Source of the DNA: Corynebacterium nuruki S6-4
Lineage (GTDB): Bacteria; Actinomycetota; Actinomycetes; Mycobacteriales; Mycobacteriaceae
Assembly (NCBI RefSeq): GCF_007970465.1
Contig: NZ_CP042429.1
Span: 434,001 to 498,000 of the forward strand
Length of the DNA stretch: 64,000 nucleotides
Direction: 5' to 3'
Part shown: piece by piece, positions 1-64,000 of the stretch
Layout of the letters: each line of letters begins with the position of its first letter
Position numbering within the stretch: position 1 is the stretch's first letter
Program-made: the position numbers and the translations under genes
Notes under the pieces: model-generated
What the model saw: the letters and a program-made list of their open reading frames with translations, nothing else
Database searches by the model: none
What the model was told of the DNA's origin: nothing

Positions 1-579
1 GCGGTCCACCGCTACCACGTCCCCAACGTACTGACCACGGTCCGTATCGTCCTCATCCCGTTCTTCGTCTGGCTGCTGGTCGCGGCGGGTCCGCTCGACG
101 GCGACCGCGAACTCCACGACGGGCTGCGCTGGTGGGCGCTGCTGGCCTTCGCCGCACTGATGATGACCGACCAGCTGGACGGCTTCCTCGCCCGGCGCTA
201 CGAGGTGATCACCGACTACGGCAAACTCGCTGACCCGGTCGCGGACAAGGCCCTCATGATCTCCGCGATGGTCACCCTGAACATCCTCGGTGACCTGTGG
301 TGGTGGGTCACGGTCGTCATCGTGGTGCGTGAACTCGGTATCACCGTCTGGCGGATGATCCTGGCCCGCCGCGGCAAGGTGGTGCCCGCCTCCAAGGGCG
401 GAAAGCTCAAGACCCTGCTGCAGACCTTCGCGGTGGGCATGGTCATCGCGCCGCTGCCGGGCTGGACCGACTGGATCACCCTCGTCCTGGTGCTCGCCGC
501 CGTTGTCGTCACCGTCGTCACCGGTGCCCAGTACCTGCTGGACTCGCGGAACCGGCCGGAGGTCGGGGCTCAGGCATGA
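1..579 (+). CDS. pgsA: CDP-diacylglycerol-glycerol-3-phosphate 3-phosphatidyltransferase (5' end missing)
   Basis: Makes phosphatidylglycerol phosphate at the inner membrane. The gene is open from the first base, so its start lies before the window; 192 codons are visible. The CDP-alcohol phosphotransferase signature D-x2-DG-x2-AR-x8-G-x3-D-x3-D is complete at visible residues 57-82 (DQLDGFLAR, then G74, D78, D82). Hydrophobic helices lie on both sides. The stop overlaps the cinA start as ATGA, which suggests translational coupling. A pgsA-type gene before clgR and pspA is the order known in Mycobacterium (pgsA3). The exact lipid product is inferred from the family. Confidence 0.9.
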   Translation, partial: AVHRYHVPNVLTTVRIVLIPFFVWLLVAAGPLDGDRELHDGLRWWALLAFAALMMTDQLDGFLARRYEVITDYGKLADPVADKALMISAMVTLNILGDLWWWVTVVIVVRELGITVWRMILARRGKVVPASKGGKLKTLLQTFAVGMVIAPLPGWTDWITLVLVLAAVVVTVVTGAQYLLDSRNRPEVGAQA

Positions 580-1169
580 CCGGCCACGGATTCCGTCAGG
601 CGGAGACGAGCGCGGACACCACCGGTACCGGCCGGCAGGTGGCGGCCGACCTCGTCGCGACCGCCGGTGCCGCGGGTGTCACCGTCGCCACCGCGGAATC
701 ACTGACCGCCGGACTGCTCGCCGCCACGGTGGCGGAGATCCCGGGTGCGTCCGCTGTGCTGCGCGGCGGCCTCATCGTCTACGCCACCGAACTCAAGCAC
801 GACCTCGCCGGGGTGGACGCCACCCTGCTTGCCCGCCGTGGCCCGGTGGACCCCGAGGTCGCCGGTCAGCTCGCCCGGGGGACGGCACAGCGGTGCGGCG
901 CGGATCTCGGGGTCGGGGTCACCGGCGTGGCCGGCCCGGACAGTCAGGACGGGCACCCGGTCGGGGAGGTGTGGATCGGAGTCTGGTCCGCACGTCTGGA
1001 CGCCGGGGTACCGCGGGTGGCCGCCCTGGATGACCGCTGGCAGTCGGCGGCCGGGGGTACGGACGAGGCGGTCCGCTCCGCGGTACGGCGGGCGACCGTC
1101 GACCAGGCGCTGGAGGAACTGCTCACCGCGGTCGGCGCGCTGCAGCCCGGGGGCGCCTGCCGGGAATGA
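576..1169 (+). CDS. cinA: CinA C-terminal domain protein (PncC-type nicotinamide-nucleotide amidohydrolase)
   Basis: A single CinA C-terminal domain of 197 residues, without the N-terminal MoCF-like domain of long CinA proteins. Family members with only this domain deamidate nicotinamide mononucleotide in pyridine nucleotide salvage. The diagnostic motifs ATAESLTAG near the N terminus and GVTGVAGPD in the middle are present. The ATG overlaps the pgsA stop by 4 nt. A stem-loop follows at 1160-1187 and may end the pgsA-cinA transcript. The symbol follows corynebacterial usage; pncC would fit the chemistry. Confidence 0.88.
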   Translation: MTGHGFRQAETSADTTGTGRQVAADLVATAGAAGVTVATAESLTAGLLAATVAEIPGASAVLRGGLIVYATELKHDLAGVDATLLARRGPVDPEVAGQLARGTAQRCGADLGVGVTGVAGPDSQDGHPVGEVWIGVWSARLDAGVPRVAALDDRWQSAAGGTDEAVRSAVRRATVDQALEELLTAVGALQPGGACRE

Positions 1170-1187
1170 CCGGCCCGGTGTTCCCGG
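1160..1187 (+). terminator. Stem-loop after cinA
   Basis: CCGGGAA and TTCCCGG arms enclose a second small stem (ACCG/CGGT) and the cinA stop codon. There is no T-run, as is usual in this GC-rich genome, so termination is an inference. Confidence 0.45.
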
Positions 1188-1265
1188 GACCGGTCCCCGG
1201 ACAGTTTCCGGAATGCGGTCGTCACATGCCTGTGACATGCGACGGAGCTCAGTCGGGTAAACTCG

Positions 1266-1292
1266 GGGAACATAACCGCCCCCTCAGCCGTT
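1266..1292 (+). promoter_or_regulatory. ECF-type (SigE/SigH-like) promoter of clgR
   Basis: GGGAAC at 1266-1271, a 17 bp spacer and CGTT at 1289-1292 match the actinobacterial extracytoplasmic/heat sigma consensus. A vegetative -10-like TAAACT lies at 1258-1263. A transcript from the ECF promoter would begin within a few bases of the ATG at 1303, while one from the vegetative site would include the GGAGG ribosome site at 1293-1297. The same spacing occurs before sigB. Confidence 0.65.
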
Positions 1293-1302
1293 GGAGGTTG
1301 TG

Positions 1303-1716
1303 ATGGCCAAGAACACGACGCTACTCGAGAAAAGGCACCCGGGGAACGCTGAGCAGGCTCAGCACCCCGAGGTGTTCCGCACTGCCGGTACCACTGCCCC
1401 GGTGGCGGAACCCCTGCTGCGCGAGGCACTGGGGGCGACGCTGCGTGGGCTCCGGGAGGACGCCCACCGGTCGCTGCGCGACCTGGCGGACCAGGCGAAG
1501 GTCAGCCCCGGGTATCTCTCCGAGCTGGAACGCGGTCGCAAGGAGGTCTCCTCGGAACTGCTGGCGAGCATCTGCCATGCTCTCGGCGTGCAGGTGTCCC
1601 GGGTGATCCTCGAAGCGGCCGAGATGATGGCGTTCGATGCCGCTGCAGCGCAACTCGCCGCTCATCTCGACGAGGGTGGTCGCCCTGATATACTTTCGCC
1701 CGTCTCGCCTGCGTGA
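1303..1716 (+). CDS. clgR: ClgR-type XRE-family transcriptional regulator
   Basis: A 137-residue protein with a Cro/CI-type helix-turn-helix at about residues 56-80 ([20 protein letters not shown]). In Corynebacterium and Mycobacterium ClgR activates clp protease and other proteostasis genes and is itself unstable. The ATG at 1303 is preferred to upstream TTG and GTG codons because GGAGG at 1293-1297 is correctly spaced from it. Neighbours support the call: pgsA and cinA before it and pspA after it, as in mycobacteria where clgR-pspA forms a membrane-stress operon under SigE. An ECF-type promoter lies directly upstream. Confidence 0.88.
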
Positions 1717-1759
1717 CGACCCGCCGCAGCATCCGAACCTCTAGGAGAGCACAAGACCC

Positions 1760-2623
1760 ATGGCTAACCCGTTCAGCAAGGGCTGGAAATATCTGATGGC
1801 CCTGTTCGACTCGAAGATCGAGGAGAACGCGGATCCGAAGATCCAGATCGAGCAGGCGATCCAGGAGGCGCAGAACCAGCATCGCCAGCTCTCCCAGCAG
1901 GCGGCCGCCGTGATCGGCAACCAGCGGCAGATCGAGATGAAGCTGAACCGTCAGCTCGCCGAGATCGAGAAACTGCAGGCGAACACGAAGCAGGCGCTGA
2001 CGCTGGCGGACAAGGCCCGCGCCGACGGCGACGCGCAGAAGGCCACCGAATACGAGAATGCCGCGGAGGCCTTCGCCGCACAGCTGGTGACCGGCGAGCA
2101 GTCGGTGGAGGACCTCAAGACGCTCCATGACCAGGCTCTCCAGCAGGCTGCCCAGGCGAAGAAGGCGGTGGAGCGCAATGCGATGCAGCTCCAGCAGAAG
2201 ACCGCCGAGCGCACGAAGCTGCTCAGTCAGCTGGAGCAGGCCAAGATGCAGGAGAAGGTCGCCGAGTCCCTGCAGTCGATGAACCAGGTGACCGACGGCA
2301 GCTCCCCGAACCTGGACCAGGTGCGGGAGAAGATCGAGCGCCGGTACTCCAACGCGCTCGGTCAGGCCGAACTCGCCGAGAACTCGGTGCAGAACCGGAT
2401 GGTGGAGGTGCAGCAGGCCGGGGTGCAGATGGCCGGGCACTCCCGCCTCGAGCAGCTGCGTGCCGAGATGAACGGTGGGCAGCAGGGTGGTCCGGCCGCG
2501 GTGGCCGGCGGCGCTGCGAAGGCCATCGACGGGCAGGCGCAGCCGGACGCGGCCCAGCCCACGGCGCAGAATGTCAGTGCGGACGCCGTCGCCGAGAAGA
2601 TGCGGCAGCTCCGGGGGGAGTAG
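1760..2623 (+). CDS. pspA: PspA/IM30 family membrane-stress protein
   Basis: PspA-type proteins coat and stabilise the stressed cytoplasmic membrane as ESCRT-III-like assemblies. The 287 residues are mostly heptad-rich coiled coil with runs of Q, E, K and A from about residue 20 to 220, followed by a Gly/Ala/Gln-rich tail. The start [12 protein letters not shown] is the amphipathic N-terminal helix expected for membrane binding. A ribosome site (AGGAGAG) precedes the ATG. The gene lies 43 bp after clgR and is probably co-transcribed, which suggests ClgR and ECF-sigma control. The stop is followed by a CTGTAC/CCCCGGGG motif shared with other genes here. Confidence 0.92.
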
Positions 2624-2639
2624 CTGTACGTCCCCGGGG

Positions 2640-3269
2640 TCAGTCGGCCGCGCCGCGGGCCCGCAGGGCGTCCGAGATGCCACGGGCCCGCAGGATGGTG
2701 CGGACGACGACGGGGACACCGAAGGCGGTGAGGGACAGGCCCGCGGCACGGGAGCCGCGGGCCTTTCTCGCGTCGAGGACCTCACCGACCATCTGCACCT
2801 GCAGGGGGATGAGCCGGATGGTGAGGGTCAGGGCGAGACTGACGGCCTCGACCGGAACACCGAACCGTCCCAGCGGCCGCAGCATCCGGTCGAAACCCGC
2901 CATCATCGCCGAGACCCGGGTGGTGAGGGTGAGCAGGACGGCGGCGGAGACGGCGGCGAGGAGGACGAGGACGGTGGACAGGGCGTCCTGCCAGGTGCTC
3001 CGCCACCACAGCAGCAGACCGACGAAGACGAGGATCGGCACCGGGCCGGTGAGCTGACGTGCCAGGACACGCAGCGGCACCCTGGCCAGCAGTGCGACGA
3101 AGACCACGACGGCGATGCTGACCAGCCCGCCGACCCAGGTGTCGACGACGATCGCGGTGGTGACGAGAAATACGGCGAGGACGGTGAGCTTCGCCCACAC
3201 CGGTGCCCGGTGGACTGGCGAGGTGCCGGGGACGTACAGACCCAGCGGGACGCGGTCGGCCCGGATCAT
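2640..3269 (-). CDS. bioN: Energy-coupling factor transporter transmembrane subunit BioN (EcfT)
   Basis: The T component that couples ATP hydrolysis by BioM to the biotin-binding BioY subunit. The 209 residues hold about five membrane segments, for example around residues 29-62, 73-88 and 95-115, and two Ala-Arg-Gly type coupling signatures (KARG near 165 and RARG near the C terminus). Last gene of bioY-bioM-bioN, overlapping bioM by 4 nt. Its stop lies 16 bp from the convergent pspA stop. Confidence 0.88.
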   Translation of the reverse strand: MIRADRVPLGLYVPGTSPVHRAPVWAKLTVLAVFLVTTAIVVDTWVGGLVSIAVVVFVALLARVPLRVLARQLTGPVPILVFVGLLLWWRSTWQDALSTVLVLLAAVSAAVLLTLTTRVSAMMAGFDRMLRPLGRFGVPVEAVSLALTLTIRLIPLQVQMVGEVLDARKARGSRAAGLSLTAFGVPVVVRTILRARGISDALRARGAAD

Positions 3270-3949
3270 GCGACGGCCATCCTCTCGACGTAGGAGGCGA
3301 TGACGTCCGCCGGGGCTCCGTCGTCGATGACGCGGCCGCCGGAGATGCAGAGCGTCCGGTCGGCGTCCGCGGCGAGCTCGAGATCATGGGTGACGACGAT
3401 GAGCTGCTGCGGGAGGGCGTCGAAGCGGCGGCGCAGCCGGTTGCGGTTGACGAGGTCGAGCAGTCCGGTGGGCTCGTCGGCGACGATGAGTGAGGGGTCC
3501 AGGGCGGTGACGGACGCCAGGGCGAGCATCTGTTTCTCCCCGCCGGAGAGCAGGTGGGGGGACTGGTCGCCGCGTCCGGCGAGGCCGACGGCGGCGAGCG
3601 CGTCCTCGACCGCCTGTGCGGTCGCCGCCCGGGACAGTCCGGTGCCGCGCAGCGAGAAGGCGACGTCCTCGGCGACGGTCGGCATGATGATCTGGTTGTC
3701 GGGGTCGGAGAAGAGGAACCCGACGCGCTGTCGGACCTTGCGGCCCTTCTTCGCGACGTCCAGGCCGTCGACGTGGACCTGTCCGCCGGTGAGGTCGGTC
3801 AGTCCGTTGATGAGGCGGATGAAGGTGGATTTCCCGCTGCCGTTGGCCCCGATGATGCTGATGCGGTGTTCGGCGAGCGTGCAGCTCGTCGGGTGGAGGA
3901 TGGTGCGGTCGTCGGTGACGACGGTCGCACGGTCGAACTGCACGGTCAT
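3266..3949 (-). CDS. bioM: Biotin ECF transporter ATPase BioM
   Basis: ABC ATPase of the biotin importer, 227 residues. All ABC motifs are visible: Walker A GANGSGKST near residue 34, signature LSGGEKQ, Walker B LIVADEPTG and the switch histidine in VVTHD. It is short and of the EcfA type. The ATG directly follows the bioY stop (TAG|ATG) and its end overlaps bioN by 4 nt, so the three genes are translated as one operon from the bioY promoter. Confidence 0.92.
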   Translation of the reverse strand: MTVQFDRATVVTDDRTILHPTSCTLAEHRISIIGANGSGKSTFIRLINGLTDLTGGQVHVDGLDVAKKGRKVRQRVGFLFSDPDNQIIMPTVAEDVAFSLRGTGLSRAATAQAVEDALAAVGLAGRGDQSPHLLSGGEKQMLALASVTALDPSLIVADEPTGLLDLVNRNRLRRRFDALPQQLIVVTHDLELAADADRTLCISGGRVIDDGAPADVIASYVERMAVA

Positions 3950-4621
3950 CTAGATCGCCCGGGTCGGGGTGCCGGCGGTCGCGGGGGCGCCGGTCGCCGT
4001 GCTGGCGGTGGTGGCTGCGGTGGAGCGCCGGGGCCGCAGGTCCGGGATCGCGCGCAGGACGGCGGTGGCGATGACGGCGGCGACGACGACCTTGATGACG
4101 TCTCCGGGGATGAAGGGGCCGTTGGAGGCGAGCGCGGCGCCGAAGTCCATGCCGGTGCGGACCATGAGCCCGACGGATCCGCACAGGTACTGCACCAGGA
4201 CGCCGATGAGGCCGGCGACGGTGAACCAGGCGGTGAGCAGGGCGGGGTTCCCGGCGACCCGGGGGATGCGGGAGCTGAGGTCGCAGAGTGCCCCGACGAG
4301 GAAGCCGACGACGGCGTAGCCCACGATGTAGCCGACGGTGGGCCCGGAGACCGCGGAGAGGGCGGGGGTCCAGCCGGCCATGTTCGGGACGCCGAGGAAG
4401 CCGACCCCGAGGAACAGGAGGACGGCGAGGCCGCCGCGGCGCCAGCCGAGGATCATGGTGGCCAGGGCGATGCCCATGTTCTGCAGGACGATCGGGACGC
4501 CCGCGCCGCCGACTGGGACGGAGACACCGCCGAGGACGATGATGAGGGCCGCGAACGCGGCGATGACGGCGATGTCACCGGCCCGGACGCCGGTGGGGTT
4601 TCCTGCGGATCGTTTTGTCAT
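3950..4621 (-). CDS. bioY: Biotin-binding substrate subunit BioY
   Basis: S component of the biotin ECF transporter, 223 residues and about six membrane helices. The BioY pattern is seen: an N-terminal hydrophobic block with GGVSVPVGGAGVP and a GWRRGG loop, a middle segment with GPTVGYIVGY, and a C-terminal Pro-Gly segment (NGPFIPGDVIK). First gene of bioYMN. The ATG lies 7 nt after a -10 box, so the mRNA is probably leaderless, and a BioQ-like operator overlaps the -35 region. Corynebacteria commonly cannot make biotin completely, so uptake is central. Confidence 0.93.
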   Translation of the reverse strand: MTKRSAGNPTGVRAGDIAVIAAFAALIIVLGGVSVPVGGAGVPIVLQNMGIALATMILGWRRGGLAVLLFLGVGFLGVPNMAGWTPALSAVSGPTVGYIVGYAVVGFLVGALCDLSSRIPRVAGNPALLTAWFTVAGLIGVLVQYLCGSVGLMVRTGMDFGAALASNGPFIPGDVIKVVVAAVIATAVLRAIPDLRPRRSTAATTASTATGAPATAGTPTRAI

Positions 4622-4628
4622 GGGCAGT

Positions 4629-4657
4629 AGTGTAGATCCTTACTGTACGGTGTTCAA
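4629..4657 (-). promoter_or_regulatory. bioYMN promoter with BioQ-like operator
   Basis: On the minus strand, -35 TTGAAC (4652-4657), a 17 bp spacer and -10 TACACT (4629-4634) lie 7 nt before the bioY ATG. The near-palindrome TGAACACCGTACA (4644-4656) overlaps the -35 and spacer and resembles the reported corynebacterial BioQ site TGAAC-N3-GTTAC. Confidence 0.7.
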
Positions 4658-4681
4658 TTCGGGGTGGGTGCGGCTCGGAGG

Positions 4682-4687
4682 TAGGCT
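4682..4687 (+). promoter_or_regulatory. -10 box of the DUF3046 gene (leaderless)
   Basis: TAGGCT lies 8 nt before the ATG at 4696, leaving no room for a leader or ribosome site. Confidence 0.5.
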
Positions 4688-4695
4688 GGGGCACC

Positions 4696-4902
4696 ATGCG
4701 ACGTACGGAATTCGACCGGCTGGTCACGGGGGAGTTCGGCGACGCCTTCGGCAGCTGGATCGCCGGCTCCCATGTCCTGTCCGCCTTCGGCGCGACCGCC
4801 GGGGAACTGGTGGAACGCGGCGCTGACCTCCGGGAGGTCTGGTGGGCGCTGTGCGACGATTTCGACGTCCCGGAGGACCGTCGGCTCGGTGCGGACGAAT
4901 GA
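4696..4902 (+). CDS. DUF3046 family protein
   Basis: A 68-residue protein of unknown function. It shows the DUF3046 pattern: an aromatic-rich start (FGDAFGSWIAGSHVLSAFG), then the conserved REVWWALCDDFDVPEDRR. A DUF3046 gene just before recA is the arrangement in mycobacteria (Rv2738c). No membrane or export signal. The start is set by a -10 box 8 nt upstream. Whether it acts with RecA is not known; the recA promoter lies just after this gene. Confidence 0.8.
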   Translation: MRRTEFDRLVTGEFGDAFGSWIAGSHVLSAFGATAGELVERGADLREVWWALCDDFDVPEDRRLGADE

Positions 4903-4904
4903 TC

Positions 4905-4934
4905 TCGACATTCGAACAGTCGTTCGTGTACAGT
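4905..4934 (+). promoter_or_regulatory. recA promoter with SOS (LexA) box
   Basis: -35 TCGACA (4905-4910), an 18 bp spacer and -10 TACAGT (4929-4934). The LexA box TCGAACAGTCGTTCGT (4912-4927) fills the spacer and matches the actinobacterial consensus TCGAAC-N4-GTTCGA except for its last base. The leader to the recA ATG is about 110 nt. Confidence 0.85.
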
Positions 4935-5051
4935 GGCCGGTGTCCGACGGCCACGGTAGAACGACGGGGAACCAACGGACGCGCAGGAGCGTCTATCCGG
5001 TGAATCACCGGGAACTACACGGCGTGACCACCACGAAAGCGAGAGAACATC

Positions 5052-6206
5052 ATGGCTGCTAAGAAGAAGAGTTCCGCATCGGGCGGTAACGACAGGCAGA
5101 AGGCCCTCGATCTGGCCATGGCGCAGATCGAGAAGGACTTCGGCAAGGGCGCCGTCATGCGTCTGGGGGATGACGACCGGCCACCGATGCGTGTGATCTC
5201 CTCGGGGAATATCGCGATCAACGTCGCGCTCGGCATCGGCGGGTTCCCGCGGGGCCGTGTCGTCGAGATCTACGGTCCGGAGTCCTCGGGTAAGACCACG
5301 GTGGCGCTCCACGCGGTCGCCGAGGCACAGAAGGGCGGCGGTATCGCCGCCTTCATCGACGCGGAGCACGCCCTCGACCCCGAGTACGCCAAGAAGCTCG
5401 GCGTGGACACGGACAACCTCCTCGTCTCCCAGCCGGACACCGGCGAGCAGGCACTCGAGATCGCCGACATGCTCGTCCGGTCGGGTGCGGTCGACATCAT
5501 CGTGGTGGACTCGGTCGCGGCGCTGACCCCGAAGGCGGAGATCGAGGGGGAGATGGGCGACAGCCACGTCGGTCTGCAGGCCCGCCTCATGAGCCAGGCG
5601 CTGCGCAAGATGACCGGTGCGCTCAGCCAGACCGGCACCACCGCCATCTTCATCAACCAGCTCCGCGAGAAGATCGGCGTGATGTTCGGTTCGCCGGAGA
5701 CGACGACCGGCGGTAAGGCACTGAAGTTCTACGCTTCTGTCCGCTGTGACATCCGCCGGATCCAGACCCTCAAGGACGGGCAGGACGCGGTCGGTAACCG
5801 GACCAAGATGAAGATCGTCAAGAACAAGGTCTCGCCGCCGTTCAAGATCGCCGAGTTCGATGTCCTCTACGGCCAGGGCATCTCCCGGGAAGGGTCGATC
5901 ATCGACCTGGGCGTGGACAACGGACTGATCAAGAAGTCCGGATCCTGGTACACCTACAAGGGCGACCAGCTGGGGCAGGGCAAGGAGAAGGCCCGTGAGT
6001 TCCTCAAGGAGAACCCGGACCTGTCCTCGGAGATCGAGGATCTCATCATGCAGGAACTGCACGTCGGCCCCTACGCCGGCAAGCAGGCCGAGCCGGAGGA
6101 GGACGCGGCGGAGGATGCCGCAGGTCTCGCCGCCGTCGCCAACGGCGTCCCGGAGGACGCGCCGATCGGTGTGGTGCCGACCTTCGACGACGAGGACGAC
6201 GACTAG
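5052..6206 (+). CDS. recA: Recombinase RecA
   Basis: DNA-dependent ATPase for homologous pairing and for triggering LexA self-cleavage. It has 384 residues, with Walker A GPESSGKT at 75-82, Walker B ([10 protein letters not shown]), the MSQALRK segment and the [11 protein letters not shown] loop. An acidic C-terminal tail ends in DDEDDD. There is no intein, unlike M. tuberculosis RecA. Controlled by the LexA-box promoter upstream. recX follows after 3 nt. Confidence 0.98.
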
Positions 6207-6209
6207 ACC

Positions 6210-6827
6210 GTGCCGGGGGACGACACAGGCCGGACCGACCGCCTCGAGCGACTGCGCGCCGCCATCGAGGCGGTCCAGTCGGGCGGGGGAGAACCGCTCG
6301 TCGACGAACTGGCGGAGGAACGCCTCGCGCCGTTGACGGCGAAGGCGAACCGCCTCATCGAACAGCGGGACCGGTCCGTCGCCGAGCTGCGGCGCCGGCT
6401 CACCGACAGCCTCGACGAGGGCGACGATCCCGCCCTGGTGGAGGCGGTCATCGACCGCTGCCTGCGGGCCGGCATGCTCGATGACGCACGTTTCGCGCAC
6501 GAATGGGTCCGGCAGCGGGCGGCCAACCAACGCAAGTCGGTGGCCGTGCTGCGCCGCGAGCTCCGGGAGAAAGGCGTGGCGGCCCCGGTCATCGAGGAGG
6601 CGCTGGAACAGGTCTCCGAGGCCGACCAGGACCGGGTGCTCGGCGAGCTCGTGACGAAGAAGGCCGGCACGGTGAAAACCGTGCCGGCCGACCGGCGGGA
6701 CTACGACCGGGCGCTCCGACGGATCGTCGGGGTGGCGGCCCGCCGCGGATTCCCGCAGGGGCGCAGCCTCACCGCCGCGCGGCAGGCGCTGGACGCCCGC
6801 ATCGCCGAACTCGGCGGGGAGCGGTAG
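6210..6827 (+). CDS. recX: RecA regulatory protein RecX
   Basis: RecX caps RecA filaments and dampens recombination and SOS activity. The 205 residues contain the repeated three-helix pattern (DDARFAHEWVRQR followed by LRRELREKGV). It starts with GTG 3 nt after the recA stop, so it is co-transcribed. The coding region holds a perfect 12 bp stem with a GAAA loop at 6662-6689, which could reduce or interrupt recX expression relative to recA. Its TAG stop forms one foot of a small palindrome shared with the gluD stop. Confidence 0.93.
   Translation: MPGDDTGRTDRLERLRAAIEAVQSGGGEPLVDELAEERLAPLTAKANRLIEQRDRSVAELRRRLTDSLDEGDDPALVEAVIDRCLRAGMLDDARFAHEWVRQRAANQRKSVAVLRRELREKGVAAPVIEEALEQVSEADQDRVLGELVTKKAGTVKTVPADRRDYDRALRRIVGVAARRGFPQGRSLTAARQALDARIAELGGER
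6662..6689 (+). other. Perfect hairpin with GAAA tetraloop inside recX
   Basis: Two 12 nt arms (GGCCGGCACGGT and its exact complement) are separated by GAAA. A GNRA loop on an uninterrupted GC stem within a reading frame is unusual. It could act as an attenuator, RNase site or stabiliser; this is inferred from sequence only. Confidence 0.6.
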
Positions 6828-6841
6828 CCCGGCCCCCGGGG

Positions 6842-7786
6842 CTACTCGAAGTCGCCCTGGATGGGCTTGTACCCCTCATCGTGCGGGTCCACGATGGCGC
6901 CGTCCTTGGTCTCCAACCCACCCTGGGTCTTCTGGTGGGGGACCTTCGCCACGATGTTGCGGCGGGAGCGGCCGGCGCGGAGCTGGTACTCGATCCGCTC
7001 CGCGAGCTTCGTCAGCGCGTAGTTGATGATGATCATGATGGCCGCCACCACCAGCAGCGACGGCAGCATCGAGCTGTAGTACTCACCGAGCTGGCGTCCG
7101 CCACGGACGACCTCGACGAAGCCGATGGCGTAACCGAGCGCGGAATCCTTCAGGGCGATGACCATCTGCGAGATGATCGCCGGCAGCATGGCCGCGAACG
7201 CCTGCGGCAGTAGGATCTTGCGCATGGTGAGACCCCAGGACAGGCCCAGGGCCGCGGCCGCCTCCGACTGACCCTTCGGCAGCGACTCGATGCCGGACCG
7301 CAGGGTCTCGGCGATGACCGAACCGTTGTACATCGTCAGACCGAAGACGACGGCGGCGAAACCGAGCATGGTGGAGGGGAACACCGCGTACTCCGCGAAG
7401 AGTACGTAGGCGAACAGCATGAGCACCAGCACCGGGATCGAGCGGAAGAACTCCACGATCACGGTGCAGATCCACCGGATCGACCGGTGGGTGGAGAGAC
7501 GTCCGATGCCCAGCAGGGCACCGATGATGAGGGCGAGGATGATCGAGAAGATCGCTGCGACGACAGTGTTGAGCAGCCCGGGGAGGATATAGGTCGTCCA
7601 CGTGGTGCCGTAGAAGAAGATCTCCCACTTGTCGCCGTCGAGCTGTCCGCCGTCACCGAGCTTCCACAGCACACCGGCGAGGATGAGCAGCAGGACGATG
7701 ACGGTGATGACGGCGAGACCGAGGTTGACCTTCCGGGCGCGGGGGCCGGGGGCGTCGTAGAGGACGGTGGCGCGGGTATCGGACAT
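6842..7786 (-). CDS. gluD: Glutamate ABC transporter permease GluD
   Basis: Second membrane subunit of the GluABCD glutamate importer, 314 residues with about five helices. The permease EAA loop is visible ([12 protein letters not shown], then LPQAFA). The ATG at 7786 is chosen because it overlaps the gluC stop as TGATG; an upstream GTG at 7804 would overlap further. Last gene of the operon, ending 14 bp from recX. The C-terminal cytoplasmic extension (about 60 residues with RSRRN) is typical of corynebacterial GluD. Confidence 0.93.
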
Positions 7787-8487
7787 CAGCGCTTCACCGC
7801 CCAACGCTTGCCGGCCCAGCCGAAGAACAGACCGGTCGGGAGGGTGAGGATGATGAAGCCGACCGCGATGATCGCGAAGATGGCGAACATGTCACTGGCG
7901 TAGTTCTCCTGCATTGTCTTCATCAGCAGTGAGGCCTCCGCCACACCGATGACCGAGGCGATGGTCGTGTTCTTGATCAGGGCGATCAACGTGTTCCCCA
8001 GCGGGACGATGGAACCGCGGATGGCCTGCGGGAAGACCACGTAGCGGAAGTTCTGCATGAACGACATCCCGAGCGAGCGGGCGGCCTCGGCCTGTCCGAA
8101 GGGCACGGTGTTGATCCCCGATCGCAGGGACTCCGCCACGAAGGTGGAGGTGTAGACGATGAACGCCAGCACCGCCAGGCGGAAGTTCTGCTGCTCGATG
8201 AACTTGTTGCTGGAGTCCGAGGCGAGCAGCACGTTGAGGTTGTAGTAGAGGCCCAGCGACGCGATGAGGATGATCAGCGTCAGCGGGGTGTTACGGATGA
8301 TGGTCGTGTAGGCGTTGGCGACCGCACGGAGGATACCGACCGGGCACACCCTCATGGCGGTGAGGATGATGCCGAGGATCAGGGACCCGATCGCGGAATA
8401 GACCGAGAGCTTGATGGTCACCCAGAAGGCGGGCCACAGCTCAGGGCCCATATCGGACCAGAGTTCGGAACTCATGATGTGATGCAC
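7786..8487 (-). CDS. gluC: Glutamate ABC transporter permease GluC
   Basis: First membrane subunit of the polar amino acid type importer, 233 residues. Hydrophobic helices begin at about residue 16, and the EAA loop reads [12 protein letters not shown] followed by VVFPQAIR, which docks to GluA. It lies between gluB (8 bp upstream) and gluD (1 nt overlap). The AGG-rich sequence before its ATG provides a ribosome site. Confidence 0.94.
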
Positions 8488-8495
8488 CTCCCTTT

Positions 8496-9404
8496 CTAGT
8501 CTTTGTCCGCGAACGACAGGTCACCGATGTCGGGCTTGTCGCCGATCTCGAAGTCGTCGCCGAGGTTGTCCTTGACCATCCGTGTGAAGCTTCCGTCGGA
8601 GTACATGTCCTCGAGAGCCTCGTTGATGGCGTCCTTGTCGGCGCCGTCACCCTTGGGGATGCCGATGCCGTAGTTCTCGTCGGTCCAGAAGGAGCCGTCG
8701 GGGTTCTTCAGCTGCACGACCTTGAAGTCGTCGCCGTAGCGCTCCTTGTAACGCTCCGCGAACCCGGCGAGGATCGTCGCGTCGGTGGTGAGGGCGTCGA
8801 CGACGCCCTGCTTCACTCCTTCGGCGCAGGCGGCGTAGGTGTCGAACTCCTGGAGCTGCACGTCGGGCAGCGCCGCCTTGACCTTCTGGGCGGGGGTGGA
8901 GCCGGAGACCGAGCACAGCCGGGTTCCGGGGGCGACGTCACTGAGCTGCTTGATTCCCGAGTCGCCGCGCACCAGCAGTGCCTGGTGCGTGACAAGGTAG
9001 GGTCCGCCGAAGTCGACGGCGGCGAGCCGTCCGGCGTTGATCGAGTACGAGGCGGTGATCATGTTGACCTCGCCGTTGTTGATCAGCGTCTCACGCTGGG
9101 CGGACGGTGTCTCGCGCCAGGTGATGTCCGGTTCCTCCCAGCCGTTCTTCTCGGCGATGTGGTTGACGACGTAGCGGGAGACGTCGGTGTCGAGACCGAC
9201 GAAGTTCTTGTTCGGCGTGCGCTCGCCGAGGCCGGGCTGGTCGAACTTGGTGCCGAGGGTGACATGGCCGTCACGGATGTCGTCGAGCAGCGACCGTGGC
9301 TCCGAGGAGCCGCAGGAGGCCAGTGCGAAGGCGCCGGCGACGGCGACGACCGCCGCGGTCGTGCGCCGTACGAGGTGTCGGGTGATTCTGCCTTTCCTGG
9401 GCAT
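8496..9404 (-). CDS. gluB: Glutamate-binding lipoprotein GluB
   Basis: Periplasmic-side solute-binding protein of the glutamate importer, 302 residues. It has a lipoprotein signal: a basic N terminus (RRTTAAVVAVAGAF) and lipobox LASC, so it is probably anchored through the Cys of ASCGSS. The fold is SBP_bac_3; GLDTDVSRYV and YGIGIPKGDG are typical. The ATG at 9404 has AGGAGG at a good distance, unlike the GTG at 9410. Confidence 0.94.
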   Translation of the reverse strand: MPRKGRITRHLVRRTTAAVVAVAGAFALASCGSSEPRSLLDDIRDGHVTLGTKFDQPGLGERTPNKNFVGLDTDVSRYVVNHIAEKNGWEEPDITWRETPSAQRETLINNGEVNMITASYSINAGRLAAVDFGGPYLVTHQALLVRGDSGIKQLSDVAPGTRLCSVSGSTPAQKVKAALPDVQLQEFDTYAACAEGVKQGVVDALTTDATILAGFAERYKERYGDDFKVVQLKNPDGSFWTDENYGIGIPKGDGADKDAINEALEDMYSDGSFTRMVKDNLGDDFEIGDKPDIGDLSFADKD

Positions 9405-9416
9405 GTGCACCGCCTC

Positions 9417-10172
<756 letters not shown>

Positions 10173-10178
10173 AGTGGA

Positions 10179-10184
10179 ACCCTA
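10179..10184 (-). promoter_or_regulatory. -10 box of gluABCD (leaderless)
   Basis: TAGGGT on the minus strand, 6 nt before the gluA ATG. No good -35 hexamer is seen. Confidence 0.4.
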
Positions 10185-10327
10185 TCCGATGGGGGCGGGG
10201 GCGGTGCGCTGCGCCACAGGTTTTTTAACCGGGAGGAAATGGCGGCCCCCGACGGTGGCCCACGACGGCGGCTCAGATCGTGGCCCGGCACGCGGACGCA
10301 GGTTTCGGGGGCGTCCGTCGGCTGCAC

Positions 10328-10333
10328 TAGACT
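10328..10333 (+). promoter_or_regulatory. -10 box of miaB (leaderless)
   Basis: TAGACT lies 8 nt before the GTG at 10342. This supports that start over upstream in-frame ATG codons. Confidence 0.55.
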
Positions 10334-10341
10334 CGGGGACC

Positions 10342-11916
10342 GTGGTTGACTACCAGAGAACTGACGGAGCCGGGGGCGTGGCCGGGGAGACGGCCACGGC
10401 CCGCCGCACCTACCAGGTGCGGACGTTCGGCTGCCAGATGAACGTGCACGATTCGGAACGGCTCTCCGGCCTGCTGGAGGACAGCGGCTACCTGCCGGCG
10501 GGGGAGGACGCCGACCCGGACGTCGTCGTCTTCAACACCTGCGCGGTGCGGGAGAACGCCGACAACCGGCTCTACGGCACCCTCGGCCAGCTGAAGAAGG
10601 TGAAGGACGCCCACCCGGGGATGCAGATCGCCGTCGGCGGCTGCATGGCGCAGAAGGACAAGGACGTCGTCGTCGACCGTGCCCCGTGGGTCGACGTCGT
10701 CTTCGGCACCCACAACATGGGCTCGCTGCCGACACTGCTGTCGCGCAGCGCCCACAACCGGCGCGCCGAGGTGGAGATCGCCGACTCGCTGGAGCAGTTC
10801 CCCTCCGTCCTCCCGGCGAAGCGGGAGTCCGCCTACGCCGGCTGGGTGAGCGTCTCGGTGGGCTGCAACAACACCTGCACCTTCTGCATCGTCCCGTCGC
10901 TGCGGGGCACCGAGCAGGACCGGCGTCCCGGCGACATCCTCGCCGAGGTGAAGGCACTGGTCGATCAGGGGGTCACCGAGGTGACACTGCTCGGCCAGAA
11001 CGTCAACGCCTACGGCGTCCACTTCTCCGATCCCGCCATCGCGCGGGACCGCAGCGCCTTCTCGAAACTGCTGCGCGCCTGCGGGGAGATCGAGGGGCTG
11101 GAGCGCCTCCGCTTCACCAGCCCGCACCCGGCCGAGTTCACCGATGACGTCATCGACGCGATGGCGGAGACCCCGGTGGTGTGCCCGCAGCTGCACATGC
11201 CGCTGCAGTCGGGCTCCGACAAGGTGCTGAAGGACATGCGCCGGTCCTACCGGTCGAAGAAGTTCCTCGGCATCCTCGACAAGGTCCGGGCGAAACTGCC
11301 GGACGCGGCGATCACCACCGACATCATCGTCGGCTTCCCCGGGGAGACCGAGGAGGATTTCCAGGACACCCTCCGGGTGGTCGAACAGGCCCGGTTCACC
11401 AGTGCGTTCACCTTCCAGTACTCGCCGCGTCCGGGAACCCCGGCCGCCGACCTGGCCGACCAGGTGCCCAAGGCGGTGGTCCAGGACCGGTACGAACGGC
11501 TCCTGGCCCTGCAGGAGCGCATCAGCGCCGAGGAGAACGCGAAGCTGGTGGGACGCCGCCTCGAACTGCTCGTGCAGGAGGGCGGCGGACGCAAGAACGC
11601 CACCACCCACCGGATGTCCGGCCGCGCCCGCGACGGACGACTGGTGCACTTCGCGGTGCCCGACGAGGCGACGGTGCGTCCCGGCGACGTCGTCGAGGTG
11701 ACGGTCACGGGTGCGGCACCGCACTTCCTCCTCGCCGATTCGGGGCTGCACAGCCACCGCCGCACGCGGGCGGGCGACATGAGCGCGTCAGGTCAGACCC
11801 CTACGACGGCACCAGTCGGCGTGGGGCTGGGACTGCCCGGGATCGGGCGTCCCGGACAGGAACCGGCAGCATCCTGCTGCGGTTCGGACACGGACGGAGG
11901 ATGCGGTTGTGAGTGA
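10342..11916 (+). CDS. miaB: tRNA-2-methylthio-N6-isopentenyladenosine synthase MiaB
   Basis: Radical SAM methylthiotransferase that acts on tRNA A37 after MiaA; 524 residues. Order: N-terminal MTTase domain starting RTFGCQMN with its cluster cysteines (also NTCAVRE and GGCMAQ), radical SAM core with CNNTCTFC, and a C-terminal TRAM domain. The GTG start is set by the -10 box 8 nt upstream. The tail runs about 55 residues beyond TRAM and ends Cys-rich ([15 protein letters not shown]). The end overlaps the next gene by 8 nt. Confidence 0.96.
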
Positions 11917-12727
11917 CACGCAGGACACGCCGGAGACGGCACGGGCGGAAGCCAACCGGAAACGCCGGTCGGCGATCGACCGGCGGGTGACGCAACTGAC
12001 CCAGGAATCCGGCGGTGACCTGGCGAAGGCGGAACGCTCCGCGGCAGGGACGATCGTGCTGGGGCGGGTCACCCCGTGGCTCGCCATCGGCCTGATCATG
12101 GTGTTCGTGGCGATCTTCCTGCCGCACTCCGGCAAGGTGTTCGGCTACGACGTGCTGCTGTTCTCGCAGCGCGCGGAAGACTACGTCACGACGATGCCCG
12201 AGCGGATCTACGCCTGGCTGGCCCTGATCGGCGGCGTGCTCCTGCCGCTGGGCACGTTGTTCTCGAAATCCTCGGTCGTGGCCTGGGTGAACTGGGCATT
12301 CGCCGCCGTCGGTGCCTTCTACTGTGTGCTGGCGATCGGCTTCCGGAACTCCCGGCCGCCGACAGAGCCCGGCTCGGGCCCGTCGATCGGCCTGTTCATC
12401 GGCGGTATCGGCCTGCTGGTCATCGTCTTCACCCTGTCGTCACGGCTGTTCCGCCGGAGCGCGGTGCAGTCGGCGATCAACGCGCTGCGCCGGGACGCCG
12501 TGCACCGGGACGAGGATTCCCGGGCCGCCCAGCAGGTCCTCCGGACCGGACTGCAGCCCCATGACGATGCGGTCGTCGTCGACGACCGTCGTGCCCGGGC
12601 CCGTGCCCGCCGGGAACGGGCCGGCCGGGACAGCGGTGCCGACAGCAGCGACAGCAGCGGCAGCACCGGTAGCACCGGCAGCACCGACGGGAGCGCCGGG
12701 GCCGACGGCGCCGGTCAGTCCTCCTGA
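11909..12727 (+). CDS. Conserved membrane protein of unknown function
   Basis: 272 residues with a basic N-terminal cytoplasmic region, four hydrophobic segments (about residues 50-70, 93-112, 114-136 and 150-172) and a low-complexity Ser/Gly/Thr/Asp tail. GTG start with GGAGG upstream, overlapping miaB by 8 nt. A membrane gene after miaB also occurs in mycobacteria (Rv2732c). Nothing shows an enzymatic role; a link to tRNA modification rests on position only. Its 3' end overlaps the convergent DUF349 gene by 13 bp. Confidence 0.75.
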
Positions 12728-14097
12728 CCCGCTGCGGCGGCCGCGGTGGCCGCCCATTCCTCCCACTGTGCCGCCTGAGCCCGCAGCTCGGCGGCCTTCT
12801 TCGTCTTCCCGGCCTGCGCCGCGGCCGCGGCGTCGGCGGTGAACTGTGCCGCGCGGTCCCGGAACTGGTCGAGCCGGGACTGCAGTTCCGGATCGGTCCG
12901 GCGCCACTGCGCATCCGCGAAGTCGGTGACCCGGGACTGCAGGGCCCCGAGCCGGTCATCGAACTCCCGGACCCGGTCGCGGGGGACGAAACCGATCGCG
13001 TCCCACTTCTCCTCCAGCTCCCGGAGCAGGTCACGCGCCCGGTCGAGGCCGGCGGCGGGGTCGATGCGGCTGTCGTACTCGTCGAGCAGCGCCAGTTTGC
13101 GCTCGGCGTTGCCGGCGAACTCGTCGTCCCGTCGGGCGTTGTCGGCGTCCCGGGCGGCGAAGAACACGTCCTGGGCGGCGCGGAACCGGGCCCACAGCCG
13201 GTCGTCGTCGGCGCGGTGGGCGCGTCCGGCGGCCTTCCACTCGGCCATGAGGTCCCGGTAGGCGCGGGCGGTGGCACCCCAGTCGGTGGAGTTCTGCAGC
13301 CGCTCGGCACGTTCGACGAGCTTCTCCTTGTCGGCACGGACCCGGTCGCGGGCCCGGTCCAGGTCGGCGAAGTGACCGCTGCGCCGCTCGTTGAAGGTTT
13401 CGCGGGCGGCCCGGTACCGCTTCCAGAGGGCGTCGTCGGTGTGCTTGTCGATGCCGCGGACCGCCTTCCACCGGTCCAGGACGGAGGTGAACCGGTCACT
13501 GGCGTCCCGCCAGCCGTGCGGACCCTCATGGTCGCCGGCGGCGAGTTCCTCGGCCTCGGCGATGAGGGCCTCCTTGCGGGCGACCGCCTCCTCCCGCTGC
13601 TGCCGGCGGCGCGCGGCCTCGTCCTCGCCGGCGGCGGTGGCGCGGTCGACGAGGGCGGTGAGGCGACGCTCCAGCGCGGGGAGATCGCCGACAACCTCGG
13701 CGGTGGGCAGTTCGCCGAGCAGCTTCCGGGCGTCCGCGGTGACGTGAGCGGCCTCGTCGGGGTGTGCGGTGAGGCGGGACTCGAGCTGGGAGACGGTGGT
13801 GGCGAGGTCGTCGTAGCGCCGGCCGAAGTGAGCGAGACCTTCGGCGGGGGTGCCGGCCTGCCATTCCCCGACGCGGCGCTCACCGTCGGCGGTGGTCACC
13901 CAGACCACGCCGTCGTCGTCGATCCGGCCGAACCGGGTCGGGTCCGACGGCCGCACCGCGGCGGCGGGGGCGACCGGTCCGGTAGACCCTGCCGCCCCTG
14001 CCGCCCCTGCCGCTGCGGCAGGGCGGGCGACGCTCCCGGGGCGGGGCCCCGGCTTGGGGCCCGGCTTCGGACCCGGTTTCGGCACCGGTCTCGTCAT
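12715..14097 (-). CDS. DUF349 domain protein
   Basis: 460 residues. A Pro/Gly/Lys-rich start (repeated PGPKPG) and an Ala-rich linker are followed by a small domain ([23 protein letters not shown]). Several helical DUF349 repeats follow, each with a W-x-A-x-G/R-x-(AD)-x-LW-xRFR pattern, for example [11 protein letters not shown]. The start is set by AGGAGG 7 nt before the ATG at 14097. The function is unknown; related proteins are syntenic in mycobacteria (Rv2731). Charged coiled-coil character suggests a structural or nucleic-acid-associated role, which is speculative. Confidence 0.85.
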
Positions 14098-14130
14098 GGG
14101 AAGTCCTCCTGGTTGTCGTGTTGGGTCACC

Positions 14131-14149
14131 TGACAGTGTCACCATTATG
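14131..14149 (-). promoter_or_regulatory. DUF349 gene -10 box with adjacent palindrome
   Basis: CATAAT on the minus strand (14144-14149), followed by the palindrome TGACAGTGTCA (14131-14141) around the expected transcription start. The palindrome may be an operator; no regulator is assigned. Confidence 0.35.
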
Positions 14150-14235
14150 TTCCACGGCCGAATAGGAGCGGACGGCCACCCCCGGCACCCCCGGGTCGGT
14201 GCCGGGCGACTGGCCGGGCTGTCCCGGCGGCTTTG

Positions 14236-14241
14236 TAGAGT
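14236..14241 (+). promoter_or_regulatory. -10 box of miaA (leaderless)
   Basis: TAGAGT lies 7 nt before the miaA ATG at 14249. Confidence 0.55.
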
Positions 14242-14248
14242 CGGACCC

Positions 14249-15229
14249 ATGCCTGCGCCCGTAGATCCGGTGGAACCTGTCGAGACCGCTGAGACCGCTG
14301 AGACCGCTGAGACCGCACGGCCGCGTCCGGTCGCCGTCATCGGCCCCACCGGCTCGGGGAAGTCCGAGCTCTCCCTCGCCCTCGCCGAAGCGCTCGACGG
14401 GGAGGTCGTGAACATCGACTCGATGCAGCTGTACCGCGGCATGGACATCGGCACCGCGAAACTTCCCCCGGCCCAGCGCCGCGGCATCCCGCACCACCAG
14501 TTCGACACGCTCGACGTTACCGAGACCGCCTCCGTCGCCGCCTACCGGGACGCCGCGACCGCCGACATCACCGCAATCCGGCAACGGGGGAGAACCCCCG
14601 TCATCGTCGGTGGCTCGATGATGTACATCCAGGCCCTGCTGGACGCCTGGGAACTGCCGCCGACCGACCCGGCGGTGCGCGCCCGGTGGGAGGCGGAACT
14701 GGACCGGGTGGGGGTGGAGGCACTCCACGACGAACTGGCCCTCCGGGATCCGGCCGCCGCGGCCGTCATCGAGCGACGCGACCCCCGCCGTACCGTCCGG
14801 GCACTGGAGGTCATCGAGCTGACCGGCCGCCCCTTCGCCGCCTCCCAGCCGCCGAAGGACCGGCCGACCCGGTGGAACACCCTCATCCTCGGCCTGCAGG
14901 CGGATGCCGACTGGCTCAACCCGCGGCTGGCGGACCGGGTGCACCGCATGTTCGGGCAGGGACTGGTCGCCGAGGTGGAGGGACTTGTCGGGCAGGGGCT
15001 GCGCCGTGACTCGACCGCGGGACAGGCGATCGGCTACGCCCAGGTCCTCGACTACCTGGCCGGCGACCTCGACTACGACGAGGCGGTGGAACGCACCGTC
15101 ACCGGGACCCGGCGGTACGCCCGGCGGCAGCGGGCCTGGTTCCGCCGCGACCCCCGCATCCGGTGGTTGGCCGCCGCGGGCCCGGATGTGGCCGACCGGG
15201 CACTGGAGGTCGTGCGGCTAGAATCGTGA
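14249..15229 (+). CDS. miaA: tRNA dimethylallyltransferase MiaA
   Basis: Adds the isopentenyl group to tRNA A37, the substrate later modified by MiaB; 326 residues. The P-loop GPTGSGKS (near residue 32), [17 protein letters not shown], the [12 protein letters not shown] segment and the C-terminal QAIGYAQ/RRYARRQ elements match the family. The first 24 residues contain the repeat ETAETAETA from a 9 bp tandem repeat. The start is set by a -10 box 7 nt upstream. The dapF -10 box lies across the end of this gene. Confidence 0.95.
15219..15224 (+). promoter_or_regulatory. -10 box of dapF (leaderless) within the miaA end
   Basis: TAGAAT lies 8 nt before the dapF ATG at 15233 and overlaps the last miaA codons. 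dapF can therefore be transcribed apart from miaA. Confidence 0.55.
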
Positions 15230-15232
15230 GCC

Positions 15233-16114
15233 ATGACCGCTCTCGACTTCCTCAAGGGACACGGCACGGGCAATGACTTCGTGGTGCTCCCGGACCCGTC
15301 CGCCGACATCGACCTCACCCCGGACCTCGTCCGTGCCCTGGCCGACCGGCACCGCGGCATCGGTGCCGACGGGGTGATCCGGGTCGCGACGACCGGTGCC
15401 CTGGTCAGCCGGGGGGTGATCGCGGAGGCTCCCGCGGGGGTGGGGGAGGAGGACTGGTTCATGGACTACCGCAACGCCGACGGCTCGGTGGCGGAGATGT
15501 GCGGTAACGGCGTCCGTGTCTTCGGCCACGTTCTCGCCGGAATGGGCGTCCCCGGGACGGCGGAGGGCGACCCCGTCACCATCGGTACCCGTGCCGGTCG
15601 GCGCGTGCTGACCGTCCATGCCGTCCAGGGTGACCTGGCCGACGTCAGTGTGGACATGGGTGCACCGGTGGTGGGCGGGGAATCCGCCGCCACCCTCGAC
15701 GGGGAGACCTACCGTGGCCTGGCGGTGGACATGGGCAACCCCCACCTCGCCTGTGTCGTCCCCGGTCTGACGGCGGACACGCTGGCCGCGCTGGATGTCA
15801 CCTGTCAGCCGACGTGGGATCCCGCTGACTTCCCGGCGGGGGTGAACCTCGAACTGCTCACCCCACTCGCCGACGGTGCGGTGCACATGCGTGTCCATGA
15901 GCGTGGCGTGGGCGAGACCCTCTCCTGCGGGACGGGGACGGTCGCCGCCGCCGTCGCCGCACTGCGGGACGCCGGGGAGCGGACCGGGGTCGTCGAGGTC
16001 CACGTCCCCGGCGGTACCGTGCGGGTCACCGTCACCGCGGACGGCTCCGAACTCCGTGGTCCCTCCCGCCTGGTCTTCCGCAGCACCGTGGAGACCTCGG
16101 CCCTGGCGGGTTAG
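15233..16114 (+). CDS. dapF: Diaminopimelate epimerase
   Basis: Converts LL- to meso-diaminopimelate for peptidoglycan and lysine; 293 residues. The two catalytic cysteines are present: C90 in EMCGNGVR and C232 in SCGTGT. The N-terminal KGHGTGNDFVV and the DMGNPH motif are also there. It is near the usual length, with a small insertion (about residues 54-72). The stop is followed by CTGTAC and then by dispersed repeat copy A. Confidence 0.96.
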   Translation: MTALDFLKGHGTGNDFVVLPDPSADIDLTPDLVRALADRHRGIGADGVIRVATTGALVSRGVIAEAPAGVGEEDWFMDYRNADGSVAEMCGNGVRVFGHVLAGMGVPGTAEGDPVTIGTRAGRRVLTVHAVQGDLADVSVDMGAPVVGGESAATLDGETYRGLAVDMGNPHLACVVPGLTADTLAALDVTCQPTWDPADFPAGVNLELLTPLADGAVHMRVHERGVGETLSCGTGTVAAAVAALRDAGERTGVVEVHVPGGTVRVTVTADGSELRGPSRLVFRSTVETSALAG

Positions 16115-16145
16115 CTGTACCTCTGGGCCCGATGGCCCCGATAGC

Positions 16146-16256
16146 CCCGATGACCGTGGAACGAACCGACGGGTCGATATTTCTGTCCTCAGGCGGCACC
16201 TGGGTTCGTGATCCCGACATCCGCAGGAGCCGACCGGCCCCCGGTTCGTAAAACCG
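16146..16256 (+). repeat. Dispersed intergenic repeat, copy A
   Basis: Lies between the convergent ends of dapF and the next gene. It begins GGAACGAACCGAC, continues to ACCTGGGTTCGTGATCCC, and ends with a CGGTT/AACCG stem (16242-16256). The order of these boxes and most bases match copies B, C and D. CCCGATGGC-like 9 bp units precede it. Confidence 0.8.
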
Positions 16257-16273
16257 ACTCCCGGGACGTGCAG

Positions 16274-17077
16274 CTAGCTGCAGCCGCAGCTGCCCGAACT
16301 GCACCCGTCACCGCAGCCGCCCGAGCAGGCCGCCGGATCGGTGGCCGTGGCGGTGAACTGCACCTCGCCGGCGAGGATGCTGCCCGGCTCCACCGTGACA
16401 GCCCCGTCGGACCCGTCAGCCCCGTCGGCCCCTGCCGTCGCCGACAGGACGACGGTGAAGTCGAAGGGTGCCTGGATCCGGCACACCCAGAAGGGCTGGC
16501 CGGTCAGTGCGGTCGTCCGTCGTTCCGCCTCGACGACCTCGAGGGCGACGGTGGCGGCGGCGTGCGGGGCGACACCACCGGAGTTCAGGTCCGCCGCACC
16601 GCGGGAGTCGACCACACCCACCCGCAGGACGCCGGCCCGGGCGGCCTCATCCCGGCCGGCGTACACGGCGAGGTCCGCGGCCAGGGCGGTGAGCTGCACC
16701 GGCTGGTAGGACAGTTCGCCCGACTCGGCGAGCAGGGCTCCCTGGGCGACGGTGGCGGTGAGCGTGGCGAGCACCGGGGCGTCCTGCGCACCGATCTGCA
16801 GCAGGGGCGTGTCGGCGACGATGTCGAGGACCCCGACGATGTCGTTGACCATCGACAGGTGGGCGGTGGTGCCCACCCCACCGCTGAAACTGGCGAACGA
16901 ACCGTAGGGCGGTGCGGCGAGGATGACGAGGCGGGCGCCGCTGGGATCGTCGTACTGGAGGACCTGGCCGTCCTCGACTTCACCGGTGACGCGCAGGGCC
17001 CCGGAGCCGTAGGCGGCCTCCAGGGCGTCCTGCCAACGGAGGAAATCGAGGCCGACGCTTCTGAGTTCCGGAATCAT
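16274..17077 (-). CDS. Conserved corynebacterial hypothetical protein with Cys-rich tail
   Basis: 267 residues, no signal peptide or membrane segment, and no recognised domain. The body is rich in Ala, Val and Gly, with motifs such as [17 protein letters not shown] and [14 protein letters not shown]. The last 17 residues hold five Cys and many Gly ([16 protein letters not shown]), which could bind metal. A gene in this place between dapF and hflX is usual in Corynebacterium. The start ATG lies 7 nt after a TAGACT -10 box. The function is unknown. Confidence 0.7.
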
Positions 17078-17084
17078 GCCCCGT

Positions 17085-17090
17085 AGTCTA
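17085..17090 (-). promoter_or_regulatory. -10 box of the Cys-tail hypothetical gene (leaderless)
   Basis: TAGACT on the minus strand, 7 nt before the ATG at 17077. Confidence 0.5.
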
Positions 17091-17175
17091 GTCCCGGTCG
17101 CCCGCTGCAGCCGTGTCCGGTGGCGCCGGACGCCGATGGCACCGGAACCGCCGGACCGTGGAAAGATGGTGGGTG

Positions 17176-18606
<1,431 letters not shown>

Positions 18607-18627
18607 GCGCCCTGCGGAGGGCCGGTT

Positions 18628-18633
18628 TAGGAT
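18628..18633 (+). promoter_or_regulatory. -10 box of the NCS2 permease gene (leaderless)
   Basis: TAGGAT lies 7 nt before the ATG at 18641. Confidence 0.55.
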
Positions 18634-18640
18634 CATCCGC

Positions 18641-20008
18641 ATGACATCTCACGAGCGAGAATCCGCGACCACCGGTGCGCGGCGGGGCTGGGGCTGGTCC
18701 CTCCACGGTGACGGCCGGCACGTCCGACCCGGTGCCGTCGTCGCCCCCGACGAACGGCTGAGCTGGCCCCGTACCGTCGGCATCGGCATGCAGCACGTCA
18801 TCGCCATGTTCGGGTCGACCCTGCTGGTCCCCACCATCACAGGTTTCCCGGTCAACACGACCCTGCTGTTCTCCGGGCTGGGCACACTGATCTTCCTGCT
18901 GGCCACCCGGAACCGGGTGCCGTCGTATCTCGGCAGTTCCTTCGCCTTCATCGCCCCGCTGACGGCGTCCCAGGCCGACGGATTCCCCGCCCAGCTCGGC
19001 GGCATCGTCGTCGTCGGCGTGGTGCTCTTCGTCATCGGTCTGATCGTCAAGGCGGCGGGGCGTCGTGTCATCGACGCCGTCATGCCGCCGGCGGTGACCG
19101 GCGCCATCGTCGCGATGATCGGCCTGAACCTCGCCCCCAGTGCGGCGGAGAACTTCGGGACGCAGCCGCTGGTCGCCGCCGTGACCCTCGCCGCGGTCCT
19201 GCTGTTCACCCTGGCCGGCCGAGGCATGGTCGGCCGCCTCGGCATCCTGTTCGGTGTCGTCGTCGGCTGGCTGTTCGCCGTGGCGACCGGGAACCTCGCC
19301 GACGGCGCCGGGGACACGATCCGGGAGGCGTCCTGGATCGGCCTGCCGCACTTCGACACCCCGGAGTTCCAGCTCAACGCGATCCTGCTGACCCTCCCGG
19401 TCATCGTCGTCCTCATCGCCGAGAACGTCGGCCACGTGAAGGCCGTGTCCGGGATGACGGGCCGCGATCTCGACGACGAGCAGGGGCCGGCACTGATGGC
19501 GGACGGTGTGTCCACCGCCCTCGCCGGCATGTTCGGTGGTTCGGGCACGACCACCTACGCGGAGAACATCGGTGTGATGGCCGCGACCCGGGTGTACTCC
19601 ACCGCCGCCTACTGGGTGGCCGGTGTCACCGCGGCGGCCCTCGCCTTCGTCCCGAAGTTCGGGGCCGTGATCCAGACGATCCCGGTCGGCGTCCTCGGCG
19701 GCGCGGCGATGGTGCTCTACGGCATGATCGGGCTGCTGGGCATCCGCATCTGGGCGGAGAACGGGGTGAACCTGGCGCACCCGCTGAACCTGTCGACGGC
19801 GGCGGTCGCGCTCATCGCCGGGATCGGCAACCTCACCCTGAGCTTCGGCGACCTGACCCTGGAGGGGATCGCCTGGGGTGCCGTCGGCATGATCATCGGC
19901 TACCCGCTGCTGAAGTGGATCTACGAGCATGTCGGGGAGGGGCGCGAACCCCTGGTCCGGACCTACCTCACACCGCACATGACCCGGGACGGGGTCCGGG
20001 AGAAGTAG
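18641..20008 (+). CDS. NCS2 family nucleobase permease, probably uracil
   Basis: 455 residues with 12 or more hydrophobic segments. The NCS2 signatures are present: TVGIGMQHVIAMFG near residue 47, AENVGHVKAVSGMTGRD, and FGGSGTTTYAENIGV. The last fits the uracil branch (UraA-like) better than xanthine or urate carriers. C. glutamicum has a uracil permease gene after hflX. Substrate is inferred. The N terminus carries about 45 soluble residues rich in Arg and Gly. Confidence 0.85.
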   Translation: MTSHERESATTGARRGWGWSLHGDGRHVRPGAVVAPDERLSWPRTVGIGMQHVIAMFGSTLLVPTITGFPVNTTLLFSGLGTLIFLLATRNRVPSYLGSSFAFIAPLTASQADGFPAQLGGIVVVGVVLFVIGLIVKAAGRRVIDAVMPPAVTGAIVAMIGLNLAPSAAENFGTQPLVAAVTLAAVLLFTLAGRGMVGRLGILFGVVVGWLFAVATGNLADGAGDTIREASWIGLPHFDTPEFQLNAILLTLPVIVVLIAENVGHVKAVSGMTGRDLDDEQGPALMADGVSTALAGMFGGSGTTTYAENIGVMAATRVYSTAAYWVAGVTAAALAFVPKFGAVIQTIPVGVLGGAAMVLYGMIGLLGIRIWAENGVNLAHPLNLSTAAVALIAGIGNLTLSFGDLTLEGIAWGAVGMIIGYPLLKWIYEHVGEGREPLVRTYLTPHMTRDGVREK

Positions 20009-20019
20009 CTGTCCCGCCC

Positions 20020-20038
20020 GGACGCCCGCCCGGCGTCC
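20020..20038. terminator. Hairpin between convergent permease and HPr genes
   Basis: GGACGCC and GGCGTCC arms with a 5 nt loop lie between stops at 20008 and 20050, and may end transcription from both sides. Confidence 0.45.
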
Positions 20039-20049
20039 AGTTCGTCGTG

Positions 20050-20316
20050 TTATTCGTCGTCGAGGTTCTTCTCGACGAGGGCGGCGATGGCCTCGACGGC
20101 GTCCGCGTTGTCGGAGCTGACGGTCACCTGGTCACCGTGCTCGGCACCCAGGGCCATGATCATCAGCGAGGAGGAGGCGTCCGACGGCTCCTCGTCGTCG
20201 CCGACGAGGGCGAGCAGGATCTCGTCGTCATAGGCGGCCGCAGCCTCGGAGATGACGGTCGCGGGGCGGGCGTGGAGGCCGACGGTGGAACCGACGGTGA
20301 CGGTCTTCGAAGCCAT
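20050..20316 (-). CDS. ptsH: Phosphocarrier protein HPr
   Basis: Passes phosphate from enzyme I to sugar-specific EII proteins; 88 residues. The phosphorylated His15 lies in GLHARPAT. The segment SSSLMIMALGAEHGD corresponds to the HPr regulatory-serine region. ATG at 20316 has AAAGGA upstream. It lies next to the sugR-like repressor and ptsI, forming the general PTS locus as in C. glutamicum. A TACGCT -10-like box is at 20402-20407. Confidence 0.95.
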   Translation of the reverse strand: MASKTVTVGSTVGLHARPATVISEAAAAYDDEILLALVGDDEEPSDASSSLMIMALGAEHGDQVTVSSDNADAVEAIAALVEKNLDDE

Positions 20317-20436
20317 GGCAGAAATCCTTTTCGTGGGGGAGTCCGTCGCGGAGCCGGACGGTCCGGGGATCCGGCGACGGGTGGTCGGGTCTGACGGCCC
20401 CAGCGTAGCGGAGCGGCGTCCGGTCGTGCACCGGCC

Positions 20437-21216
20437 TCAGTTACCGAGGACGGCGATGCCGGCGTCCCGGAACGAATCCAGGTAGCGGTCGGGGGCACCG
20501 TCGTCGGTGACGATGACGTCGACCTCGTCGACGGTGGCGAAGCTCACCAGGTAGTCCCGCCCGAATTTCGTCGAGTCGCACATCGCCACGACCATCGCCG
20601 CATTGGCGATCATGGCCCGCTTCACCGCGGCCTCCTGGGCGTCCGTCGTGGACAGGCCGTGTTCCAGTGACAGGGCGTTGGTGCCGATGAAGGCGACCTC
20701 GGCATGCTGCACGGCGAGGGCGCGCAACGTCGTGTCACCGATGACCGCCTGGGTGTTGGGGCGGATCCTGCCGCCGAGCAGCTCGACCTTCTCGATGCCG
20801 GCGGCGCCGAGCCGGACGGCGATCGGGAGGCAGTTGGTGAGGAACGAGACCTCCGGGCTGACCCGCGAGGGATCCTCGGCGATGGCGTCGGCGAGCATGG
20901 CGGTCGTCGAGCCGGCGTCGAGGAAGACGAGGCCGGCGTCCGGCAGCAGTCCGACGGCGGCGCGGCCGATGCTGATCTTCGCCGCCGTGGACGTCGAACT
21001 CCGGACGTCGAGGGGGGTCTGGCGCGTCTGGTAGTCGTTGCTGGGGACGGCCCCGCCGTGGACCCGGTGCAGGGCACCGTCGTCGTCGAGGACGGTGAGG
21101 TCCCGGCGGATGGTCTCCGGGGTGACGTTGAAACGCTCCGCGAGTTCGACGACGGTGACCCGGCCGTTCACGGCGGTGAGTGAGGCGATCTGCCGGCGAC
21201 GTTCTTCAGAATTCAC
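20437..21216 (-). CDS. sugR: DeoR-family transcriptional repressor, SugR-like
   Basis: 259 residues. N-terminal helix-turn-helix (VVELAERFNVTPETIRRDL) and a C-terminal sugar-phosphate-sensing DeoR domain (VFLDAGSTTAMLAD). In C. glutamicum SugR represses pts genes and glycolytic genes. The GTG at 21216 is preferred to an ATG at 21225 because TAGGAT lies exactly 7 nt before it and because the resulting start (then NSEERRRQIASL) aligns with the start of SugR. Position beside ptsH and ptsI supports the assignment. Confidence 0.85.
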   Translation of the reverse strand: MNSEERRRQIASLTAVNGRVTVVELAERFNVTPETIRRDLTVLDDDGALHRVHGGAVPSNDYQTRQTPLDVRSSTSTAAKISIGRAAVGLLPDAGLVFLDAGSTTAMLADAIAEDPSRVSPEVSFLTNCLPIAVRLGAAGIEKVELLGGRIRPNTQAVIGDTTLRALAVQHAEVAFIGTNALSLEHGLSTTDAQEAAVKRAMIANAAMVVAMCDSTKFGRDYLVSFATVDEVDVIVTDDGAPDRYLDSFRDAGIAVLGN

Positions 21217-21223
21217 ACCCCTC

Positions 21224-21229
21224 ATCCTA
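21224..21229 (-). promoter_or_regulatory. -10 box of sugR (leaderless)
   Basis: TAGGAT on the minus strand, 7 nt before the GTG at 21216. It contains the alternative upstream ATG, which would then not be transcribed whole. Confidence 0.55.
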
Positions 21230-21230
21230 T

Positions 21231-21288
21231 GGGGTGGGGGTGGTCAAGGGTGGGGGATGAGGGGGTGAGGGCACCCGCCGGGTGGGGG
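21231..21288 (+). other. G-run cluster between sugR and ptsI
   Basis: Eight runs of three to five G, with short gaps, lie in the divergent sugR-ptsI region. Four or more closely spaced runs satisfy the usual G-quadruplex pattern. Whether it folds or affects either promoter is unknown. Confidence 0.5.
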
Positions 21289-21391
21289 TAGTGTGGGGCG
21301 CGATAACGAACCGCGCGACACTCTGTCGTCCCTGTCACCAGGGGTGGGACGCCCCACCCCGGGGCAGCGGCGCAGATTTCTGGAGGCCACT

Positions 21392-23125
21392 GTGACCACG
21401 TCAGATCCCGTCCACGATGCTGATTCCGCCACTGAAGAGGTCGGTGTGCCGGCGCTGCTGAGGGGCAAGCCGGTGGTCCCGGGGGCGGTCACTGCCCCGG
21501 TGACCTGGGTGACCGCCCGGCCGGCGCTGCCCGGACCGGACGCGACGGTGCCCGAGGACCGGCGGGACGCCGAATTCGCCGCCTTCACCGCCGCCGTGGA
21601 CGCCGTCGCGGACCGGCTGTCCGGGCGCGCGGAGACCGTGGACGGGCACGCCCGGCAGGTCCTCGAGGCGACGGTGGCCATCGCCCGCGACCGTGCCTGG
21701 GCGAAGAAGGTGAAGAAGTCGGTCGCCGGGGGACAGGCCGCCGACTATGCGGTCCGGCAGGCCACCGACGACTTCGTCGCCATGTTCGTCAAGGCGGGCG
21801 GGGTGATGGCGGACCGGGTGACCGACCTGCGGGACGTGCGGGACCGGGTGATCGCCGAACTGCACGGTGAGCCGGAGCCGGGCGTCCCGGTGGTCGACGC
21901 CCCGCATGTGCTGTTCGCCGACGATCTCGCACCGGCGGACACCGCCACCCTCGACCCGTCCCTGATCGTGGCGGTCGTCACCGAGAAGGGCGGGGCGACG
22001 AGCCACACCGCCATCATCGCCCGACAGCTCAACATCCCGTGCGTGGTCGCGGTCGGCGCGGATCTGCGGGCCATCCCGGCGGACACCCCCGTACTCGTCG
22101 ACGCGTCGGCCGGCACGGTGGAGACCGGTGTGCCGGCGGATGAGGCACAGCGCCGGGTCGCCGAGGCGGCGGACCGGGCGGCGCGGATCAGCAGCTGGAC
22201 CGGTCCCTGTGCGACCGCTGACGGTCACCGGGTTCAGTTGCTGGCGAATGTGCAGGACGGCGCGACGGCACGGCAGGCCGCCGCCTCCGTGGCGGAGGGG
22301 GTCGGCCTGTTCCGCACCGAGCTGTGCTTCCTCAGTGAGACGAGTGAACCCTCGGTGGAGGACCAGGCGGCGCGGTATGCGGAGGTGTTCGCCGCGTTCC
22401 CGGAGGGGAAGGTGGTGGTCCGCACCCTCGACGCCGGGTCGGACAAGCCGGTGCCGTTCGTCAACGCCGAGGACGAGGAGAACCCGGCCCTCGGTGTCCG
22501 TGGACTGCGGATCGCCCGGGGGAATCAGGAGCTGCTGGAACGTCAGTTGGACGGTATCGCTCTGGCCCTGTCGCAGACGGAGCGCCGTGGCCCGGACGCG
22601 CAGGCGTGGGTGATGGCACCGATGGTGGCGACGGTGCATGAGGCGGCGTGGTTCGCCGAGCTGTGCCATGCCCGGGGGCTCACCGCCGGCGCGATGATCG
22701 AGGTGCCGGCGGCGGCGCTGCTGGCGGAGAAGATGATGCGCCACCTGGATTTCGTCTCGATCGGGACCAATGACCTGACCCAGTACACGATGGCGGCGGA
22801 CCGGCTGTCGGCGTCGCTGGCCTATCTCACGGATCCGTGGCAGCCGGCTGTGCTGCGGCTGGTGCACACCACCTGCCGGGCGGGTTCCGCGGCGAAGACC
22901 GCGGTGGGCGTGTGCGGCGAGGCTGCCGCGGACCCGCTGCTGGCCTGTGTACTCACCGGTCTCGGGGTGACGTCCCTGTCGGCGGCGACGCCCGCACTCG
23001 CAGCGGTCGGTACCCAGCTCGGTGAGGTCGATTTCGTCACATGCCGCGACATGGCCGCCGCCGCACTCGACGCCGACGGCGCGGAGGAGGCCCGGATCGC
23101 GGCCGCCGCGGTCATCGGTCTCTAG
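21392..23125 (+). CDS. ptsI: PTS enzyme I (phosphoenolpyruvate-protein phosphotransferase)
   Basis: Starts the PTS chain by transferring phosphate from PEP to HPr; 577 residues. N-terminal HPr-binding domain, phospho-histidine site GGATSHTAIIAR, and a C-terminal TIM-barrel with FRTELCF, GSDKPVPF and FVSIGTNDLTQYTMAADR. GTG at 21392 has TGGAGG 5 nt upstream; an earlier in-frame start would add 33 residues unlike the family. Divergent from sugR across a G-rich region. Confidence 0.95.
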   Translation: MTTSDPVHDADSATEEVGVPALLRGKPVVPGAVTAPVTWVTARPALPGPDATVPEDRRDAEFAAFTAAVDAVADRLSGRAETVDGHARQVLEATVAIARDRAWAKKVKKSVAGGQAADYAVRQATDDFVAMFVKAGGVMADRVTDLRDVRDRVIAELHGEPEPGVPVVDAPHVLFADDLAPADTATLDPSLIVAVVTEKGGATSHTAIIARQLNIPCVVAVGADLRAIPADTPVLVDASAGTVETGVPADEAQRRVAEAADRAARISSWTGPCATADGHRVQLLANVQDGATARQAAASVAEGVGLFRTELCFLSETSEPSVEDQAARYAEVFAAFPEGKVVVRTLDAGSDKPVPFVNAEDEENPALGVRGLRIARGNQELLERQLDGIALALSQTERRGPDAQAWVMAPMVATVHEAAWFAELCHARGLTAGAMIEVPAAALLAEKMMRHLDFVSIGTNDLTQYTMAADRLSASLAYLTDPWQPAVLRLVHTTCRAGSAAKTAVGVCGEAAADPLLACVLTGLGVTSLSAATPALAAVGTQLGEVDFVTCRDMAAAALDADGAEEARIAAAAVIGL

Positions 23126-23247
23126 CTTCCGCCCGCTGGGTCCCTGTGGCCCCCGGTACTGCTGGGCCCGGTACTTCCGTGGCCTTGTGATCCTGCGACC
23201 CTGCGCTCCTGCGCTCGACCCGCACGTCCAGGGGCGGTTGCGGACGT

Positions 23248-23395
23248 CGCCGGTGTCGGTTTTGAGAACCCAGGGGTCGGTCGCATCCTGGCCCGGTCGG
23301 GTTCGCGAGCCCAGGTGCTGTCCTGGGGCAGGAAACTCGACCCGTCGGTTCGTTCCGCGGACATGAACCTGTCGGTTCGTTCCGCGGACATCGGG
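23248..23395 (-). repeat. Dispersed intergenic repeat, copy B, in the 375 bp ptsI-lexA gap
   Basis: The gap 23126-23500 between convergent ptsI and lexA has no supported gene. It holds a repeat on the minus strand with the same order of boxes as copies A and D. Its first box is duplicated: the same 21 nt occurs at 23344-23364 and 23371-23391, and again in copy C. The remainder is simple GC-rich sequence with GGTCGGG and TCCTGCG units. Confidence 0.85.
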
Positions 23396-23500
23396 TTCGA
23401 AGCCGGGATCAGGGTCGGGCTCAGGGTCGGGCCCGGGGGTCCTTTCCCGCGTCATCCCGGTGGTCGCGACCGGGTGCCACGACATCCCCGGGACGGCCAC

Positions 23501-24277
23501 CTAGATCTTGCGGAGCACGGCGACGACCCGGCCGAGGATCTCGGCGTCGTCGCCGCGGATCGGCTCGTACAGTGCATTGTGGGGGATGAGCCAGGCGTGG
23601 CCGGCGTCCCGCTGGAACTCCTTGACCGTGGCTTCGCCGTCGATCATGGCGGCCACGAACTCGCCGAGCTCGGCGGTGTTCTGGGACCGGACCACCACCC
23701 AGTCACCGTTGTAGATGCCGGCATCCTGCATGGAGTTGCCGACGACCTGGAGGAGGAAGAGCTCGCCACCGCCGACGAGCTCCTGCGGCAGGGGGAAGTG
23801 GGCCTCGACATGCTCCTCGGCGAGGATCGGGGCGCCGGCGGCGATCTGGCCGACGACGGGGACGTAGGCCGGGGTCGGCATTGAGTCGTCGACGGCCGCG
23901 GCGGACATCGGTTTACGGCCCGGTCGGGGAGCGGACGAGATGTCCTCCGGACTGCCGTCGAAGGACCGGATGTCCACGGCACGGGGCTTGTTGTCCTCAC
24001 GACGGAGGTAGCCCTTCCGCTCAAGTTCCTTGAGGTGGTAGGAGACCGAGGAGGTCGAGTTCAGGCCGACCGCGTCGCAGATCTCGCGGATGCTGGGCGG
24101 GTAGCCGCTGAACCGGATCGCGTCCTTGATGACCTCGAGGATCCGTCGCTGCCGGTCGGAGAGCTTCTCCCGCCCCTGCGGATCGTCGTGGGTCCCCTTG
24201 GCGGACAGTGACCCCTTCGGCCTGCCCCGCTTGCGTCCGCCCGTGGGTGTCCCCGTCGGCTGCTGTGTGTCTGCCAT
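23501..24277 (-). CDS. lexA: SOS repressor LexA
   Basis: Represses DNA-damage genes until RecA triggers its self-cleavage; 258 residues. N-terminal winged helix at about 38-100 after a basic extension (RKRGRPKGS). Cleavage site A147-G148, catalytic S182 (GNSMQDAG) and K219 (ATVKEF). ATG at 24277 with GGAGTGAGG upstream. Divergent from the divS-like gene; SOS boxes lie in the shared region. A TAGGGT -10-like box is at 24344-24349. The 3' end faces ptsI across repeat copy B. Confidence 0.96.
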
Positions 24278-24402
24278 GATCCCTCACTCCTGGACTGGGT
24301 CAATCTGTGGCCCGTCGCCGCCGGCGCCGGGTAGTCCCCTCTGACCCTACAGGACGGCGAGCGGTTTTCCCACCAAGATGTTCGAAATATTCCCGCGGGC
24401 TG

Positions 24403-24431
24403 TGGACAGTCTCGAACGGGTGTGCTACCTT
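24403..24431 (+). promoter_or_regulatory. divS promoter with SOS box
   Basis: -35 TGGACA (24403-24408), 17 bp spacer, extended -10 TGC-TACCTT (24426-24431). A LexA-box-like sequence TCGAACGGGTGTGCTA (24412-24427) fills the spacer, as at recA, though its second half is weak. Confidence 0.65.
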
Positions 24432-24450
24432 CGCGTTCGACGGCGTCATT

Positions 24451-24466
24451 TCGAACAGAGGTTCCA
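24451..24466 (+). promoter_or_regulatory. SOS (LexA) box between lexA and divS
   Basis: TCGAACAGAGGTTCCA matches TCGAAC-N4-GTTCGA at all but one base. It lies just downstream of the divS -10, so LexA here would block divS; it may also help control lexA. Confidence 0.75.
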
Positions 24467-24572
24467 TGTTCGATGGCCGCTGACGGTCCGGTGTCCGGTG
24501 CCGGTGGTCTGATGACCGGCATCGGCGCTGCACCGTCAGTGCGGACGCACCGAGCAGAAGGAGATTGCCACC

Positions 24573-25175
24573 ATGGCTGCACCAGTTGTCTATCCGGTCC
24601 GGTTGACCGACTACCGTGACCGCCCCGTGACCCCGTCGGCCCGGATCCACGGCACCGGCCGGGTGCGGCGGTACCGGGATGCGGACACCGGTACGGGGAG
24701 TTCGAACACCGCGGGATGCGGTGAGGCGGTCCGTCCGACCCCCGCGGCGCGGGCCCGGCTCCGGATGCGGACCACCCGGCAGGAACGCCCGTTCGACGTC
24801 GGGGGACGGGCCGTCGCACTGCGCCGGCGGATCTGGTCCGTCGCACAGTCGCCCGGCGGCGTGCTGCTGTCCTTCGCCACCGCGCTCCTGCTCGCGTGCG
24901 GGGTGCCGGTCCTCACCGGGTCCCTGGACGGGGATGCCGGACAGGGGCCGGAACCGGCGGTCGCCGCGGCGACGGTGGACGACGGGACAGCCCCCGGCGG
25001 GCCCGGCACACCGCACTATGTCCGGGTCGCGGAGGGGCAGAGCCTCTACGACATCGCCCGCTCACAGGCGCCGGACATCGCGGTCGGGGAGGCGATGGCC
25101 GCTCTCTCCGACCTCAATGATCTGGGGGACCGGGACCCGCGTCCGGGCACGTTACTGTCCGTCCCGCAGTGGTGA
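24573..25175 (+). CDS. divS: SOS-region LysM membrane protein, DivS/ChiZ-like
   Basis: 200 residues: basic cytoplasmic N terminus, one membrane segment (about 94-112, [20 protein letters not shown]) and an external C-terminal LysM domain (from [18 protein letters not shown]). This layout and the place between lexA and nrdR match C. glutamicum divS and M. tuberculosis chiZ, which inhibit division during SOS. ATG with AGAAGGAG upstream. Sequence similarity was judged by layout only, so the symbol is tentative. The 5' leader is about 135 nt. Confidence 0.75.
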
Positions 25176-25260
25176 CCGGCACGGAAGTGCGGCCCTGCGG
25201 GCACGGACGGCTAGGATGGTGGCGTTTCTGACCGCCACCCGATTTTCAAGGACGTCGCCC

Positions 25261-25779
25261 ATGCTGTGCCCCTCCTGCCGTTCCGAGCAGTCGCGGGTGG
25301 TCGATTCCCGCACCGTGGACTCAGGGTCGGCGATCCGCCGCCGGCGTGAGTGCACCCGGTGCGGCACCCGGTTCACGACCATGGAGCGGTCGGTGCTGCT
25401 GGTGACCAAGCGCAACGGGGTCACCGAGGAGTTCAACCGGGACAAGCTCATCCGGGGTGTCGGCCGGGCATGTCAGGGGCTCGGGGTCTCCGGGGACGAG
25501 CTGAAGGTGCTCGCCCATGAGGTGGAGCAGTCGGTCCGCGCGACCCACGGCTCGCAGGTCGCCGCCAACGAGATCGGGCTCGCGATCCTCGACCCGCTGC
25601 GTCGGCTCAACGAGGTCGCCTATCTGCGCTTCGCCTCGGTCTACAAGTCCTTCCGTTCCGCCGACGATTTCGAGGAGGAGATCCGGTCACTGCGCGCCCT
25701 CCGGACCGGTGGGCCCGGACAGCCGGGGGACGGGACCGCCGCGGCGGGCGGGACGGCGGGCGACCGGCCCGTCAGCTGA
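25261..25779 (+). CDS. nrdR: Ribonucleotide reductase repressor NrdR
   Basis: Zinc-ribbon/ATP-cone repressor of ribonucleotide reductase genes; 172 residues. Zinc cysteines C3, C6, C31 and C34. The ATP-cone follows ([19 protein letters not shown] and the [15 protein letters not shown] end). The ATG is set by AAGGA upstream and by the obligatory LCPSC start. A TAGGAT box at 25212-25217 could drive it. The C-terminal 25 residues are Gly/Ala-rich. Confidence 0.95.
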
Positions 25780-25811
25780 GACCGGGGAGTCGACGCACCC
25801 GCCGCCCCGCG

Positions 25812-28800
25812 TCAGTGGATCTTCGCCAGTGCCTTGTGCACCCGCTGCACGCTCGCCGTGCGGGCGGTACCGAGGTGCTGGGCGAACAGCGAGACGCGCA
25901 GTTCCTCCACCAGCCACTCGACATCCTTGAGCTGCGGTGAGGCCGCCCGCGCCGACGGCAGGCGGTCGCGGGTCGCCTTGACGGCCTCGATGCAGCCGTT
26001 GACCTGGTCGGCGAGCTCGGCCTCCTTGTCGGGGTCCTGCTCCAGCAGGGTCAGCCGTTCCTGCATCGCCGCGACATAGCGGGGCACATGGCGCAGATGC
26101 GCCACACCGTTGCGGGCGATGCGGTGCGGGCCGAGGAAGAAGTCGAGCTGCCGGGACATGTCGTCGATGGACTCGCCGGACCACCCCTTCAGCTCTTCGC
26201 GCATGTCCGCGACGGCGAGGACGGCCGGGGCGACCGCCACCACCGTCTGACGGACGAGACCGGGGCCACGGTCGCGGGCGGCGGCGACCGCGTCGGCGCA
26301 CCGTTCCGGGTCCCGCACGACCGGTCCGTACTCCTGCAGCAGCTGCCGGCAGGCGAGGACCCGGCAGTCGTCGACGACCGCCTCAGGACCACCGGACGGG
26401 TAGTTGTCCAGGGCCACCCGCTGGCGCAGCGGCAGTCCCTTCACCATCTGTTTCGTCGACACGGTGCAGTCCGCGAGCATGAGATCGAGGACGGCGGTGA
26501 ACTGCTGTCCGGCTGCCGCGCGTTCGGTCGGGTACGCACGCAGGACGACCGACCCCTTCTCCACGACGAGAGCGGGATACGTGTCGACCGGCTGGCCGTC
26601 GACGAAGGTCTGGACCGACTCGGGGATCGTACCGATGCCGTCAGCGGTCCAGCTGTCCTCACGGGCGAGGATACCGGCGGCACTGCCGGCGCTCCCCGCG
26701 CCGCCGGAGCCGCCTGAACTGTCCCGGCCGGCCCGGTCCCCGGAACCCCGGCGCTTCCGTTTCCGGCCCGGGGTGTGGACCGCGGCATCGGTGGGTGCGG
26801 GCGCATTTCCCCGGGCCGCGGCGGCGGCGATGGACTGGGTGATCTCCCCGGCGAGCTCCCGCTGCAGGTCGGCGAGATCACGGCTGCGCGCGACGGTGTT
26901 GCCGCGCCGGTCCACCGCGGCGAAGATCATCCGCAGGTGGTCGGGGACCCGGGACCAGTCGAAGTCGGAGGCGCTGATCCCGGAGCCGCCGAGTGACCGG
27001 AGTGCATCGGCGAGCGCCTCGTCGACGGCCCCGTCGAAGGGGGTCATGCGCTGCAGTGCCGCACGGGCGAACTCACCGGCCGGGACGACGGTGGTGCGCA
27101 GCGGTTTGGGCAGCGTGCGGATCAGCGCGACGCAGAGCTCCTCACGCATGCCCGCGACGAGCCAGCGGGTGTCGGTGTCATCGACACTGGCCAGCAGCGG
27201 CAGGGGGATGCGCATCGTGATGCCGTCATCGGGGTCCCCGGGCCGGAAGACGTATGTCAGGTCGAACTCCATCGAGCCCTGCCGCCAGGTGTCCGGGAAC
27301 TCCCGGGCCTGCGCGGCCTGGTCGTCGGAACTGATGAGGGCGTCCTCGGTGAAATCCAGGAGCGTCGGATCACTGCGGCGGGCCTTCTTCCACCACGAAT
27401 CGAAGTGCCGGGCGGAGACGACCGAGTCGGGGATCCGTCGGTCGTAGAACTCGTAGAGGATGTCGTCGTCGACGACGATGTCGCGCCGGCGGGCCTTCTC
27501 CTCCAGCAGGGTGGTCTCCTCGAGCATCTCGCGGTTGTGCCGGAAGAACGCGTGGTTGGTCCGCCAGTCGCCTTCGACGAGGGCACTGCGGATGAACATC
27601 TCCCTGGCTTCGGCGGGCTGGACCCGGGCCAGCGGGACCGTCCGGTCGGGGATAACCGGCAGTCCGAGCATGAGGACCTTCTGGTGCACCATCGCCGCGC
27701 CCCGCTTCGAGGACCAGTGCGGCTCGGAGTAGGTGGACTTCAGCATGTGCGGTGCCACCTCCTCGAGCCATTCCGGGACGAGCGGCCCCACGGTGCGGGC
27801 GTACACCCGGGAGGTCTCGACGAGCTCGGCGGCCATGACCCACTGCGGCGGCTTCTTCGCCAGGTTCGACGACGGGTGGATCATGAACGAGGTGTTGCGG
27901 GGTCCGGTGAACTGCCGGCTCGAGCCCTCCCGCATGCCGATGTTGGTGATGAGTCCGGAGAGCATCGCCTTGTGGACGGCGTCCTCGTCGACCACCGGAC
28001 CGGACGCCGCGGTGGCGGCGGTGGCGTCAGAGGCGTCGAGGACGAAGCTGAGGTTGCGGACGTGCCGGATGTTCGGCACCTTCCAGTGCAGGTCCTGGAT
28101 GGTGGTGAGCAGCTGACGGACGAGGTCGATCCACTCCCGGACCCGGACGTAGTGGATGAACTCGGCCTTGCACAGCTGGCGGAACCGGTTGCCGGACAGT
28201 TCCCGACGCTGCTCCTGGAGGTAGTTCCAGAGTTTGAGCAGCGAGGTGAAGTCGGAGTCCGCCCGGAACCGGGCGTGCGCCTGGTCCGCCTGGGCCTGCT
28301 TCTCCATCGGGCGTTCGCGCACGTCCTGGATACTGAGGGCGGCGACGATGACCGTGACCTCCTCGAGGACGTGGGCGACATGGGCGGCGACGAGCATGCG
28401 GGCCAGGCGCGGATCGGTGGGGATCCGCGCCATGTCGCGACCGGTCGGGGTGAGGGTCTGTCCGGTGCCCTCGAAGGCGCCGAGTTCGCGGAGCAGCTGG
28501 ACGCCGTCCCGGACCGACTTGGCGTCCGGCGGCTGCAGGAAGGGGAACCGGGAGATGTCGCCGAGGTCGAGTGCCGCCATCGACAGGATGACGCTGGACA
28601 GGTGGGTCCGGAGGATCTCGGGATCGGTGAACTCCGGGCGGGCCTCGAAGTTCTCCTCGGAGTAGAGGCGGATCGCGATACCGTCGGCGGTACGGCCGCA
28701 GCGTCCGGAACGCTGCCGGGCACTGGCCTGACTGATCTCCTCGACGGGGAGGCGCTGGACCTTCGTCCGGTGCGAGTACCGCGAGATGCGGGCGTACCCG

Positions 28801-29912
28801 GTGTCGACGACATAGCGGATACCCGGGACGGTCAGTGAGGTCTCCGCGATGTTCGTGGCGAGGATGATCCGTCGCCGGGGCCCGGTGGAGAACACCCGGT
28901 GCTGCTCCGCCGAGGACAACCGGCCGAACAACGGCAGGATGTCGATGTTCCGGAACTTCGCGTCATGGAGGGCGTCCGCCGCATCCCGGATCTCACGCTC
29001 CCCGGAGAAGAAGCAGAGGATGTCGCCGGGGCCCTCCGCCATGAGCTCGCCGACCGCATCGGTCAGACCGACCAGGGGGTCGGTCTCGACCTCCCGGCCA
29101 CCGTCGCCGTTGTCGTCGGCGCCGACGGTGCGGGTCAGGGGGCGGTAGCGGATCTCGACCGGATACGTGCGGCCGGAGACCTCGATGACCGGAGCCGGCG
29201 TGCCGTCGGGCTCGGCGAAGTGCTTCGCGAAGGATTCCGGGTCGATCGTCGCGGAGGTGATGATGACCTTGAGATCGGGACGCTTCGGGAGGATCTCGCG
29301 CAGGTAGCCGAGGAGGAAGTCGATGTTGAGGCTGCGCTCGTGTGCCTCGTCGACGATGATCGTGTCGTAACCGCGTAGCAGGCGGTCGTGCTGGATCTCC
29401 GCGAGCAGGATACCGTCGGTCATGAGTTTGACGGCGGTGGAGTCGCTGACATGGTCGTCGAACCGGATCTTGTAACCGACCCGGCCGCCGGGCTCCCCGG
29501 CCTTCTCCCCGAGCTCGTCGGCGATGCGGTCGGCGACGCTGCGGGCGGCGATCCGTCGCGGCTGGGTATGACCGATCCGTCCCCGGGCACCCCGGCCCAG
29601 GGCGAGGCACATCTTCGGCAGCTGGGTGGTCTTGCCCGAGCCGGTCTCGCCGGCGACGATGACCACCTGATGGTCACGGATCGCGGCCATGATGTCGTCC
29701 CGTCGTGCGGAGACCGGGAGCGACTCGGGGAACCGGATGCCCCGGTCCAGGTTCTGGCGCAGTGGACGCCGCGACTGTCGTGCCCGGTGCGACCGGTTCC
29801 CCCTGCCCCGGCGTCGCTTCCCCGGCTGTCCCTGCCGGCCCTGTCCGCTCTGCTGACCGTCATTCCGGGGGGCGGTCGCGCGCTGCCCTGCCTGTTCTCC
29901 GTCGGATGCCAC
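25812..29912 (-). CDS. hrpA: DEAH-box ATP-dependent RNA helicase HrpA
   Basis: Large helicase of 1366 residues, linked in E. coli to rescue of collided ribosomes. Basic Gln/Gly/Arg-rich start, then helicase core: Walker A GETGSGKT at 88-95, DEAH at 188-191, SATID motif III, and motif VI QRSGRCGR. OB-fold and DUF3418-type C-terminal regions follow. A Gly/Ser-rich insert occurs after RKRKRR in the C-terminal half. The GTG start is set by TAGAAT 6 nt upstream. The 3' end converges on nrdR. Confidence 0.94.
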   Translation of the reverse strand: MASDGEQAGQRATAPRNDGQQSGQGRQGQPGKRRRGRGNRSHRARQSRRPLRQNLDRGIRFPESLPVSARRDDIMAAIRDHQVVIVAGETGSGKTTQLPKMCLALGRGARGRIGHTQPRRIAARSVADRIADELGEKAGEPGGRVGYKIRFDDHVSDSTAVKLMTDGILLAEIQHDRLLRGYDTIIVDEAHERSLNIDFLLGYLREILPKRPDLKVIITSATIDPESFAKHFAEPDGTPAPVIEVSGRTYPVEIRYRPLTRTVGADDNGDGGREVETDPLVGLTDAVGELMAEGPGDILCFFSGEREIRDAADALHDAKFRNIDILPLFGRLSSAEQHRVFSTGPRRRIILATNIAETSLTVPGIRYVVDTGYARISRYSHRTKVQRLPVEEISQASARQRSGRCGRTADGIAIRLYSEENFEARPEFTDPEILRTHLSSVILSMAALDLGDISRFPFLQPPDAKSVRDGVQLLRELGAFEGTGQTLTPTGRDMARIPTDPRLARMLVAAHVAHVLEEVTVIVAALSIQDVRERPMEKQAQADQAHARFRADSDFTSLLKLWNYLQEQRRELSGNRFRQLCKAEFIHYVRVREWIDLVRQLLTTIQDLHWKVPNIRHVRNLSFVLDASDATAATAASGPVVDEDAVHKAMLSGLITNIGMREGSSRQFTGPRNTSFMIHPSSNLAKKPPQWVMAAELVETSRVYARTVGPLVPEWLEEVAPHMLKSTYSEPHWSSKRGAAMVHQKVLMLGLPVIPDRTVPLARVQPAEAREMFIRSALVEGDWRTNHAFFRHNREMLEETTLLEEKARRRDIVVDDDILYEFYDRRIPDSVVSARHFDSWWKKARRSDPTLLDFTEDALISSDDQAAQAREFPDTWRQGSMEFDLTYVFRPGDPDDGITMRIPLPLLASVDDTDTRWLVAGMREELCVALIRTLPKPLRTTVVPAGEFARAALQRMTPFDGAVDEALADALRSLGGSGISASDFDWSRVPDHLRMIFAAVDRRGNTVARSRDLADLQRELAGEITQSIAAAAARGNAPAPTDAAVHTPGRKRKRRGSGDRAGRDSSGGSGGAGSAGSAAGILAREDSWTADGIGTIPESVQTFVDGQPVDTYPALVVEKGSVVLRAYPTERAAAGQQFTAVLDLMLADCTVSTKQMVKGLPLRQRVALDNYPSGGPEAVVDDCRVLACRQLLQEYGPVVRDPERCADAVAAARDRGPGLVRQTVVAVAPAVLAVADMREELKGWSGESIDDMSRQLDFFLGPHRIARNGVAHLRHVPRYVAAMQERLTLLEQDPDKEAELADQVNGCIEAVKATRDRLPSARAASPQLKDVEWLVEELRVSLFAQHLGTARTASVQRVHKALAKIH

Positions 29913-29918
29913 CCCGCG

Positions 29919-29924
29919 ATTCTA
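29919..29924 (-). promoter_or_regulatory. -10 box of hrpA (leaderless)
   Basis: TAGAAT on the minus strand, 6 nt before the GTG at 29912. Confidence 0.5.
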
Positions 29925-30016
29925 CCACCGGGTCTGCTGCCGGCGGACCGGGCGCCGGAGCGTCCCGCCGCTGGTCGCGGGGGAGGTCAGGGGAGTGGTC
30001 GACCCGGTCACGACAG

Positions 30017-30058
30017 CAGACAGCGTGGCCGACCTGGTGTGGTCGGCCACGCTGTCTG
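30017..30058 (-). terminator. Strong hairpin after ahpC-ahpD
   Basis: Perfect 17 bp inverted repeat (CAGACAGCGTGGCCGAC and its complement) with an 8 nt loop, 36 bp past the ahpD stop. There is no T-run. It separates the ahp operon from hrpA on the same strand. Confidence 0.7.
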
Positions 30059-30093
30059 TGTGGCTGGGTGGTCGCCGGAGCGACCGGTGTGTG

Positions 30094-30618
30094 CTAGATC
30101 GAGTCCGCGATCTGCAGCGCCTGGGCGACGCCCTGGACGGTTGCGGCGACCTTGACGGCCTCGAAGACCTGCTCCTTGGTCAGACCCTCCTCGCGGACGG
30201 TCTTCTCGTGGGCGACGGTGCAGTGCTCGCAGCCGTTGATCGTCGACACGGCGAGGGAGAAGAGCTCGAAGTCGGCCTTCTCGATACCCGGCTTGGAGAT
30301 GACGTTCATCCGCAGGCCCATACGGACCTGGGAGTAGTCGTCCCCGAGCCAGCCGCGGGCGCGGTAGGCGACGTTGTTCATCGCCATGATCGAGGCGGCG
30401 GCGAGGGCCGCGTTGTAGGCCTCGTCCGACAGGTGGGTCTTGGCTTCCTCGGTGATCTCGGAAATGACCTGGTCGTTACGGGTGGCGGCGGCGGTGGCGA
30501 CGAAGGTGCCCCACAGCTGCTGCTCCGACAGCTCAGTGGACCGGGCGAGCGAACCGAGGTTCAGCTTGAGATCCTTGGCGAACTCGGGCAGGCCGCCCTT
30601 GAGGTTGTCGATCGACAT
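30094..30618 (-). CDS. ahpD: Alkyl hydroperoxide reductase AhpD
   Basis: Small CxxC disulfide reductase that recycles AhpC; 174 residues. E118, C130, H132, C133 and H137 fall at the same numbers as the proton-relay residues of M. tuberculosis AhpD ([10 protein letters not shown]). ATG overlaps the ahpC stop by 1 nt (TAATG). A long hairpin follows. The pair replaces the flavoprotein AhpF used in enterics. Confidence 0.96.
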
Positions 30619-31214
30619 TACTTGAGGGCCTCCTGCACGACATCCATCTTGTTGATGTTCTTGGTCGGGTCGTTGGCCTGCCAGTTGCAGGCGCAGACCT
30701 CCTCGGACTGCAGCGCGTCGAGGACGCGGAGCACCTCGTCGACGTTACGGCCGACGGCGTCCGGGGTGACGGAGACGAACTGGATGACGTTGTCCGGGTC
30801 CACGATGAAGGTGGCGCGGTCGGCGACACCGTCGGCGTTCTCCACACCGAGGGAGCGGATCAGGTTGTGGGCGACGTCGGCGAACATCGGGAACGGCACA
30901 CCCTTGAGGTCCGGGTGGGTTGCGCGCCAGTTGAAGTGCGCGAACTCGTTGTCGGTGGAGCCGCCCAGGATCTGGGTGTCGCGGTCCTGGAACTCGTCGT
31001 CGAGCTTGCCGAAGGCGGCGATCTCGGTCGGGCAGACGAAGGTGAAGTCCTTCGGGTAGAAGAAGATGACCTTCCACTTGCCCTGGAACTTGTCCAGGCT
31101 GACGGTCTCGAAGTAGTCGTCGGGGGACTGGGCGTTGGCCTCGTGCAGGTCGCCGCCCTTGAGGGCGGTGAGCTCGAACTCCGGGAACTTGTCACCGACG
31201 GTGAGGATTGACAC
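30618..31214 (-). CDS. ahpC: Peroxiredoxin AhpC
   Basis: Thiol peroxidase for organic peroxides, H2O2 and peroxynitrite; 198 residues. Peroxidatic C61 in FVCPTE. C174 and C176 form the CxC seen in actinobacterial AhpC. GTG start at 31214 with AGGAGG. Divergent from oxyR with 196 bp between starts, so probably under OxyR control. First gene of ahpC-ahpD. Confidence 0.96.
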
Positions 31215-31287
31215 GGTATTTGCCTCCTAGATGGATGTGGAGCGCCTGACATGATCCGCATGGGACGCTCTGTCAACAACGGAACCC

Positions 31288-31316
31288 AGTATGCCACGGG
31301 GTCGGCGGAAGTGCAA
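31288..31316 (-). promoter_or_regulatory. Candidate ahpC promoter
   Basis: -35 TTGCAC (31311-31316), 17 bp spacer, -10 CATACT (31288-31293) with an upstream TG. The leader would be about 67 nt. Confidence 0.45.
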
Positions 31317-31370
31317 AGGGAAATCCTCTGAATGGGGGTAATCCTATAGGTATTGCGTATTTCCGGGTGA

Positions 31371-31403
31371 GGATAAGGCATATCCAGGCGTCGGGCGTAG
31401 TGT
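31371..31403 (+). promoter_or_regulatory. oxyR -10 box (leaderless) and upstream inverted repeat
   Basis: TAGTGT (31398-31403) lies 7 nt before the oxyR ATG. GGATA-N5-TATCC (31371-31385) is an inverted repeat of LysR-type operator size, a possible OxyR site for autoregulation and ahpC control. Confidence 0.5.
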
Positions 31404-31410
31404 GATAGGC

Positions 31411-32445
31411 ATGGCCAATAAAGAGTACCGCCCCACGGTGTCGCAGCTCCGGACCTTCGTCACCATCGCCGAGAACGGTCACTTCGGCGCCGCAGCCCAG
31501 CGGCTCGGCATCTCCCAGCCGTCGCTGTCCCAGGCGCTCGCCGCGCTGGAGCAGGGACTGGGCGTCCAGCTCATCGAACGGTCCACCCGCAAGGTGATCG
31601 TGACCCCCGTCGGACAGACGCTGCTGCCGTACGCGCAGGCCACGCTGGACAGCATTGATGCGTTCGTCAGCCACGCCCGGGGCGCCCGCGGCGGTCTCGT
31701 CGGGCCGATGAACATCGGGATGATCCCGACCGTCGCCCCGTTCATCCTCCCGGCACTGCTGCGCCAGCTCAGTGAGACCGCCCCCTCGCTGCAGCCCCGG
31801 ATCGTCGAGGAGAAGACGGCGAACCTCGTCGATTCGCTGCGCCAGGGCGGGTTGGACGCCGCCGTGGTCGCCAGCCCGGTGAACTCCTCGGCGATCCGGT
31901 CGACCGACATCTACACCGAGGAATTCGTCCTCGTCCTCCCCGAGGGACACCCGTTCGGGGGGCGCCGCGACATCCGCGTCGACGAACTCGAGGGACTCGA
32001 TCTCCTCCTGCTCGACGACGGACACTGTCTCCGGGACCAGGTGCTCGACCTGTGTCGTGCCGTCCCCGGCAGCCGGGATCCGTCCCGCGCCGTCACCCGG
32101 GCCGCGAGCCTGTCGACGATCGTCCAGTGCGTCGTCGGCGGACTCGGCAGTACCCTCGTCCCGCTCTCGGCCGTCGCCGCCGAATGCGACCGGCCGGGGC
32201 TGACCCTGGCGACCTTCGCCGGGGGAGCGGCGACGGCGGGACGGACCGTGTCGTTGAGCTACCGGTCGAGCTCGAACCGTGCCGACGACTTCGCGGTCAT
32301 CACCGAGGCGGTGTCCCGGGCCTACCAGGATTCGGTCGTGGATTCCCGCCGGGTCCTCGAGGAGAAGATCGCCGCCGCCGGCAGCGGCGCTGAGGCAGCT
32401 GAGTCAGCCGACGCCCGCGGGCTGAGCACCGCCGGGCGCAGCTAG
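31411..32445 (+). CDS. oxyR: LysR-family peroxide regulator OxyR
   Basis: 344 residues, with an N-terminal LysR helix-turn-helix (HFGAAAQRLGISQPSLSQALAAL) and a C-terminal sensor domain. The OxyR-type cysteine pair is visible in DDGHCLRDQVLDLCR. Divergent from ahpC. ATG at 31411 lies 7 nt after a -10 box; an upstream in-frame GTG is within that box and not favoured. The tail adds an Ala-rich extension of about 30 residues. The stop is followed by CTGCAC and repeat copy C. Confidence 0.94.
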   Translation: MANKEYRPTVSQLRTFVTIAENGHFGAAAQRLGISQPSLSQALAALEQGLGVQLIERSTRKVIVTPVGQTLLPYAQATLDSIDAFVSHARGARGGLVGPMNIGMIPTVAPFILPALLRQLSETAPSLQPRIVEEKTANLVDSLRQGGLDAAVVASPVNSSAIRSTDIYTEEFVLVLPEGHPFGGRRDIRVDELEGLDLLLLDDGHCLRDQVLDLCRAVPGSRDPSRAVTRAASLSTIVQCVVGGLGSTLVPLSAVAAECDRPGLTLATFAGGAATAGRTVSLSYRSSSNRADDFAVITEAVSRAYQDSVVDSRRVLEEKIAAAGSGAEAAESADARGLSTAGRS

Positions 32446-32468
32446 CTGCACTCCCCGGGGGGTCAGTG

Positions 32469-32575
32469 GAACGAACCCAGGTGCTGCTCCGGGGCGGATT
32501 TTTTGACCTGTCGATTCGCAATGTCGACATGGCGGCCGGGCCGTCGACCTGTCGGTTCGTTCCGCGGACATCGGG
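32469..32575 (-). repeat. Dispersed intergenic repeat, copy C
   Basis: Lies between convergent oxyR and the DUF3516 helicase gene (gap 32446-32668). It contains a third exact copy (32551-32571) of the 21 nt seen twice in copy B, a diverged second unit, and the ACCTGGGTTCG box, where it is cut short. Both flanking stop codons are followed by related CTGCAC/CCGCAC plus CCCCGGGG sequences in inverted orientation. Confidence 0.75.
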
Positions 32576-32668
32576 GGCCGGCGTCGGGGGTCAGAGACGG
32601 GGTCGCCGGAGGTCTTCAGTGGCGTCACCCCGGTGGAGGCGACCGACAACGCCCCCGGGGAGGTGCGG

Positions 32669-35251
32669 CTAGCCCCGCACCACCCGCAGGCTCGACAGGC
32701 GGACCTCGCCGGCTGCATCGGTGGCGTCGAGGTCCACGACGCCCTCAAAGGCCCAGCCGTGGTCCTTCTCCGGATCATCGAGAATCTGCCGGACGGCCCA
32801 GGACCGGCCGTTCTCCGTGATGAGGATGAGCTCCGGCGACCGCGCCCCGGCGTCCACCCCGAGGTCGTCGTACTCGTCGAAGTAGGCGTCCATTTCGTCG
32901 GGCCAGTCCGGGGCGTCCTCCAGATAGCTGTCGAGTTCCGCCAGATCCTCCTCGCGCTCGAAGGCGAACAGCTCGATGTGCCGGAAGAAGTGGTTGCGTA
33001 CCATCCGGCGCAGCGCGCGGGGATTGGCGCTGAGCAGGGACGGATCGGTGACGCCGAAGGCGTGCTCGGCGACCTGCTCGTCGGTGACCGGTGCGTCCGG
33101 GTCCGACATGGCGGTCCACTCGTCGACCAGGGAGGAGTCCACCTGGCGGATGAGCTCGCCGAGCCACACGAGGATGTCCTCGAGTTCCTCCGTGCGGTGT
33201 TCGGGCGGCACGCTGTGGGTCAACGTCCGCCACGCGTCGGTGAGGTACCGCAGCACGACCCCCTCGGAGCGGGCCAGGGAGTACGTCGACACGAGGTCGG
33301 AGAAGGTCATGGCCTTCTCGATCATCTCCCGCACCACCGACTTCGGGGACAGCCGGAAGTCGCGGGCCCACGGGTTGGATTCGCAGAACGTGTCGTAGGC
33401 CTGCTCCAGTTCCTCCTCCAGCGGCTTGTCCCAGGTGACCTCCTCGATCAGCGCCATCCGCTCGGTGTAGTCCACGCCCTCCGCCTTCAGTGCGGCGATC
33501 TCCTCACCGCGGCGGGCCCGCTGCTGGGCCGACAGGATCTGGTTCGGGTCGTCGAGGATCGCCTCAAAGGTGCTGATGATGTCGAGCGTGTAGGTGTCCG
33601 ACTCCGGGTCCAGCAGATCCAGCGCCGCGAGTGCGAACGGGGACAGCGGCTGGTTGAGGGCGAAGTCGCGCTGCAGTTCGCGGGTCAGCCGCGCGTCCTT
33701 GCCGGAGGGGGTGTCCGCCGGGACTTCCTCGACGATGCCGGCCTGCAGCAGTCCCCGGTACAGGGCGATGGTGGTGAGGATCTCCCTGTTCTGCCGGGTC
33801 CGTGTGTCATGGTTGCCGCGCAGCAGCCCCTTGAGCGCCGCATAGGTCCAGCCGTCGCGGGCGATGACGTTGATGAGCATGGCGTTGCTCATCCGGAACT
33901 GGCTGACCAGCTCCTCGGGCTCGGCGGTGGTCAACCGGTCGAAGGTCGACTCGGACCAGGTCGCCCGCCCTTCCGGGGCGTGCTTCTTGCGCAGCTTCTT
34001 CAGCTTCTTCGGGTCCTGGCCGGCCTTCTGCCGCAGCCGGTAGTTCTCGATCTCGTGGTCGGGTGCCTCGACGACGACGGTGCCCTCCGTGTCGTAGCCG
34101 GCGCGTCCGGCCCGTCCGGCGATCTGGTGGAACTCACGGGACTTCAGGACGCGGTGGCGGACCCCGTCGTACTTCGCCAGACCTGTCATGAGGACGGTGC
34201 GGATGGGCACGTTGATGCCCACGCCGAGCGTGTCGGTCCCGCAGATCACGGTGAGCAGTCCCTGCTGGGCGAGTTTCTCGACGAGCCGCCGGTACTTCGG
34301 CAGCATGCCGGCGTGGTGGACGCCGATACCGCGGCGCAGGAGCCCGGACAGGGTCTTGCCGAAAGAAGAGGTGAAGCGGAACGACCCGATGGCCTCGGCG
34401 ATCTCCGCTTTCCGGGTCTTTGGGTCCAGGCCGGCCTTCGTCAGGATGTCGATGCTGGTCAGTGACTGGGCACGTTCGACGGCGTCCCGCTGGGAGAAGT
34501 GGACGACGTAGATCGGGGCCTTGCCGTCGGACAGCAGGTCCTCGACCGTCTCGTGCACCGGGGTGTAGACGTAGTGGAAGTCGAGCGGGACCGGCCGGGT
34601 GGACCCGGCGACGGTCGTCGAGGTGCGGCCGGTACGGCGTTCGAGGTCGTCCTCGAGCCAGCCGGTGGATCCCAGGGTTGCGCTCATGAGGAGGAACTGG
34701 GCCCGGTGGAGCTCGAGCAGCGGCACCTGCCAGGCCCAGCCGCGGTCCGGTTCGGAGTAGTAGTGGAACTCGTCCATGACGACCTGGTCGATGTCGGCGG
34801 CGGCACCGTCGCGCAGGGCGATGTTCGCCACGATCTCGGCGGTCGCGCAGATGATCGGGGCGCGGCCGTTCACGGTCGCGTCCCCGGTCATCATCCCGAC
34901 ATTCGCCGGGCCGAAGATTTCGCAGAGGGCGAAGAATTTCTCGCTGACCAGTGCCTTGATCGGCGCGGTGTAGAACGTCCGCTTCCCGTGGGCGAGGGCG
35001 ATGAAGTGCGCGGCGGTGGCGACCAGCGACTTGCCGGAGCCGGTGGGGGTGGCGAGGATGACGTTGTCCCCGGCGGCGAGTGCGGTGGCGGCCTCCTCCT
35101 GCGCCGGGTACAGGGAGATCCCGCGGTCCCGGGCCCAGGCGAGGAAGGAGTCGAGGACGGCGTCGTCAAGCAGTCCGGACGGCACCTCCGCGAGGTCAGG
35201 GAGGAGATCGGACAGGGTCTGACGGGGGGCGCCGGTCTCGGGAGTGTTCAC
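32669..35251 (-). CDS. DEAD/DEAH-box RNA helicase with DUF3516 domain
   Basis: 860 residues. Superfamily 2 helicase core with Walker A ATPTGSGKS at 67-75, DEFH box (VVMDEFHYY), SAT motif (LLMSATLG) and motif VI QIAGRAGRAGYD. The long C-terminal half fits DUF3516, as in actinobacterial Ski2-like helicases. RNA turnover is the likely role, from the family only. The GTG start lies 7 nt after TACGCT. Convergent with oxyR. Confidence 0.88.
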   Translation of the reverse strand: MNTPETGAPRQTLSDLLPDLAEVPSGLLDDAVLDSFLAWARDRGISLYPAQEEAATALAAGDNVILATPTGSGKSLVATAAHFIALAHGKRTFYTAPIKALVSEKFFALCEIFGPANVGMMTGDATVNGRAPIICATAEIVANIALRDGAAADIDQVVMDEFHYYSEPDRGWAWQVPLLELHRAQFLLMSATLGSTGWLEDDLERRTGRTSTTVAGSTRPVPLDFHYVYTPVHETVEDLLSDGKAPIYVVHFSQRDAVERAQSLTSIDILTKAGLDPKTRKAEIAEAIGSFRFTSSFGKTLSGLLRRGIGVHHAGMLPKYRRLVEKLAQQGLLTVICGTDTLGVGINVPIRTVLMTGLAKYDGVRHRVLKSREFHQIAGRAGRAGYDTEGTVVVEAPDHEIENYRLRQKAGQDPKKLKKLRKKHAPEGRATWSESTFDRLTTAEPEELVSQFRMSNAMLINVIARDGWTYAALKGLLRGNHDTRTRQNREILTTIALYRGLLQAGIVEEVPADTPSGKDARLTRELQRDFALNQPLSPFALAALDLLDPESDTYTLDIISTFEAILDDPNQILSAQQRARRGEEIAALKAEGVDYTERMALIEEVTWDKPLEEELEQAYDTFCESNPWARDFRLSPKSVVREMIEKAMTFSDLVSTYSLARSEGVVLRYLTDAWRTLTHSVPPEHRTEELEDILVWLGELIRQVDSSLVDEWTAMSDPDAPVTDEQVAEHAFGVTDPSLLSANPRALRRMVRNHFFRHIELFAFEREEDLAELDSYLEDAPDWPDEMDAYFDEYDDLGVDAGARSPELILITENGRSWAVRQILDDPEKDHGWAFEGVVDLDATDAAGEVRLSSLRVVRG

Positions 35252-35258
35252 GGTCCCC

Positions 35259-35264
35259 AGCGTA
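35259..35264 (-). promoter_or_regulatory. -10 box of the DUF3516 helicase gene (leaderless)
   Basis: TACGCT on the minus strand, 7 nt before the GTG at 35251. Confidence 0.5.
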
Positions 35265-35283
35265 CCGGGGTGGGACGCACCGG

Positions 35284-36339
35284 TCAGTGGCCGGTGTCGT
35301 CTCCACGGTCCGGCGGGGTGTCGTCGTCACCCCGGGGCGCATCCCCGTGGTCCATGCCGTCTCCGTGGCCCCGGTCGTCGCCGGTGCTGTCGTCGCCGGT
35401 GCTGCCGGACGCCGCGTCGCGGTCGGAGACATCGGCGAGGAACTTCTCGAACTCCGCACCGATCTCGTCGCCGGAGGGGACTTCCTGGCCGGGGGCCAGC
35501 AGGGTGTTCTCCCGCTGCCGCCGCAGCCGCGCCATCTCGTTGTCGTACTGGCGCTCGAGGGCGTTGACCACCCCGGCGATCTCCGCGGAATCCTCCACCT
35601 GCTCGGCGAGCTGGCGGCGGACCTTCTCCATGTCGGACTGCAGCGCGCGCAGCGGCAGCTCCAGCCCGGTCACCTTCTCGGTCGCACGGAGCAGCCCGTA
35701 GGTGGCCTCCGGGTAGTCCGAGGCCGCGATGTAGTGGGGCACGTGCGCGGTCAGTCCGACCGTGTCGAGCCCCGCCCCGGAGAGTCGGAGCTCGATGCCC
35801 AGCGCCGCGCCACCGGGGATGATCATCCGAGACTCCCACGACTGCAGATCGGAGACGATCCCGGGGTCCGACGCGTGGGCGGACACGACCAGCGGACGGG
35901 TGTGCGGCACCGTCATCGGCGCGGCGTACAGCGCGACGCTGCGGGTGACACCCAACCGGTCGGCGAGTTCGGCGACGGCGCCGGTGAAGGCGTTCCACCG
36001 CAGATCCGGCTCGGGTCCGGCGAGCAGCAGGAACGGCCGCCCGGAACTGTCGGTGAGCAGGTGGAGTGTCAGCGAGAGATCCTCACTGCCCACCAGCCGG
36101 CTCCGGTCGATGGTCACACCGGGGCGGCGGGAGCGGTAGTCGATGAGGGAGTCCACGTCGAACGTCGCCACCGGACGGTGGTCCAGTGCCTGCAGCAGGT
36201 GCTGCGCGGCCTGCTGGACCCCCTGGCCGGCGTCCGCGTAGCCGTGGAGCGCGATGATCATCGCCAGTCCGTCGCGTCCGTCGACCTCGACAGACGGTGC
36301 GGGATACTCGAGTTCGTACATGCGACCGTTGTCCGACAT
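35284..36339 (-). CDS. PAC2 family protein
   Basis: 351 residues. A PAC2 (proteasome assembly chaperone-like) fold from about residue 8 to 250, with HGYADAGQGVQQAAQHLL, TAHVPHYIAASDYPEA and LHLLTDSSGRPFLLLAG. A predicted coiled coil follows. The last 45 residues are Asp/Gly/His-rich (DRGHGDGMDHGD) and may bind metal. Corynebacteria lack a classical 20S proteasome, so the role is open. It lies 32 bp upstream of the helicase gene on the same strand. Confidence 0.85.
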   Translation of the reverse strand: MSDNGRMYELEYPAPSVEVDGRDGLAMIIALHGYADAGQGVQQAAQHLLQALDHRPVATFDVDSLIDYRSRRPGVTIDRSRLVGSEDLSLTLHLLTDSSGRPFLLLAGPEPDLRWNAFTGAVAELADRLGVTRSVALYAAPMTVPHTRPLVVSAHASDPGIVSDLQSWESRMIIPGGAALGIELRLSGAGLDTVGLTAHVPHYIAASDYPEATYGLLRATEKVTGLELPLRALQSDMEKVRRQLAEQVEDSAEIAGVVNALERQYDNEMARLRRQRENTLLAPGQEVPSGDEIGAEFEKFLADVSDRDAASGSTGDDSTGDDRGHGDGMDHGDAPRGDDDTPPDRGDDTGH

Positions 36340-36489
36340 GATCCGGAATACTCCCTTCGCGCTGGCACGGTGCTGCTGACTGTCAGCTTAGCAATGCCGC
36401 TGGTGTGAATCTTGTCCACAGGTGCCGAGTTGTCCACAGGCTCCTGCGGGAACGCTGTCCGCCGGCGGGGACATGTCCGGCCTGCCGGT

Positions 36490-36495
36490 CATGAT
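36490..36495 (+). promoter_or_regulatory. -10 box of the DUF4192 gene (leaderless)
   Basis: CATGAT lies 6 nt before the ATG at 36502. It supports this start over an upstream in-frame GTG. Confidence 0.4.
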
Positions 36496-36501
36496 GGCCC
36501 T

Positions 36502-37887
36502 ATGACGTACACCATGGACAACCCGAAACACACCGACGGTATTCCCGGCGACAGCATCCACCTCGGAGCCGACCCGGGCGGGCTCATCGCCGCGGTGCCC
36601 GCACTGCTCGGCTTCGTGCCGGTCGACTCACTCGTGCTCATCGGGCTGGCGACGGTGCCGACGCCGGCCGGTCGGCCCGGCCATCCGGCGCAGGTCGGTC
36701 CGGTCCTGCGCACCGATCTGGACTCCGGCGCGGTCCGTGAGGGCGCCCGCGTGCTCACCCGTGCGGTGGCGGACCTGCCCGGCGGGGAGGTCGTCGCCGT
36801 GCACGCCGGTCGGTGGGACCCGTCACCCGGTGGCCTGGACCGGCTCACCGACCTCCTCGCCACGGCGGAACAGGCGCTGGAGCGGAAATCGGTGACGATC
36901 ACCGCCGCGTACTCGGTCCCGGCGCTGACCGCCGGATCCCCGTGGCGCCGGCTGCACCCCGGGGCGCTCGGAACCGTCGACTGGTCGGTCGCCGGGCTGC
37001 GGGACGGGGAGGGTGGCGTCCTGCCGGACCCGTCGGCCAGCCCCGCCCGCGGGGCGGTGGTGACATCGCCGCCGACGGCGCCGGGGGCGGACCTCCCGTC
37101 CCAACGCGAGTTCGATGCACTGCTGGACCCGGTGCGCGTCCCGGACGACCTGTCGGCGGCGCTGCGTCGGCACCGGCGGTCCGGGGAGCGCGCTGGACCC
37201 GCTGCCGGAGCCGTCGGCCCGGTGCAGGTGGCGGCACTGCTGGCCTCGTTACCCGAGGCGGCCGCACGGGCCCTGTCCGGGGCGGATGCCGCGGCGACGG
37301 TCGAGGTCCGGGGGTGGCTGAGAGCGCCCGGCACGTTGGACATTCTGATCCCTGCGTGCGACCGGGCCGACCTCTTCCCGGTACTGGTTGTCGCGTCGGT
37401 CGGGCAGCGGAGTGAACAGGTCCGCGGCCTGCTCGCCGAACTGGCACGGCTGACCCGGGGGACGCTGCGCCACCGGGTGCTGGTGCTGTTCGGTCTCGCC
37501 GCCCTCGCCTCCGGCAGCGGTGTGGTCGGCTACCGGGCGGTCTCGCGGGCGGAGGGGGAGATCACTGTCAGTGAGGACCGGGCGCGGCGCCGGGGCGGAC
37601 CGGGGACCCCGGAGGAGGACCGGGTCCGGGAGGCCGACCGGGAGCGGGTCACCGGACGCTGTGTCGCGGCGCTGCTCGGGCCGGTCCGGACCGGTGGTCC
37701 GGGGACGCCGGGTGATCCGGCTGATCCGGTCGCCGCCGTCCTCTCCGAGGGGCTCGGCCTGGTCACACTGTCGGATACGGAGCGGGCGTCCCTCTCCGTG
37801 GTGGAGCGGGACGCCCTCGATGCGGTCGTCGATCCGGCGGCGGTCAGCGCCGTGCTGCGTGCGCCCGGTCGCCGAGTCCGGCGGTGA
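36502..37887 (+). CDS. DUF4192 family protein
   Basis: 461 residues, unknown function. The DUF4192 start pattern is clear: IPALLGF-like [19 protein letters not shown] near residue 33, and later [22 protein letters not shown]. No signal peptide; hydrophobic stretches are short. It lies between the PAC2 gene (divergent) and galE (convergent). Its last 44 bp overlap the galE end on the other strand. Low-complexity Gly/Arg/Pro stretches occur around residues 170-240. Confidence 0.8.
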
Positions 37888-38842
37888 AGGACCAGGCGTC
37901 CTGCACGATGGTGTGCAGATCCGAGCGCTGCGGCCGCCAACCGAGGTCGGCGACGGCACGGGCGGAGGACGCGATGAGTGTCGCGGGATCGCCGGCGCGG
38001 CGGGGAGCCACCTCGGCCGGGATCGGGTGGCCGGTGACCTCCCGGCAGGTGTCGATGACCTGACGGACGCTGAAGCCGTCGCCGGAACCGAGGTTGAAGA
38101 TCCGGTGGGTTCCGGGCTCATTCGAGGTGGCCGCCAGCAGGTGCGCGTCGGCGAGATCACGGACGTGGATGTAGTCGCGGATGCAGGTGCCGTCCGCGGT
38201 GGGGAAGTCGTCACCGAAGATGAAGATCTTCTCCCGGTAGCCCATGGCGACCTGCAGCACCAGCGGGATCAGGTGGGTCTCGACGGCCCGGTTCTCGCCG
38301 ACCTCGCCGTAGGCGCCGGCCACGTTGAAGTAGCGCAGGCTGGTCGCCCCGAGCCCGTAGGCGGCGGCGTAGGAGGTGATGATCGCGTCGATGGAGAGCT
38401 TCGTCGCACCGTAGGGGTTCGTCGGGAGGGTGGGCATGTCCTCGGTGATCGGCACCGTCTCCGGCTCGCCGTAGCAGGCGGCGGTGGAGGAGAACACGAG
38501 GTTGTCCACGCCCGCGGCGCGCATGAGGTCGAGCAGCTGCAGTGTGGTCACCACATTGCCGTGCCAGTACTTCGCCGGCGATTCCACCGACTCGCCGACC
38601 AGTGACTTCGCGGCGAAGTGGAACACGGCGGCGCAGTCGTCGGCGAGGACCGACGGGGCGGCGTCGAGAACATCGCTCTCGACGAAGGTCGCGTCGGACG
38701 GGACCGCCGCGCGGTTACCCGTGGACAGGTCGTCGATGACGGTGACGCGGTAACCCTGCTCGCACAGCACCGTGGCGCACACGCTGCCGACATAGCCGGC
38801 GCCGCCGGTGACCAGGACATGGGATCCGGGGGTGAGGGACAT
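37844..38842 (-). CDS. galE: UDP-glucose 4-epimerase
   Basis: Interconverts UDP-glucose and UDP-galactose, which supplies galactan for the corynebacterial cell wall; 332 residues. NAD-binding GGAGYVGS at 13-20, S119/T120 ([11 protein letters not shown]), Y144 and K148 of YGATK. It lies 7 bp after dtxR on the same strand, as in C. glutamicum. Its 3' end overlaps the DUF4192 gene by 44 bp. Confidence 0.95.
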
Positions 38843-38849
38843 GGTCGGA

Positions 38850-39536
38850 TCAGTCCTCCGTGAGGACGATGCGGATCGCGTGGCCGAGCTCGTCGGGGAC
38901 GGTGACCGTCCCGTTGTCGCCGGTGATGGTGAGACCGTCCGGCGTGTCCTGCAGGGTCACGGTGCTCCCGGTCCGCACACCTGCGGCGTCGAGGCGGCCG
39001 ATGACACTGTGCTCGACTTGGATGATCTCGTTGAAGCTGACGATGCGGGCCTTCTTCGGGGAGCTGAGATCGAGGTCGGAGGCGCGGTGCGAGTCCGCGG
39101 GGGCGCCGACGGACGTCTCACCGAGCTCCTCGAGCCCGGGCACGGGGTTGCCGAAGGGGGAGCTGCTGTGGTCCTGGAGGACGGAGAGCAGCCGCTTCTC
39201 GACCTCCAGACCCATGACGTGCTCCCAGCGGCACGCCTCATCATGGACGTCGGCGAGCGGCATCCCGATGACGTCCACGAGCAGCCGTTCCGCCAGCCGG
39301 TGCTTACGCATCACGGCGGTGGCGTGGGCACGCCCCTCCTCGGTGAGCTTCAGCGACCGGTCATCCGCGATCCACAGCAGGCCGTCACGCTCCATCCGGG
39401 CGACGGTCTGGCTGACCGTCGGGCCGGACTGCTCGAGACGCTCGGCGATGCGGGCGCGGAGCGGCGGAATCCCCTCTTCCTCCAGCTCATAGATGGTGCG
39501 GAGGTACATCTCGGTGGTATCGACGAGGTCCTTCAC
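38850..39536 (-). CDS. dtxR: Iron-dependent repressor DtxR
   Basis: Master Fe(II)-dependent repressor of iron uptake genes; 228 residues. Winged helix N terminus. Metal ligands M10, H79, E83, H98, C102, E105 and H106 are all present at C. diphtheriae DtxR numbering. C-terminal SH3-like domain. GTG start at 39536 with AAAGG upstream. It is downstream of sigB and upstream of galE. I see no DtxR operator in its own promoter. Confidence 0.97.
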
Positions 39537-39571
39537 TTGATGAGGCCTTTCTTATCAATGTCACGTGTCTG

Positions 39572-39577
39572 ATTATG
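39572..39577 (-). promoter_or_regulatory. -10 box of dtxR
   Basis: CATAAT on the minus strand, about 36 nt before the dtxR GTG. The -35 is weak. Confidence 0.4.
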
Positions 39578-39603
39578 TGTGACAGTATCCCCCCACACCG
39601 TAC

Positions 39604-39632
39604 ACGGTCCTCCCCGCGACGGGGAGGACCGT
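39604..39632 (-). terminator. Hairpin after sigB
   Basis: ACGGTCCTCCCCG and its complement pair over 13 bp around a CGA loop, between the sigB stop and the dtxR promoter. No T-run. Confidence 0.65.
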
Positions 39633-39689
39633 GGTGGCCGGAGGCCGGATGAGCTGGTATCGGCGGACGATACGGGAGCGGTCAGAAGG

Positions 39690-40955
39690 TCAGACCGCGT
39701 ACTCCCGCAGTCGGGCGGCGCGGTCACCCTCACGGAGCTTGGCCATGACCTCACGCTCGATCTGGCGGACGCGCTCCCGGGACAACCCGAAGCTGCGTCC
39801 GATCTGGTCGAGGGTCCGGGGCATGCCGTCGTCGAGACCATAGCGCATCTTGATGACATCCTGCTCCCGCTCGTCGAGAGTGTCGAGCACGGCGCGGACA
39901 TCGGAGTGCCGCAGCGACGCCACCACGGCGGCCTCCGCATCGGTGGCCTCCGAATCCTCGATGAAGTCGCCGAGCGGCGCCTCCTCGTCGGAACCGACCG
40001 GCATGTCGAGGCTCACCGGGTCACGGGACTGCTTGAGCAGCATCTCGATCTTCGACTCGTCGATGCCGGACTCGTCGGCGAGCTCCTCGTTGGTCGCCTC
40101 GCGGCCGAGCTGCTGGTACATCTCCCGCTTGATGCGCGAGAGCTTGTTGACCTGCTCGACGAGGTGGACGGGGAGCCGGATGGTCCGGGACTGGTCCGCC
40201 ATGCCGCGGGTGATGGCCTGCCGGATCCACCAGGTGGCGTAGGTGGAGAACTTGTAGCCCTTGGCGTAGTCGAACTTCTCCATGGCGCGGATCAGGCCGA
40301 GGTTGCCCTCCTGGATGAGGTCCAGCAGCGGCATGCCACGACCGGTGTACCGCTTGGCCAGCGAGACGACGAGGCGGAGGTTCGCCTCCAGCAGGTGGGT
40401 ACGGGCGGCACGGCCCTCGCGGACGAGGACCTTGAGGTCACGCTTGCGGGCGCGGGTGAGCTTCTCGCCGGAATCGAGCAGGTGCTCGGCGTAGAGCCCC
40501 GCCTCGATCCGCTGGGAGAGCTCGACCTCGTCCGCCGCAGTCAGCAGCGGCGTCCGGCCGATCCCGTTGAGGTAGACCCGGACGAGGTCAGCCGAGGGGT
40601 TCTCGTTGTTGCCGCGGCGGCGGCCCTTGTCCTTCTTGGGGGCCTTGTCGGCGGATTCGCTGTCCTCGGCGGAGTCCTCGGAGTTCTCCGAGTCCGCAGA
40701 GTCCTCTGCATCGCCGGCGCCGTTGTCGCTGTCGACGACGGCTCCCGGGTCCGCGGTCGGGGCAGAGTCGCCGTCGTTGTCGTCGTCGTTGTCGGCGTCG
40801 GTGGCCACGCCGGAGTCCTCGACGGTGGTCTCGTCGAGCTCGTTGATCTCGTCGGCGGTGTCGCCGGTCGCCCGGGTGGTCTCCAGAATGCTGTCGTCGT
40901 CGGCCGTGCCGGGTTCACCGGCGCTGTGGCTCTGTCGTGCCGCTGTCGTACTCAT
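39690..40955 (-). CDS. sigB: Primary-like sigma factor SigB
   Basis: Group 2 sigma-70 factor for stationary phase and stress; 421 residues. Regions 2-4 are complete: region 2.3-2.4 [22 protein letters not shown], region 4.2 [19 protein letters not shown]. An acidic extension of about 110 residues precedes region 1.2, longer than in typical SigB. Start ATG with AGGAGG at 40955. An ECF-type promoter matches reported SigH control in C. glutamicum. Followed by a hairpin and dtxR. Confidence 0.94.
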
Positions 40956-40997
40956 ACGGGACCTCCTGGATAGGTTGTCGGACGCTCTGACAGTGAC

Positions 40998-41024
40998 AAC
41001 GGGGCAGGAGCCGCTATTGTTCCC
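40998..41024 (-). promoter_or_regulatory. ECF-type (SigH/SigE-like) promoter of sigB
   Basis: GGGAAC (41019-41024), exactly 17 bp, then CGTT (40998-41001) on the minus strand. The leader would be about 35 nt. Identical boxes and spacing occur before clgR. The rest of 40956-41160 also holds TACAAT (41101-41106 region), a possible vegetative -10. Confidence 0.72.
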
Positions 41025-41160
41025 GGTCCGGTCCGCGGCGGTGGCCGCCGGGCCGTCGGAACGCCCCTCCATCGGTGGGGTGCGCTGGGTAAATGCCACC
41101 ATTGTAAGTTATTGTCCCCGGCAGTGTTCCGGGAGGGAAACTACACCTGTAAGGGGGTGG

Positions 41161-41664
41161 TCAGGCCTCTACGAGGACAGTGTACGGACCGTCATTCACC
41201 GAACTCACCGACATCTGCGCACCGAATACGCCGGTCTCGACCCGCAGTCCCCGTTCCCGCAGGTCGGCGACGATCCGGTCGATCACCGGTTCCGCCACAT
41301 CCCCCGGGGCCGCCGCGGACCAGGACGGGCGGCGTCCCCGCGCGGTCGCCCCCAGCAGGGTGAACTGGCTGACGACGAGGACCTCGGCCCCGTTGTCGAC
41401 CGCACCGGCGTCCCGCCGCGCGTCGGTGTCCGGGTCCCCCTGCCCGTCCGACCCCTCCGGGCCGGCGGCGGGACGCAGGATCCGGAGCTCCGCGATCTTC
41501 CGGGCGACAGTGCGCCAGGCATCGGGATCGTCGTCGCGGCCCACCCCGATGAGGGCGAGCAGGGCGCCGCGGCCGGCCCCGTCGCGGTTGCCGTCGACGG
41601 CGCCGACGACCTCCCCGTCGACGGTGACGGAGGCCTCGGTCACGGTGGAGATGACCGCCTTCAC
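41161..41664 (-). CDS. dtd: D-aminoacyl-tRNA deacylase
   Basis: Removes D-amino acids wrongly attached to tRNA; 167 residues. The conserved SQFTL and the C-terminal NDGPYT (usual form NxGPVT) are present, so Val is replaced by Tyr in the second motif. A Gly/Asp-rich insert lies at about residues 66-85. ATG overlaps the methyltransferase stop by 4 nt, giving the order DUF3099-methyltransferase-dtd. Confidence 0.92.
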
Positions 41665-43265
41665 CGGTCCACCTCCGGCCCCTCGGGATCATCGAACCCG
41701 TCGGCGTCGCCCTGATCATCGAGATCCCCGGGGATGAGCAGCCCGTGCCGGACGAGGTCGACGATGAGCGGGACCAGGGCGTCGCAGAACTCGGCGGCGT
41801 CCCGGTCCGTCACCGCGCAGTAGAGTTCCGCGGTGTCCCGCAGCGACAGTCCTGACGGGTTGAGCCCGGCGATGACCGCCGACAGCGGCTCGTCGATCTC
41901 GTGGCTGAACCCGGGGCCGTCGGTGCGGGTGAGACGGGTGACCACCTCACGGAACCCGGCACCGGTGGTGCGGTCGGGCAGTTCCACGGTCTCCCGGGCG
42001 ACGGTCGGCCGCACCCGGTAGGTGCTGTCGAGGATCCCGTCGCCGTCCCGGTCGGCCAACCAGCCGGCACGCCGGAACCAGTCGGTCACCTCATCGCCGA
42101 AGAAACCGAGGTCGGCGGTGGTGATCTCCTCGAATGTGACCTCGCTCGGGCCGGTGATCCGCTGCAGATGGACGAAGCCCATCCCGATCCGTGCCACGTC
42201 CGCGTCGGCGAGCACCTCCAGCCAGGCCGCGGTCCGGTCCCGGCCGTCCGTCGTGCGCACATCGACTGATTCATCGGTCAACCAGGTCCGGACGTAGTCG
42301 GCGGGGCTGACCTCGTCGCGCTGGATGACCCACGCGCGGACCCCCGTGTCCGGCAGCCAGCCGGCGACCCGGGACGCCGGGGACTCCGACAGGCCCGTCG
42401 CCCAGGCACCGAGCAGATGAGCGGTACCGCCGGGGGACAGGTGTCCGGCGGCGCCGCGGACGACGAGGGCACTTGCGCCGTCGAGTGCGATCCCCGAGTC
42501 CCGGTAGACGTGGCCGACGTCGCCGGGGCCGACGACGAACGGCGGATTGGACACGATGCGGTCGAAGGTCTCCCCGGCCACCGGGTCGAACCAGCTGCCG
42601 GCCCGCCAGTCGACGGTCCGGTCCCGGGCGCTCTGCGCCGAGGCCCGGGCATAGGCGAGGGCACGCTCGTGGATGTCGGTGGCGACGGTCTCCCGGGCGG
42701 GCAGGATCAGACTCAGCACGCCCGATCCGGTCCCGAGGTCGAGCAGTCGGTCAGCGGGGGTGGACGGGATCTGCCGGAGCAGGGTCAACGGCGCCTGCCC
42801 GACGCCGGGCACATGGTCGGGTCCGGGGATCACGGCCTCGGAGGAGGCGTCCGGATCAGAGACGACGAGCACTTCCGCACCCCCGTCCTCCCGGGGGCTG
42901 ACCGGCCGGATGTCGACGGTGCTCCGCACGGCCGTCGTGTCCGGTGCCACCGGGGTCAGGACGCCCGCCCCGCGCAACCGGTCGATCAGGTCACCACCGA
43001 GAAGGTCGGTGAGAGCGCGGGCGTCAGCGGGTTCGCGGAGGAAGAACGCGCGCACGATCAGCCGGTCGCGGTCGGGGGCTGTAGACCGGTCGAGGAACCA
43101 CACCGCTGCCCCCGGGTTGCCGGACAGGGCCTGGCGGAAGCCGTCACGGCCGAGGGTGCGCACGATCAGCGGGGTGCCGTAGCCGAGGGCGCTGAGGGCG
43201 GTGACGAGGCCGCCCAGCGCGTCGACGTCAGGGGTGGCAGGGGCAGTGGGGGCGTCGGTGCTCAC
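41661..43265 (-). CDS. Class I SAM-dependent methyltransferase (DUF7059-type N terminus)
   Basis: 534 residues. An N-terminal domain of about 150 residues precedes a methyltransferase core with [12 protein letters not shown] (174-185) and NPPF at 240-243. NPPF indicates an N-methyltransferase for Gln, Ade or Gua, as in PrmC or RsmC-like enzymes. A further C-terminal 200 residues have no assigned role. Substrate unknown. Overlaps dtd and DUF3099 genes by 4 nt each, so the three are coupled. Confidence 0.82.
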
Positions 43266-43804
43266 GGGGTCTCCTCGGTGTCGGTCTCGGTGTCAGGGTC
43301 GGTCCCGGGGGCGGTCCCACGGTCAGTCACGGTGTCCGGGGTGTCCGGCGGGTCGTCGGCATCGATGATCCCGGGCCCGTCGTCGAGCTCCCGCGGCGCC
43401 GCCTCCTGCTGTGCCTCCAACTGCTGGCGGGCAATTCTCGCCCGGTTCTCCCGGACGAGTGCGGGCTTGTAGACCTTCGGCTCACCCTTCTCCCGCCCGT
43501 CGCCGGTCTCATTGGCCAGCAGTACCGCGATCCACGGCAGCGGCAGGGAGACCACCGCCACGCAGGCGGCGATGACCGGCTGGTGGGCGAGGCCGTAGAC
43601 CGCCACCGCGATGATGAACAGGGGGATGCGGGCCAGCTGCAGGGTCGCGTAGAGGTGCCGTCGGTGCCGCCAGCCGGCGAGCCGGGAACGCCGGGCGGTG
43701 GTGATCAGGGAAACGGGCCTGTCGCCGTGCGGCGTCCGGCGTGCGCCGACGCGACGGGTGCGGTGGCCGCGGTGTGCTGATCCGTCGTCTCCCTCATCTG
43801 CCAT
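43262..43804 (-). CDS. DUF3099 family membrane protein
   Basis: 180 residues. Two membrane segments at about residues 66-110 (LARIPLFIIAVAVYGL and VIAACVAVVSLPLPWIAVLLA) match DUF3099, preceded by VSLITTARRSRL. The C terminus is charged (ARIARQQLEAQQEA) and then Asp/Pro/Thr-rich. ATG at 43804 lies 7 nt after TACCGT and is preferred to an open frame that extends a further 58 codons upstream. First of three coupled genes. Function unknown. Confidence 0.8.
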   Translation of the reverse strand: MADEGDDGSAHRGHRTRRVGARRTPHGDRPVSLITTARRSRLAGWRHRRHLYATLQLARIPLFIIAVAVYGLAHQPVIAACVAVVSLPLPWIAVLLANETGDGREKGEPKVYKPALVRENRARIARQQLEAQQEAAPRELDDGPGIIDADDPPDTPDTVTDRGTAPGTDPDTETDTEETP

Positions 43805-43811
43805 GCCGCCC

Positions 43812-43817
43812 ACGGTA
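43812..43817 (-). promoter_or_regulatory. -10 box of the DUF3099 gene (leaderless)
   Basis: TACCGT on the minus strand, 7 nt before the ATG at 43804. Confidence 0.4.
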
Positions 43818-43893
43818 GTCCCCCGGACCAGCGGGCATGCGGCACACCCGGCCACAGCGGCGGGCCGGGGTGGAAATGACCGGGGACGAGGGG

Positions 43894-43899
43894 CATGAT
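43894..43899 (+). promoter_or_regulatory. -10 box of the DUF3039 gene (leaderless)
   Basis: CATGAT lies 8 nt before the GTG at 43908, so the TTG at 43899 is unlikely to be the start. Confidence 0.45.
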
Positions 43900-43907
43900 T
43901 GTCTACC

Positions 43908-44150
43908 GTGACTACTCCCGGAACAACAACGATTGAACGCCCGGATGTCCGGACCGACGAGAAGACCTCCGATGACACACCGAAGTTCTTCCACTACGTC
44001 AGGAAGGACCAGATCGTGGATTCCGCGGTGAACGGCAGGATGGTCGTCGCGCTGTGCGGCGAGACCTTCCCCGTCACCAAGCAGGCCAAGCCGGGATCCC
44101 CCGTGTGCCCCGACTGCGAGAGGATTTACCAGGGGCTCAGCAAGAAGTGA
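43908..44150 (+). CDS. DUF3039 family small protein
   Basis: 80 residues of unknown function. The DUF3039 pattern is present: FFHYVRKDQIVDSAVNG, ALCGETFPV and PVCPDCERIYQGL. Three Cys (one single and one CxxC) suggest a zinc site, probably completed by the His of FFHY. The gene ends in GTGA with the following helicase, so translation of the two is coupled. The same pair is found together in other actinobacteria. Confidence 0.82.
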   Translation: MTTPGTTTIERPDVRTDEKTSDDTPKFFHYVRKDQIVDSAVNGRMVVALCGETFPVTKQAKPGSPVCPDCERIYQGLSKK

Positions 44151-45907
44151 GTCAGAGCCTGTCCACCGCAGCACCGGATGCCCTGTACACCGGCCTCCGC
44201 ACCTGGCAGCGAGAGGCGCTGCAGCGCTATCTCGAGACCGGTCCGCGTGACTACCTGGCGGTGGCGACGCCGGGCGCCGGGAAGACGACCTTCGCGCTGA
44301 CCGTCGCCCGCGCCCTGCTCGACAACCGCACCGTCGAGCGGATCGTCATCGTCGTACCGACCGAGCACCTCAAGTCGCAGTGGTCGACGGCCGCCGCCCG
44401 GATGGGGATGGCGATCGACGCGGACTTCACCAACTCCTCCCCGGTGAACCCCTCGTACCACGGTGTGGCGGTGACCTACGCCCAGGTCGGGATGAAGCCG
44501 ACCAAGCACTACCAGGTCGCCACGGCGCGCAAGACCCTGGTCATCCTCGACGAGATCCACCACGCCGGCGACGCCAAGAGCTGGGGCGACGGTGTCCGCT
44601 TCGCTTACGAGCAGGCGGAACGACGCCTGGCGCTGACCGGTACACCGTTCCGGTCAGATGACTCGGCCATCCCGTTCGTGCTCTACCGGGACATCGACGG
44701 GGCCCTGGTCTCCCAGGCCGACTACACCTACGGCTACCAGGAGGCGCTGGCAGACGGTGTGGTGCGCCCCGTCGTCTTCCTCGCCTACTCCGGTAACGCC
44801 CGCTGGCGGGACAGTGCCGGCGAGGAGTACGAGGCGCGCCTCGGCGAACCGCTCAATGCCGAGCAGACCGCCCGGGCGTGGCGGACCGCCCTCGATCCGG
44901 CGGGGGAGTGGATCCCGGCCGTCCTCGCGGCCGCGCACACCCGGTTGATGCAGCTGCGGGAGAACATCCCGGACGCCGGTGGCCTCGTGATCGCCACCGA
45001 CACGACCACCGCCCGCGCCTACGCGAAGATCCTGGAACGGATCAGCGGCCGCCCGGTGACCGTCGTGCTCTCCGACGAGGCGGGTTCCAGCGACCGCATC
45101 AAGACCTTCTCCGACTCGACGGACTTCTGGATGGTCGCCGTCCGGATGGTCTCCGAGGGCGTCGACGTCCCGCGGCTCGCCGTGGGTGTGTACGCGACCT
45201 CGGCCTCCACCCCGCTGTTCTTCGCCCAGGCGATCGGCCGTTTCGTGCGGTCGCGCCGCAAGGGCGAGTCCGCCAGTGTGTTCCTGCCGAGTGTCCCGGT
45301 GCTGCTGGACCTCGCCTCGAAGCTGGAGCGGCAGCGCAACCACGTCCTCGGTAAGCCCGACCGGCCGAACGAGGGCTGGGACGATGAGCTGCTCGCCCAG
45401 GCCAACCGGGAGGAGAACGAGCCGGACGAGGACAAGGGCTACGAGTCGCTCGGCGCGCAGGCCGAACTCGACAGCCTGATCTTCGACGGGTCGACCTACG
45501 GCACCGCCACGATGACGGGTTCGGAGGAGGAGCAGGACTATCTCGGGCTTCCGGGGCTGCTGGACGCCGACCAGATGAAGACCCTCCTGCGCGCCCGGCA
45601 GGCCGAGCAGCTCGATCACCGGGCGAAGGAGGAGCACGCGCAGCGGGAGCGGGCGGCCAGGGAGGCGCAGGACGCCGCGGCAGGTGGACACGGTGGTGCG
45701 GACACCCACCGCGACCGGGTCGCCAGTGAGGAGATCCCGGCACTGCGCAAGAAGCTCAACGCACTCGTGTCGGCGAAGTCCGCGCGGACCGGCCGGCCAC
45801 ACGGTGCGATCCACAATGACGCCCGCCGCAACTGCGGCGGTCCGCCCACCGCACTGTGCACCGCGCAGCAGCTCCGCGACCGGATCGCGTATCTGCGCGA
45901 CTGGTGA
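44147..45907 (+). CDS. DEAD/DEAH-box helicase coupled to DUF3039
   Basis: 586 residues. SF2 helicase core: Walker A ATPGAGKT at 40-47, DEIHH box (VILDEIHHAGDA), LTGTPFRSD motif III, and a C-terminal motif VI-like FAQAIGRFVRS. This resembles restriction-type (ResIII) translocases more than RNA helicases. The C terminus has a basic/acidic coiled coil (about 485-540) and RRNCGGPP near the end. GTG start by the 4 nt overlap. Substrate unknown. Confidence 0.85.
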   Translation: MSQSLSTAAPDALYTGLRTWQREALQRYLETGPRDYLAVATPGAGKTTFALTVARALLDNRTVERIVIVVPTEHLKSQWSTAAARMGMAIDADFTNSSPVNPSYHGVAVTYAQVGMKPTKHYQVATARKTLVILDEIHHAGDAKSWGDGVRFAYEQAERRLALTGTPFRSDDSAIPFVLYRDIDGALVSQADYTYGYQEALADGVVRPVVFLAYSGNARWRDSAGEEYEARLGEPLNAEQTARAWRTALDPAGEWIPAVLAAAHTRLMQLRENIPDAGGLVIATDTTTARAYAKILERISGRPVTVVLSDEAGSSDRIKTFSDSTDFWMVAVRMVSEGVDVPRLAVGVYATSASTPLFFAQAIGRFVRSRRKGESASVFLPSVPVLLDLASKLERQRNHVLGKPDRPNEGWDDELLAQANREENEPDEDKGYESLGAQAELDSLIFDGSTYGTATMTGSEEEQDYLGLPGLLDADQMKTLLRARQAEQLDHRAKEEHAQRERAAREAQDAAAGGHGGADTHRDRVASEEIPALRKKLNALVSAKSARTGRPHGAIHNDARRNCGGPPTALCTAQQLRDRIAYLRDW

Positions 45908-46024
45908 GAAGCGCGGACGGGCGGGTCCGCCGGTCCCGTTGGTCCGTCAGACCGTCAGTCCGTTAGTCTTGGCCGGACCGTCCGGTGCCGGCACCGGTAT
46001 CCACCACGAGAGGCAGTGACCCTG

Positions 46025-46408
46025 ATGCCCCCGAAGCCCCCCTCGCACCCGACGTCCCCGTCTCCCTCGTCGCCTTCTGCCGCCGTTCCCGGGAAGCGGC
46101 CACCGCGCCGGCAGAGCAGGCTCGGGCTTGTCGCCCTCATCTTCGCTGTCCTGGCGTTGCCCGCCGCCCTGTCCCCGGTTCTGGGGATCATCGTGGCGGT
46201 CATCGTCCTCATCGTCGGGCTGGTGGCGCTCATCCGCGCGACCAGGGTCAGCGAAATCAGTACGGGTCAGCCGGTGGTGGCGGTCGTGGTCGCCATTGTG
46301 GCGCTCATCCTGGCCAGTGTCGTGACCTCGGCGGCCGATGACCGGGTGCAGGACTGCGGTGCCCGGACCTACGACGATGCCCGGGAGTGCCTGCAGGGCG
46401 ACAACTGA
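46025..46408 (+). CDS. Small membrane protein, DUF4190-like
   Basis: 127 residues: Pro/Ser-rich cytoplasmic N terminus, two to three hydrophobic segments (about 34-65 and 75-98), and a short external tail with two Cys (DCGARTYDDARECLQ). The layout LGLVALIFAVLAL...GLVALIRA fits the DUF4190 type. ATG at 46025 is chosen; a GTG at 46016 is too close to the ribosome site. A TAGTCT -10-like box is at 45964-45969, after repeated GTCCGTCAG units. Confidence 0.65.
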   Translation: MPPKPPSHPTSPSPSSPSAAVPGKRPPRRQSRLGLVALIFAVLALPAALSPVLGIIVAVIVLIVGLVALIRATRVSEISTGQPVVAVVVAIVALILASVVTSAADDRVQDCGARTYDDARECLQGDN

Positions 46409-46469
46409 CCCCGGGCACCCACCCCCGATGTCCCGATACCCTCCCCCGAAGCCCCGGTGCCCCAACCCC

Positions 46470-46590
46470 CGATGCCCGCGGAACGAACCGACAGGCGGAT
46501 TTTCCTGCCTCTGAGCGGCACCTGGGTTCGTGAACCCGACCACCCCGGGCCGCGACCGACCCCTGGGTTCGTGAACCCGGCATCCGCGGG
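46470..46590 (+). repeat. Dispersed intergenic repeat, copy D
   Basis: Lies between convergent ends of the small membrane protein gene and sigA (gap 46409-46610). It carries GGAACGAACCGAC, then ACCTGGGTTCGTGAACCC, then a second GGGTTCGTGAACCC. Both 14 nt palindromes (46524-46537 and 46565-46578) are perfect 6 bp stems. CCCCGATG units precede it, as in copy A. Confidence 0.85.
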
Positions 46591-46610
46591 AGCGGACCGG
46601 GCGCCTGCAC

Positions 46611-48230
46611 CTAGTCCAGGTAGTCGCGCAGCACCTGGGAGCGCGAGGGGTGGCGCAGCTTCGACATCGTCTTCGACTCGATCTGACGGATCCGCTCGCG
46701 GGTCACGCCGTAGACCTGACCGATCTCGTCGAGCGTGCGGGGCATACCGTCGGTGAGCCCGAACCGGAGCTTCACCACACCGGCCTCGCGGTCGGACAGC
46801 GTGTGGAGGACATCCTGCAGCTGGTCCTGCAGCAGCGTGAAGCTGACGGCGTCGACGGCGACGACGGCCTCCGAGTCCTCGATGAAGTCGCCCAGCTGGC
46901 TGTCGCCCTCGTCGCCGATGGTCTGGTCCAGGGAGATCGGCTCACGGGCGTACTGCTGGATCTCCAGCACCTTGTCCACGGTGATGTCCATCTCGCGGGC
47001 GAGTTCCTCGGGGGTGGGCTCGCGTCCCAGATCCTGGAGCAGTTCGCGCTGGATACGGCCGAGCTTGTTGATGACCTCGACCATGTGCACCGGGATACGG
47101 ATGGTACGGGCCTGGTCCGCCATCGCGCGGGTGATGGCCTGCCGGATCCACCAGGTGGCGTAGGTGGAGAACTTGTAGCCCTTGACGTAGTCGAACTTCT
47201 CGACGGCGCGGATCAGACCGAGGTTGCCCTCCTGGATCAGGTCGAGGAAGGCCATACCGCGACCGGTGTAGCGCTTGGCGATCGAGACCACCAGGCGCAG
47301 GTTCGCCTCGAGCAGGTGGCTCTTGGCCTTCCGGCCGTCCCGGTCGATCTCGCGGAGATCGCGGCGCTGCATGGGCGAGAGCTTCTCGTCGTTGAGCTTG
47401 GCCTGGTCGAGCCGGTAATGGGCGTAGAGGCCCGCCTCGACCCGCTTGGCGAGCGAAACCTCCTGCTCGGCGTTGAGCAGGGCGACCTTACCGATCTGCT
47501 TGAGGTAGGCGCGGACCGAGTCCGCCGAGGCGGTGAGCTCGGCGTCCTTCCGGGCCTGGCGCAGTGCCGCGGACTCGTCCTCGTCCCAGACGAAGCTGCC
47601 GTCCTCCTTGGTGGCCTTGGCGGCTTTGCCGGAGTTGGCCGAGTCGGTGTCCCCGTCAGCGTCGTCGTCGGAGGAGGTGTCCTCCTCGTCCCCGTCATCG
47701 ACCGCGAGATCCTCGTGGTCGTCCTCGTCGAGGTTGTCGAAGTCGGCGTCGTCGATGTCCTCGTGGTCCGGGTGGAAGTCGTCCTCGTCCGCGGCCTCCT
47801 CATCGTGCACGCCGTGGCCCGCCTTGGCGGCGCGGCGGGTCTGCTCGGCACCGTCCTTGGTCGCGGTGGCCTTCGCGGCGGCCGTCTTCTTCGCCGCCGT
47901 CTTCTTCGCGGTCGTCTTCTTGGCGGCCTTGCGGGTCGTCTTCTTCGCCGCGGTCTTCTTCGCGGTCGTCTTGCGGGCGGTCTTGCGCGCCTTCTTCGGG
48001 GCCGGGGCCTCCTCGGCCGCCGGGGTGGACGCTGCTGCCGCCGCAGCTGGCGTTTCCGACGCTGCAGCCCCTGCCGACCCTGTCGGGACAGCGGGGGTGG
48101 CTGCGGCCCTCCGGGTGGCGGTCCGCGCCGTCTTCCGGGCGGCAGACTTCTTCGCCACCTTCCGGGCCGGGGTCGCGGCCGCGGTAGCTTCGTTGTCGGT
48201 ACCGGAGGTGGAACTGGTGTTGACCGCCAC
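46611..48230 (-). CDS. sigA: Primary sigma factor SigA
   Basis: Vegetative sigma-70 factor; 539 residues. The C-terminal 330 residues are complete: region 2 ([22 protein letters not shown]), region 3, and region 4.2 ([19 protein letters not shown]). The N-terminal 200 residues comprise a Lys/Ala repeat ([16 protein letters not shown]) like histone H1 tails, then an acidic stretch ([17 protein letters not shown]). GTG at 48230 with AAAGG upstream is the best start; the open frame continues above it without a ribosome site. Confidence 0.95.
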
Positions 48231-48313
48231 GGAAGACCTTTCATACGGGGACGGGGACAGTTGCCTGGGGTCCGCGGACACGTCAGCGGACCGCGGAGCA
48301 TGATCGACCCCCA

Positions 48314-48319
48314 ATTGTA
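48314..48319 (-). promoter_or_regulatory. -10 box of sigA
   Basis: TACAAT on the minus strand, about 84 nt before the GTG. The -35 is not clear. Confidence 0.45.
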
Positions 48320-48369
48320 ACCCAGCCGGCGATCCGGCTGCGCCACGGGTGGTCAGGGGTGGTACCGGA

Positions 48370-49152
48370 TCAGGGGCGGATACCTTCACGGACCGCGACG
48401 GCGGCACCGACGATGCCGGCCCGGTTGCGGAGTTCGGCCGCCACGACGGGGACGTCGACGGTGAGTTCCGGCACCCATTTGTCGGCCTTCCGGGACACTC
48501 CGCCGCCGACGATGACGGTCTGCGGGTTGAGGATCCGCACGTACTCGGCGAGGACGAGATCGAGACGACGGGCCCACTCGCGGTAGGTGAGGTCCTCCCG
48601 GTCCTTCACGGCCGAGGACGCCCACTTCTCGGCGTCCATCGCCGGGAACCGGAGATGCCCCAGCTCCGTGTTCGGGTAGAGCACCCCGTTGACGAGCAGG
48701 GCAGAGCCGATGCCGGTGCCCAGGGTCAGCAGCAGGACCGCACCGCTGCGGGCGGCGTCCGAACCGTACCGGGCCTCGGCGATGCCGGCGGCGTCCGCGT
48801 CATTGAGGACGGTGACCTCGCGCGGGACGCCGTCGACGGCGAGCCGGGTGCGGAACAGTTCCGCGCAGTCGGTGCCGATCCAGCTGTGGTCGATGTTCGC
48901 GGCGGTGCGCGCGGTCTGGTCCTGGACCACCGCGGGCACCGTGATCCCGACCGGTCCGGTCCAGCCGGTGCGGTCCAGCAGGTCGGCGACGACGTCGGCG
49001 ACGGCGTCCGGTGTCGCGGGACGAGGAGTGAGGATCTTGGTCCGCTCGCCGATGAAGTCACCGGTGTCGAGATCGACCGTGGCACCCTTGATCCCGCTGC
49101 CGCCGATGTCGACGCCGAATCCGACGTCCTGTGCTCTGCTGTCGGTAGCCAT
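48370..49152 (-). CDS. ppgK: Polyphosphate/ATP glucokinase PpgK
   Basis: ROK-family kinase that makes glucose 6-phosphate from glucose with polyphosphate; 260 residues. [18 protein letters not shown] is the phosphate-binding start, and [15 protein letters not shown] and the glucose-site EWARRLD segment follow. It lies between sigA and suhB as in C. glutamicum. ATG at 49152 lies 8 nt after TACGAT, so the upstream 17 codons are not used. Confidence 0.93.
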
Positions 49153-49160
49153 GGCGACTG

Positions 49161-49166
49161 ATCGTA
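49161..49166 (-). promoter_or_regulatory. -10 box of ppgK (leaderless)
   Basis: TACGAT on the minus strand, 8 nt before the ppgK ATG at 49152. Confidence 0.5.
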
Positions 49167-49181
49167 CCGGACGGTGGCACC

Positions 49182-50117
49182 ATGGGGGACATGACCGGAA
49201 CACCTGACCAGCTGCTGCTGACGCCGCAGAACACCGCTGACCTGACCGCCCCCACCGCCGCCGTCCTCGGCGACCGCAGCCCGGAGGACCTGCGGGCGCT
49301 CGCCGTGCGGGTGGCCTCCGAGGCTGCCGCCCACGTCCGCCGGTCCCGTGCCGGGCTCCACGGCCGGGTGGCGGTCGCCGACACGAAGAGTTCGGAGGTT
49401 GATCCGGTGACCGCGGTCGACCGTTCCAGTGAGGCGGTGATCCGGCGGCGACTCGCGGAACTCGCCGCCGGCGACGCGGTGCTGGGGGAGGAGGACGGTG
49501 GTGCGCTGGCCCCGGACCGGGTCACCTGGGTGGCAGACCCGATCGACGGGACGGTGAACTTCGTCTACGGCATCCCGTCGAGTGCGGTGAGCATCGCGGC
49601 GGTGGTCGACGGTGTGCCGGTGGCGGCGGCGGTCGCCGACATCGTGCGGCAGCGGGTGTTCTCGGCGTGCACGGGCGGCCGGGCGATGGTCTCGGGGGAG
49701 ACCGAGCCCGACGGCCGGCTCACCGGTGGCCGGGTGCTGCAGGTCGGCACGGAGACGCCCACGGAGCTGTCGACCGCACTGGTGGGCACCGGATTCTCCT
49801 ACGGGGCCGACCGGCGCCGGCAGCAGGCGGAGCTGCTGGTGACGGTCCTGCCGCGGGTCCGGGACATCCGTCGCATCGGGTCGGCGGCCCTGGACCTGTG
49901 CGCGGTCGCCGCCGGGTCGCTGGACGCATACTACGAGCACGGACTCGGCCCCTGGGACCATGCCGCCGGTGCCCTCGTCGCCGCCCGCGCGGGTGCGGTC
50001 GTGCGCCAGGCGAGCCTGTCCGCCGGGTCCGACCGGGGACTCTGCACCCTCGCGGCCGTCCCGTCGGTCGCCGACGAGCTGGCCGACCTCGTCGCCGCGG
50101 TGAGTTTCCCCGCCTGA
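49182..50117 (+). CDS. suhB: Inositol-monophosphatase family protein
   Basis: Mg-dependent phosphatase of 311 residues, probably for inositol-1-phosphate used in phosphatidylinositol, mycothiol and lipomannan. Metal sites GEEDGG, DPIDGTVN and GPWDHAAGA are all present. Only 29 bp separate its ATG from the divergent ppgK ATG. The second ATG at 49191 is an alternative start; no clear -10 separates them. Confidence 0.88.
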   Translation: MGDMTGTPDQLLLTPQNTADLTAPTAAVLGDRSPEDLRALAVRVASEAAAHVRRSRAGLHGRVAVADTKSSEVDPVTAVDRSSEAVIRRRLAELAAGDAVLGEEDGGALAPDRVTWVADPIDGTVNFVYGIPSSAVSIAAVVDGVPVAAAVADIVRQRVFSACTGGRAMVSGETEPDGRLTGGRVLQVGTETPTELSTALVGTGFSYGADRRRQQAELLVTVLPRVRDIRRIGSAALDLCAVAAGSLDAYYEHGLGPWDHAAGALVAARAGAVVRQASLSAGSDRGLCTLAAVPSVADELADLVAAVSFPA

Positions 50118-50194
50118 ACCTGCGGCGGTCCGGCCGCCGGGTGTCCCCGGGGGAACGGCTTTCCTGCAGGTCGCGGGCGTGTCCGCCGGGCAAC

Positions 50195-50223
50195 GTGACA
50201 ACAACGCCCCGCTCGTTTACCAT
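50195..50223 (+). promoter_or_regulatory. Promoter of the DUF4193 gene
   Basis: -35 GTGACA (50195-50200), 17 bp spacer, -10 TACCAT (50218-50223). This is one of the few near-consensus -35/-10 pairs here. The leader is about 93 nt and ends in GAGGAGG. Confidence 0.7.
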
Positions 50224-50322
50224 GCGCGGGACAACCCTGGGAATGCGGGTCGGTGAAGCTACGTTGACCTGTCCGCGTAAGCCTGGAACAACTGCAGGAC
50301 CGACGACCGAGGAGGCACCACC

Positions 50323-50622
50323 ATGGCCACCGATTACGACGCACCGCGTCAGAGTGCGGAAGACGAGATCGAGACCGATTCACTGGAAGGACTGAAGTCC
50401 GCCGAGAAGGCGGAACCGGCGGTCGACGACACCGATGACGGTGAGGTCGTCGAGCCCCTGGACATCCCGCTGGCCGACCTGTCGGGTGAGGAACTGAGCG
50501 GAACGGTCATTCCCCGCCAGCTCGACGAGTTCACCTGTTCCGTGTGCTTCCTCGTGCAGCACCGCAACCGGATCGCCGAAGAGGACGGCGAGGGCGGCTA
50601 CATCTGCGTGGACTGCGCCTGA
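50323..50622 (+). CDS. DUF4193 family small zinc-ribbon-like protein
   Basis: 99 residues. An acidic N terminus precedes the DUF4193 motif: FTCSVCFLVQHRNRIA and ICVDC near the C terminus, four Cys in two CxxC pairs that would bind zinc. Conserved and usually essential-looking across actinobacteria (Rv2699c); function unknown. Strong promoter and ribosome site suggest high expression. Followed by a hairpin at 50631-50667. Confidence 0.85.
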   Translation: MATDYDAPRQSAEDEIETDSLEGLKSAEKAEPAVDDTDDGEVVEPLDIPLADLSGEELSGTVIPRQLDEFTCSVCFLVQHRNRIAEEDGEGGYICVDCA

Positions 50623-50630
50623 TACTCCGC

Positions 50631-50667
50631 CGGACGCCCTGTCCGGTGCTGTCCGGCAGGGCGTCCG
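50631..50667 (+). terminator. Hairpin after the DUF4193 gene
   Basis: CGGACGCCCTG and CAGGGCGTCCG pair over 11 bp around a 15 nt loop, 9 bp after the stop. Confidence 0.65.
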
Positions 50668-50723
50668 GACCGGGGAGGGGGTACCGGACGCCGCGGGGGA
50701 GTCCGGGGACGTGGGGGACGGAC

Positions 50724-51218
50724 TCAGGCGACCGGGGCGCCGAAGGCGGCGAGCAGGTCCTCGGGATGGTTCGTCGAGATGAGCCAGTAGGGGGTCGGGT
50801 CGTCGGCGTCGTCGAGGACCAGCATCGCCATCGACGGGATCCACGGCCGGTGGACCACATAGGCCGCCGGGTCGAGCTGGCGGCCCATCGCCGCACTGCG
50901 GGCCGTCGGCGGCACCGGCAGCGTCCGGCTGACGGCGGACCGGGGCAGTGAGGCTTCGCCGACGTGCAGCCAGGTCTCCCCGCTGCCGTCGCGTTCGACG
51001 ATCACCTGGTTGCGGGACATGTAGATCAGCGCCCAGGCCACGGCGGCGAGGGCGACGACGCCGAAGATGACCCCCCAGTACCAGGACCGGCTCATCTGAC
51101 CCTGCCAACCGATGAGGGCGGCGACGCCCACCCCGATGACCCAGTACGACAGCGGTACCCGCTGGTGTTCCCGGTAGAGCACTCCCGGGTCGCCCTGCGG
51201 GGTCGTGTCCTCGGTCAC
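50724..51218 (-). CDS. DUF3093 family membrane protein
   Basis: 164 residues with two membrane segments at about 27-45 and 51-68, then a C-terminal domain (LHVGEASLPRSAVSRTL and RPWIPSMAMLVLDDADD, YWLISTNHPEDLL) typical of DUF3093. GTG at 51218 with AGGAG 5 nt upstream; the open frame continues far upstream but without a ribosome site. A TACACT -10-like box is at 51257-51262. Divergent from dut. Function unknown. Confidence 0.85.
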   Translation of the reverse strand: MTEDTTPQGDPGVLYREHQRVPLSYWVIGVGVAALIGWQGQMSRSWYWGVIFGVVALAAVAWALIYMSRNQVIVERDGSGETWLHVGEASLPRSAVSRTLPVPPTARSAAMGRQLDPAAYVVHRPWIPSMAMLVLDDADDPTPYWLISTNHPEDLLAAFGAPVA

Positions 51219-51300
51219 GTCATCTCCTGTCGGATCACCGTCGTTCACAGTTGCACAGTGTACCGCGACGGGCCGTGGGGACCCTAAGCAGGTGAGACGG

Positions 51301-51306
51301 TAGAGT
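51301..51306 (+). promoter_or_regulatory. -10 box of dut (leaderless)
   Basis: TAGAGT lies 8 nt before the dut ATG at 51315. Confidence 0.55.
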
Positions 51307-51314
51307 GTCCGACC

Positions 51315-51776
51315 ATGACTGGTAGCAGCGCAGAACCTCCCCTGCGGATCCGGCGGCTCGACCCTGACCTGCCGCTCCCACGGCGGGCCCACCCCACCGA
51401 TGCGGGCATTGACCTGTACAGCGCCGAAGATCTCACACTCGCCCCCGGCGAGCGGGCCCTCATCGGCACCGGCATCGCCATGGCGCTCCCGGTCGGGACG
51501 GTCGGCCTGGTCCACCCCCGGAGCGGGCTGGCCGCCCGGCACGGTCTCTCCATCGTCAACACCCCGGGCACCATCGATGCGGACTACCGTGGCGAGGTGA
51601 AGGTGTGCCTGGTGAACACGGACCGGGACACTCCGGTCACGGTGAGCCGGGGCGACCGTATCGCCCAGCTGCTCGTCCAGGCGGTGAGCCTGTGCGACGT
51701 CGTCGAGGTCGACGACCCGGCGGAGCTCGGCGAGACCGTCCGCGGCACCGGCGGATACGGATCGACCGGCGTCTGA
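51315..51776 (+). CDS. dut: dUTPase (deoxyuridine 5'-triphosphate nucleotidohydrolase)
   Basis: Hydrolyses dUTP to dUMP, keeping uracil out of DNA; 153 residues, a normal trimeric dUTPase length. The five motifs are seen: [36 protein letters not shown] and the C-terminal GTGGYGSTG arm. Leaderless start. The genes that follow on the same strand run DUF3710, DUF3159, RNA methyltransferase. Confidence 0.96.
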
Positions 51777-51823
51777 CCGGCGCCCCGACAGGACAATCTC
51801 AACAGAGAAGGGAGCCACACGGT

Positions 51824-52813
51824 ATGTGGCCTTTCGGCAGTAAATCCTCCGGCACTGACCGGGACGACGACCGCGACGCGCAGCGGGGCAGTACGGCTGC
51901 GACGTCTGCGGACTCTGCGGACTCTGCGACCGCTGCAACCTCTGCGGCGTCCGGTGCCCCGGCATCCGGGCCGGACGCGGCGACGGCTCCGGCCGGGACA
52001 TCCGACACGGCAGGCTCTGCAGGCTCTGCAGGCTCTGCAGGCTCTGCGGGTACGGCAGATGCGGCCGGGGCGTCCTATGACCCGGTCAACGGAAGCTACG
52101 GTCCGTTCGACGGTGACCGGGTGGACTACCGGGAGTTCGACTTCTCCGACTTCGCCAAGGGGGGACTGGACCTGGGGTCGATGATGGTCCCGGTGCCGCA
52201 CCAGGGTGAGGTCCAGGTGGAGATGGGCCCGCAGGGACCCCAGATGATCCACATCGTCACCCCGGTCGGCAGGGTGACCCCTGTGGCGTTCGCCGCGCCC
52301 CGCAGCGGCGGGCTCTGGGAGGAATCCCTGGAGTCCCTGGAGGAGGGGATGGTCAACGACGGTCTGGCGACCTCGCGTGGCACGAACCTCTGGGGCGAGG
52401 AGATCATCGGGACCGCCGGCAACGGACGGATGCGGGTCATCGGGGTCGACGGTCCACGCTGGATGCTCCGGGTGACGCTCGCCGGACCGGCCGAGACCGC
52501 CGACGAGTTGGCGTCACTGGCCTATGACCTGATCTCGCGCACGTTCGTCAACCGCGGGGACGCCCCGGTCCCGGCGGGTTCGCCGCTGCCGGTGACGATT
52601 CCCGCGGCAATGGCGGAGGAACTCAAGCGCGCCGTCGAACAGCAGAACCAGCAGGCCCAGCAGGCACAGGCCCAGCAGAACCAGGCACAGCAGAACCAGG
52701 CACAGCAGCCGGCGGCACCCGCCGGACCTGTCGACCACGACGCGGACGGCCCGGCACGCCCCGCCCGCCGGAACTCCGGGACGGCCGACGGCCGGATGGG
52801 GGACGCCGGGTGA
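51824..52813 (+). CDS. DUF3710 family protein with low-complexity ends
   Basis: 329 residues. The DUF3710 core is at about 90-260 (GPFDGDRVDYREFDFSDFAKGGLDLGS starts it; WEESLESLEEGM and LRVTLAGPA follow). Before it is a Ser/Ala/Gly tract from 9 bp tandem repeats around 52010-52045, and after it a Gln-rich tract (QQAQAQQNQAQQNQ). ATG with AAGGGAG upstream. Its stop overlaps the DUF3159 start as GTGA. Function unknown. Confidence 0.85.
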   Translation: MWPFGSKSSGTDRDDDRDAQRGSTAATSADSADSATAATSAASGAPASGPDAATAPAGTSDTAGSAGSAGSAGSAGTADAAGASYDPVNGSYGPFDGDRVDYREFDFSDFAKGGLDLGSMMVPVPHQGEVQVEMGPQGPQMIHIVTPVGRVTPVAFAAPRSGGLWEESLESLEEGMVNDGLATSRGTNLWGEEIIGTAGNGRMRVIGVDGPRWMLRVTLAGPAETADELASLAYDLISRTFVNRGDAPVPAGSPLPVTIPAAMAEELKRAVEQQNQQAQQAQAQQNQAQQNQAQQPAAPAGPVDHDADGPARPARRNSGTADGRMGDAG

Positions 52814-53559
52814 GTCGACACGCCGTCGGCGACACGAACCCCGGCCCCGATTCCGACGCCGGCACCGCCGACCGCTCCGCCGGGGAGCCGACCCTCCTCG
52901 ACCAGCTCGGCGGCCTGTCGGGCCTGCTGTCCACGGTCATCCCGGTGCTCGTGCTGGTCCCGGTCAACGCGAAGTGGGGCCTCGGGCCCGCACTGTGGTC
53001 GGCGGTCGGCGTGTCCGTGGTCATCTTCATCTGGCGGCTGGCCCGCCGGGAGACGGTCATGCCGGCGGTCTCGGGACTGCTGGGCGTCGGACTGTGCGCC
53101 CTCATCGCCTGGTTCACCGGCGACGCGAAGGGCTACTTCGCCTACGGGATCTGGTACTCGCTGGTCGCGGGCATCGTCTTCGTCCTGTCGGTCGTGGTCC
53201 GGTGGCCGCTGGTCGGTCTCATCTGGAAAGGCGTCAACGGTGATCCGCGACGCTGGCGGACGAGCCGCACCTCGGTCCGGGTCTATTCGCTGGCGACGCT
53301 GGCGTGGGCGGTCGTGTTCTTCGCCCGGTTCATCGTCCAGCAGTGGCTCTACGGTCAGGACGACGCGGTCGGCGCACTCGGCGTCGCCCGGATCGCCATG
53401 GGGCTGCCGCTGACCGCGGTGGTCGTGGCCGCGACGGTCTGGGCGGTCAGGGTCGCCGACCGCGCCGAGGGAATCGGCCGGCACGGCGACCCGGACAGTA
53501 ACCACAGCCCCGGCAGCACGACCGACAACACACATCACAATCAAGGAGAGCAAGAGTGA
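52810..53559 (+). CDS. DUF3159 family membrane protein
   Basis: 249 residues and about six membrane segments from residue 40 onward. DUF3159 features include LLDQLGGLSGLLSTVIPVL, IWRLARRE and the RVYSLATLAWAVVFFARF segment. GTG start by 4 nt overlap with the DUF3710 gene and a 4 nt overlap with the methyltransferase gene after it. The triple coupling suggests shared dosage; no function is known. Confidence 0.85.
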   Translation: MSRHAVGDTNPGPDSDAGTADRSAGEPTLLDQLGGLSGLLSTVIPVLVLVPVNAKWGLGPALWSAVGVSVVIFIWRLARRETVMPAVSGLLGVGLCALIAWFTGDAKGYFAYGIWYSLVAGIVFVLSVVVRWPLVGLIWKGVNGDPRRWRTSRTSVRVYSLATLAWAVVFFARFIVQQWLYGQDDAVGALGVARIAMGLPLTAVVVAATVWAVRVADRAEGIGRHGDPDSNHSPGSTTDNTHHNQGEQE

Positions 53560-54869
53560 GCGAGACCCCGGTCCTACTCGACATGGCGGGCCCGGCCCAC
53601 GGCGGCCAGACCGTCGCGCGGCTCGACGGGCAGGTCGTCTTCGTCCGTGGCGCCCTGCCCGGGGAGAGCGGCGTCCCCGTCGTCCTCGACCCGCCGACGA
53701 AGAAATCCTTCCGGACCGGGCAGGTCGCCGATGTCGCCGCGATCGCCGCGCCGTCGCCCCACCGGGTCGCCCCGCAGGATCCCGCGACCGTCGCCGGTGC
53801 GGGCTGCTCCGATCTCGACATCGTCGACGCCGCCGGGTCACTCGAGCTCAAACGGCAGGTGGTCCTCGACCAGTTCGCCCGGATCGGGCACCTGGACTTC
53901 GCCGGTGAGCTGGCGGATGTCCCGGTCGAGGCGGTCTCCCCGGAACCCTTCACCGGGTACCGGACGCGGGTGCGGCTCGGTGTCGACGGGCAGGGGCGGG
54001 CCGGGCTCCGCCGTGCGGCCAGTCACGACATCGTCGCCCTGACGGACATCCCCGGTGGCGCGAGCGCGCAATGGTCCCCGGCGTTGGCCGACGGGCTGGC
54101 CGGGGAGCTGGCCGCGGTGGAGCTCACCCCGGGCGCGGAGGTGTGCGTCGCCGTCGGCGACGACGGCGTCCGCTCGGCCGTGGAGCTCACCACGACCGGT
54201 CGTGGCCGCCGCCGGGCGTCCGGACGCCGCGTGCTCACCGGCACCGGCACCGTCACCCACACGGTCAACGGCTTGTCCTGGACGGTGCCGGTGGAGGCCT
54301 TCTGGCAGGCGCACCAGGGTGTGCCGGCGCTGTACTCCGGCTGGATCGCGGACGCCCTCGCCGACGACCCGACCGCACCCGGCCACGTGCCCGGGGAGCG
54401 GGGCGCCTGCGCCTGGGACCTCTACGGTGGTGCCGGCGTGTTCGCCGCCGCCCTGACGGACGCCGTCCCGGGACTGGCCGTCGACAGTGTCGACGTGGAG
54501 TCCGAGGCCGTCGCCGCGGGCCGCGCGGCACTCGACGGCCGGGACATCCGGTTCGTGGCCGGTGACGTGGCGAAGAAGACCGATGCCCTGCGCAGCCGGG
54601 GCGGTCTGGAAGCGGTCGTCCTCGACCCGCCGCGCACCGGTGCGGACAAGAGCGTGCTCGCCGCGGTGGTCAAGGCCCGGCCGCGGCACATCCTGCACAT
54701 CGGCTGTGATCCGGCCACCGCGGCGCGGGACGCCGCCCGCCTGGTCGCCGGTGGGTACCGGCCGGCGGGGATGACCGTCGTCGACGCCTTCGGCCTCACC
54801 CACCATGTCGAGGTGCTGCTGCACCTCGTGGCCGTGACCGGGGACGGGGACGGCACCGTCCGGAACTGA
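53556..54869 (+). CDS. TrmA/RlmD-family RNA (uracil-5-)-methyltransferase-like protein
   Basis: 437 residues. N-terminal TRAM domain (AHGGQTVARLDGQVVFVRGALPGE), then a methyltransferase domain with WDLYGGAGVF, LDPPRTGAD and the catalytic-Cys segment HIGCDPATAARDAARL (usual SCNPATLARD). The four-cysteine iron-sulfur motif of RlmD is not evident. GTG start by overlap. The RNA target, tRNA or 23S rRNA, cannot be told from sequence. Confidence 0.87.
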   Translation: MSETPVLLDMAGPAHGGQTVARLDGQVVFVRGALPGESGVPVVLDPPTKKSFRTGQVADVAAIAAPSPHRVAPQDPATVAGAGCSDLDIVDAAGSLELKRQVVLDQFARIGHLDFAGELADVPVEAVSPEPFTGYRTRVRLGVDGQGRAGLRRAASHDIVALTDIPGGASAQWSPALADGLAGELAAVELTPGAEVCVAVGDDGVRSAVELTTTGRGRRRASGRRVLTGTGTVTHTVNGLSWTVPVEAFWQAHQGVPALYSGWIADALADDPTAPGHVPGERGACAWDLYGGAGVFAAALTDAVPGLAVDSVDVESEAVAAGRAALDGRDIRFVAGDVAKKTDALRSRGGLEAVVLDPPRTGADKSVLAAVVKARPRHILHIGCDPATAARDAARLVAGGYRPAGMTVVDAFGLTHHVEVLLHLVAVTGDGDGTVRN

Positions 54870-54933
54870 CGGTGACGACGGCGGTGACGACGATGACGGC
54901 GATGCAGTGAACCGGCTGCACCGTCCCGGCCGG

Positions 54934-54939
54934 TAGCAT
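54934..54939 (+). promoter_or_regulatory. -10 box of dxs (leaderless)
   Basis: TAGCAT lies 6 nt before the dxs ATG at 54946. Confidence 0.45.
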
Positions 54940-54945
54940 GGGCGC

Positions 54946-56841
54946 ATGTCGATTCTCGAGACGGTGTCTTCCCCGGCGGACCTGAAGAACCTGGATCCGG
55001 TGGACCTGGACCGGCTCGCCGGGGAGATCCGGGGCTTCCTCATCGAGAAGGTCTCGGCCACCGGCGGGCACCTCGGCCCGAACCTCGGTGTCGTCGAATT
55101 GACGATCGCCCTGCACCGGGTGTTCACCTCTCCGACGGACCCGGTCATCTTCGACACCGGGCACCAGTCCTACGTCCACAAGATCCTCACCGGACGCCGC
55201 GACATGTTCGACACCCTGCGACAGTACGACGGACTGTCCGGGTACCCCTCCCGGCAGGAGAGCCCCCATGACTGGGTGGAGTCCTCCCACGCCTCGGCGT
55301 CGCTGTCCTACGCCGACGGGCTGGCGAAGGCCTTCGAGGTCACCGGCCAGACCCGGCGGTGCGTCGTCGCCGTCATCGGTGACGGTGCCCTCACCGGGGG
55401 CATGGCCTGGGAGGCGCTCAACAACATCGCCGAGGCCGACCACCGGCGGGTGGTCATCGTCGTCAACGACAACGGCCGCTCCTATTCCCCGACGATCGGG
55501 GGACTGGCGCAGAACCTCGCGGCGCTGCGGCTGCAGCCCGCCTACGACCGGATGATGGAACAGGGCAAGAACTCCCTCGGCCGGATGGGCACGCTGGGCG
55601 ACCGCGCCTTCCAGCTGCTGCACGGCTTCAAGGAGGGGGTGAAGCATGCGGTCGTGCCCCCGGAACTGTTCAGCAACCTCGGGCTGAAGTACGTCGGCCC
55701 GGTGGACGGCCACGACATCGGGGCGGTGGAGAAGGCGCTGCGGTACGCCCGGAACTACGGTGGCCCGGTCATCGTCCACACGGTGACCGAGAAGGGCCAC
55801 GGTTTCGCCCCGGCGGTCAACGACACGGCCGACCAGATGCACTCGACCGGGGTGATCGACCCGGTCACCGGCGTGCCGGTCACCACCGGGGGACGCGGCT
55901 GGACCGACGTCTTCGCCGACGAGCTCATCCGGCTCGGCGACCAGCGTGACGATCTCGTCGCCCTCACTGCGGCGATGGCCGGGCCGACCGGCCTGGCTCG
56001 GTTCGCCGAGCGGTTCCCGGACCGTACCTTCGACGTCGGTATCGCCGAGCAGCACGCGATGACCTCTGCGGCCGGTCTCGCCCTCGGCGGCCTGCACCCG
56101 GTCGTGGCCCTGTACTCCACGTTCCTCAACCGGGCCTTCGACCAGCTGCTCATGGATGTCGGCCTGCTGCACCTGCCGGTCACCGTCGTCCTCGACCGGG
56201 CGGGGGTCACCGGCCCTGACGGGGCCAGCCACGACGGGATGTGGGATCTGTCGGTCACCGGCGTGGTGCCGGGGATCCGGGTCGCCGCGCCCCGCGACGG
56301 CGCGCGGTTGACGGAGGCCCTCGACCGCTGTGTGGCGGTCGCGGACGGTCCCACGGTCATCCGGTTCCCGAAGGGGAGTGTGCCGGACCCGGTGGCCGCG
56401 GTCCGCTCGGAATCCGACCACGATGTCCTCGTGGAACGGGCCGGCACCGCCGCCGACGCCCGCACCGTCCTCATCGTCAACTACGGTGCCTTGACGGCGC
56501 AGAGCGTCGCGGCGGCGGACGCGGTGACCGCGGCCGGCCACACCGTGACGGTCGTCGACCCGGTGTGGGTCACCCCGGTCGCCGCTTCTCTGGTCGACCT
56601 CGTGGCGGCGTCCGATCTGGTCATCACCGTCGAGGACGGTGGCGTGCACGGCGGTGCGGGCCAGCAGCTGCACCGCGCCGCGGTGGACCGTGAGGTCGAC
56701 ACACCGTTCCGCTACCTGGCCATTCCGCAGGAGTTCCTCGACCAAGGGTCGCGCGCGGAGGTCCTCGCCGACATCGGACTGGACACCGGCAGTGTCACCC
56801 GGCGCGTCGCCGACTGGCTGGGGACCGGCGCGGAAGCCTGA
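54946..56841 (+). CDS. dxs: 1-deoxy-D-xylulose-5-phosphate synthase
   Basis: First step of the MEP isoprenoid pathway, using thiamine diphosphate, pyruvate and glyceraldehyde 3-phosphate; 631 residues. [10 protein letters not shown], the TPP motif GDGALTGGM...NDNGRSYSP, and the transketolase-like [13 protein letters not shown] are present. This pathway feeds the decaprenyl carriers of the mycolyl-arabinogalactan wall. The last 47 bp overlap the RNase D gene on the other strand. Confidence 0.96.
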
Positions 56842-58096
56842 GGTCAGCCGCCTCAGCGGCCAACGGGGGCAGCAGGGCGTCGGTGAGCAGATCCTCCTGC
56901 CAGCGACGGACGCCCTGCTGGTCGAGCAGACCACCGAGAAGCACCTCGAGATCGCCGACCGGGTCAGGCGAGTCCGGTCGCAGGGCCGTGTCCGGCGCGG
57001 TCAACCCGACGGCGGACTCCCACGCGACGGTCCGCACGGACCGGGCGACGAGCAGCTCGGGCGGCTGCAGCCCGAGGTCGTCGGCGAGAGTGTCGACGGC
57101 GTCCCGGTAGCCGTGCAGCAGCCGGTCGGCGAGTGGATAGTCCCGGGCCCAGGTGCGGTGGTCGGGGTGACCGTGGTGGACTGCGGGCCGCGGCGGCAGG
57201 GTGTCGGGGGCGGCGGTGAGCGCCTCGTCGACGGCCCGGGCCAGTGCCCGGCGCAGCCGCGCGGAACCCCGGAGACCGTCGGCGAGGATGTCGGCGGCCC
57301 GGGCGGGGGTGCGGGCGGCGTCCACGATGGTGGCGGAGCGCAGCACCTTCTCCGGGGGGATGTCGCGGTCCTGGGCGACCGCGGTGCGGACCTGGGAGAG
57401 CCGGCGGGCGACCTCGAGACCGCGCGGGTCCCGGACCGCGCCGAGCCCCCGCAGCCCGGTCCAGTCGGGTGCGGTGACCGGACGGGACCAGGTGGTGAGG
57501 ATGTGCTCGCACTCCTGCCGGTACCAGTCGGCCCGGCCGAGGTCGTCGAGGCGGGGGAGGGTGTCGGCGAGCAGCTCCGGGAGCAGCTCGACGTCGAGGG
57601 CGGCGTAGGTGAGCATGTCGGTGGGGATCGGCCGGGTCGACCAGTCCTCCCGCCCCTTGTCCTTGGCGACGGTCACACCGAGGAAGTGTTCGAGCATGCC
57701 CGCCAGGCCGATCTGCCCGAAGCCGAGGAGCCGACCGGCGATCTGCGTGTCGTGCAGCTGCGGTGCGGACCAGCCGAGGGTCGTCAGGGCAGGCAGGTCG
57801 GTGTGCGCCGCGTGGAGGACCCACGGGCTGGCGTCCATCACCGGAGCCAGCAGCCGGCCGGCCGCGGGGACGGCGGCCGGATCGATGAGATGGGTCCCGG
57901 CACCCGACCGGCGGAGCTGGACGAGCCAGGCCCGGTCGTCGAAACGGAACCCGGAGGCGCGTTCGGTGTCCACGGCGATCGGGCCGGTGCCCGCGGCGAG
58001 GGCGTCGGCGGCCCGCTCCACGGCGGCCCGGCTGTCCGCCAGCGGGGGCAGTCCGTCCCGCGGCCGGGTGACGATCGGCAGGTCGGTGCCGCTCAC
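56795..58096 (-). CDS. rnd: Ribonuclease D family 3'-5' exonuclease
   Basis: 433 residues. DEDD exonuclease domain: [23 protein letters not shown], and the [12 protein letters not shown] third motif, followed by an HRDC domain (about 220-300). Probably trims structured RNAs. GTG at 58096 overlaps the DUF3000 stop as GTGA, so the pair is coupled. The 3' end runs 47 bp into dxs on the opposite strand. Confidence 0.9.
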
Positions 58097-58761
58097 CGTC
58101 GGCTGCGGCGCCGGAACGAGGCCACCCCCTCCGGCGGCAGGCCGGCGGACTTCGCGAGAACGTGTGCGAAGGCCGTGACATGTCCGGACAGGTCGGTGCC
58201 GGTGGCGGTCCACGAGGCACGCAGCTCCAGCTGGAACGCCCGTGGTGGGCCGGCGATGTCGCCGTAGCGCACCGACGTCGTCGACGTGACGGTGCCGCCG
58301 AGGTCGGTGTACAGACCGGGGGAGCCGGTGAGTTCCTCGGTGAGCCAGTCCCAGGCCACCTCGGGCAGCAGGGGATCGCCTTCGGTGGTCGGGTCCTGGT
58401 CGGCCTGGATGTAGGCGACGAGCCGCATCACGCCGGGGCCTTCCTCGCCCCGGGGGTCGTGGAGGAGGATGAGCCGGCCGAAGGCGTCTCCCTCACCGTC
58501 GACCGGGACGGCGTCCGGGTCGGGCAGAACGGCTTCCCCACCGTTCTCCCCGGCCGCGGCGGCGCGGTCGACCTCGAAGCCGACCGCGTGGCTGTAGGGG
58601 GCGAGTTTCCGGGGCGGTCGGATGTCGGTGAGCACCACTCCCGCGCGCACCGGCGCGGCGTGCATCGACTCGACGGCCGCCCGGAAGGCGTCCGGTGCCG
58701 GTGCGGAGCCGCCGACAGCGTCCCCCGGTGAGGGTGCTGTGGGTTGTCTCTCTAGGTTCAC
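58093..58761 (-). CDS. DUF3000 family protein
   Basis: 222 residues, soluble. DUF3000 features: FRAAVESMHAAPVRAGVVLTDIRPP near the start, LAPYSHAVGFEV, GRLILLHDPRG and WDWLTEELTGSPG. GTG at 58761 lies 7 nt after TAGGTT. Coupled to the RNase D gene, as in mycobacteria (Rv2680-Rv2681), so the two may act together on RNA; this is an inference. Divergent from hemE. Confidence 0.85.
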   Translation of the reverse strand: MNLERQPTAPSPGDAVGGSAPAPDAFRAAVESMHAAPVRAGVVLTDIRPPRKLAPYSHAVGFEVDRAAAAGENGGEAVLPDPDAVPVDGEGDAFGRLILLHDPRGEEGPGVMRLVAYIQADQDPTTEGDPLLPEVAWDWLTEELTGSPGLYTDLGGTVTSTTSVRYGDIAGPPRAFQLELRASWTATGTDLSGHVTAFAHVLAKSAGLPPEGVASFRRRSRR

Positions 58762-58768
58762 ACCGGCC

Positions 58769-58774
58769 AACCTA
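58769..58774 (-). promoter_or_regulatory. -10 box of the DUF3000 gene (leaderless)
   Basis: TAGGTT on the minus strand, 7 nt before the GTG at 58761. Confidence 0.45.
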
Positions 58775-58850
58775 TCGAGCGGTGCGGACGTGAGGGGGTA
58801 GGCGCGCCGCAGGTACAGCCCCGGTATCTGATTTCGTCCGGCCGGCGGGG

Positions 58851-58856
58851 CATAAT
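58851..58856 (+). promoter_or_regulatory. -10 box of hemE (leaderless)
   Basis: CATAAT lies 7 nt before the hemE ATG at 58864. Confidence 0.6.
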
Positions 58857-58863
58857 CGGGACC

Positions 58864-59982
58864 ATGGCTCTGACGACCTCCCCCGACGATGTGACAGCGT
58901 CCGCCGTGGCCGCCGCCGCGTCCGCCCGCCGCGCCGATGCGGACGCCCCCTTCCTCGCCGCGGTGCGCGGCGAACGCCCGTCCCGCCGGCCGGTGTGGAT
59001 GATGCGGCAGGCGGGCCGGTCCCTGCCCGAGTACCGGGAGCTGCGCGCCGGCGTGGCCATGCTGGACTCCTGCTTCCGGCCCGACCTGCTCTCCGAGATC
59101 ACCCTGCAGCCGGTCCGCCGGCATGACGCGGACGCCGCCATCCTGTTCTCCGACATCGTCGTCCCGCTCAAGGCGGCCGGCGTGGCGGTCGACATCGTGC
59201 CGGGCCGTGGTCCGGTCATGGATCACCCGGTCCGCACCGCGGCGGACATCGCCGCCCTGCCCGAGGTGGAGCCCGACCAGCTGGCGCCGATCGTCGAGGG
59301 CATCGGCGGGGTGCTGGCAGGACTGCGCGGTGACCAGGTGCTCATCGGCTTCGCCGGTGCCCCGTTCACCCTGGCGTCCTACCTCATCGAAGGTGGGCCG
59401 TCGAAGGACCACGGGGTGACCAAGGCGCTGATGTACAGCGAGCCGCAGCTGTGGCACGCGCTCATGGCGAAACTCACGCCGACGGTGATCCGGTTCCTCC
59501 GGGCCCAGATCGGTGCCGGGGCGGATGCGGTGCAGCTCTTCGATTCGTGGGCGGGTTTCCTCTCGTTGCGCGACTACCGGGAGTTCGTCGCCCCCTACTC
59601 CCGGCAGATCTTCGACGCGGTCCGGCCGTTCGGCGTGCCGATGATCCACTTCGGGGTCAACACCGGGGAACTGCTCGGGGAGATGGCGGCGGTCGGCCCC
59701 GACGTCACCGGGGTGGACTGGAAGGTCCCCCTCGACGTCGCCGCCCGCCGGATCAGTGAGGCGGCCGGGCCGACGGTCCTGCAGGGCAACATGGACCCCG
59801 CCGTGCTGCTCGCCGGCGACCGGGTCATCGCCGACCAGGTCCGCCGCATCTGCGGCGAAGCCGATGCGGCGGTCGCCGCGGGGACCGCCCGCGGCCACAT
59901 CTTCAACCTGGGACACGGGGTGCTGCCGCAGACCCCGGCGGACGCCGTGACCCGTGCCTTCGAGGAGGTCCACGCACTGTGA
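58864..59982 (+). CDS. hemE: Uroporphyrinogen decarboxylase
   Basis: Converts uroporphyrinogen III to coproporphyrinogen III; 372 residues. Signature RPVWMMRQAGRSLPEYRELR-type start and the FAGAPFTLASYLIEGG motif are present. It opens a hemE-hemY-hemQ cluster on the plus strand, overlapping hemY by 4 nt. Only 102 bp separate it from the divergent DUF3000 gene. Confidence 0.96.
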   Translation: MALTTSPDDVTASAVAAAASARRADADAPFLAAVRGERPSRRPVWMMRQAGRSLPEYRELRAGVAMLDSCFRPDLLSEITLQPVRRHDADAAILFSDIVVPLKAAGVAVDIVPGRGPVMDHPVRTAADIAALPEVEPDQLAPIVEGIGGVLAGLRGDQVLIGFAGAPFTLASYLIEGGPSKDHGVTKALMYSEPQLWHALMAKLTPTVIRFLRAQIGAGADAVQLFDSWAGFLSLRDYREFVAPYSRQIFDAVRPFGVPMIHFGVNTGELLGEMAAVGPDVTGVDWKVPLDVAARRISEAAGPTVLQGNMDPAVLLAGDRVIADQVRRICGEADAAVAAGTARGHIFNLGHGVLPQTPADAVTRAFEEVHAL

Positions 59983-61391
59983 CATATTCGGTAGCCGTGA
60001 TCGGCGGCGGTATCTCCGGGGTGACCGCGGCCTGGGAACTGCGCCGGCAGCTCGGGCCGGAGGCGGCGATCACCGTCTTCGAGGCCTACGACCGGCTCGG
60101 CGGCAAACTCAAGACCGTCGACTTCGCCGACGGCCCCGTCGACATGGGGGCCGAGGCCTTCCTCACCCGCCGTACCGGACTCGACGCCATCATCCGTGAG
60201 GTCGGGCTCGCCGACCAGCTGCGCGTCCCGTCCGGACTGCCCAGCGGGTTCTTCGCCGACGGACACCTCGTGTCCGCCCCGGCGCACACCGTGATGGGTA
60301 TCCCCGCCCACGGCGCGGACGTCGCCGACCTGGTCTCAGTGGAGACCGCCGCCCGGATCGACGCCGAACCGGACGCCGCCGGGCTGGACTGGACCCCCGG
60401 CACCGACATCAACGTCGGGGAGCTCGTCCGCTCCCGGTACGGTGACGAGGCCGTGCAGCGGCTCGTCTCCCCGATGCTCGGCGGGGTGTACTCCAGCAGT
60501 GCCGACGATCTCGGCCTGCGGGCCACGGTGCCCGACCTCGCCGCGGAGTTCGACGCGCTCGCCGAACGCGACGGCACCGTCCACCTGGCGACCGCCGTCC
60601 AGCGGATGCTGGACCGGCGGGCCGTCGCCGCCGAAAAGCAGCGGGAATCCGGCACCGCCCCCGCCCCGGCGTTCAACACGCTGGCGACCGGCTACCGGGA
60701 ACTCGTCCGGCAGCTGGCCCGGGCCGCGGACGCGGACATCCGGCTGAACTCCCAGGTCGAATCGGTGAGCAGCTGGCAGGGCGGCTACTGGCTCGAACCC
60801 TTCGGCCAGTTCGACGCGGTCATCGTCGCCACCCCGGCCCCGACCGCCGCCGTGCTGCTGCAGGACGTCGTCCCGCACGCCGCCACCCGCCTCGACCGGG
60901 TGCAGCTGGCCAGTTCCGCCGTCGTCGGGATGCGTTTCGCGACCGACGAGGGACTGCCGCGCCGGTCCGGGGTCCTCCTCGGGTCGGACGCCCCGACCCA
61001 TGCCAAGGCCTTCACCTTCTCCTCCCGGAAATGGCCGCACATCGCCGACCGGGGCGGCGCCTTCGTGCGCGCCAGCTTCGGCACCCTGCGCGACCCCGGG
61101 CTGCTCGACGCGGACGACGAGACCCTCATCGGCTACGCCGTGGAGGATCTCGCCACCGTCACCGGCGCGTCGCTGCGTCCGGTGGAGACCTTCGTCCAGC
61201 GCTGGTGGGGCGGACTGCCCTGCTACGGGGTCGGCCACCGCCGGCTCGTCGACGGAGTCCGTGCCGCCGTCGCGGAGGTCGACGGGATCGCGGTCGCCGG
61301 CGCCGTGTTCGACGGGGTCGGCGTGCCGGCCTGCGCCGACACCGGCCGCGCCGCGGCGACGAAGATCGTGGCCGACCTCGGTGCACGCTAG
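59979..61391 (+). CDS. hemY: Coproporphyrinogen III oxidase, HemY/CgoX type
   Basis: FAD enzyme that oxidises coproporphyrinogen III to coproporphyrin III in the Gram-positive haem route; 470 residues. FAD-binding start VIGGGISGVTAAWELRR, DMGAEAFLTR substrate region and a C-terminal CADTGRAAA motif. Its partner hemQ follows, which supports the coproporphyrin-dependent pathway rather than the protoporphyrin one. Also called hemG or cgoX. Confidence 0.93.
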   Translation: MTYSVAVIGGGISGVTAAWELRRQLGPEAAITVFEAYDRLGGKLKTVDFADGPVDMGAEAFLTRRTGLDAIIREVGLADQLRVPSGLPSGFFADGHLVSAPAHTVMGIPAHGADVADLVSVETAARIDAEPDAAGLDWTPGTDINVGELVRSRYGDEAVQRLVSPMLGGVYSSSADDLGLRATVPDLAAEFDALAERDGTVHLATAVQRMLDRRAVAAEKQRESGTAPAPAFNTLATGYRELVRQLARAADADIRLNSQVESVSSWQGGYWLEPFGQFDAVIVATPAPTAAVLLQDVVPHAATRLDRVQLASSAVVGMRFATDEGLPRRSGVLLGSDAPTHAKAFTFSSRKWPHIADRGGAFVRASFGTLRDPGLLDADDETLIGYAVEDLATVTGASLRPVETFVQRWWGGLPCYGVGHRRLVDGVRAAVAEVDGIAVAGAVFDGVGVPACADTGRAAATKIVADLGAR

Positions 61392-61435
61392 AACCTGCTA
61401 GAACCTGCTGTACCCGCTAGAACCTGCCAGAATCC
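61387..61435 (+). repeat. 10 bp tandem repeat between hemY and hemQ
   Basis: GCTAGAACCT is present at 61387, 61397 and 61416, with diverged units at 61407 and 61426. The first unit contains the hemY stop codon. Confidence 0.75.
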
Positions 61436-61466
61436 AGACACAGACTGTCCCGCGAGAGGAAAACCG

Positions 61467-62183
61467 ATGTCCAAAATCAACTTCAGGGCACTCAACGAAA
61501 AGCTGCAGTACACGATGTGGTCAGTGTTCAAGGTCCGCAACGGGGAACTCGGGGAGGAGTCCGGGCGCGCCGCGGTCGCCGAGGAGTTCCGCGCCTTCCT
61601 GGCGTCCTACGACGACGAGGAACTCACCGTCCGGGGTGTCTACGACCTCACCGGACAGCGTGCCGAGGCCGATCTCATGATCTGGTGGCACGCGGAGAAG
61701 TTCGAGGACCTGCAGCGCGCCTACCGCCGCTTCCTCCGGGAGACCCGGCTGGGTCAGGCCTGCGACGCGGTGTGGACGAACTCCGCCCTGCACCGGCCCG
61801 CCGAGTTCAACAAGTCCCACCTGCCGTCGTTCATCATGGGGGAGGAGCCGGGCGACTGGATCGCTGTCTACCCCTTCGTCCGCTCCTACGACTGGTACCT
61901 GCTGCCCGACGCCGAGCGTCGCACGATCCTCGCCGAGCACGGCATGGCCGCCCGCGGTTTCGACGAGGTCCGGGCGAACACCGTCCCGGCCTTCGCCCTC
62001 GGCGACTACGAGTGGATCCTCGCCTTCGAGTCCCCGACCCTCGACCGGATCGTGGACCTGATGTACAAGATGCGGTACACCGAGGCCCGCCGGCACGTCC
62101 GGGAGGAGATCCCCTTCTTCACCGGCCACCGCGTCAACGGTTCGGACGCCGACCTGACCGGCTTCATCACCGAACTGCCCTGA
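61467..62183 (+). CDS. hemQ: Coproheme decarboxylase HemQ/ChdC
   Basis: Converts coprohaem to haem b with H2O2; 238 residues of the chlorite-dismutase-like fold. H118 (distal), Y135 (catalytic) and H158 (proximal) are all present at the numbers reported for C. diphtheriae Chd[22 protein letters not shown] is the usual start; ATG has GAGAGG upstream. The 75 bp gap before it holds a 10 bp tandem repeat. Confidence 0.96.
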
Positions 62184-62232
62184 TACGCAGGGTCAGTGAG
62201 GGCGGCCGGCGCGGTGGGGGTCGGCCGACCGT

Positions 62233-62712
62233 CTACTTCGGCTGCTGCTGCAGCGCCAGACCGTTGATGCAGTAACGCAGATCGGTGGGGGTGTCATAGC
62301 CCTCACCGGCGAAGACATGGCCCAGGTGGCCGCCGCAGTTCGCGCACAGCACCTCGGTCCGGCGCGTCCCCAGGGAATCGTCGACGCGCTCGATGACCGC
62401 GTCCGAGTCCGCCGGGTCGAAGAAGGACGGCCACCCGCAGTGCGAGTGGAACTTCTCGGTGGAGCGGAACAGCTCCGCGCCGCAGCCGCGGCACACGTAG
62501 ACGGCCTCGGTGTCGTCGTCGTTGTAGGGGTGGCTGAAGGGGCGTTCCGTCGCCGCGTGCCGGAGCACCTGGTAGGAGTTCGGGTCGAGACGCTCCCGCC
62601 ACTGCTCGTCGGTGAGGGTGGAGAAGTCCTCGATCGGGCCGACCGCCGCGGTCCCGCCGGTGCTGTTCTGGTCAGTCTCAGGTGTCTCAGTTGTCTCGGA
62701 TGTCTCAGCCAT
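62233..62712 (-). CDS. msrB: Peptide-methionine (R)-S-oxide reductase MsrB
   Basis: Repairs R-methionine sulfoxide; 159 residues. HCGWPSF, LGTRRTEVLCANCGGHLGHVF and the catalytic-Cys end RYCINGLAL are present, with two zinc CxxC pairs (CRGC and CANC). The first 25 residues are Thr/Glu/Ser-rich. Its start overlaps the end of aftC by 8 nt, so it may be translated after it, as in C. glutamicum. Confidence 0.95.
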   Translation of the reverse strand: MAETSETTETPETDQNSTGGTAAVGPIEDFSTLTDEQWRERLDPNSYQVLRHAATERPFSHPYNDDDTEAVYVCRGCGAELFRSTEKFHSHCGWPSFFDPADSDAVIERVDDSLGTRRTEVLCANCGGHLGHVFAGEGYDTPTDLRYCINGLALQQQPK

Positions 62713-64000
62713 GGTGCCTGTGCCTCGCTGTCGTCGTATCGGAATCTCTGTCCCCAGTTGTAGCGCTTTCGGCGGACGCCGTGTTCCCGGTCATCGTGCG
62801 CACCGGGGACAGCAGGTCGCGGACCAGCGCCGCAGGGCCCACCGGCATCCCCGACGCACGCAGCTGCCGCAGCCAGACGACGACGGCGACCGCCGCGGTC
62901 AGGACGAGCAGACCCCAGCCCACGGTGCCGCGGGTGTACTCCAGGACCCGGCCGACGGACTCCCAGCGGTCCGAGGTCCAGGAGTCGGGGGCCATGCAGC
63001 AGAAGACCCCGGCCCAGGCGACGGCGTTGTGCATCACCGAGCGGGAGCAGAAGACGGTGAAGATCATCGGCAGCAGCATCATCGAGTAGTACATCTGGCC
63101 CAGCGTGCTGACGAGGAACACCCCGGTCAGCAGCACACCGGTCGACGTCGCCGCCCAGAGGAAGGGGGCGGACTCACGCCACCACAGCAGGCCGAGCACC
63201 GCCACCGCCACGGCGACCGCCGCGATGACCTGGAACACCGGCACGATGCCGGCGGGGAGACCGTAGTGCGCGCCGACCCCGGAGATCGACGAGTTCGCGT
63301 AGTCGCGGACCTCGCCGAGATAGGGGGCGACGATGTCGAGGTAGTCCCCGGGCCGGGTCATGAGCGGCCAGGCGATGACATTGGCGAGCACCGGCACGGC
63401 GATACCGGTGCCGAGCGTGGCCCACTGGCGCCGCACCAGCGGCAGAAACAGCAGGACCGCGAACTGCGGCTTCACCGTGATCGCCAGGCCGAGCGCCAGT
63501 CCGGCCAGTACCCCGGACCAGCGGATCCGGTCGCGGGCGAGCAGCAGGGCGAGGAACAGCACCTCGAGCAGCAGCAGAACACCGTTGACGTTCGTGAACA
63601 GGAGCGTGTTGGTCACCGACTCGGTGGCGAAGACCAGGAAGAGGGAGACCGGCCACACCGGCCCGGAGAGACGGCGTCCGACGAGAACGGTGAGCAGCGC
63701 GAGGGCGGCGACGATCGCGACGGCGTCGGCGGCGATGAGCAGTGCACGGCCGGCCTCCTGCGACAGCGCGCCCAGCGGGCTGAGGACCAGGGTGCCGCCG
63801 GGGGAGTAGAGGTAGTGCGGGTCGTCGCCCGAGTAGTCCTCGGTGTAGACGGCCACCCCGGTGACGAAGCGGTGGACCGCGGCCCAGACCGTCGAGAAAT
63901 CGTCGGTCGGGTGGTTGTTGTACGGGGTGATCACGATCCGGTGGATCATCGTCAGGACCGCGAGCGGCCATGCCGCCCGGGTCAGGATCCGCGGGGCACG
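62705..64000 (-). CDS. aftC: GT87 arabinofuranosyltransferase AftC (5' end beyond the window)
   Basis: Polytopic glycosyltransferase (DUF2029/GT87) that branches arabinan with alpha-1,3 arabinofuranose in the cell wall. 431 codons are visible and the frame stays open to base 64000, so the start lies outside. About ten membrane segments, the early NNHPTDDFSTVWAAVHRF loop with the acidic DD pair, and YLYSPGG match GT87. The position before msrB matches C. glutamicum aftC. The soluble tail is Thr/Asp/His-rich. Confidence 0.82.
   Translation of the reverse strand, partial: RAPRILTRAAWPLAVLTMIHRIVITPYNNHPTDDFSTVWAAVHRFVTGVAVYTEDYSGDDPHYLYSPGGTLVLSPLGALSQEAGRALLIAADAVAIVAALALLTVLVGRRLSGPVWPVSLFLVFATESVTNTLLFTNVNGVLLLLEVLFLALLLARDRIRWSGVLAGLALGLAITVKPQFAVLLFLPLVRRQWATLGTGIAVPVLANVIAWPLMTRPGDYLDIVAPYLGEVRDYANSSISGVGAHYGLPAGIVPVFQVIAAVAVAVAVLGLLWWRESAPFLWAATSTGVLLTGVFLVSTLGQMYYSMMLLPMIFTVFCSRSVMHNAVAWAGVFCCMAPDSWTSDRWESVGRVLEYTRGTVGWGLLVLTAAVAVVVWLRQLRASGMPVGPAALVRDLLSPVRTMTGNTASAESATTGDRDSDTTTARHRHHG

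Follow-up and report, generated by a model that had tools for sequence, protein, structure and literature searches.

TnRErm46 of Rhodococcus equi, an element of the IS481 family, is described as producing NCTAGN target duplications in which TAG stop codons are kept (PMC6794481). The repeat analysed here resembles TnRErm46 and ISRe46, as that account presents them, in its IS481-family ends starting TGT, its apparent NCTAGN duplications and its CTAG target. It also resembles TnRErm46 in its use of stop codons, the TAG of the TnRErm46 duplication being the stop codon of both the target gene and the transposase (PMC6794481). However, TnRErm46 is described there as a transposon of 6.9 kb that carries cargo and encodes its own transposase, whereas the repeat measures 157-373 bp in the copies within the window (the whole 64-kb stretch of DNA that was analysed), holds no genes, occurs at about 60 places and has a palindromic core. 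Bacterial MITEs such as MITEAba12 are, like the repeat, reported as short and non-autonomous, with the terminal inverted repeats of a resident IS; target duplications, which the repeat appears to have in part, are also reported for them (PMC6382973). Unlike MITEs of that type as reported, the repeat has a putative IS481-family partner, a CTAG stop-codon target and an array of units at fixed spacing. No IS481-derived MITE was found in the part of the literature covered by our search. REP/BIME elements, as portrayed in PMC2817692 and PMC3733652, share with the repeat an extragenic location, palindromes, repetition, alternating orientations and use as IS targets. In contrast to them, the repeat has IS481-type ends, apparent CTAG target duplications and longer units, and no RAYT gene was found. 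We propose that the repeats very probably form a family of MITEs, short transposons that are not autonomous, which an IS481-family transposase moves.

Copies in the window and in the genome

An initial annotation had recognised by eye a dispersed palindromic repeat with four copies, A to D, and had suggested a profile search of the genome for more. All four were recovered by the profile, which placed A at 16149-16261 (+), B at 23251-23364 (-) and D at 46471-46584 (+) with E values of about 1e-29 to 1e-30; these three belonged to its training set. Copy C, which did not, was found in two pieces on the minus strand, 32450-32518 and 32533-32572 (E 1e-6 and 2e-5). The true ends of the elements reach past the coordinates first assigned, and the features of the four copies are as follows.

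15233-16114, dapF (product DapF by Pfam)
16110-16115, copy A, left target duplication GTTAGC, one change away from NCTAGN, containing the dapF TAG stop
16116-16272 (+), copy A, whole element, 157 bp, occupying the space from dapF to the converging gene 16274-17077
16150-16169 (-), copy A, unit a (inverted), a unit-pattern match at genome 450150-450169
16201-16220 (+), copy A, unit b, 51 bp from unit a, a unit-pattern match at genome 450201-450220
16273-16278, copy A, right target duplication GCTAGC, containing the TAG stop of the converging minus-strand gene 16274-17077
23121-23126, copy B, TCTAGC, where gene 21446-23125 has its TAG stop
23127-23499 (-), copy B, whole or compound element, 373 bp, with its core at 23251-23364
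23366-23392, copy B, tandem extra unit
23500-23505, copy B, CCTAGA, where the converging minus-strand gene 23501-24277 has its TAG stop
32441-32446, copy C, left target duplication GCTAGC, where the LysR-family gene 31411-32445 has its TAG stop
32447-32667 (-), copy C, whole element, 221 bp
32668-32673, copy C, right target duplication GCTAGC, same as the left, at the TAG stop of gene 32669-35251 (minus)
46471-46584 (+), copy D, conserved core
46472-46491 (-), 46523-46542 (+) and 46564-46583 (+), copy D, units, 51 and 41 bp apart
46610-46615, copy D, CCTAGT, the target site on the right, where the minus-strand sigma-factor gene 46611-48230 has its TAG stop

Copies A and C occupy their gaps in full, from one duplicated CTAG stop to the other. 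The duplication is a perfect 6 bp at C, matches at 5 of 6 positions at A, differs at the outer bases at B and was not seen at D. The left-hand gene at D stops with TGA (46406-46408), so that the left CTAG is missing, and no left end of this element was recognisable. Copy C had been taken for a truncated copy; it is instead another arrangement of the same units, with two inverted units, an AT tract and, directly next to the right terminal repeat, a single unit, between identical target sequences. Measured between target sites, A (157 bp), C (221 bp) and B (373 bp) leave no room for a transposase gene.

In the 3.17-Mb chromosome of Corynebacterium nuruki S6-4, the profile search gave 66 family matches above 20 bits at 63 distinct places; since it scored 150 of 4,061 initial candidates, these counts are minimum values, and the family's absence elsewhere should not be taken as complete. 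Copy D as sole query gave at least 46 genome matches, the single-copy searches having scored 40 of 89 and 40 of 96 candidates. A 20-base unit pattern with 2 mismatches allowed matched 104 times, compared with once for the reversed control, and a spaced 17-base pattern with 1 mismatch matched 53 times here and at most once in any of 241 other genomes. No convincing family copy was present among the best-scored candidates (the best 15 per genome in one search and the best 119 in another) in these 241 Corynebacterium genomes; weak, chance-like matches were seen in G195 (E 0.0016) and L252 (E 0.011). The repeat gave no match in plasmids, phages and viral contigs, and one strict pattern gave none in the GTDB genomes, a set that possibly does not include the species itself. 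Rfam returned 0 matches above the gathering score over the window, in agreement with the initial annotation, which had recognised no named family.

Terminal repeats, target sites and gene ends

The elements terminate in inverted repeats of about 25 bp (TGTACTTCCCGGGGAGGTYGTGRAC), and their left subterminal stretch is common to a resident 1,108-bp IS481-family element. A search with the terminal repeat allowing up to 3 mismatches found 13 sites and 0 for the reversed control; 11 of these are no more than 300 bp away from a repeat core, and full IS481-family copies end at the other 2. Each of the two resident copies is bordered by a perfect 6-bp duplication, ACTAGG in one and ACTAGC in the other, located at the TAG stop of the upstream gene, and in both the transposase, with a coding region of about 1 kb, is split over two frames. 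The transposase pieces match the NCBIfam IS481 family transposase, each below the full-length cut-off, as well as Pfam LZ_Tnp_IS481 and rve_3. The ends of related IS481 copies across the genus are of the TGTA type, and at 12 of 30 loci the two flanks carry identical NCTAGN (our own count, which includes the two resident copies).

With CTAG left out of the scoring, 30 of 65 copies had terminal repeats above the 1% null, 37 repeats in all, and 7 copies had one at both ends. Exact CTAG lies directly outside 10 of the 37 recognised ends, CTAG with at most one mismatch outside 17, and 27 are without an exact CTAG. Copies without a visible terminal repeat are too decayed for one to be seen; five cores had none recognised, three of them close upstream of gene starts. 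IS subterminal sequence continues past the terminal repeat in all ten of ten chosen copies (p <=0.001 by shuffling). In the window, the 23499 side of copy B is homologous to the IS481 left end in its subterminal sequence, and the 32667 side of copy C has IS481-like subterminal sequence.

Base composition predicts 728 CTAG in 264 kb but only 54 occur, a 13-fold deficit; stop codons account for 24 of the 54, and 6 lie inside genes. Of 85 gene ends facing elements, 58 have a TAG stop, against 73 of 225 (p 1.8e-8), and 41 have CTAG, against 24 of 228 (p 4e-12). Because CTAG is its own reverse complement, a single one can end two convergent genes. This arrangement was seen in 2 of 28 relatives with the dapF pair, both lacking copy A; the gap orthologous to A measures 494-505 bp and does not hold a shared stop in the four relatives whose DapF is most similar. 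The sigma-factor gene next to copy D has a CTAG end in 12 of 26 relatives, and the repeat was found in none of them.

Gene orientation was taken from our own codon-score gene calls, which placed all four window copies between converging genes, as first described. The 66 genome matches fall into 34 convergent, 27 co-directional and 4 divergent gaps, with 1 unclassified; by distinct place the figures are 33, 25, 4 and 1. An earlier claim that the family is confined to convergent gaps thus holds as an enrichment (33 of the 62 places that could be classified, compared with 17 of 101 background gaps at least 100 nt long; p 1.6e-6) but not as confinement, given the co-directional and divergent matches. 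With just 4 of 65 classified matches in divergent gaps, the distribution is not random with respect to gene orientation. Neither outcome that the initial annotation had named as refuting it, a lack of further copies or random placement, was seen.

Inverted repeats, common subterminal sequence, partly imperfect target duplications, CTAG bias and intact gene ends can all be read directly from the DNA. In the mechanism that we propose, an IS481-family transposase would move the copies, cutting at CTAG and duplicating NCTAGN. Its target would be a tetranucleotide rare in the genome, seldom within genes and often a C-TAG stop codon, and one self-complementary CTAG could serve as the stop of two convergent genes. 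Insertion at such a shared CTAG would leave TAG on each side, so that both proteins are kept, and insertion at a site rare within genes and frequent at stops would make spread possible without breaking genes. The repeat would accumulate at gene ends and in convergent gaps because the transposase needs CTAG, which in this GC-rich genome is largely left at stop codons; landing mainly on CTAG would reflect target choice together with loss of harmful insertions. The palindromic core is not present in the IS481 element, and the family may have originated from an ancestral IS481 copy whose interior was replaced by this core. This would give a simple mechanical reason for a pattern usually taken as a sign of function, namely repeats at gene ends and in convergent gaps, with one insertion at a self-complementary stop sparing two genes.

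The palindromic core and alternative readings

The repeat had initially been likened to REP/BIME elements or bidirectional terminators. REPs are defined as palindromes of 20-40 bp that bear a GTAG or CGTC tag. A REP/BIME-type repeat would have been spread by a RAYT (Y1) transposase and retained as a gyrase or nucleoid-protein site, which would suit a palindromic, extragenic, multi-copy sequence enriched near gene 3' ends and interrupted by an IS, as is described to be frequent for REPs (PMC1525189). However, Y1_Tnp (PF01797) had 0 matches in the genome, the control search being positive in 5 of 14 genomes, and the window elements (157-373 bp) have IS481-type ends and CTAG targets with apparent NCTAGN duplications instead; we consider this origin very improbable. 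Our initial idea was that a transposase of the IS630/Tc1 type moved a MITE and duplicated TA inside CTAG, CTAG being a target of IS630. This now appears extremely improbable, mainly because the matching full-length element belongs to the IS481 family and duplicates six bases, NCTAGN. If the repeat were instead a bidirectional terminator or 3'-UTR RNA structure, spread or maintained since its hairpins end convergent transcripts, enrichment in convergent gaps would be expected. Moreover, a separate hairpin of >=11 bp is present in 4 of 31 element gaps compared with 6 of 13 other convergent gaps (p 0.043), so that the elements may have to stand in for it, and by eye copy D replaces a gap bearing a long hairpin in several relatives. 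Yet no covariation was detected: 81.1% of cells were paired, equal to shuffles, and 1 pair had changed on both sides. The consensus folded at -6.55 kcal/mol over 120 columns, and stems in the copies are mostly 5-8 bp. Single copies folded with z of -2.2 to -0.1, apart from B (-4.1 and -3.2), which is aided by its tandem unit. A scan limited to copy A gave 0 terminator-like sites, and 27 copies are co-directional. The terminator and RNA-hairpin readings gained no support, and we regard them as improbable.

The core is an array of units of about 20 bp. The distance is exactly 41 bp for 46 of 57 nearest pairs of same-direction units and exactly 51 bp for 47 of 57 inverted pairs. These exact spacings would be expected if the core were a functional, helically phased array of predicted protein-binding sites, independent of an IS481-type MITE or captured by it, with selection maintaining units and spacing. 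Five diverged arrays fit this reading: in units a and b, 13-18 of 20 bases are retained and the 51-bp distance between them is unchanged, compared with 12-17 of 31 bases in spacer 1 (random mean 8.6, 95% at 13), and the 41-bp unit is also retained in 3 of the 5. The persistence of the 51-bp spacing despite altered spacers makes a role in DNA binding possible. Three of these arrays sit 40-119 nt upstream of gene starts, including one 119 nt upstream of a Wadjet (JetABC) operon. However, among 35 aligned copies the units evolve only slightly more slowly than the spacers, a difference that is not significant (mean site rate 0.80 against 1.11, p 0.069). Detection of the arrays through their units also biases the comparison of units with spacers in them. 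The spacing could also persist through low indel rates and common descent. Selection on such an array is possible, if somewhat unlikely. The units could also conceivably be copies of the inner terminal repeat of IS481; when chosen consensus units were locally aligned with it, 3 of 20 comparisons reached uncorrected p values of 0.007-0.034.

The proposed MITE family may itself have scattered putative host-protein sites of about 20 bp at distances of 41 and 51 bp, or 4 and 5 helical turns. Where the ends decayed and the array was retained, it could have become a domesticated, spacing-sensitive regulatory or chromosome-organising site in one species only, a tentative and rather unlikely extension of the proposal. 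If the fixed spacing does reflect protein binding, a gene-sparing mobile element would have turned into a scattered array of binding sites.

An IS30-family IS of 2,238 bp was located inside the palindromic repeat; four copies of it were found by way of the repeat and so do not form an unbiased census. An initial guess of an IS110-type insertion was replaced by this assignment. The REP-targeting IS families tabulated in PMC1525189 are IS3, IS110, IS4, IS256 and IS5; as in the cases described there, an IS lies inside a palindromic repeat, here one of the IS30 family in the core of the proposed MITE.

Copy number and core architecture

The window lies on a single contig of 3,173,955 bases, at bases 434001-498000, and among the nearest named relatives, judged by one of its proteins, are Corynebacterium variabile (85%), C. 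kalidii and C. glyciniphilum (both 83%). BLAST with copies D and B of the dispersed repeat returned at least 46 and at least 47 genome matches, respectively. We aligned 35 copies (mean column identity 82%) and derived from them R1, a sequence-only profile of the conserved core, which gave at least 112 genome matches at E up to 1; at least 66 exceeded 20 bits, corresponding to 63 distinct places, or 60 once insertion-split pieces were joined. R1 detected full cores at copies A, B and D. Copy C, initially annotated as cut short, instead carries the same units in a different order. One gap (genome 556003-556385; L011, L014, L023) contains three tandem cores spaced about 134 bp.

Among the best 15 candidates from each of 242 genomes of the genus, R1 at E 1e-5 matched the C. 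nuruki genome only; among the best 119 candidates from each of 31 relatives, it found its own genome and one weak match only. A spaced pattern gave 53 matches in the own genome and one each in five others, two of these being the same sequence. Plasmid, phage and viral collections held no repeat match.

The core consists of units of about 20 bp in inverted and direct arrays. Of 57 nearest same-direction pairs, 46 had a distance of exactly 41 bp; of 57 opposite-direction pairs, 47 had exactly 51 bp. The 51-bp spacing persists in five diverged arrays that lack recognised ends, located near 241.9, 1115.4, 1523.1, 1590.1 and 2101.1 kb, and the 41-bp unit in three of them; spacer 1 identities of the five are 12, 12, 15, 17 and 13 of 31, respectively, against a random mean of 8.6 and 95% at 13. 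Across the 35 aligned copies, units evolve just slightly slower than spacers (p 0.069). The fixed spacing is suggestive of protein binding, short of proof. One diverged array lies 119 nt upstream of jetA in a Wadjet operon (JetA, JetB and JetC by PADLOC; L119:1-3200, genome 1112401-1115600), and that at 2101 kb adjoins two repeated transposase-like genes with the shared start LIQLAWAAGNSVDYAF... (L118:1-2241).

The repeat is itself interrupted by a 2,238-bp element encoding a 712-aa protein above the NCBIfam IS30 cut-off. Four copies, 99.55-99.96% identical to the reference copy, were located via the repeat and hence are no unbiased census; BLAST of 551 kb of the genome found none beyond these four.

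IS30-family element within the repeat
L109:3028-5265
L120:2929-5157
L121:840-3077
L122:807-3044

The repeat continues on either side at all four places, with 3-bp repeats of ACC or CAG (read by eye) at CACCTG or CAGGTG-type sites.

Relationship to resident IS481-family elements

The sequences of whole gaps showed copies starting and stopping next to TAG stops, with an inverted repeat. A terminal-repeat search found 13 sites (control, 0), 11 close to cores and two at unrelated places. The latter were termini of 1,108-bp elements with about 99.7% mutual identity, flanked by the target duplications ACTAGG/ACTAGG and ACTAGC/ACTAGC, and both seated at the TAG stop of their upstream gene. Their coding region falls into two frames that overlap, one of 196 aa and one of 239 aa, matching the first and second halves, respectively, of an IS481-family transposase model; both copies show this split (L141:1612-2614 and L142), which may reflect a shared or a programmed frameshift. 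The 239-aa frame terminates on the TAG within the right duplication, as in ISRe46 of Rhodococcus equi, whose transposase is reported to end on the TAG of the duplication (PMC6794481). Related transposases (E up to 1e-40) occur in 20 other genomes among 241, and identical NCTAGN flanks both sides at no fewer than 12 of 30 IS481 loci, own copies included (counted by eye among up to 12 CTAG sites per locus).

In ten chosen copies, homology to the IS left end extends beyond the terminal repeat by 28-39 bp of subterminal sequence (p at most 0.001, mononucleotide shuffles), and two copies contain longer stretches of that end, one of 104 bp (82%) and one of 142 bp (73%). Terminal repeats were recognisable on 30 of 65 copies, at both ends on seven.

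Target sites of the window copies
Copy A: GTTAGC and GCTAGC, enclosing 157 bp
Copy B: TCTAGC and CCTAGA, enclosing 373 bp
Copy C: GCTAGC and GCTAGC, enclosing 221 bp
Copy D: right CCTAGT only

The family is very probably an IS481-derived MITE seated at CTAG stop codons and carrying an array core.

Adjacent to the second IS481 copy is a 21-bp miniature made of two terminal repeats placed back to back, with CTAG on either side (L217:2215-2247, genome near 2637.4 kb). In another genus member (L215:1924-2500), an IS481-family gene is followed by at least 10 tandem repeats of about 61 bp, CRISPR-like in appearance and starting GCTAGCGCGGGGAGCAC.

Placement at gene ends

CTAG is rare: 54 observed in 264 kb against 728 expected from base composition, with 24 at stop codons, six within genes and 24 elsewhere. 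Where a stop faced an element no more than 300 nt away, it was TAG in 58/85 cases and CTAG in 41/85, compared with 73/225 and 24/228 for a background gene set that also contains the element-facing genes of the window. Since CTAG is self-complementary, one site can stop two convergent genes. At the dapF-neighbour pair (copy A), a single CTAG forms both stops in two of 28 relatives (L189, L192), and in a third (L186) the pair overlaps through a related stop. The four relatives closest in DapF sequence have gaps of 494-505 bp. The sigma-factor gene beside copy D ends on CTAG in 12 of 26 relatives; the repeat was absent from all 27 loci, with one weak match (L252, E 0.011).

We called genes by codon score, after training the finder on the window plus ten control stretches of 20 kb each. 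The gaps of 66 R1 matches were 34 convergent, 27 co-directional, four divergent and one unclassified; background gaps of at least 100 nt in 264 kb were 17, 52 and 32 in the first three classes. The initial annotation had the repeat confined to convergent gaps: enrichment there held (33/62 places versus 17/101, p 1.6e-6) and divergent gaps were depleted (4/62 versus 32/101, p 1.6e-4), but the co-directional and divergent matches contradict confinement. Against a background of only 3' ends with gaps of at least 60 nt (36 convergent, 65 co-directional), the convergent excess was modest (33 to 25, p 0.012); the placement rule is therefore proximity to gene ends rather than convergence alone.

No covariation emerged from pair counts at three proposed hairpins, and the consensus fold was weak. 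Hairpins of 11 bp or longer occurred in 4/31 element-bearing convergent gaps versus 6/13 others (p 0.043), which speaks against built-in strong terminators. The elements may have replaced older terminators.
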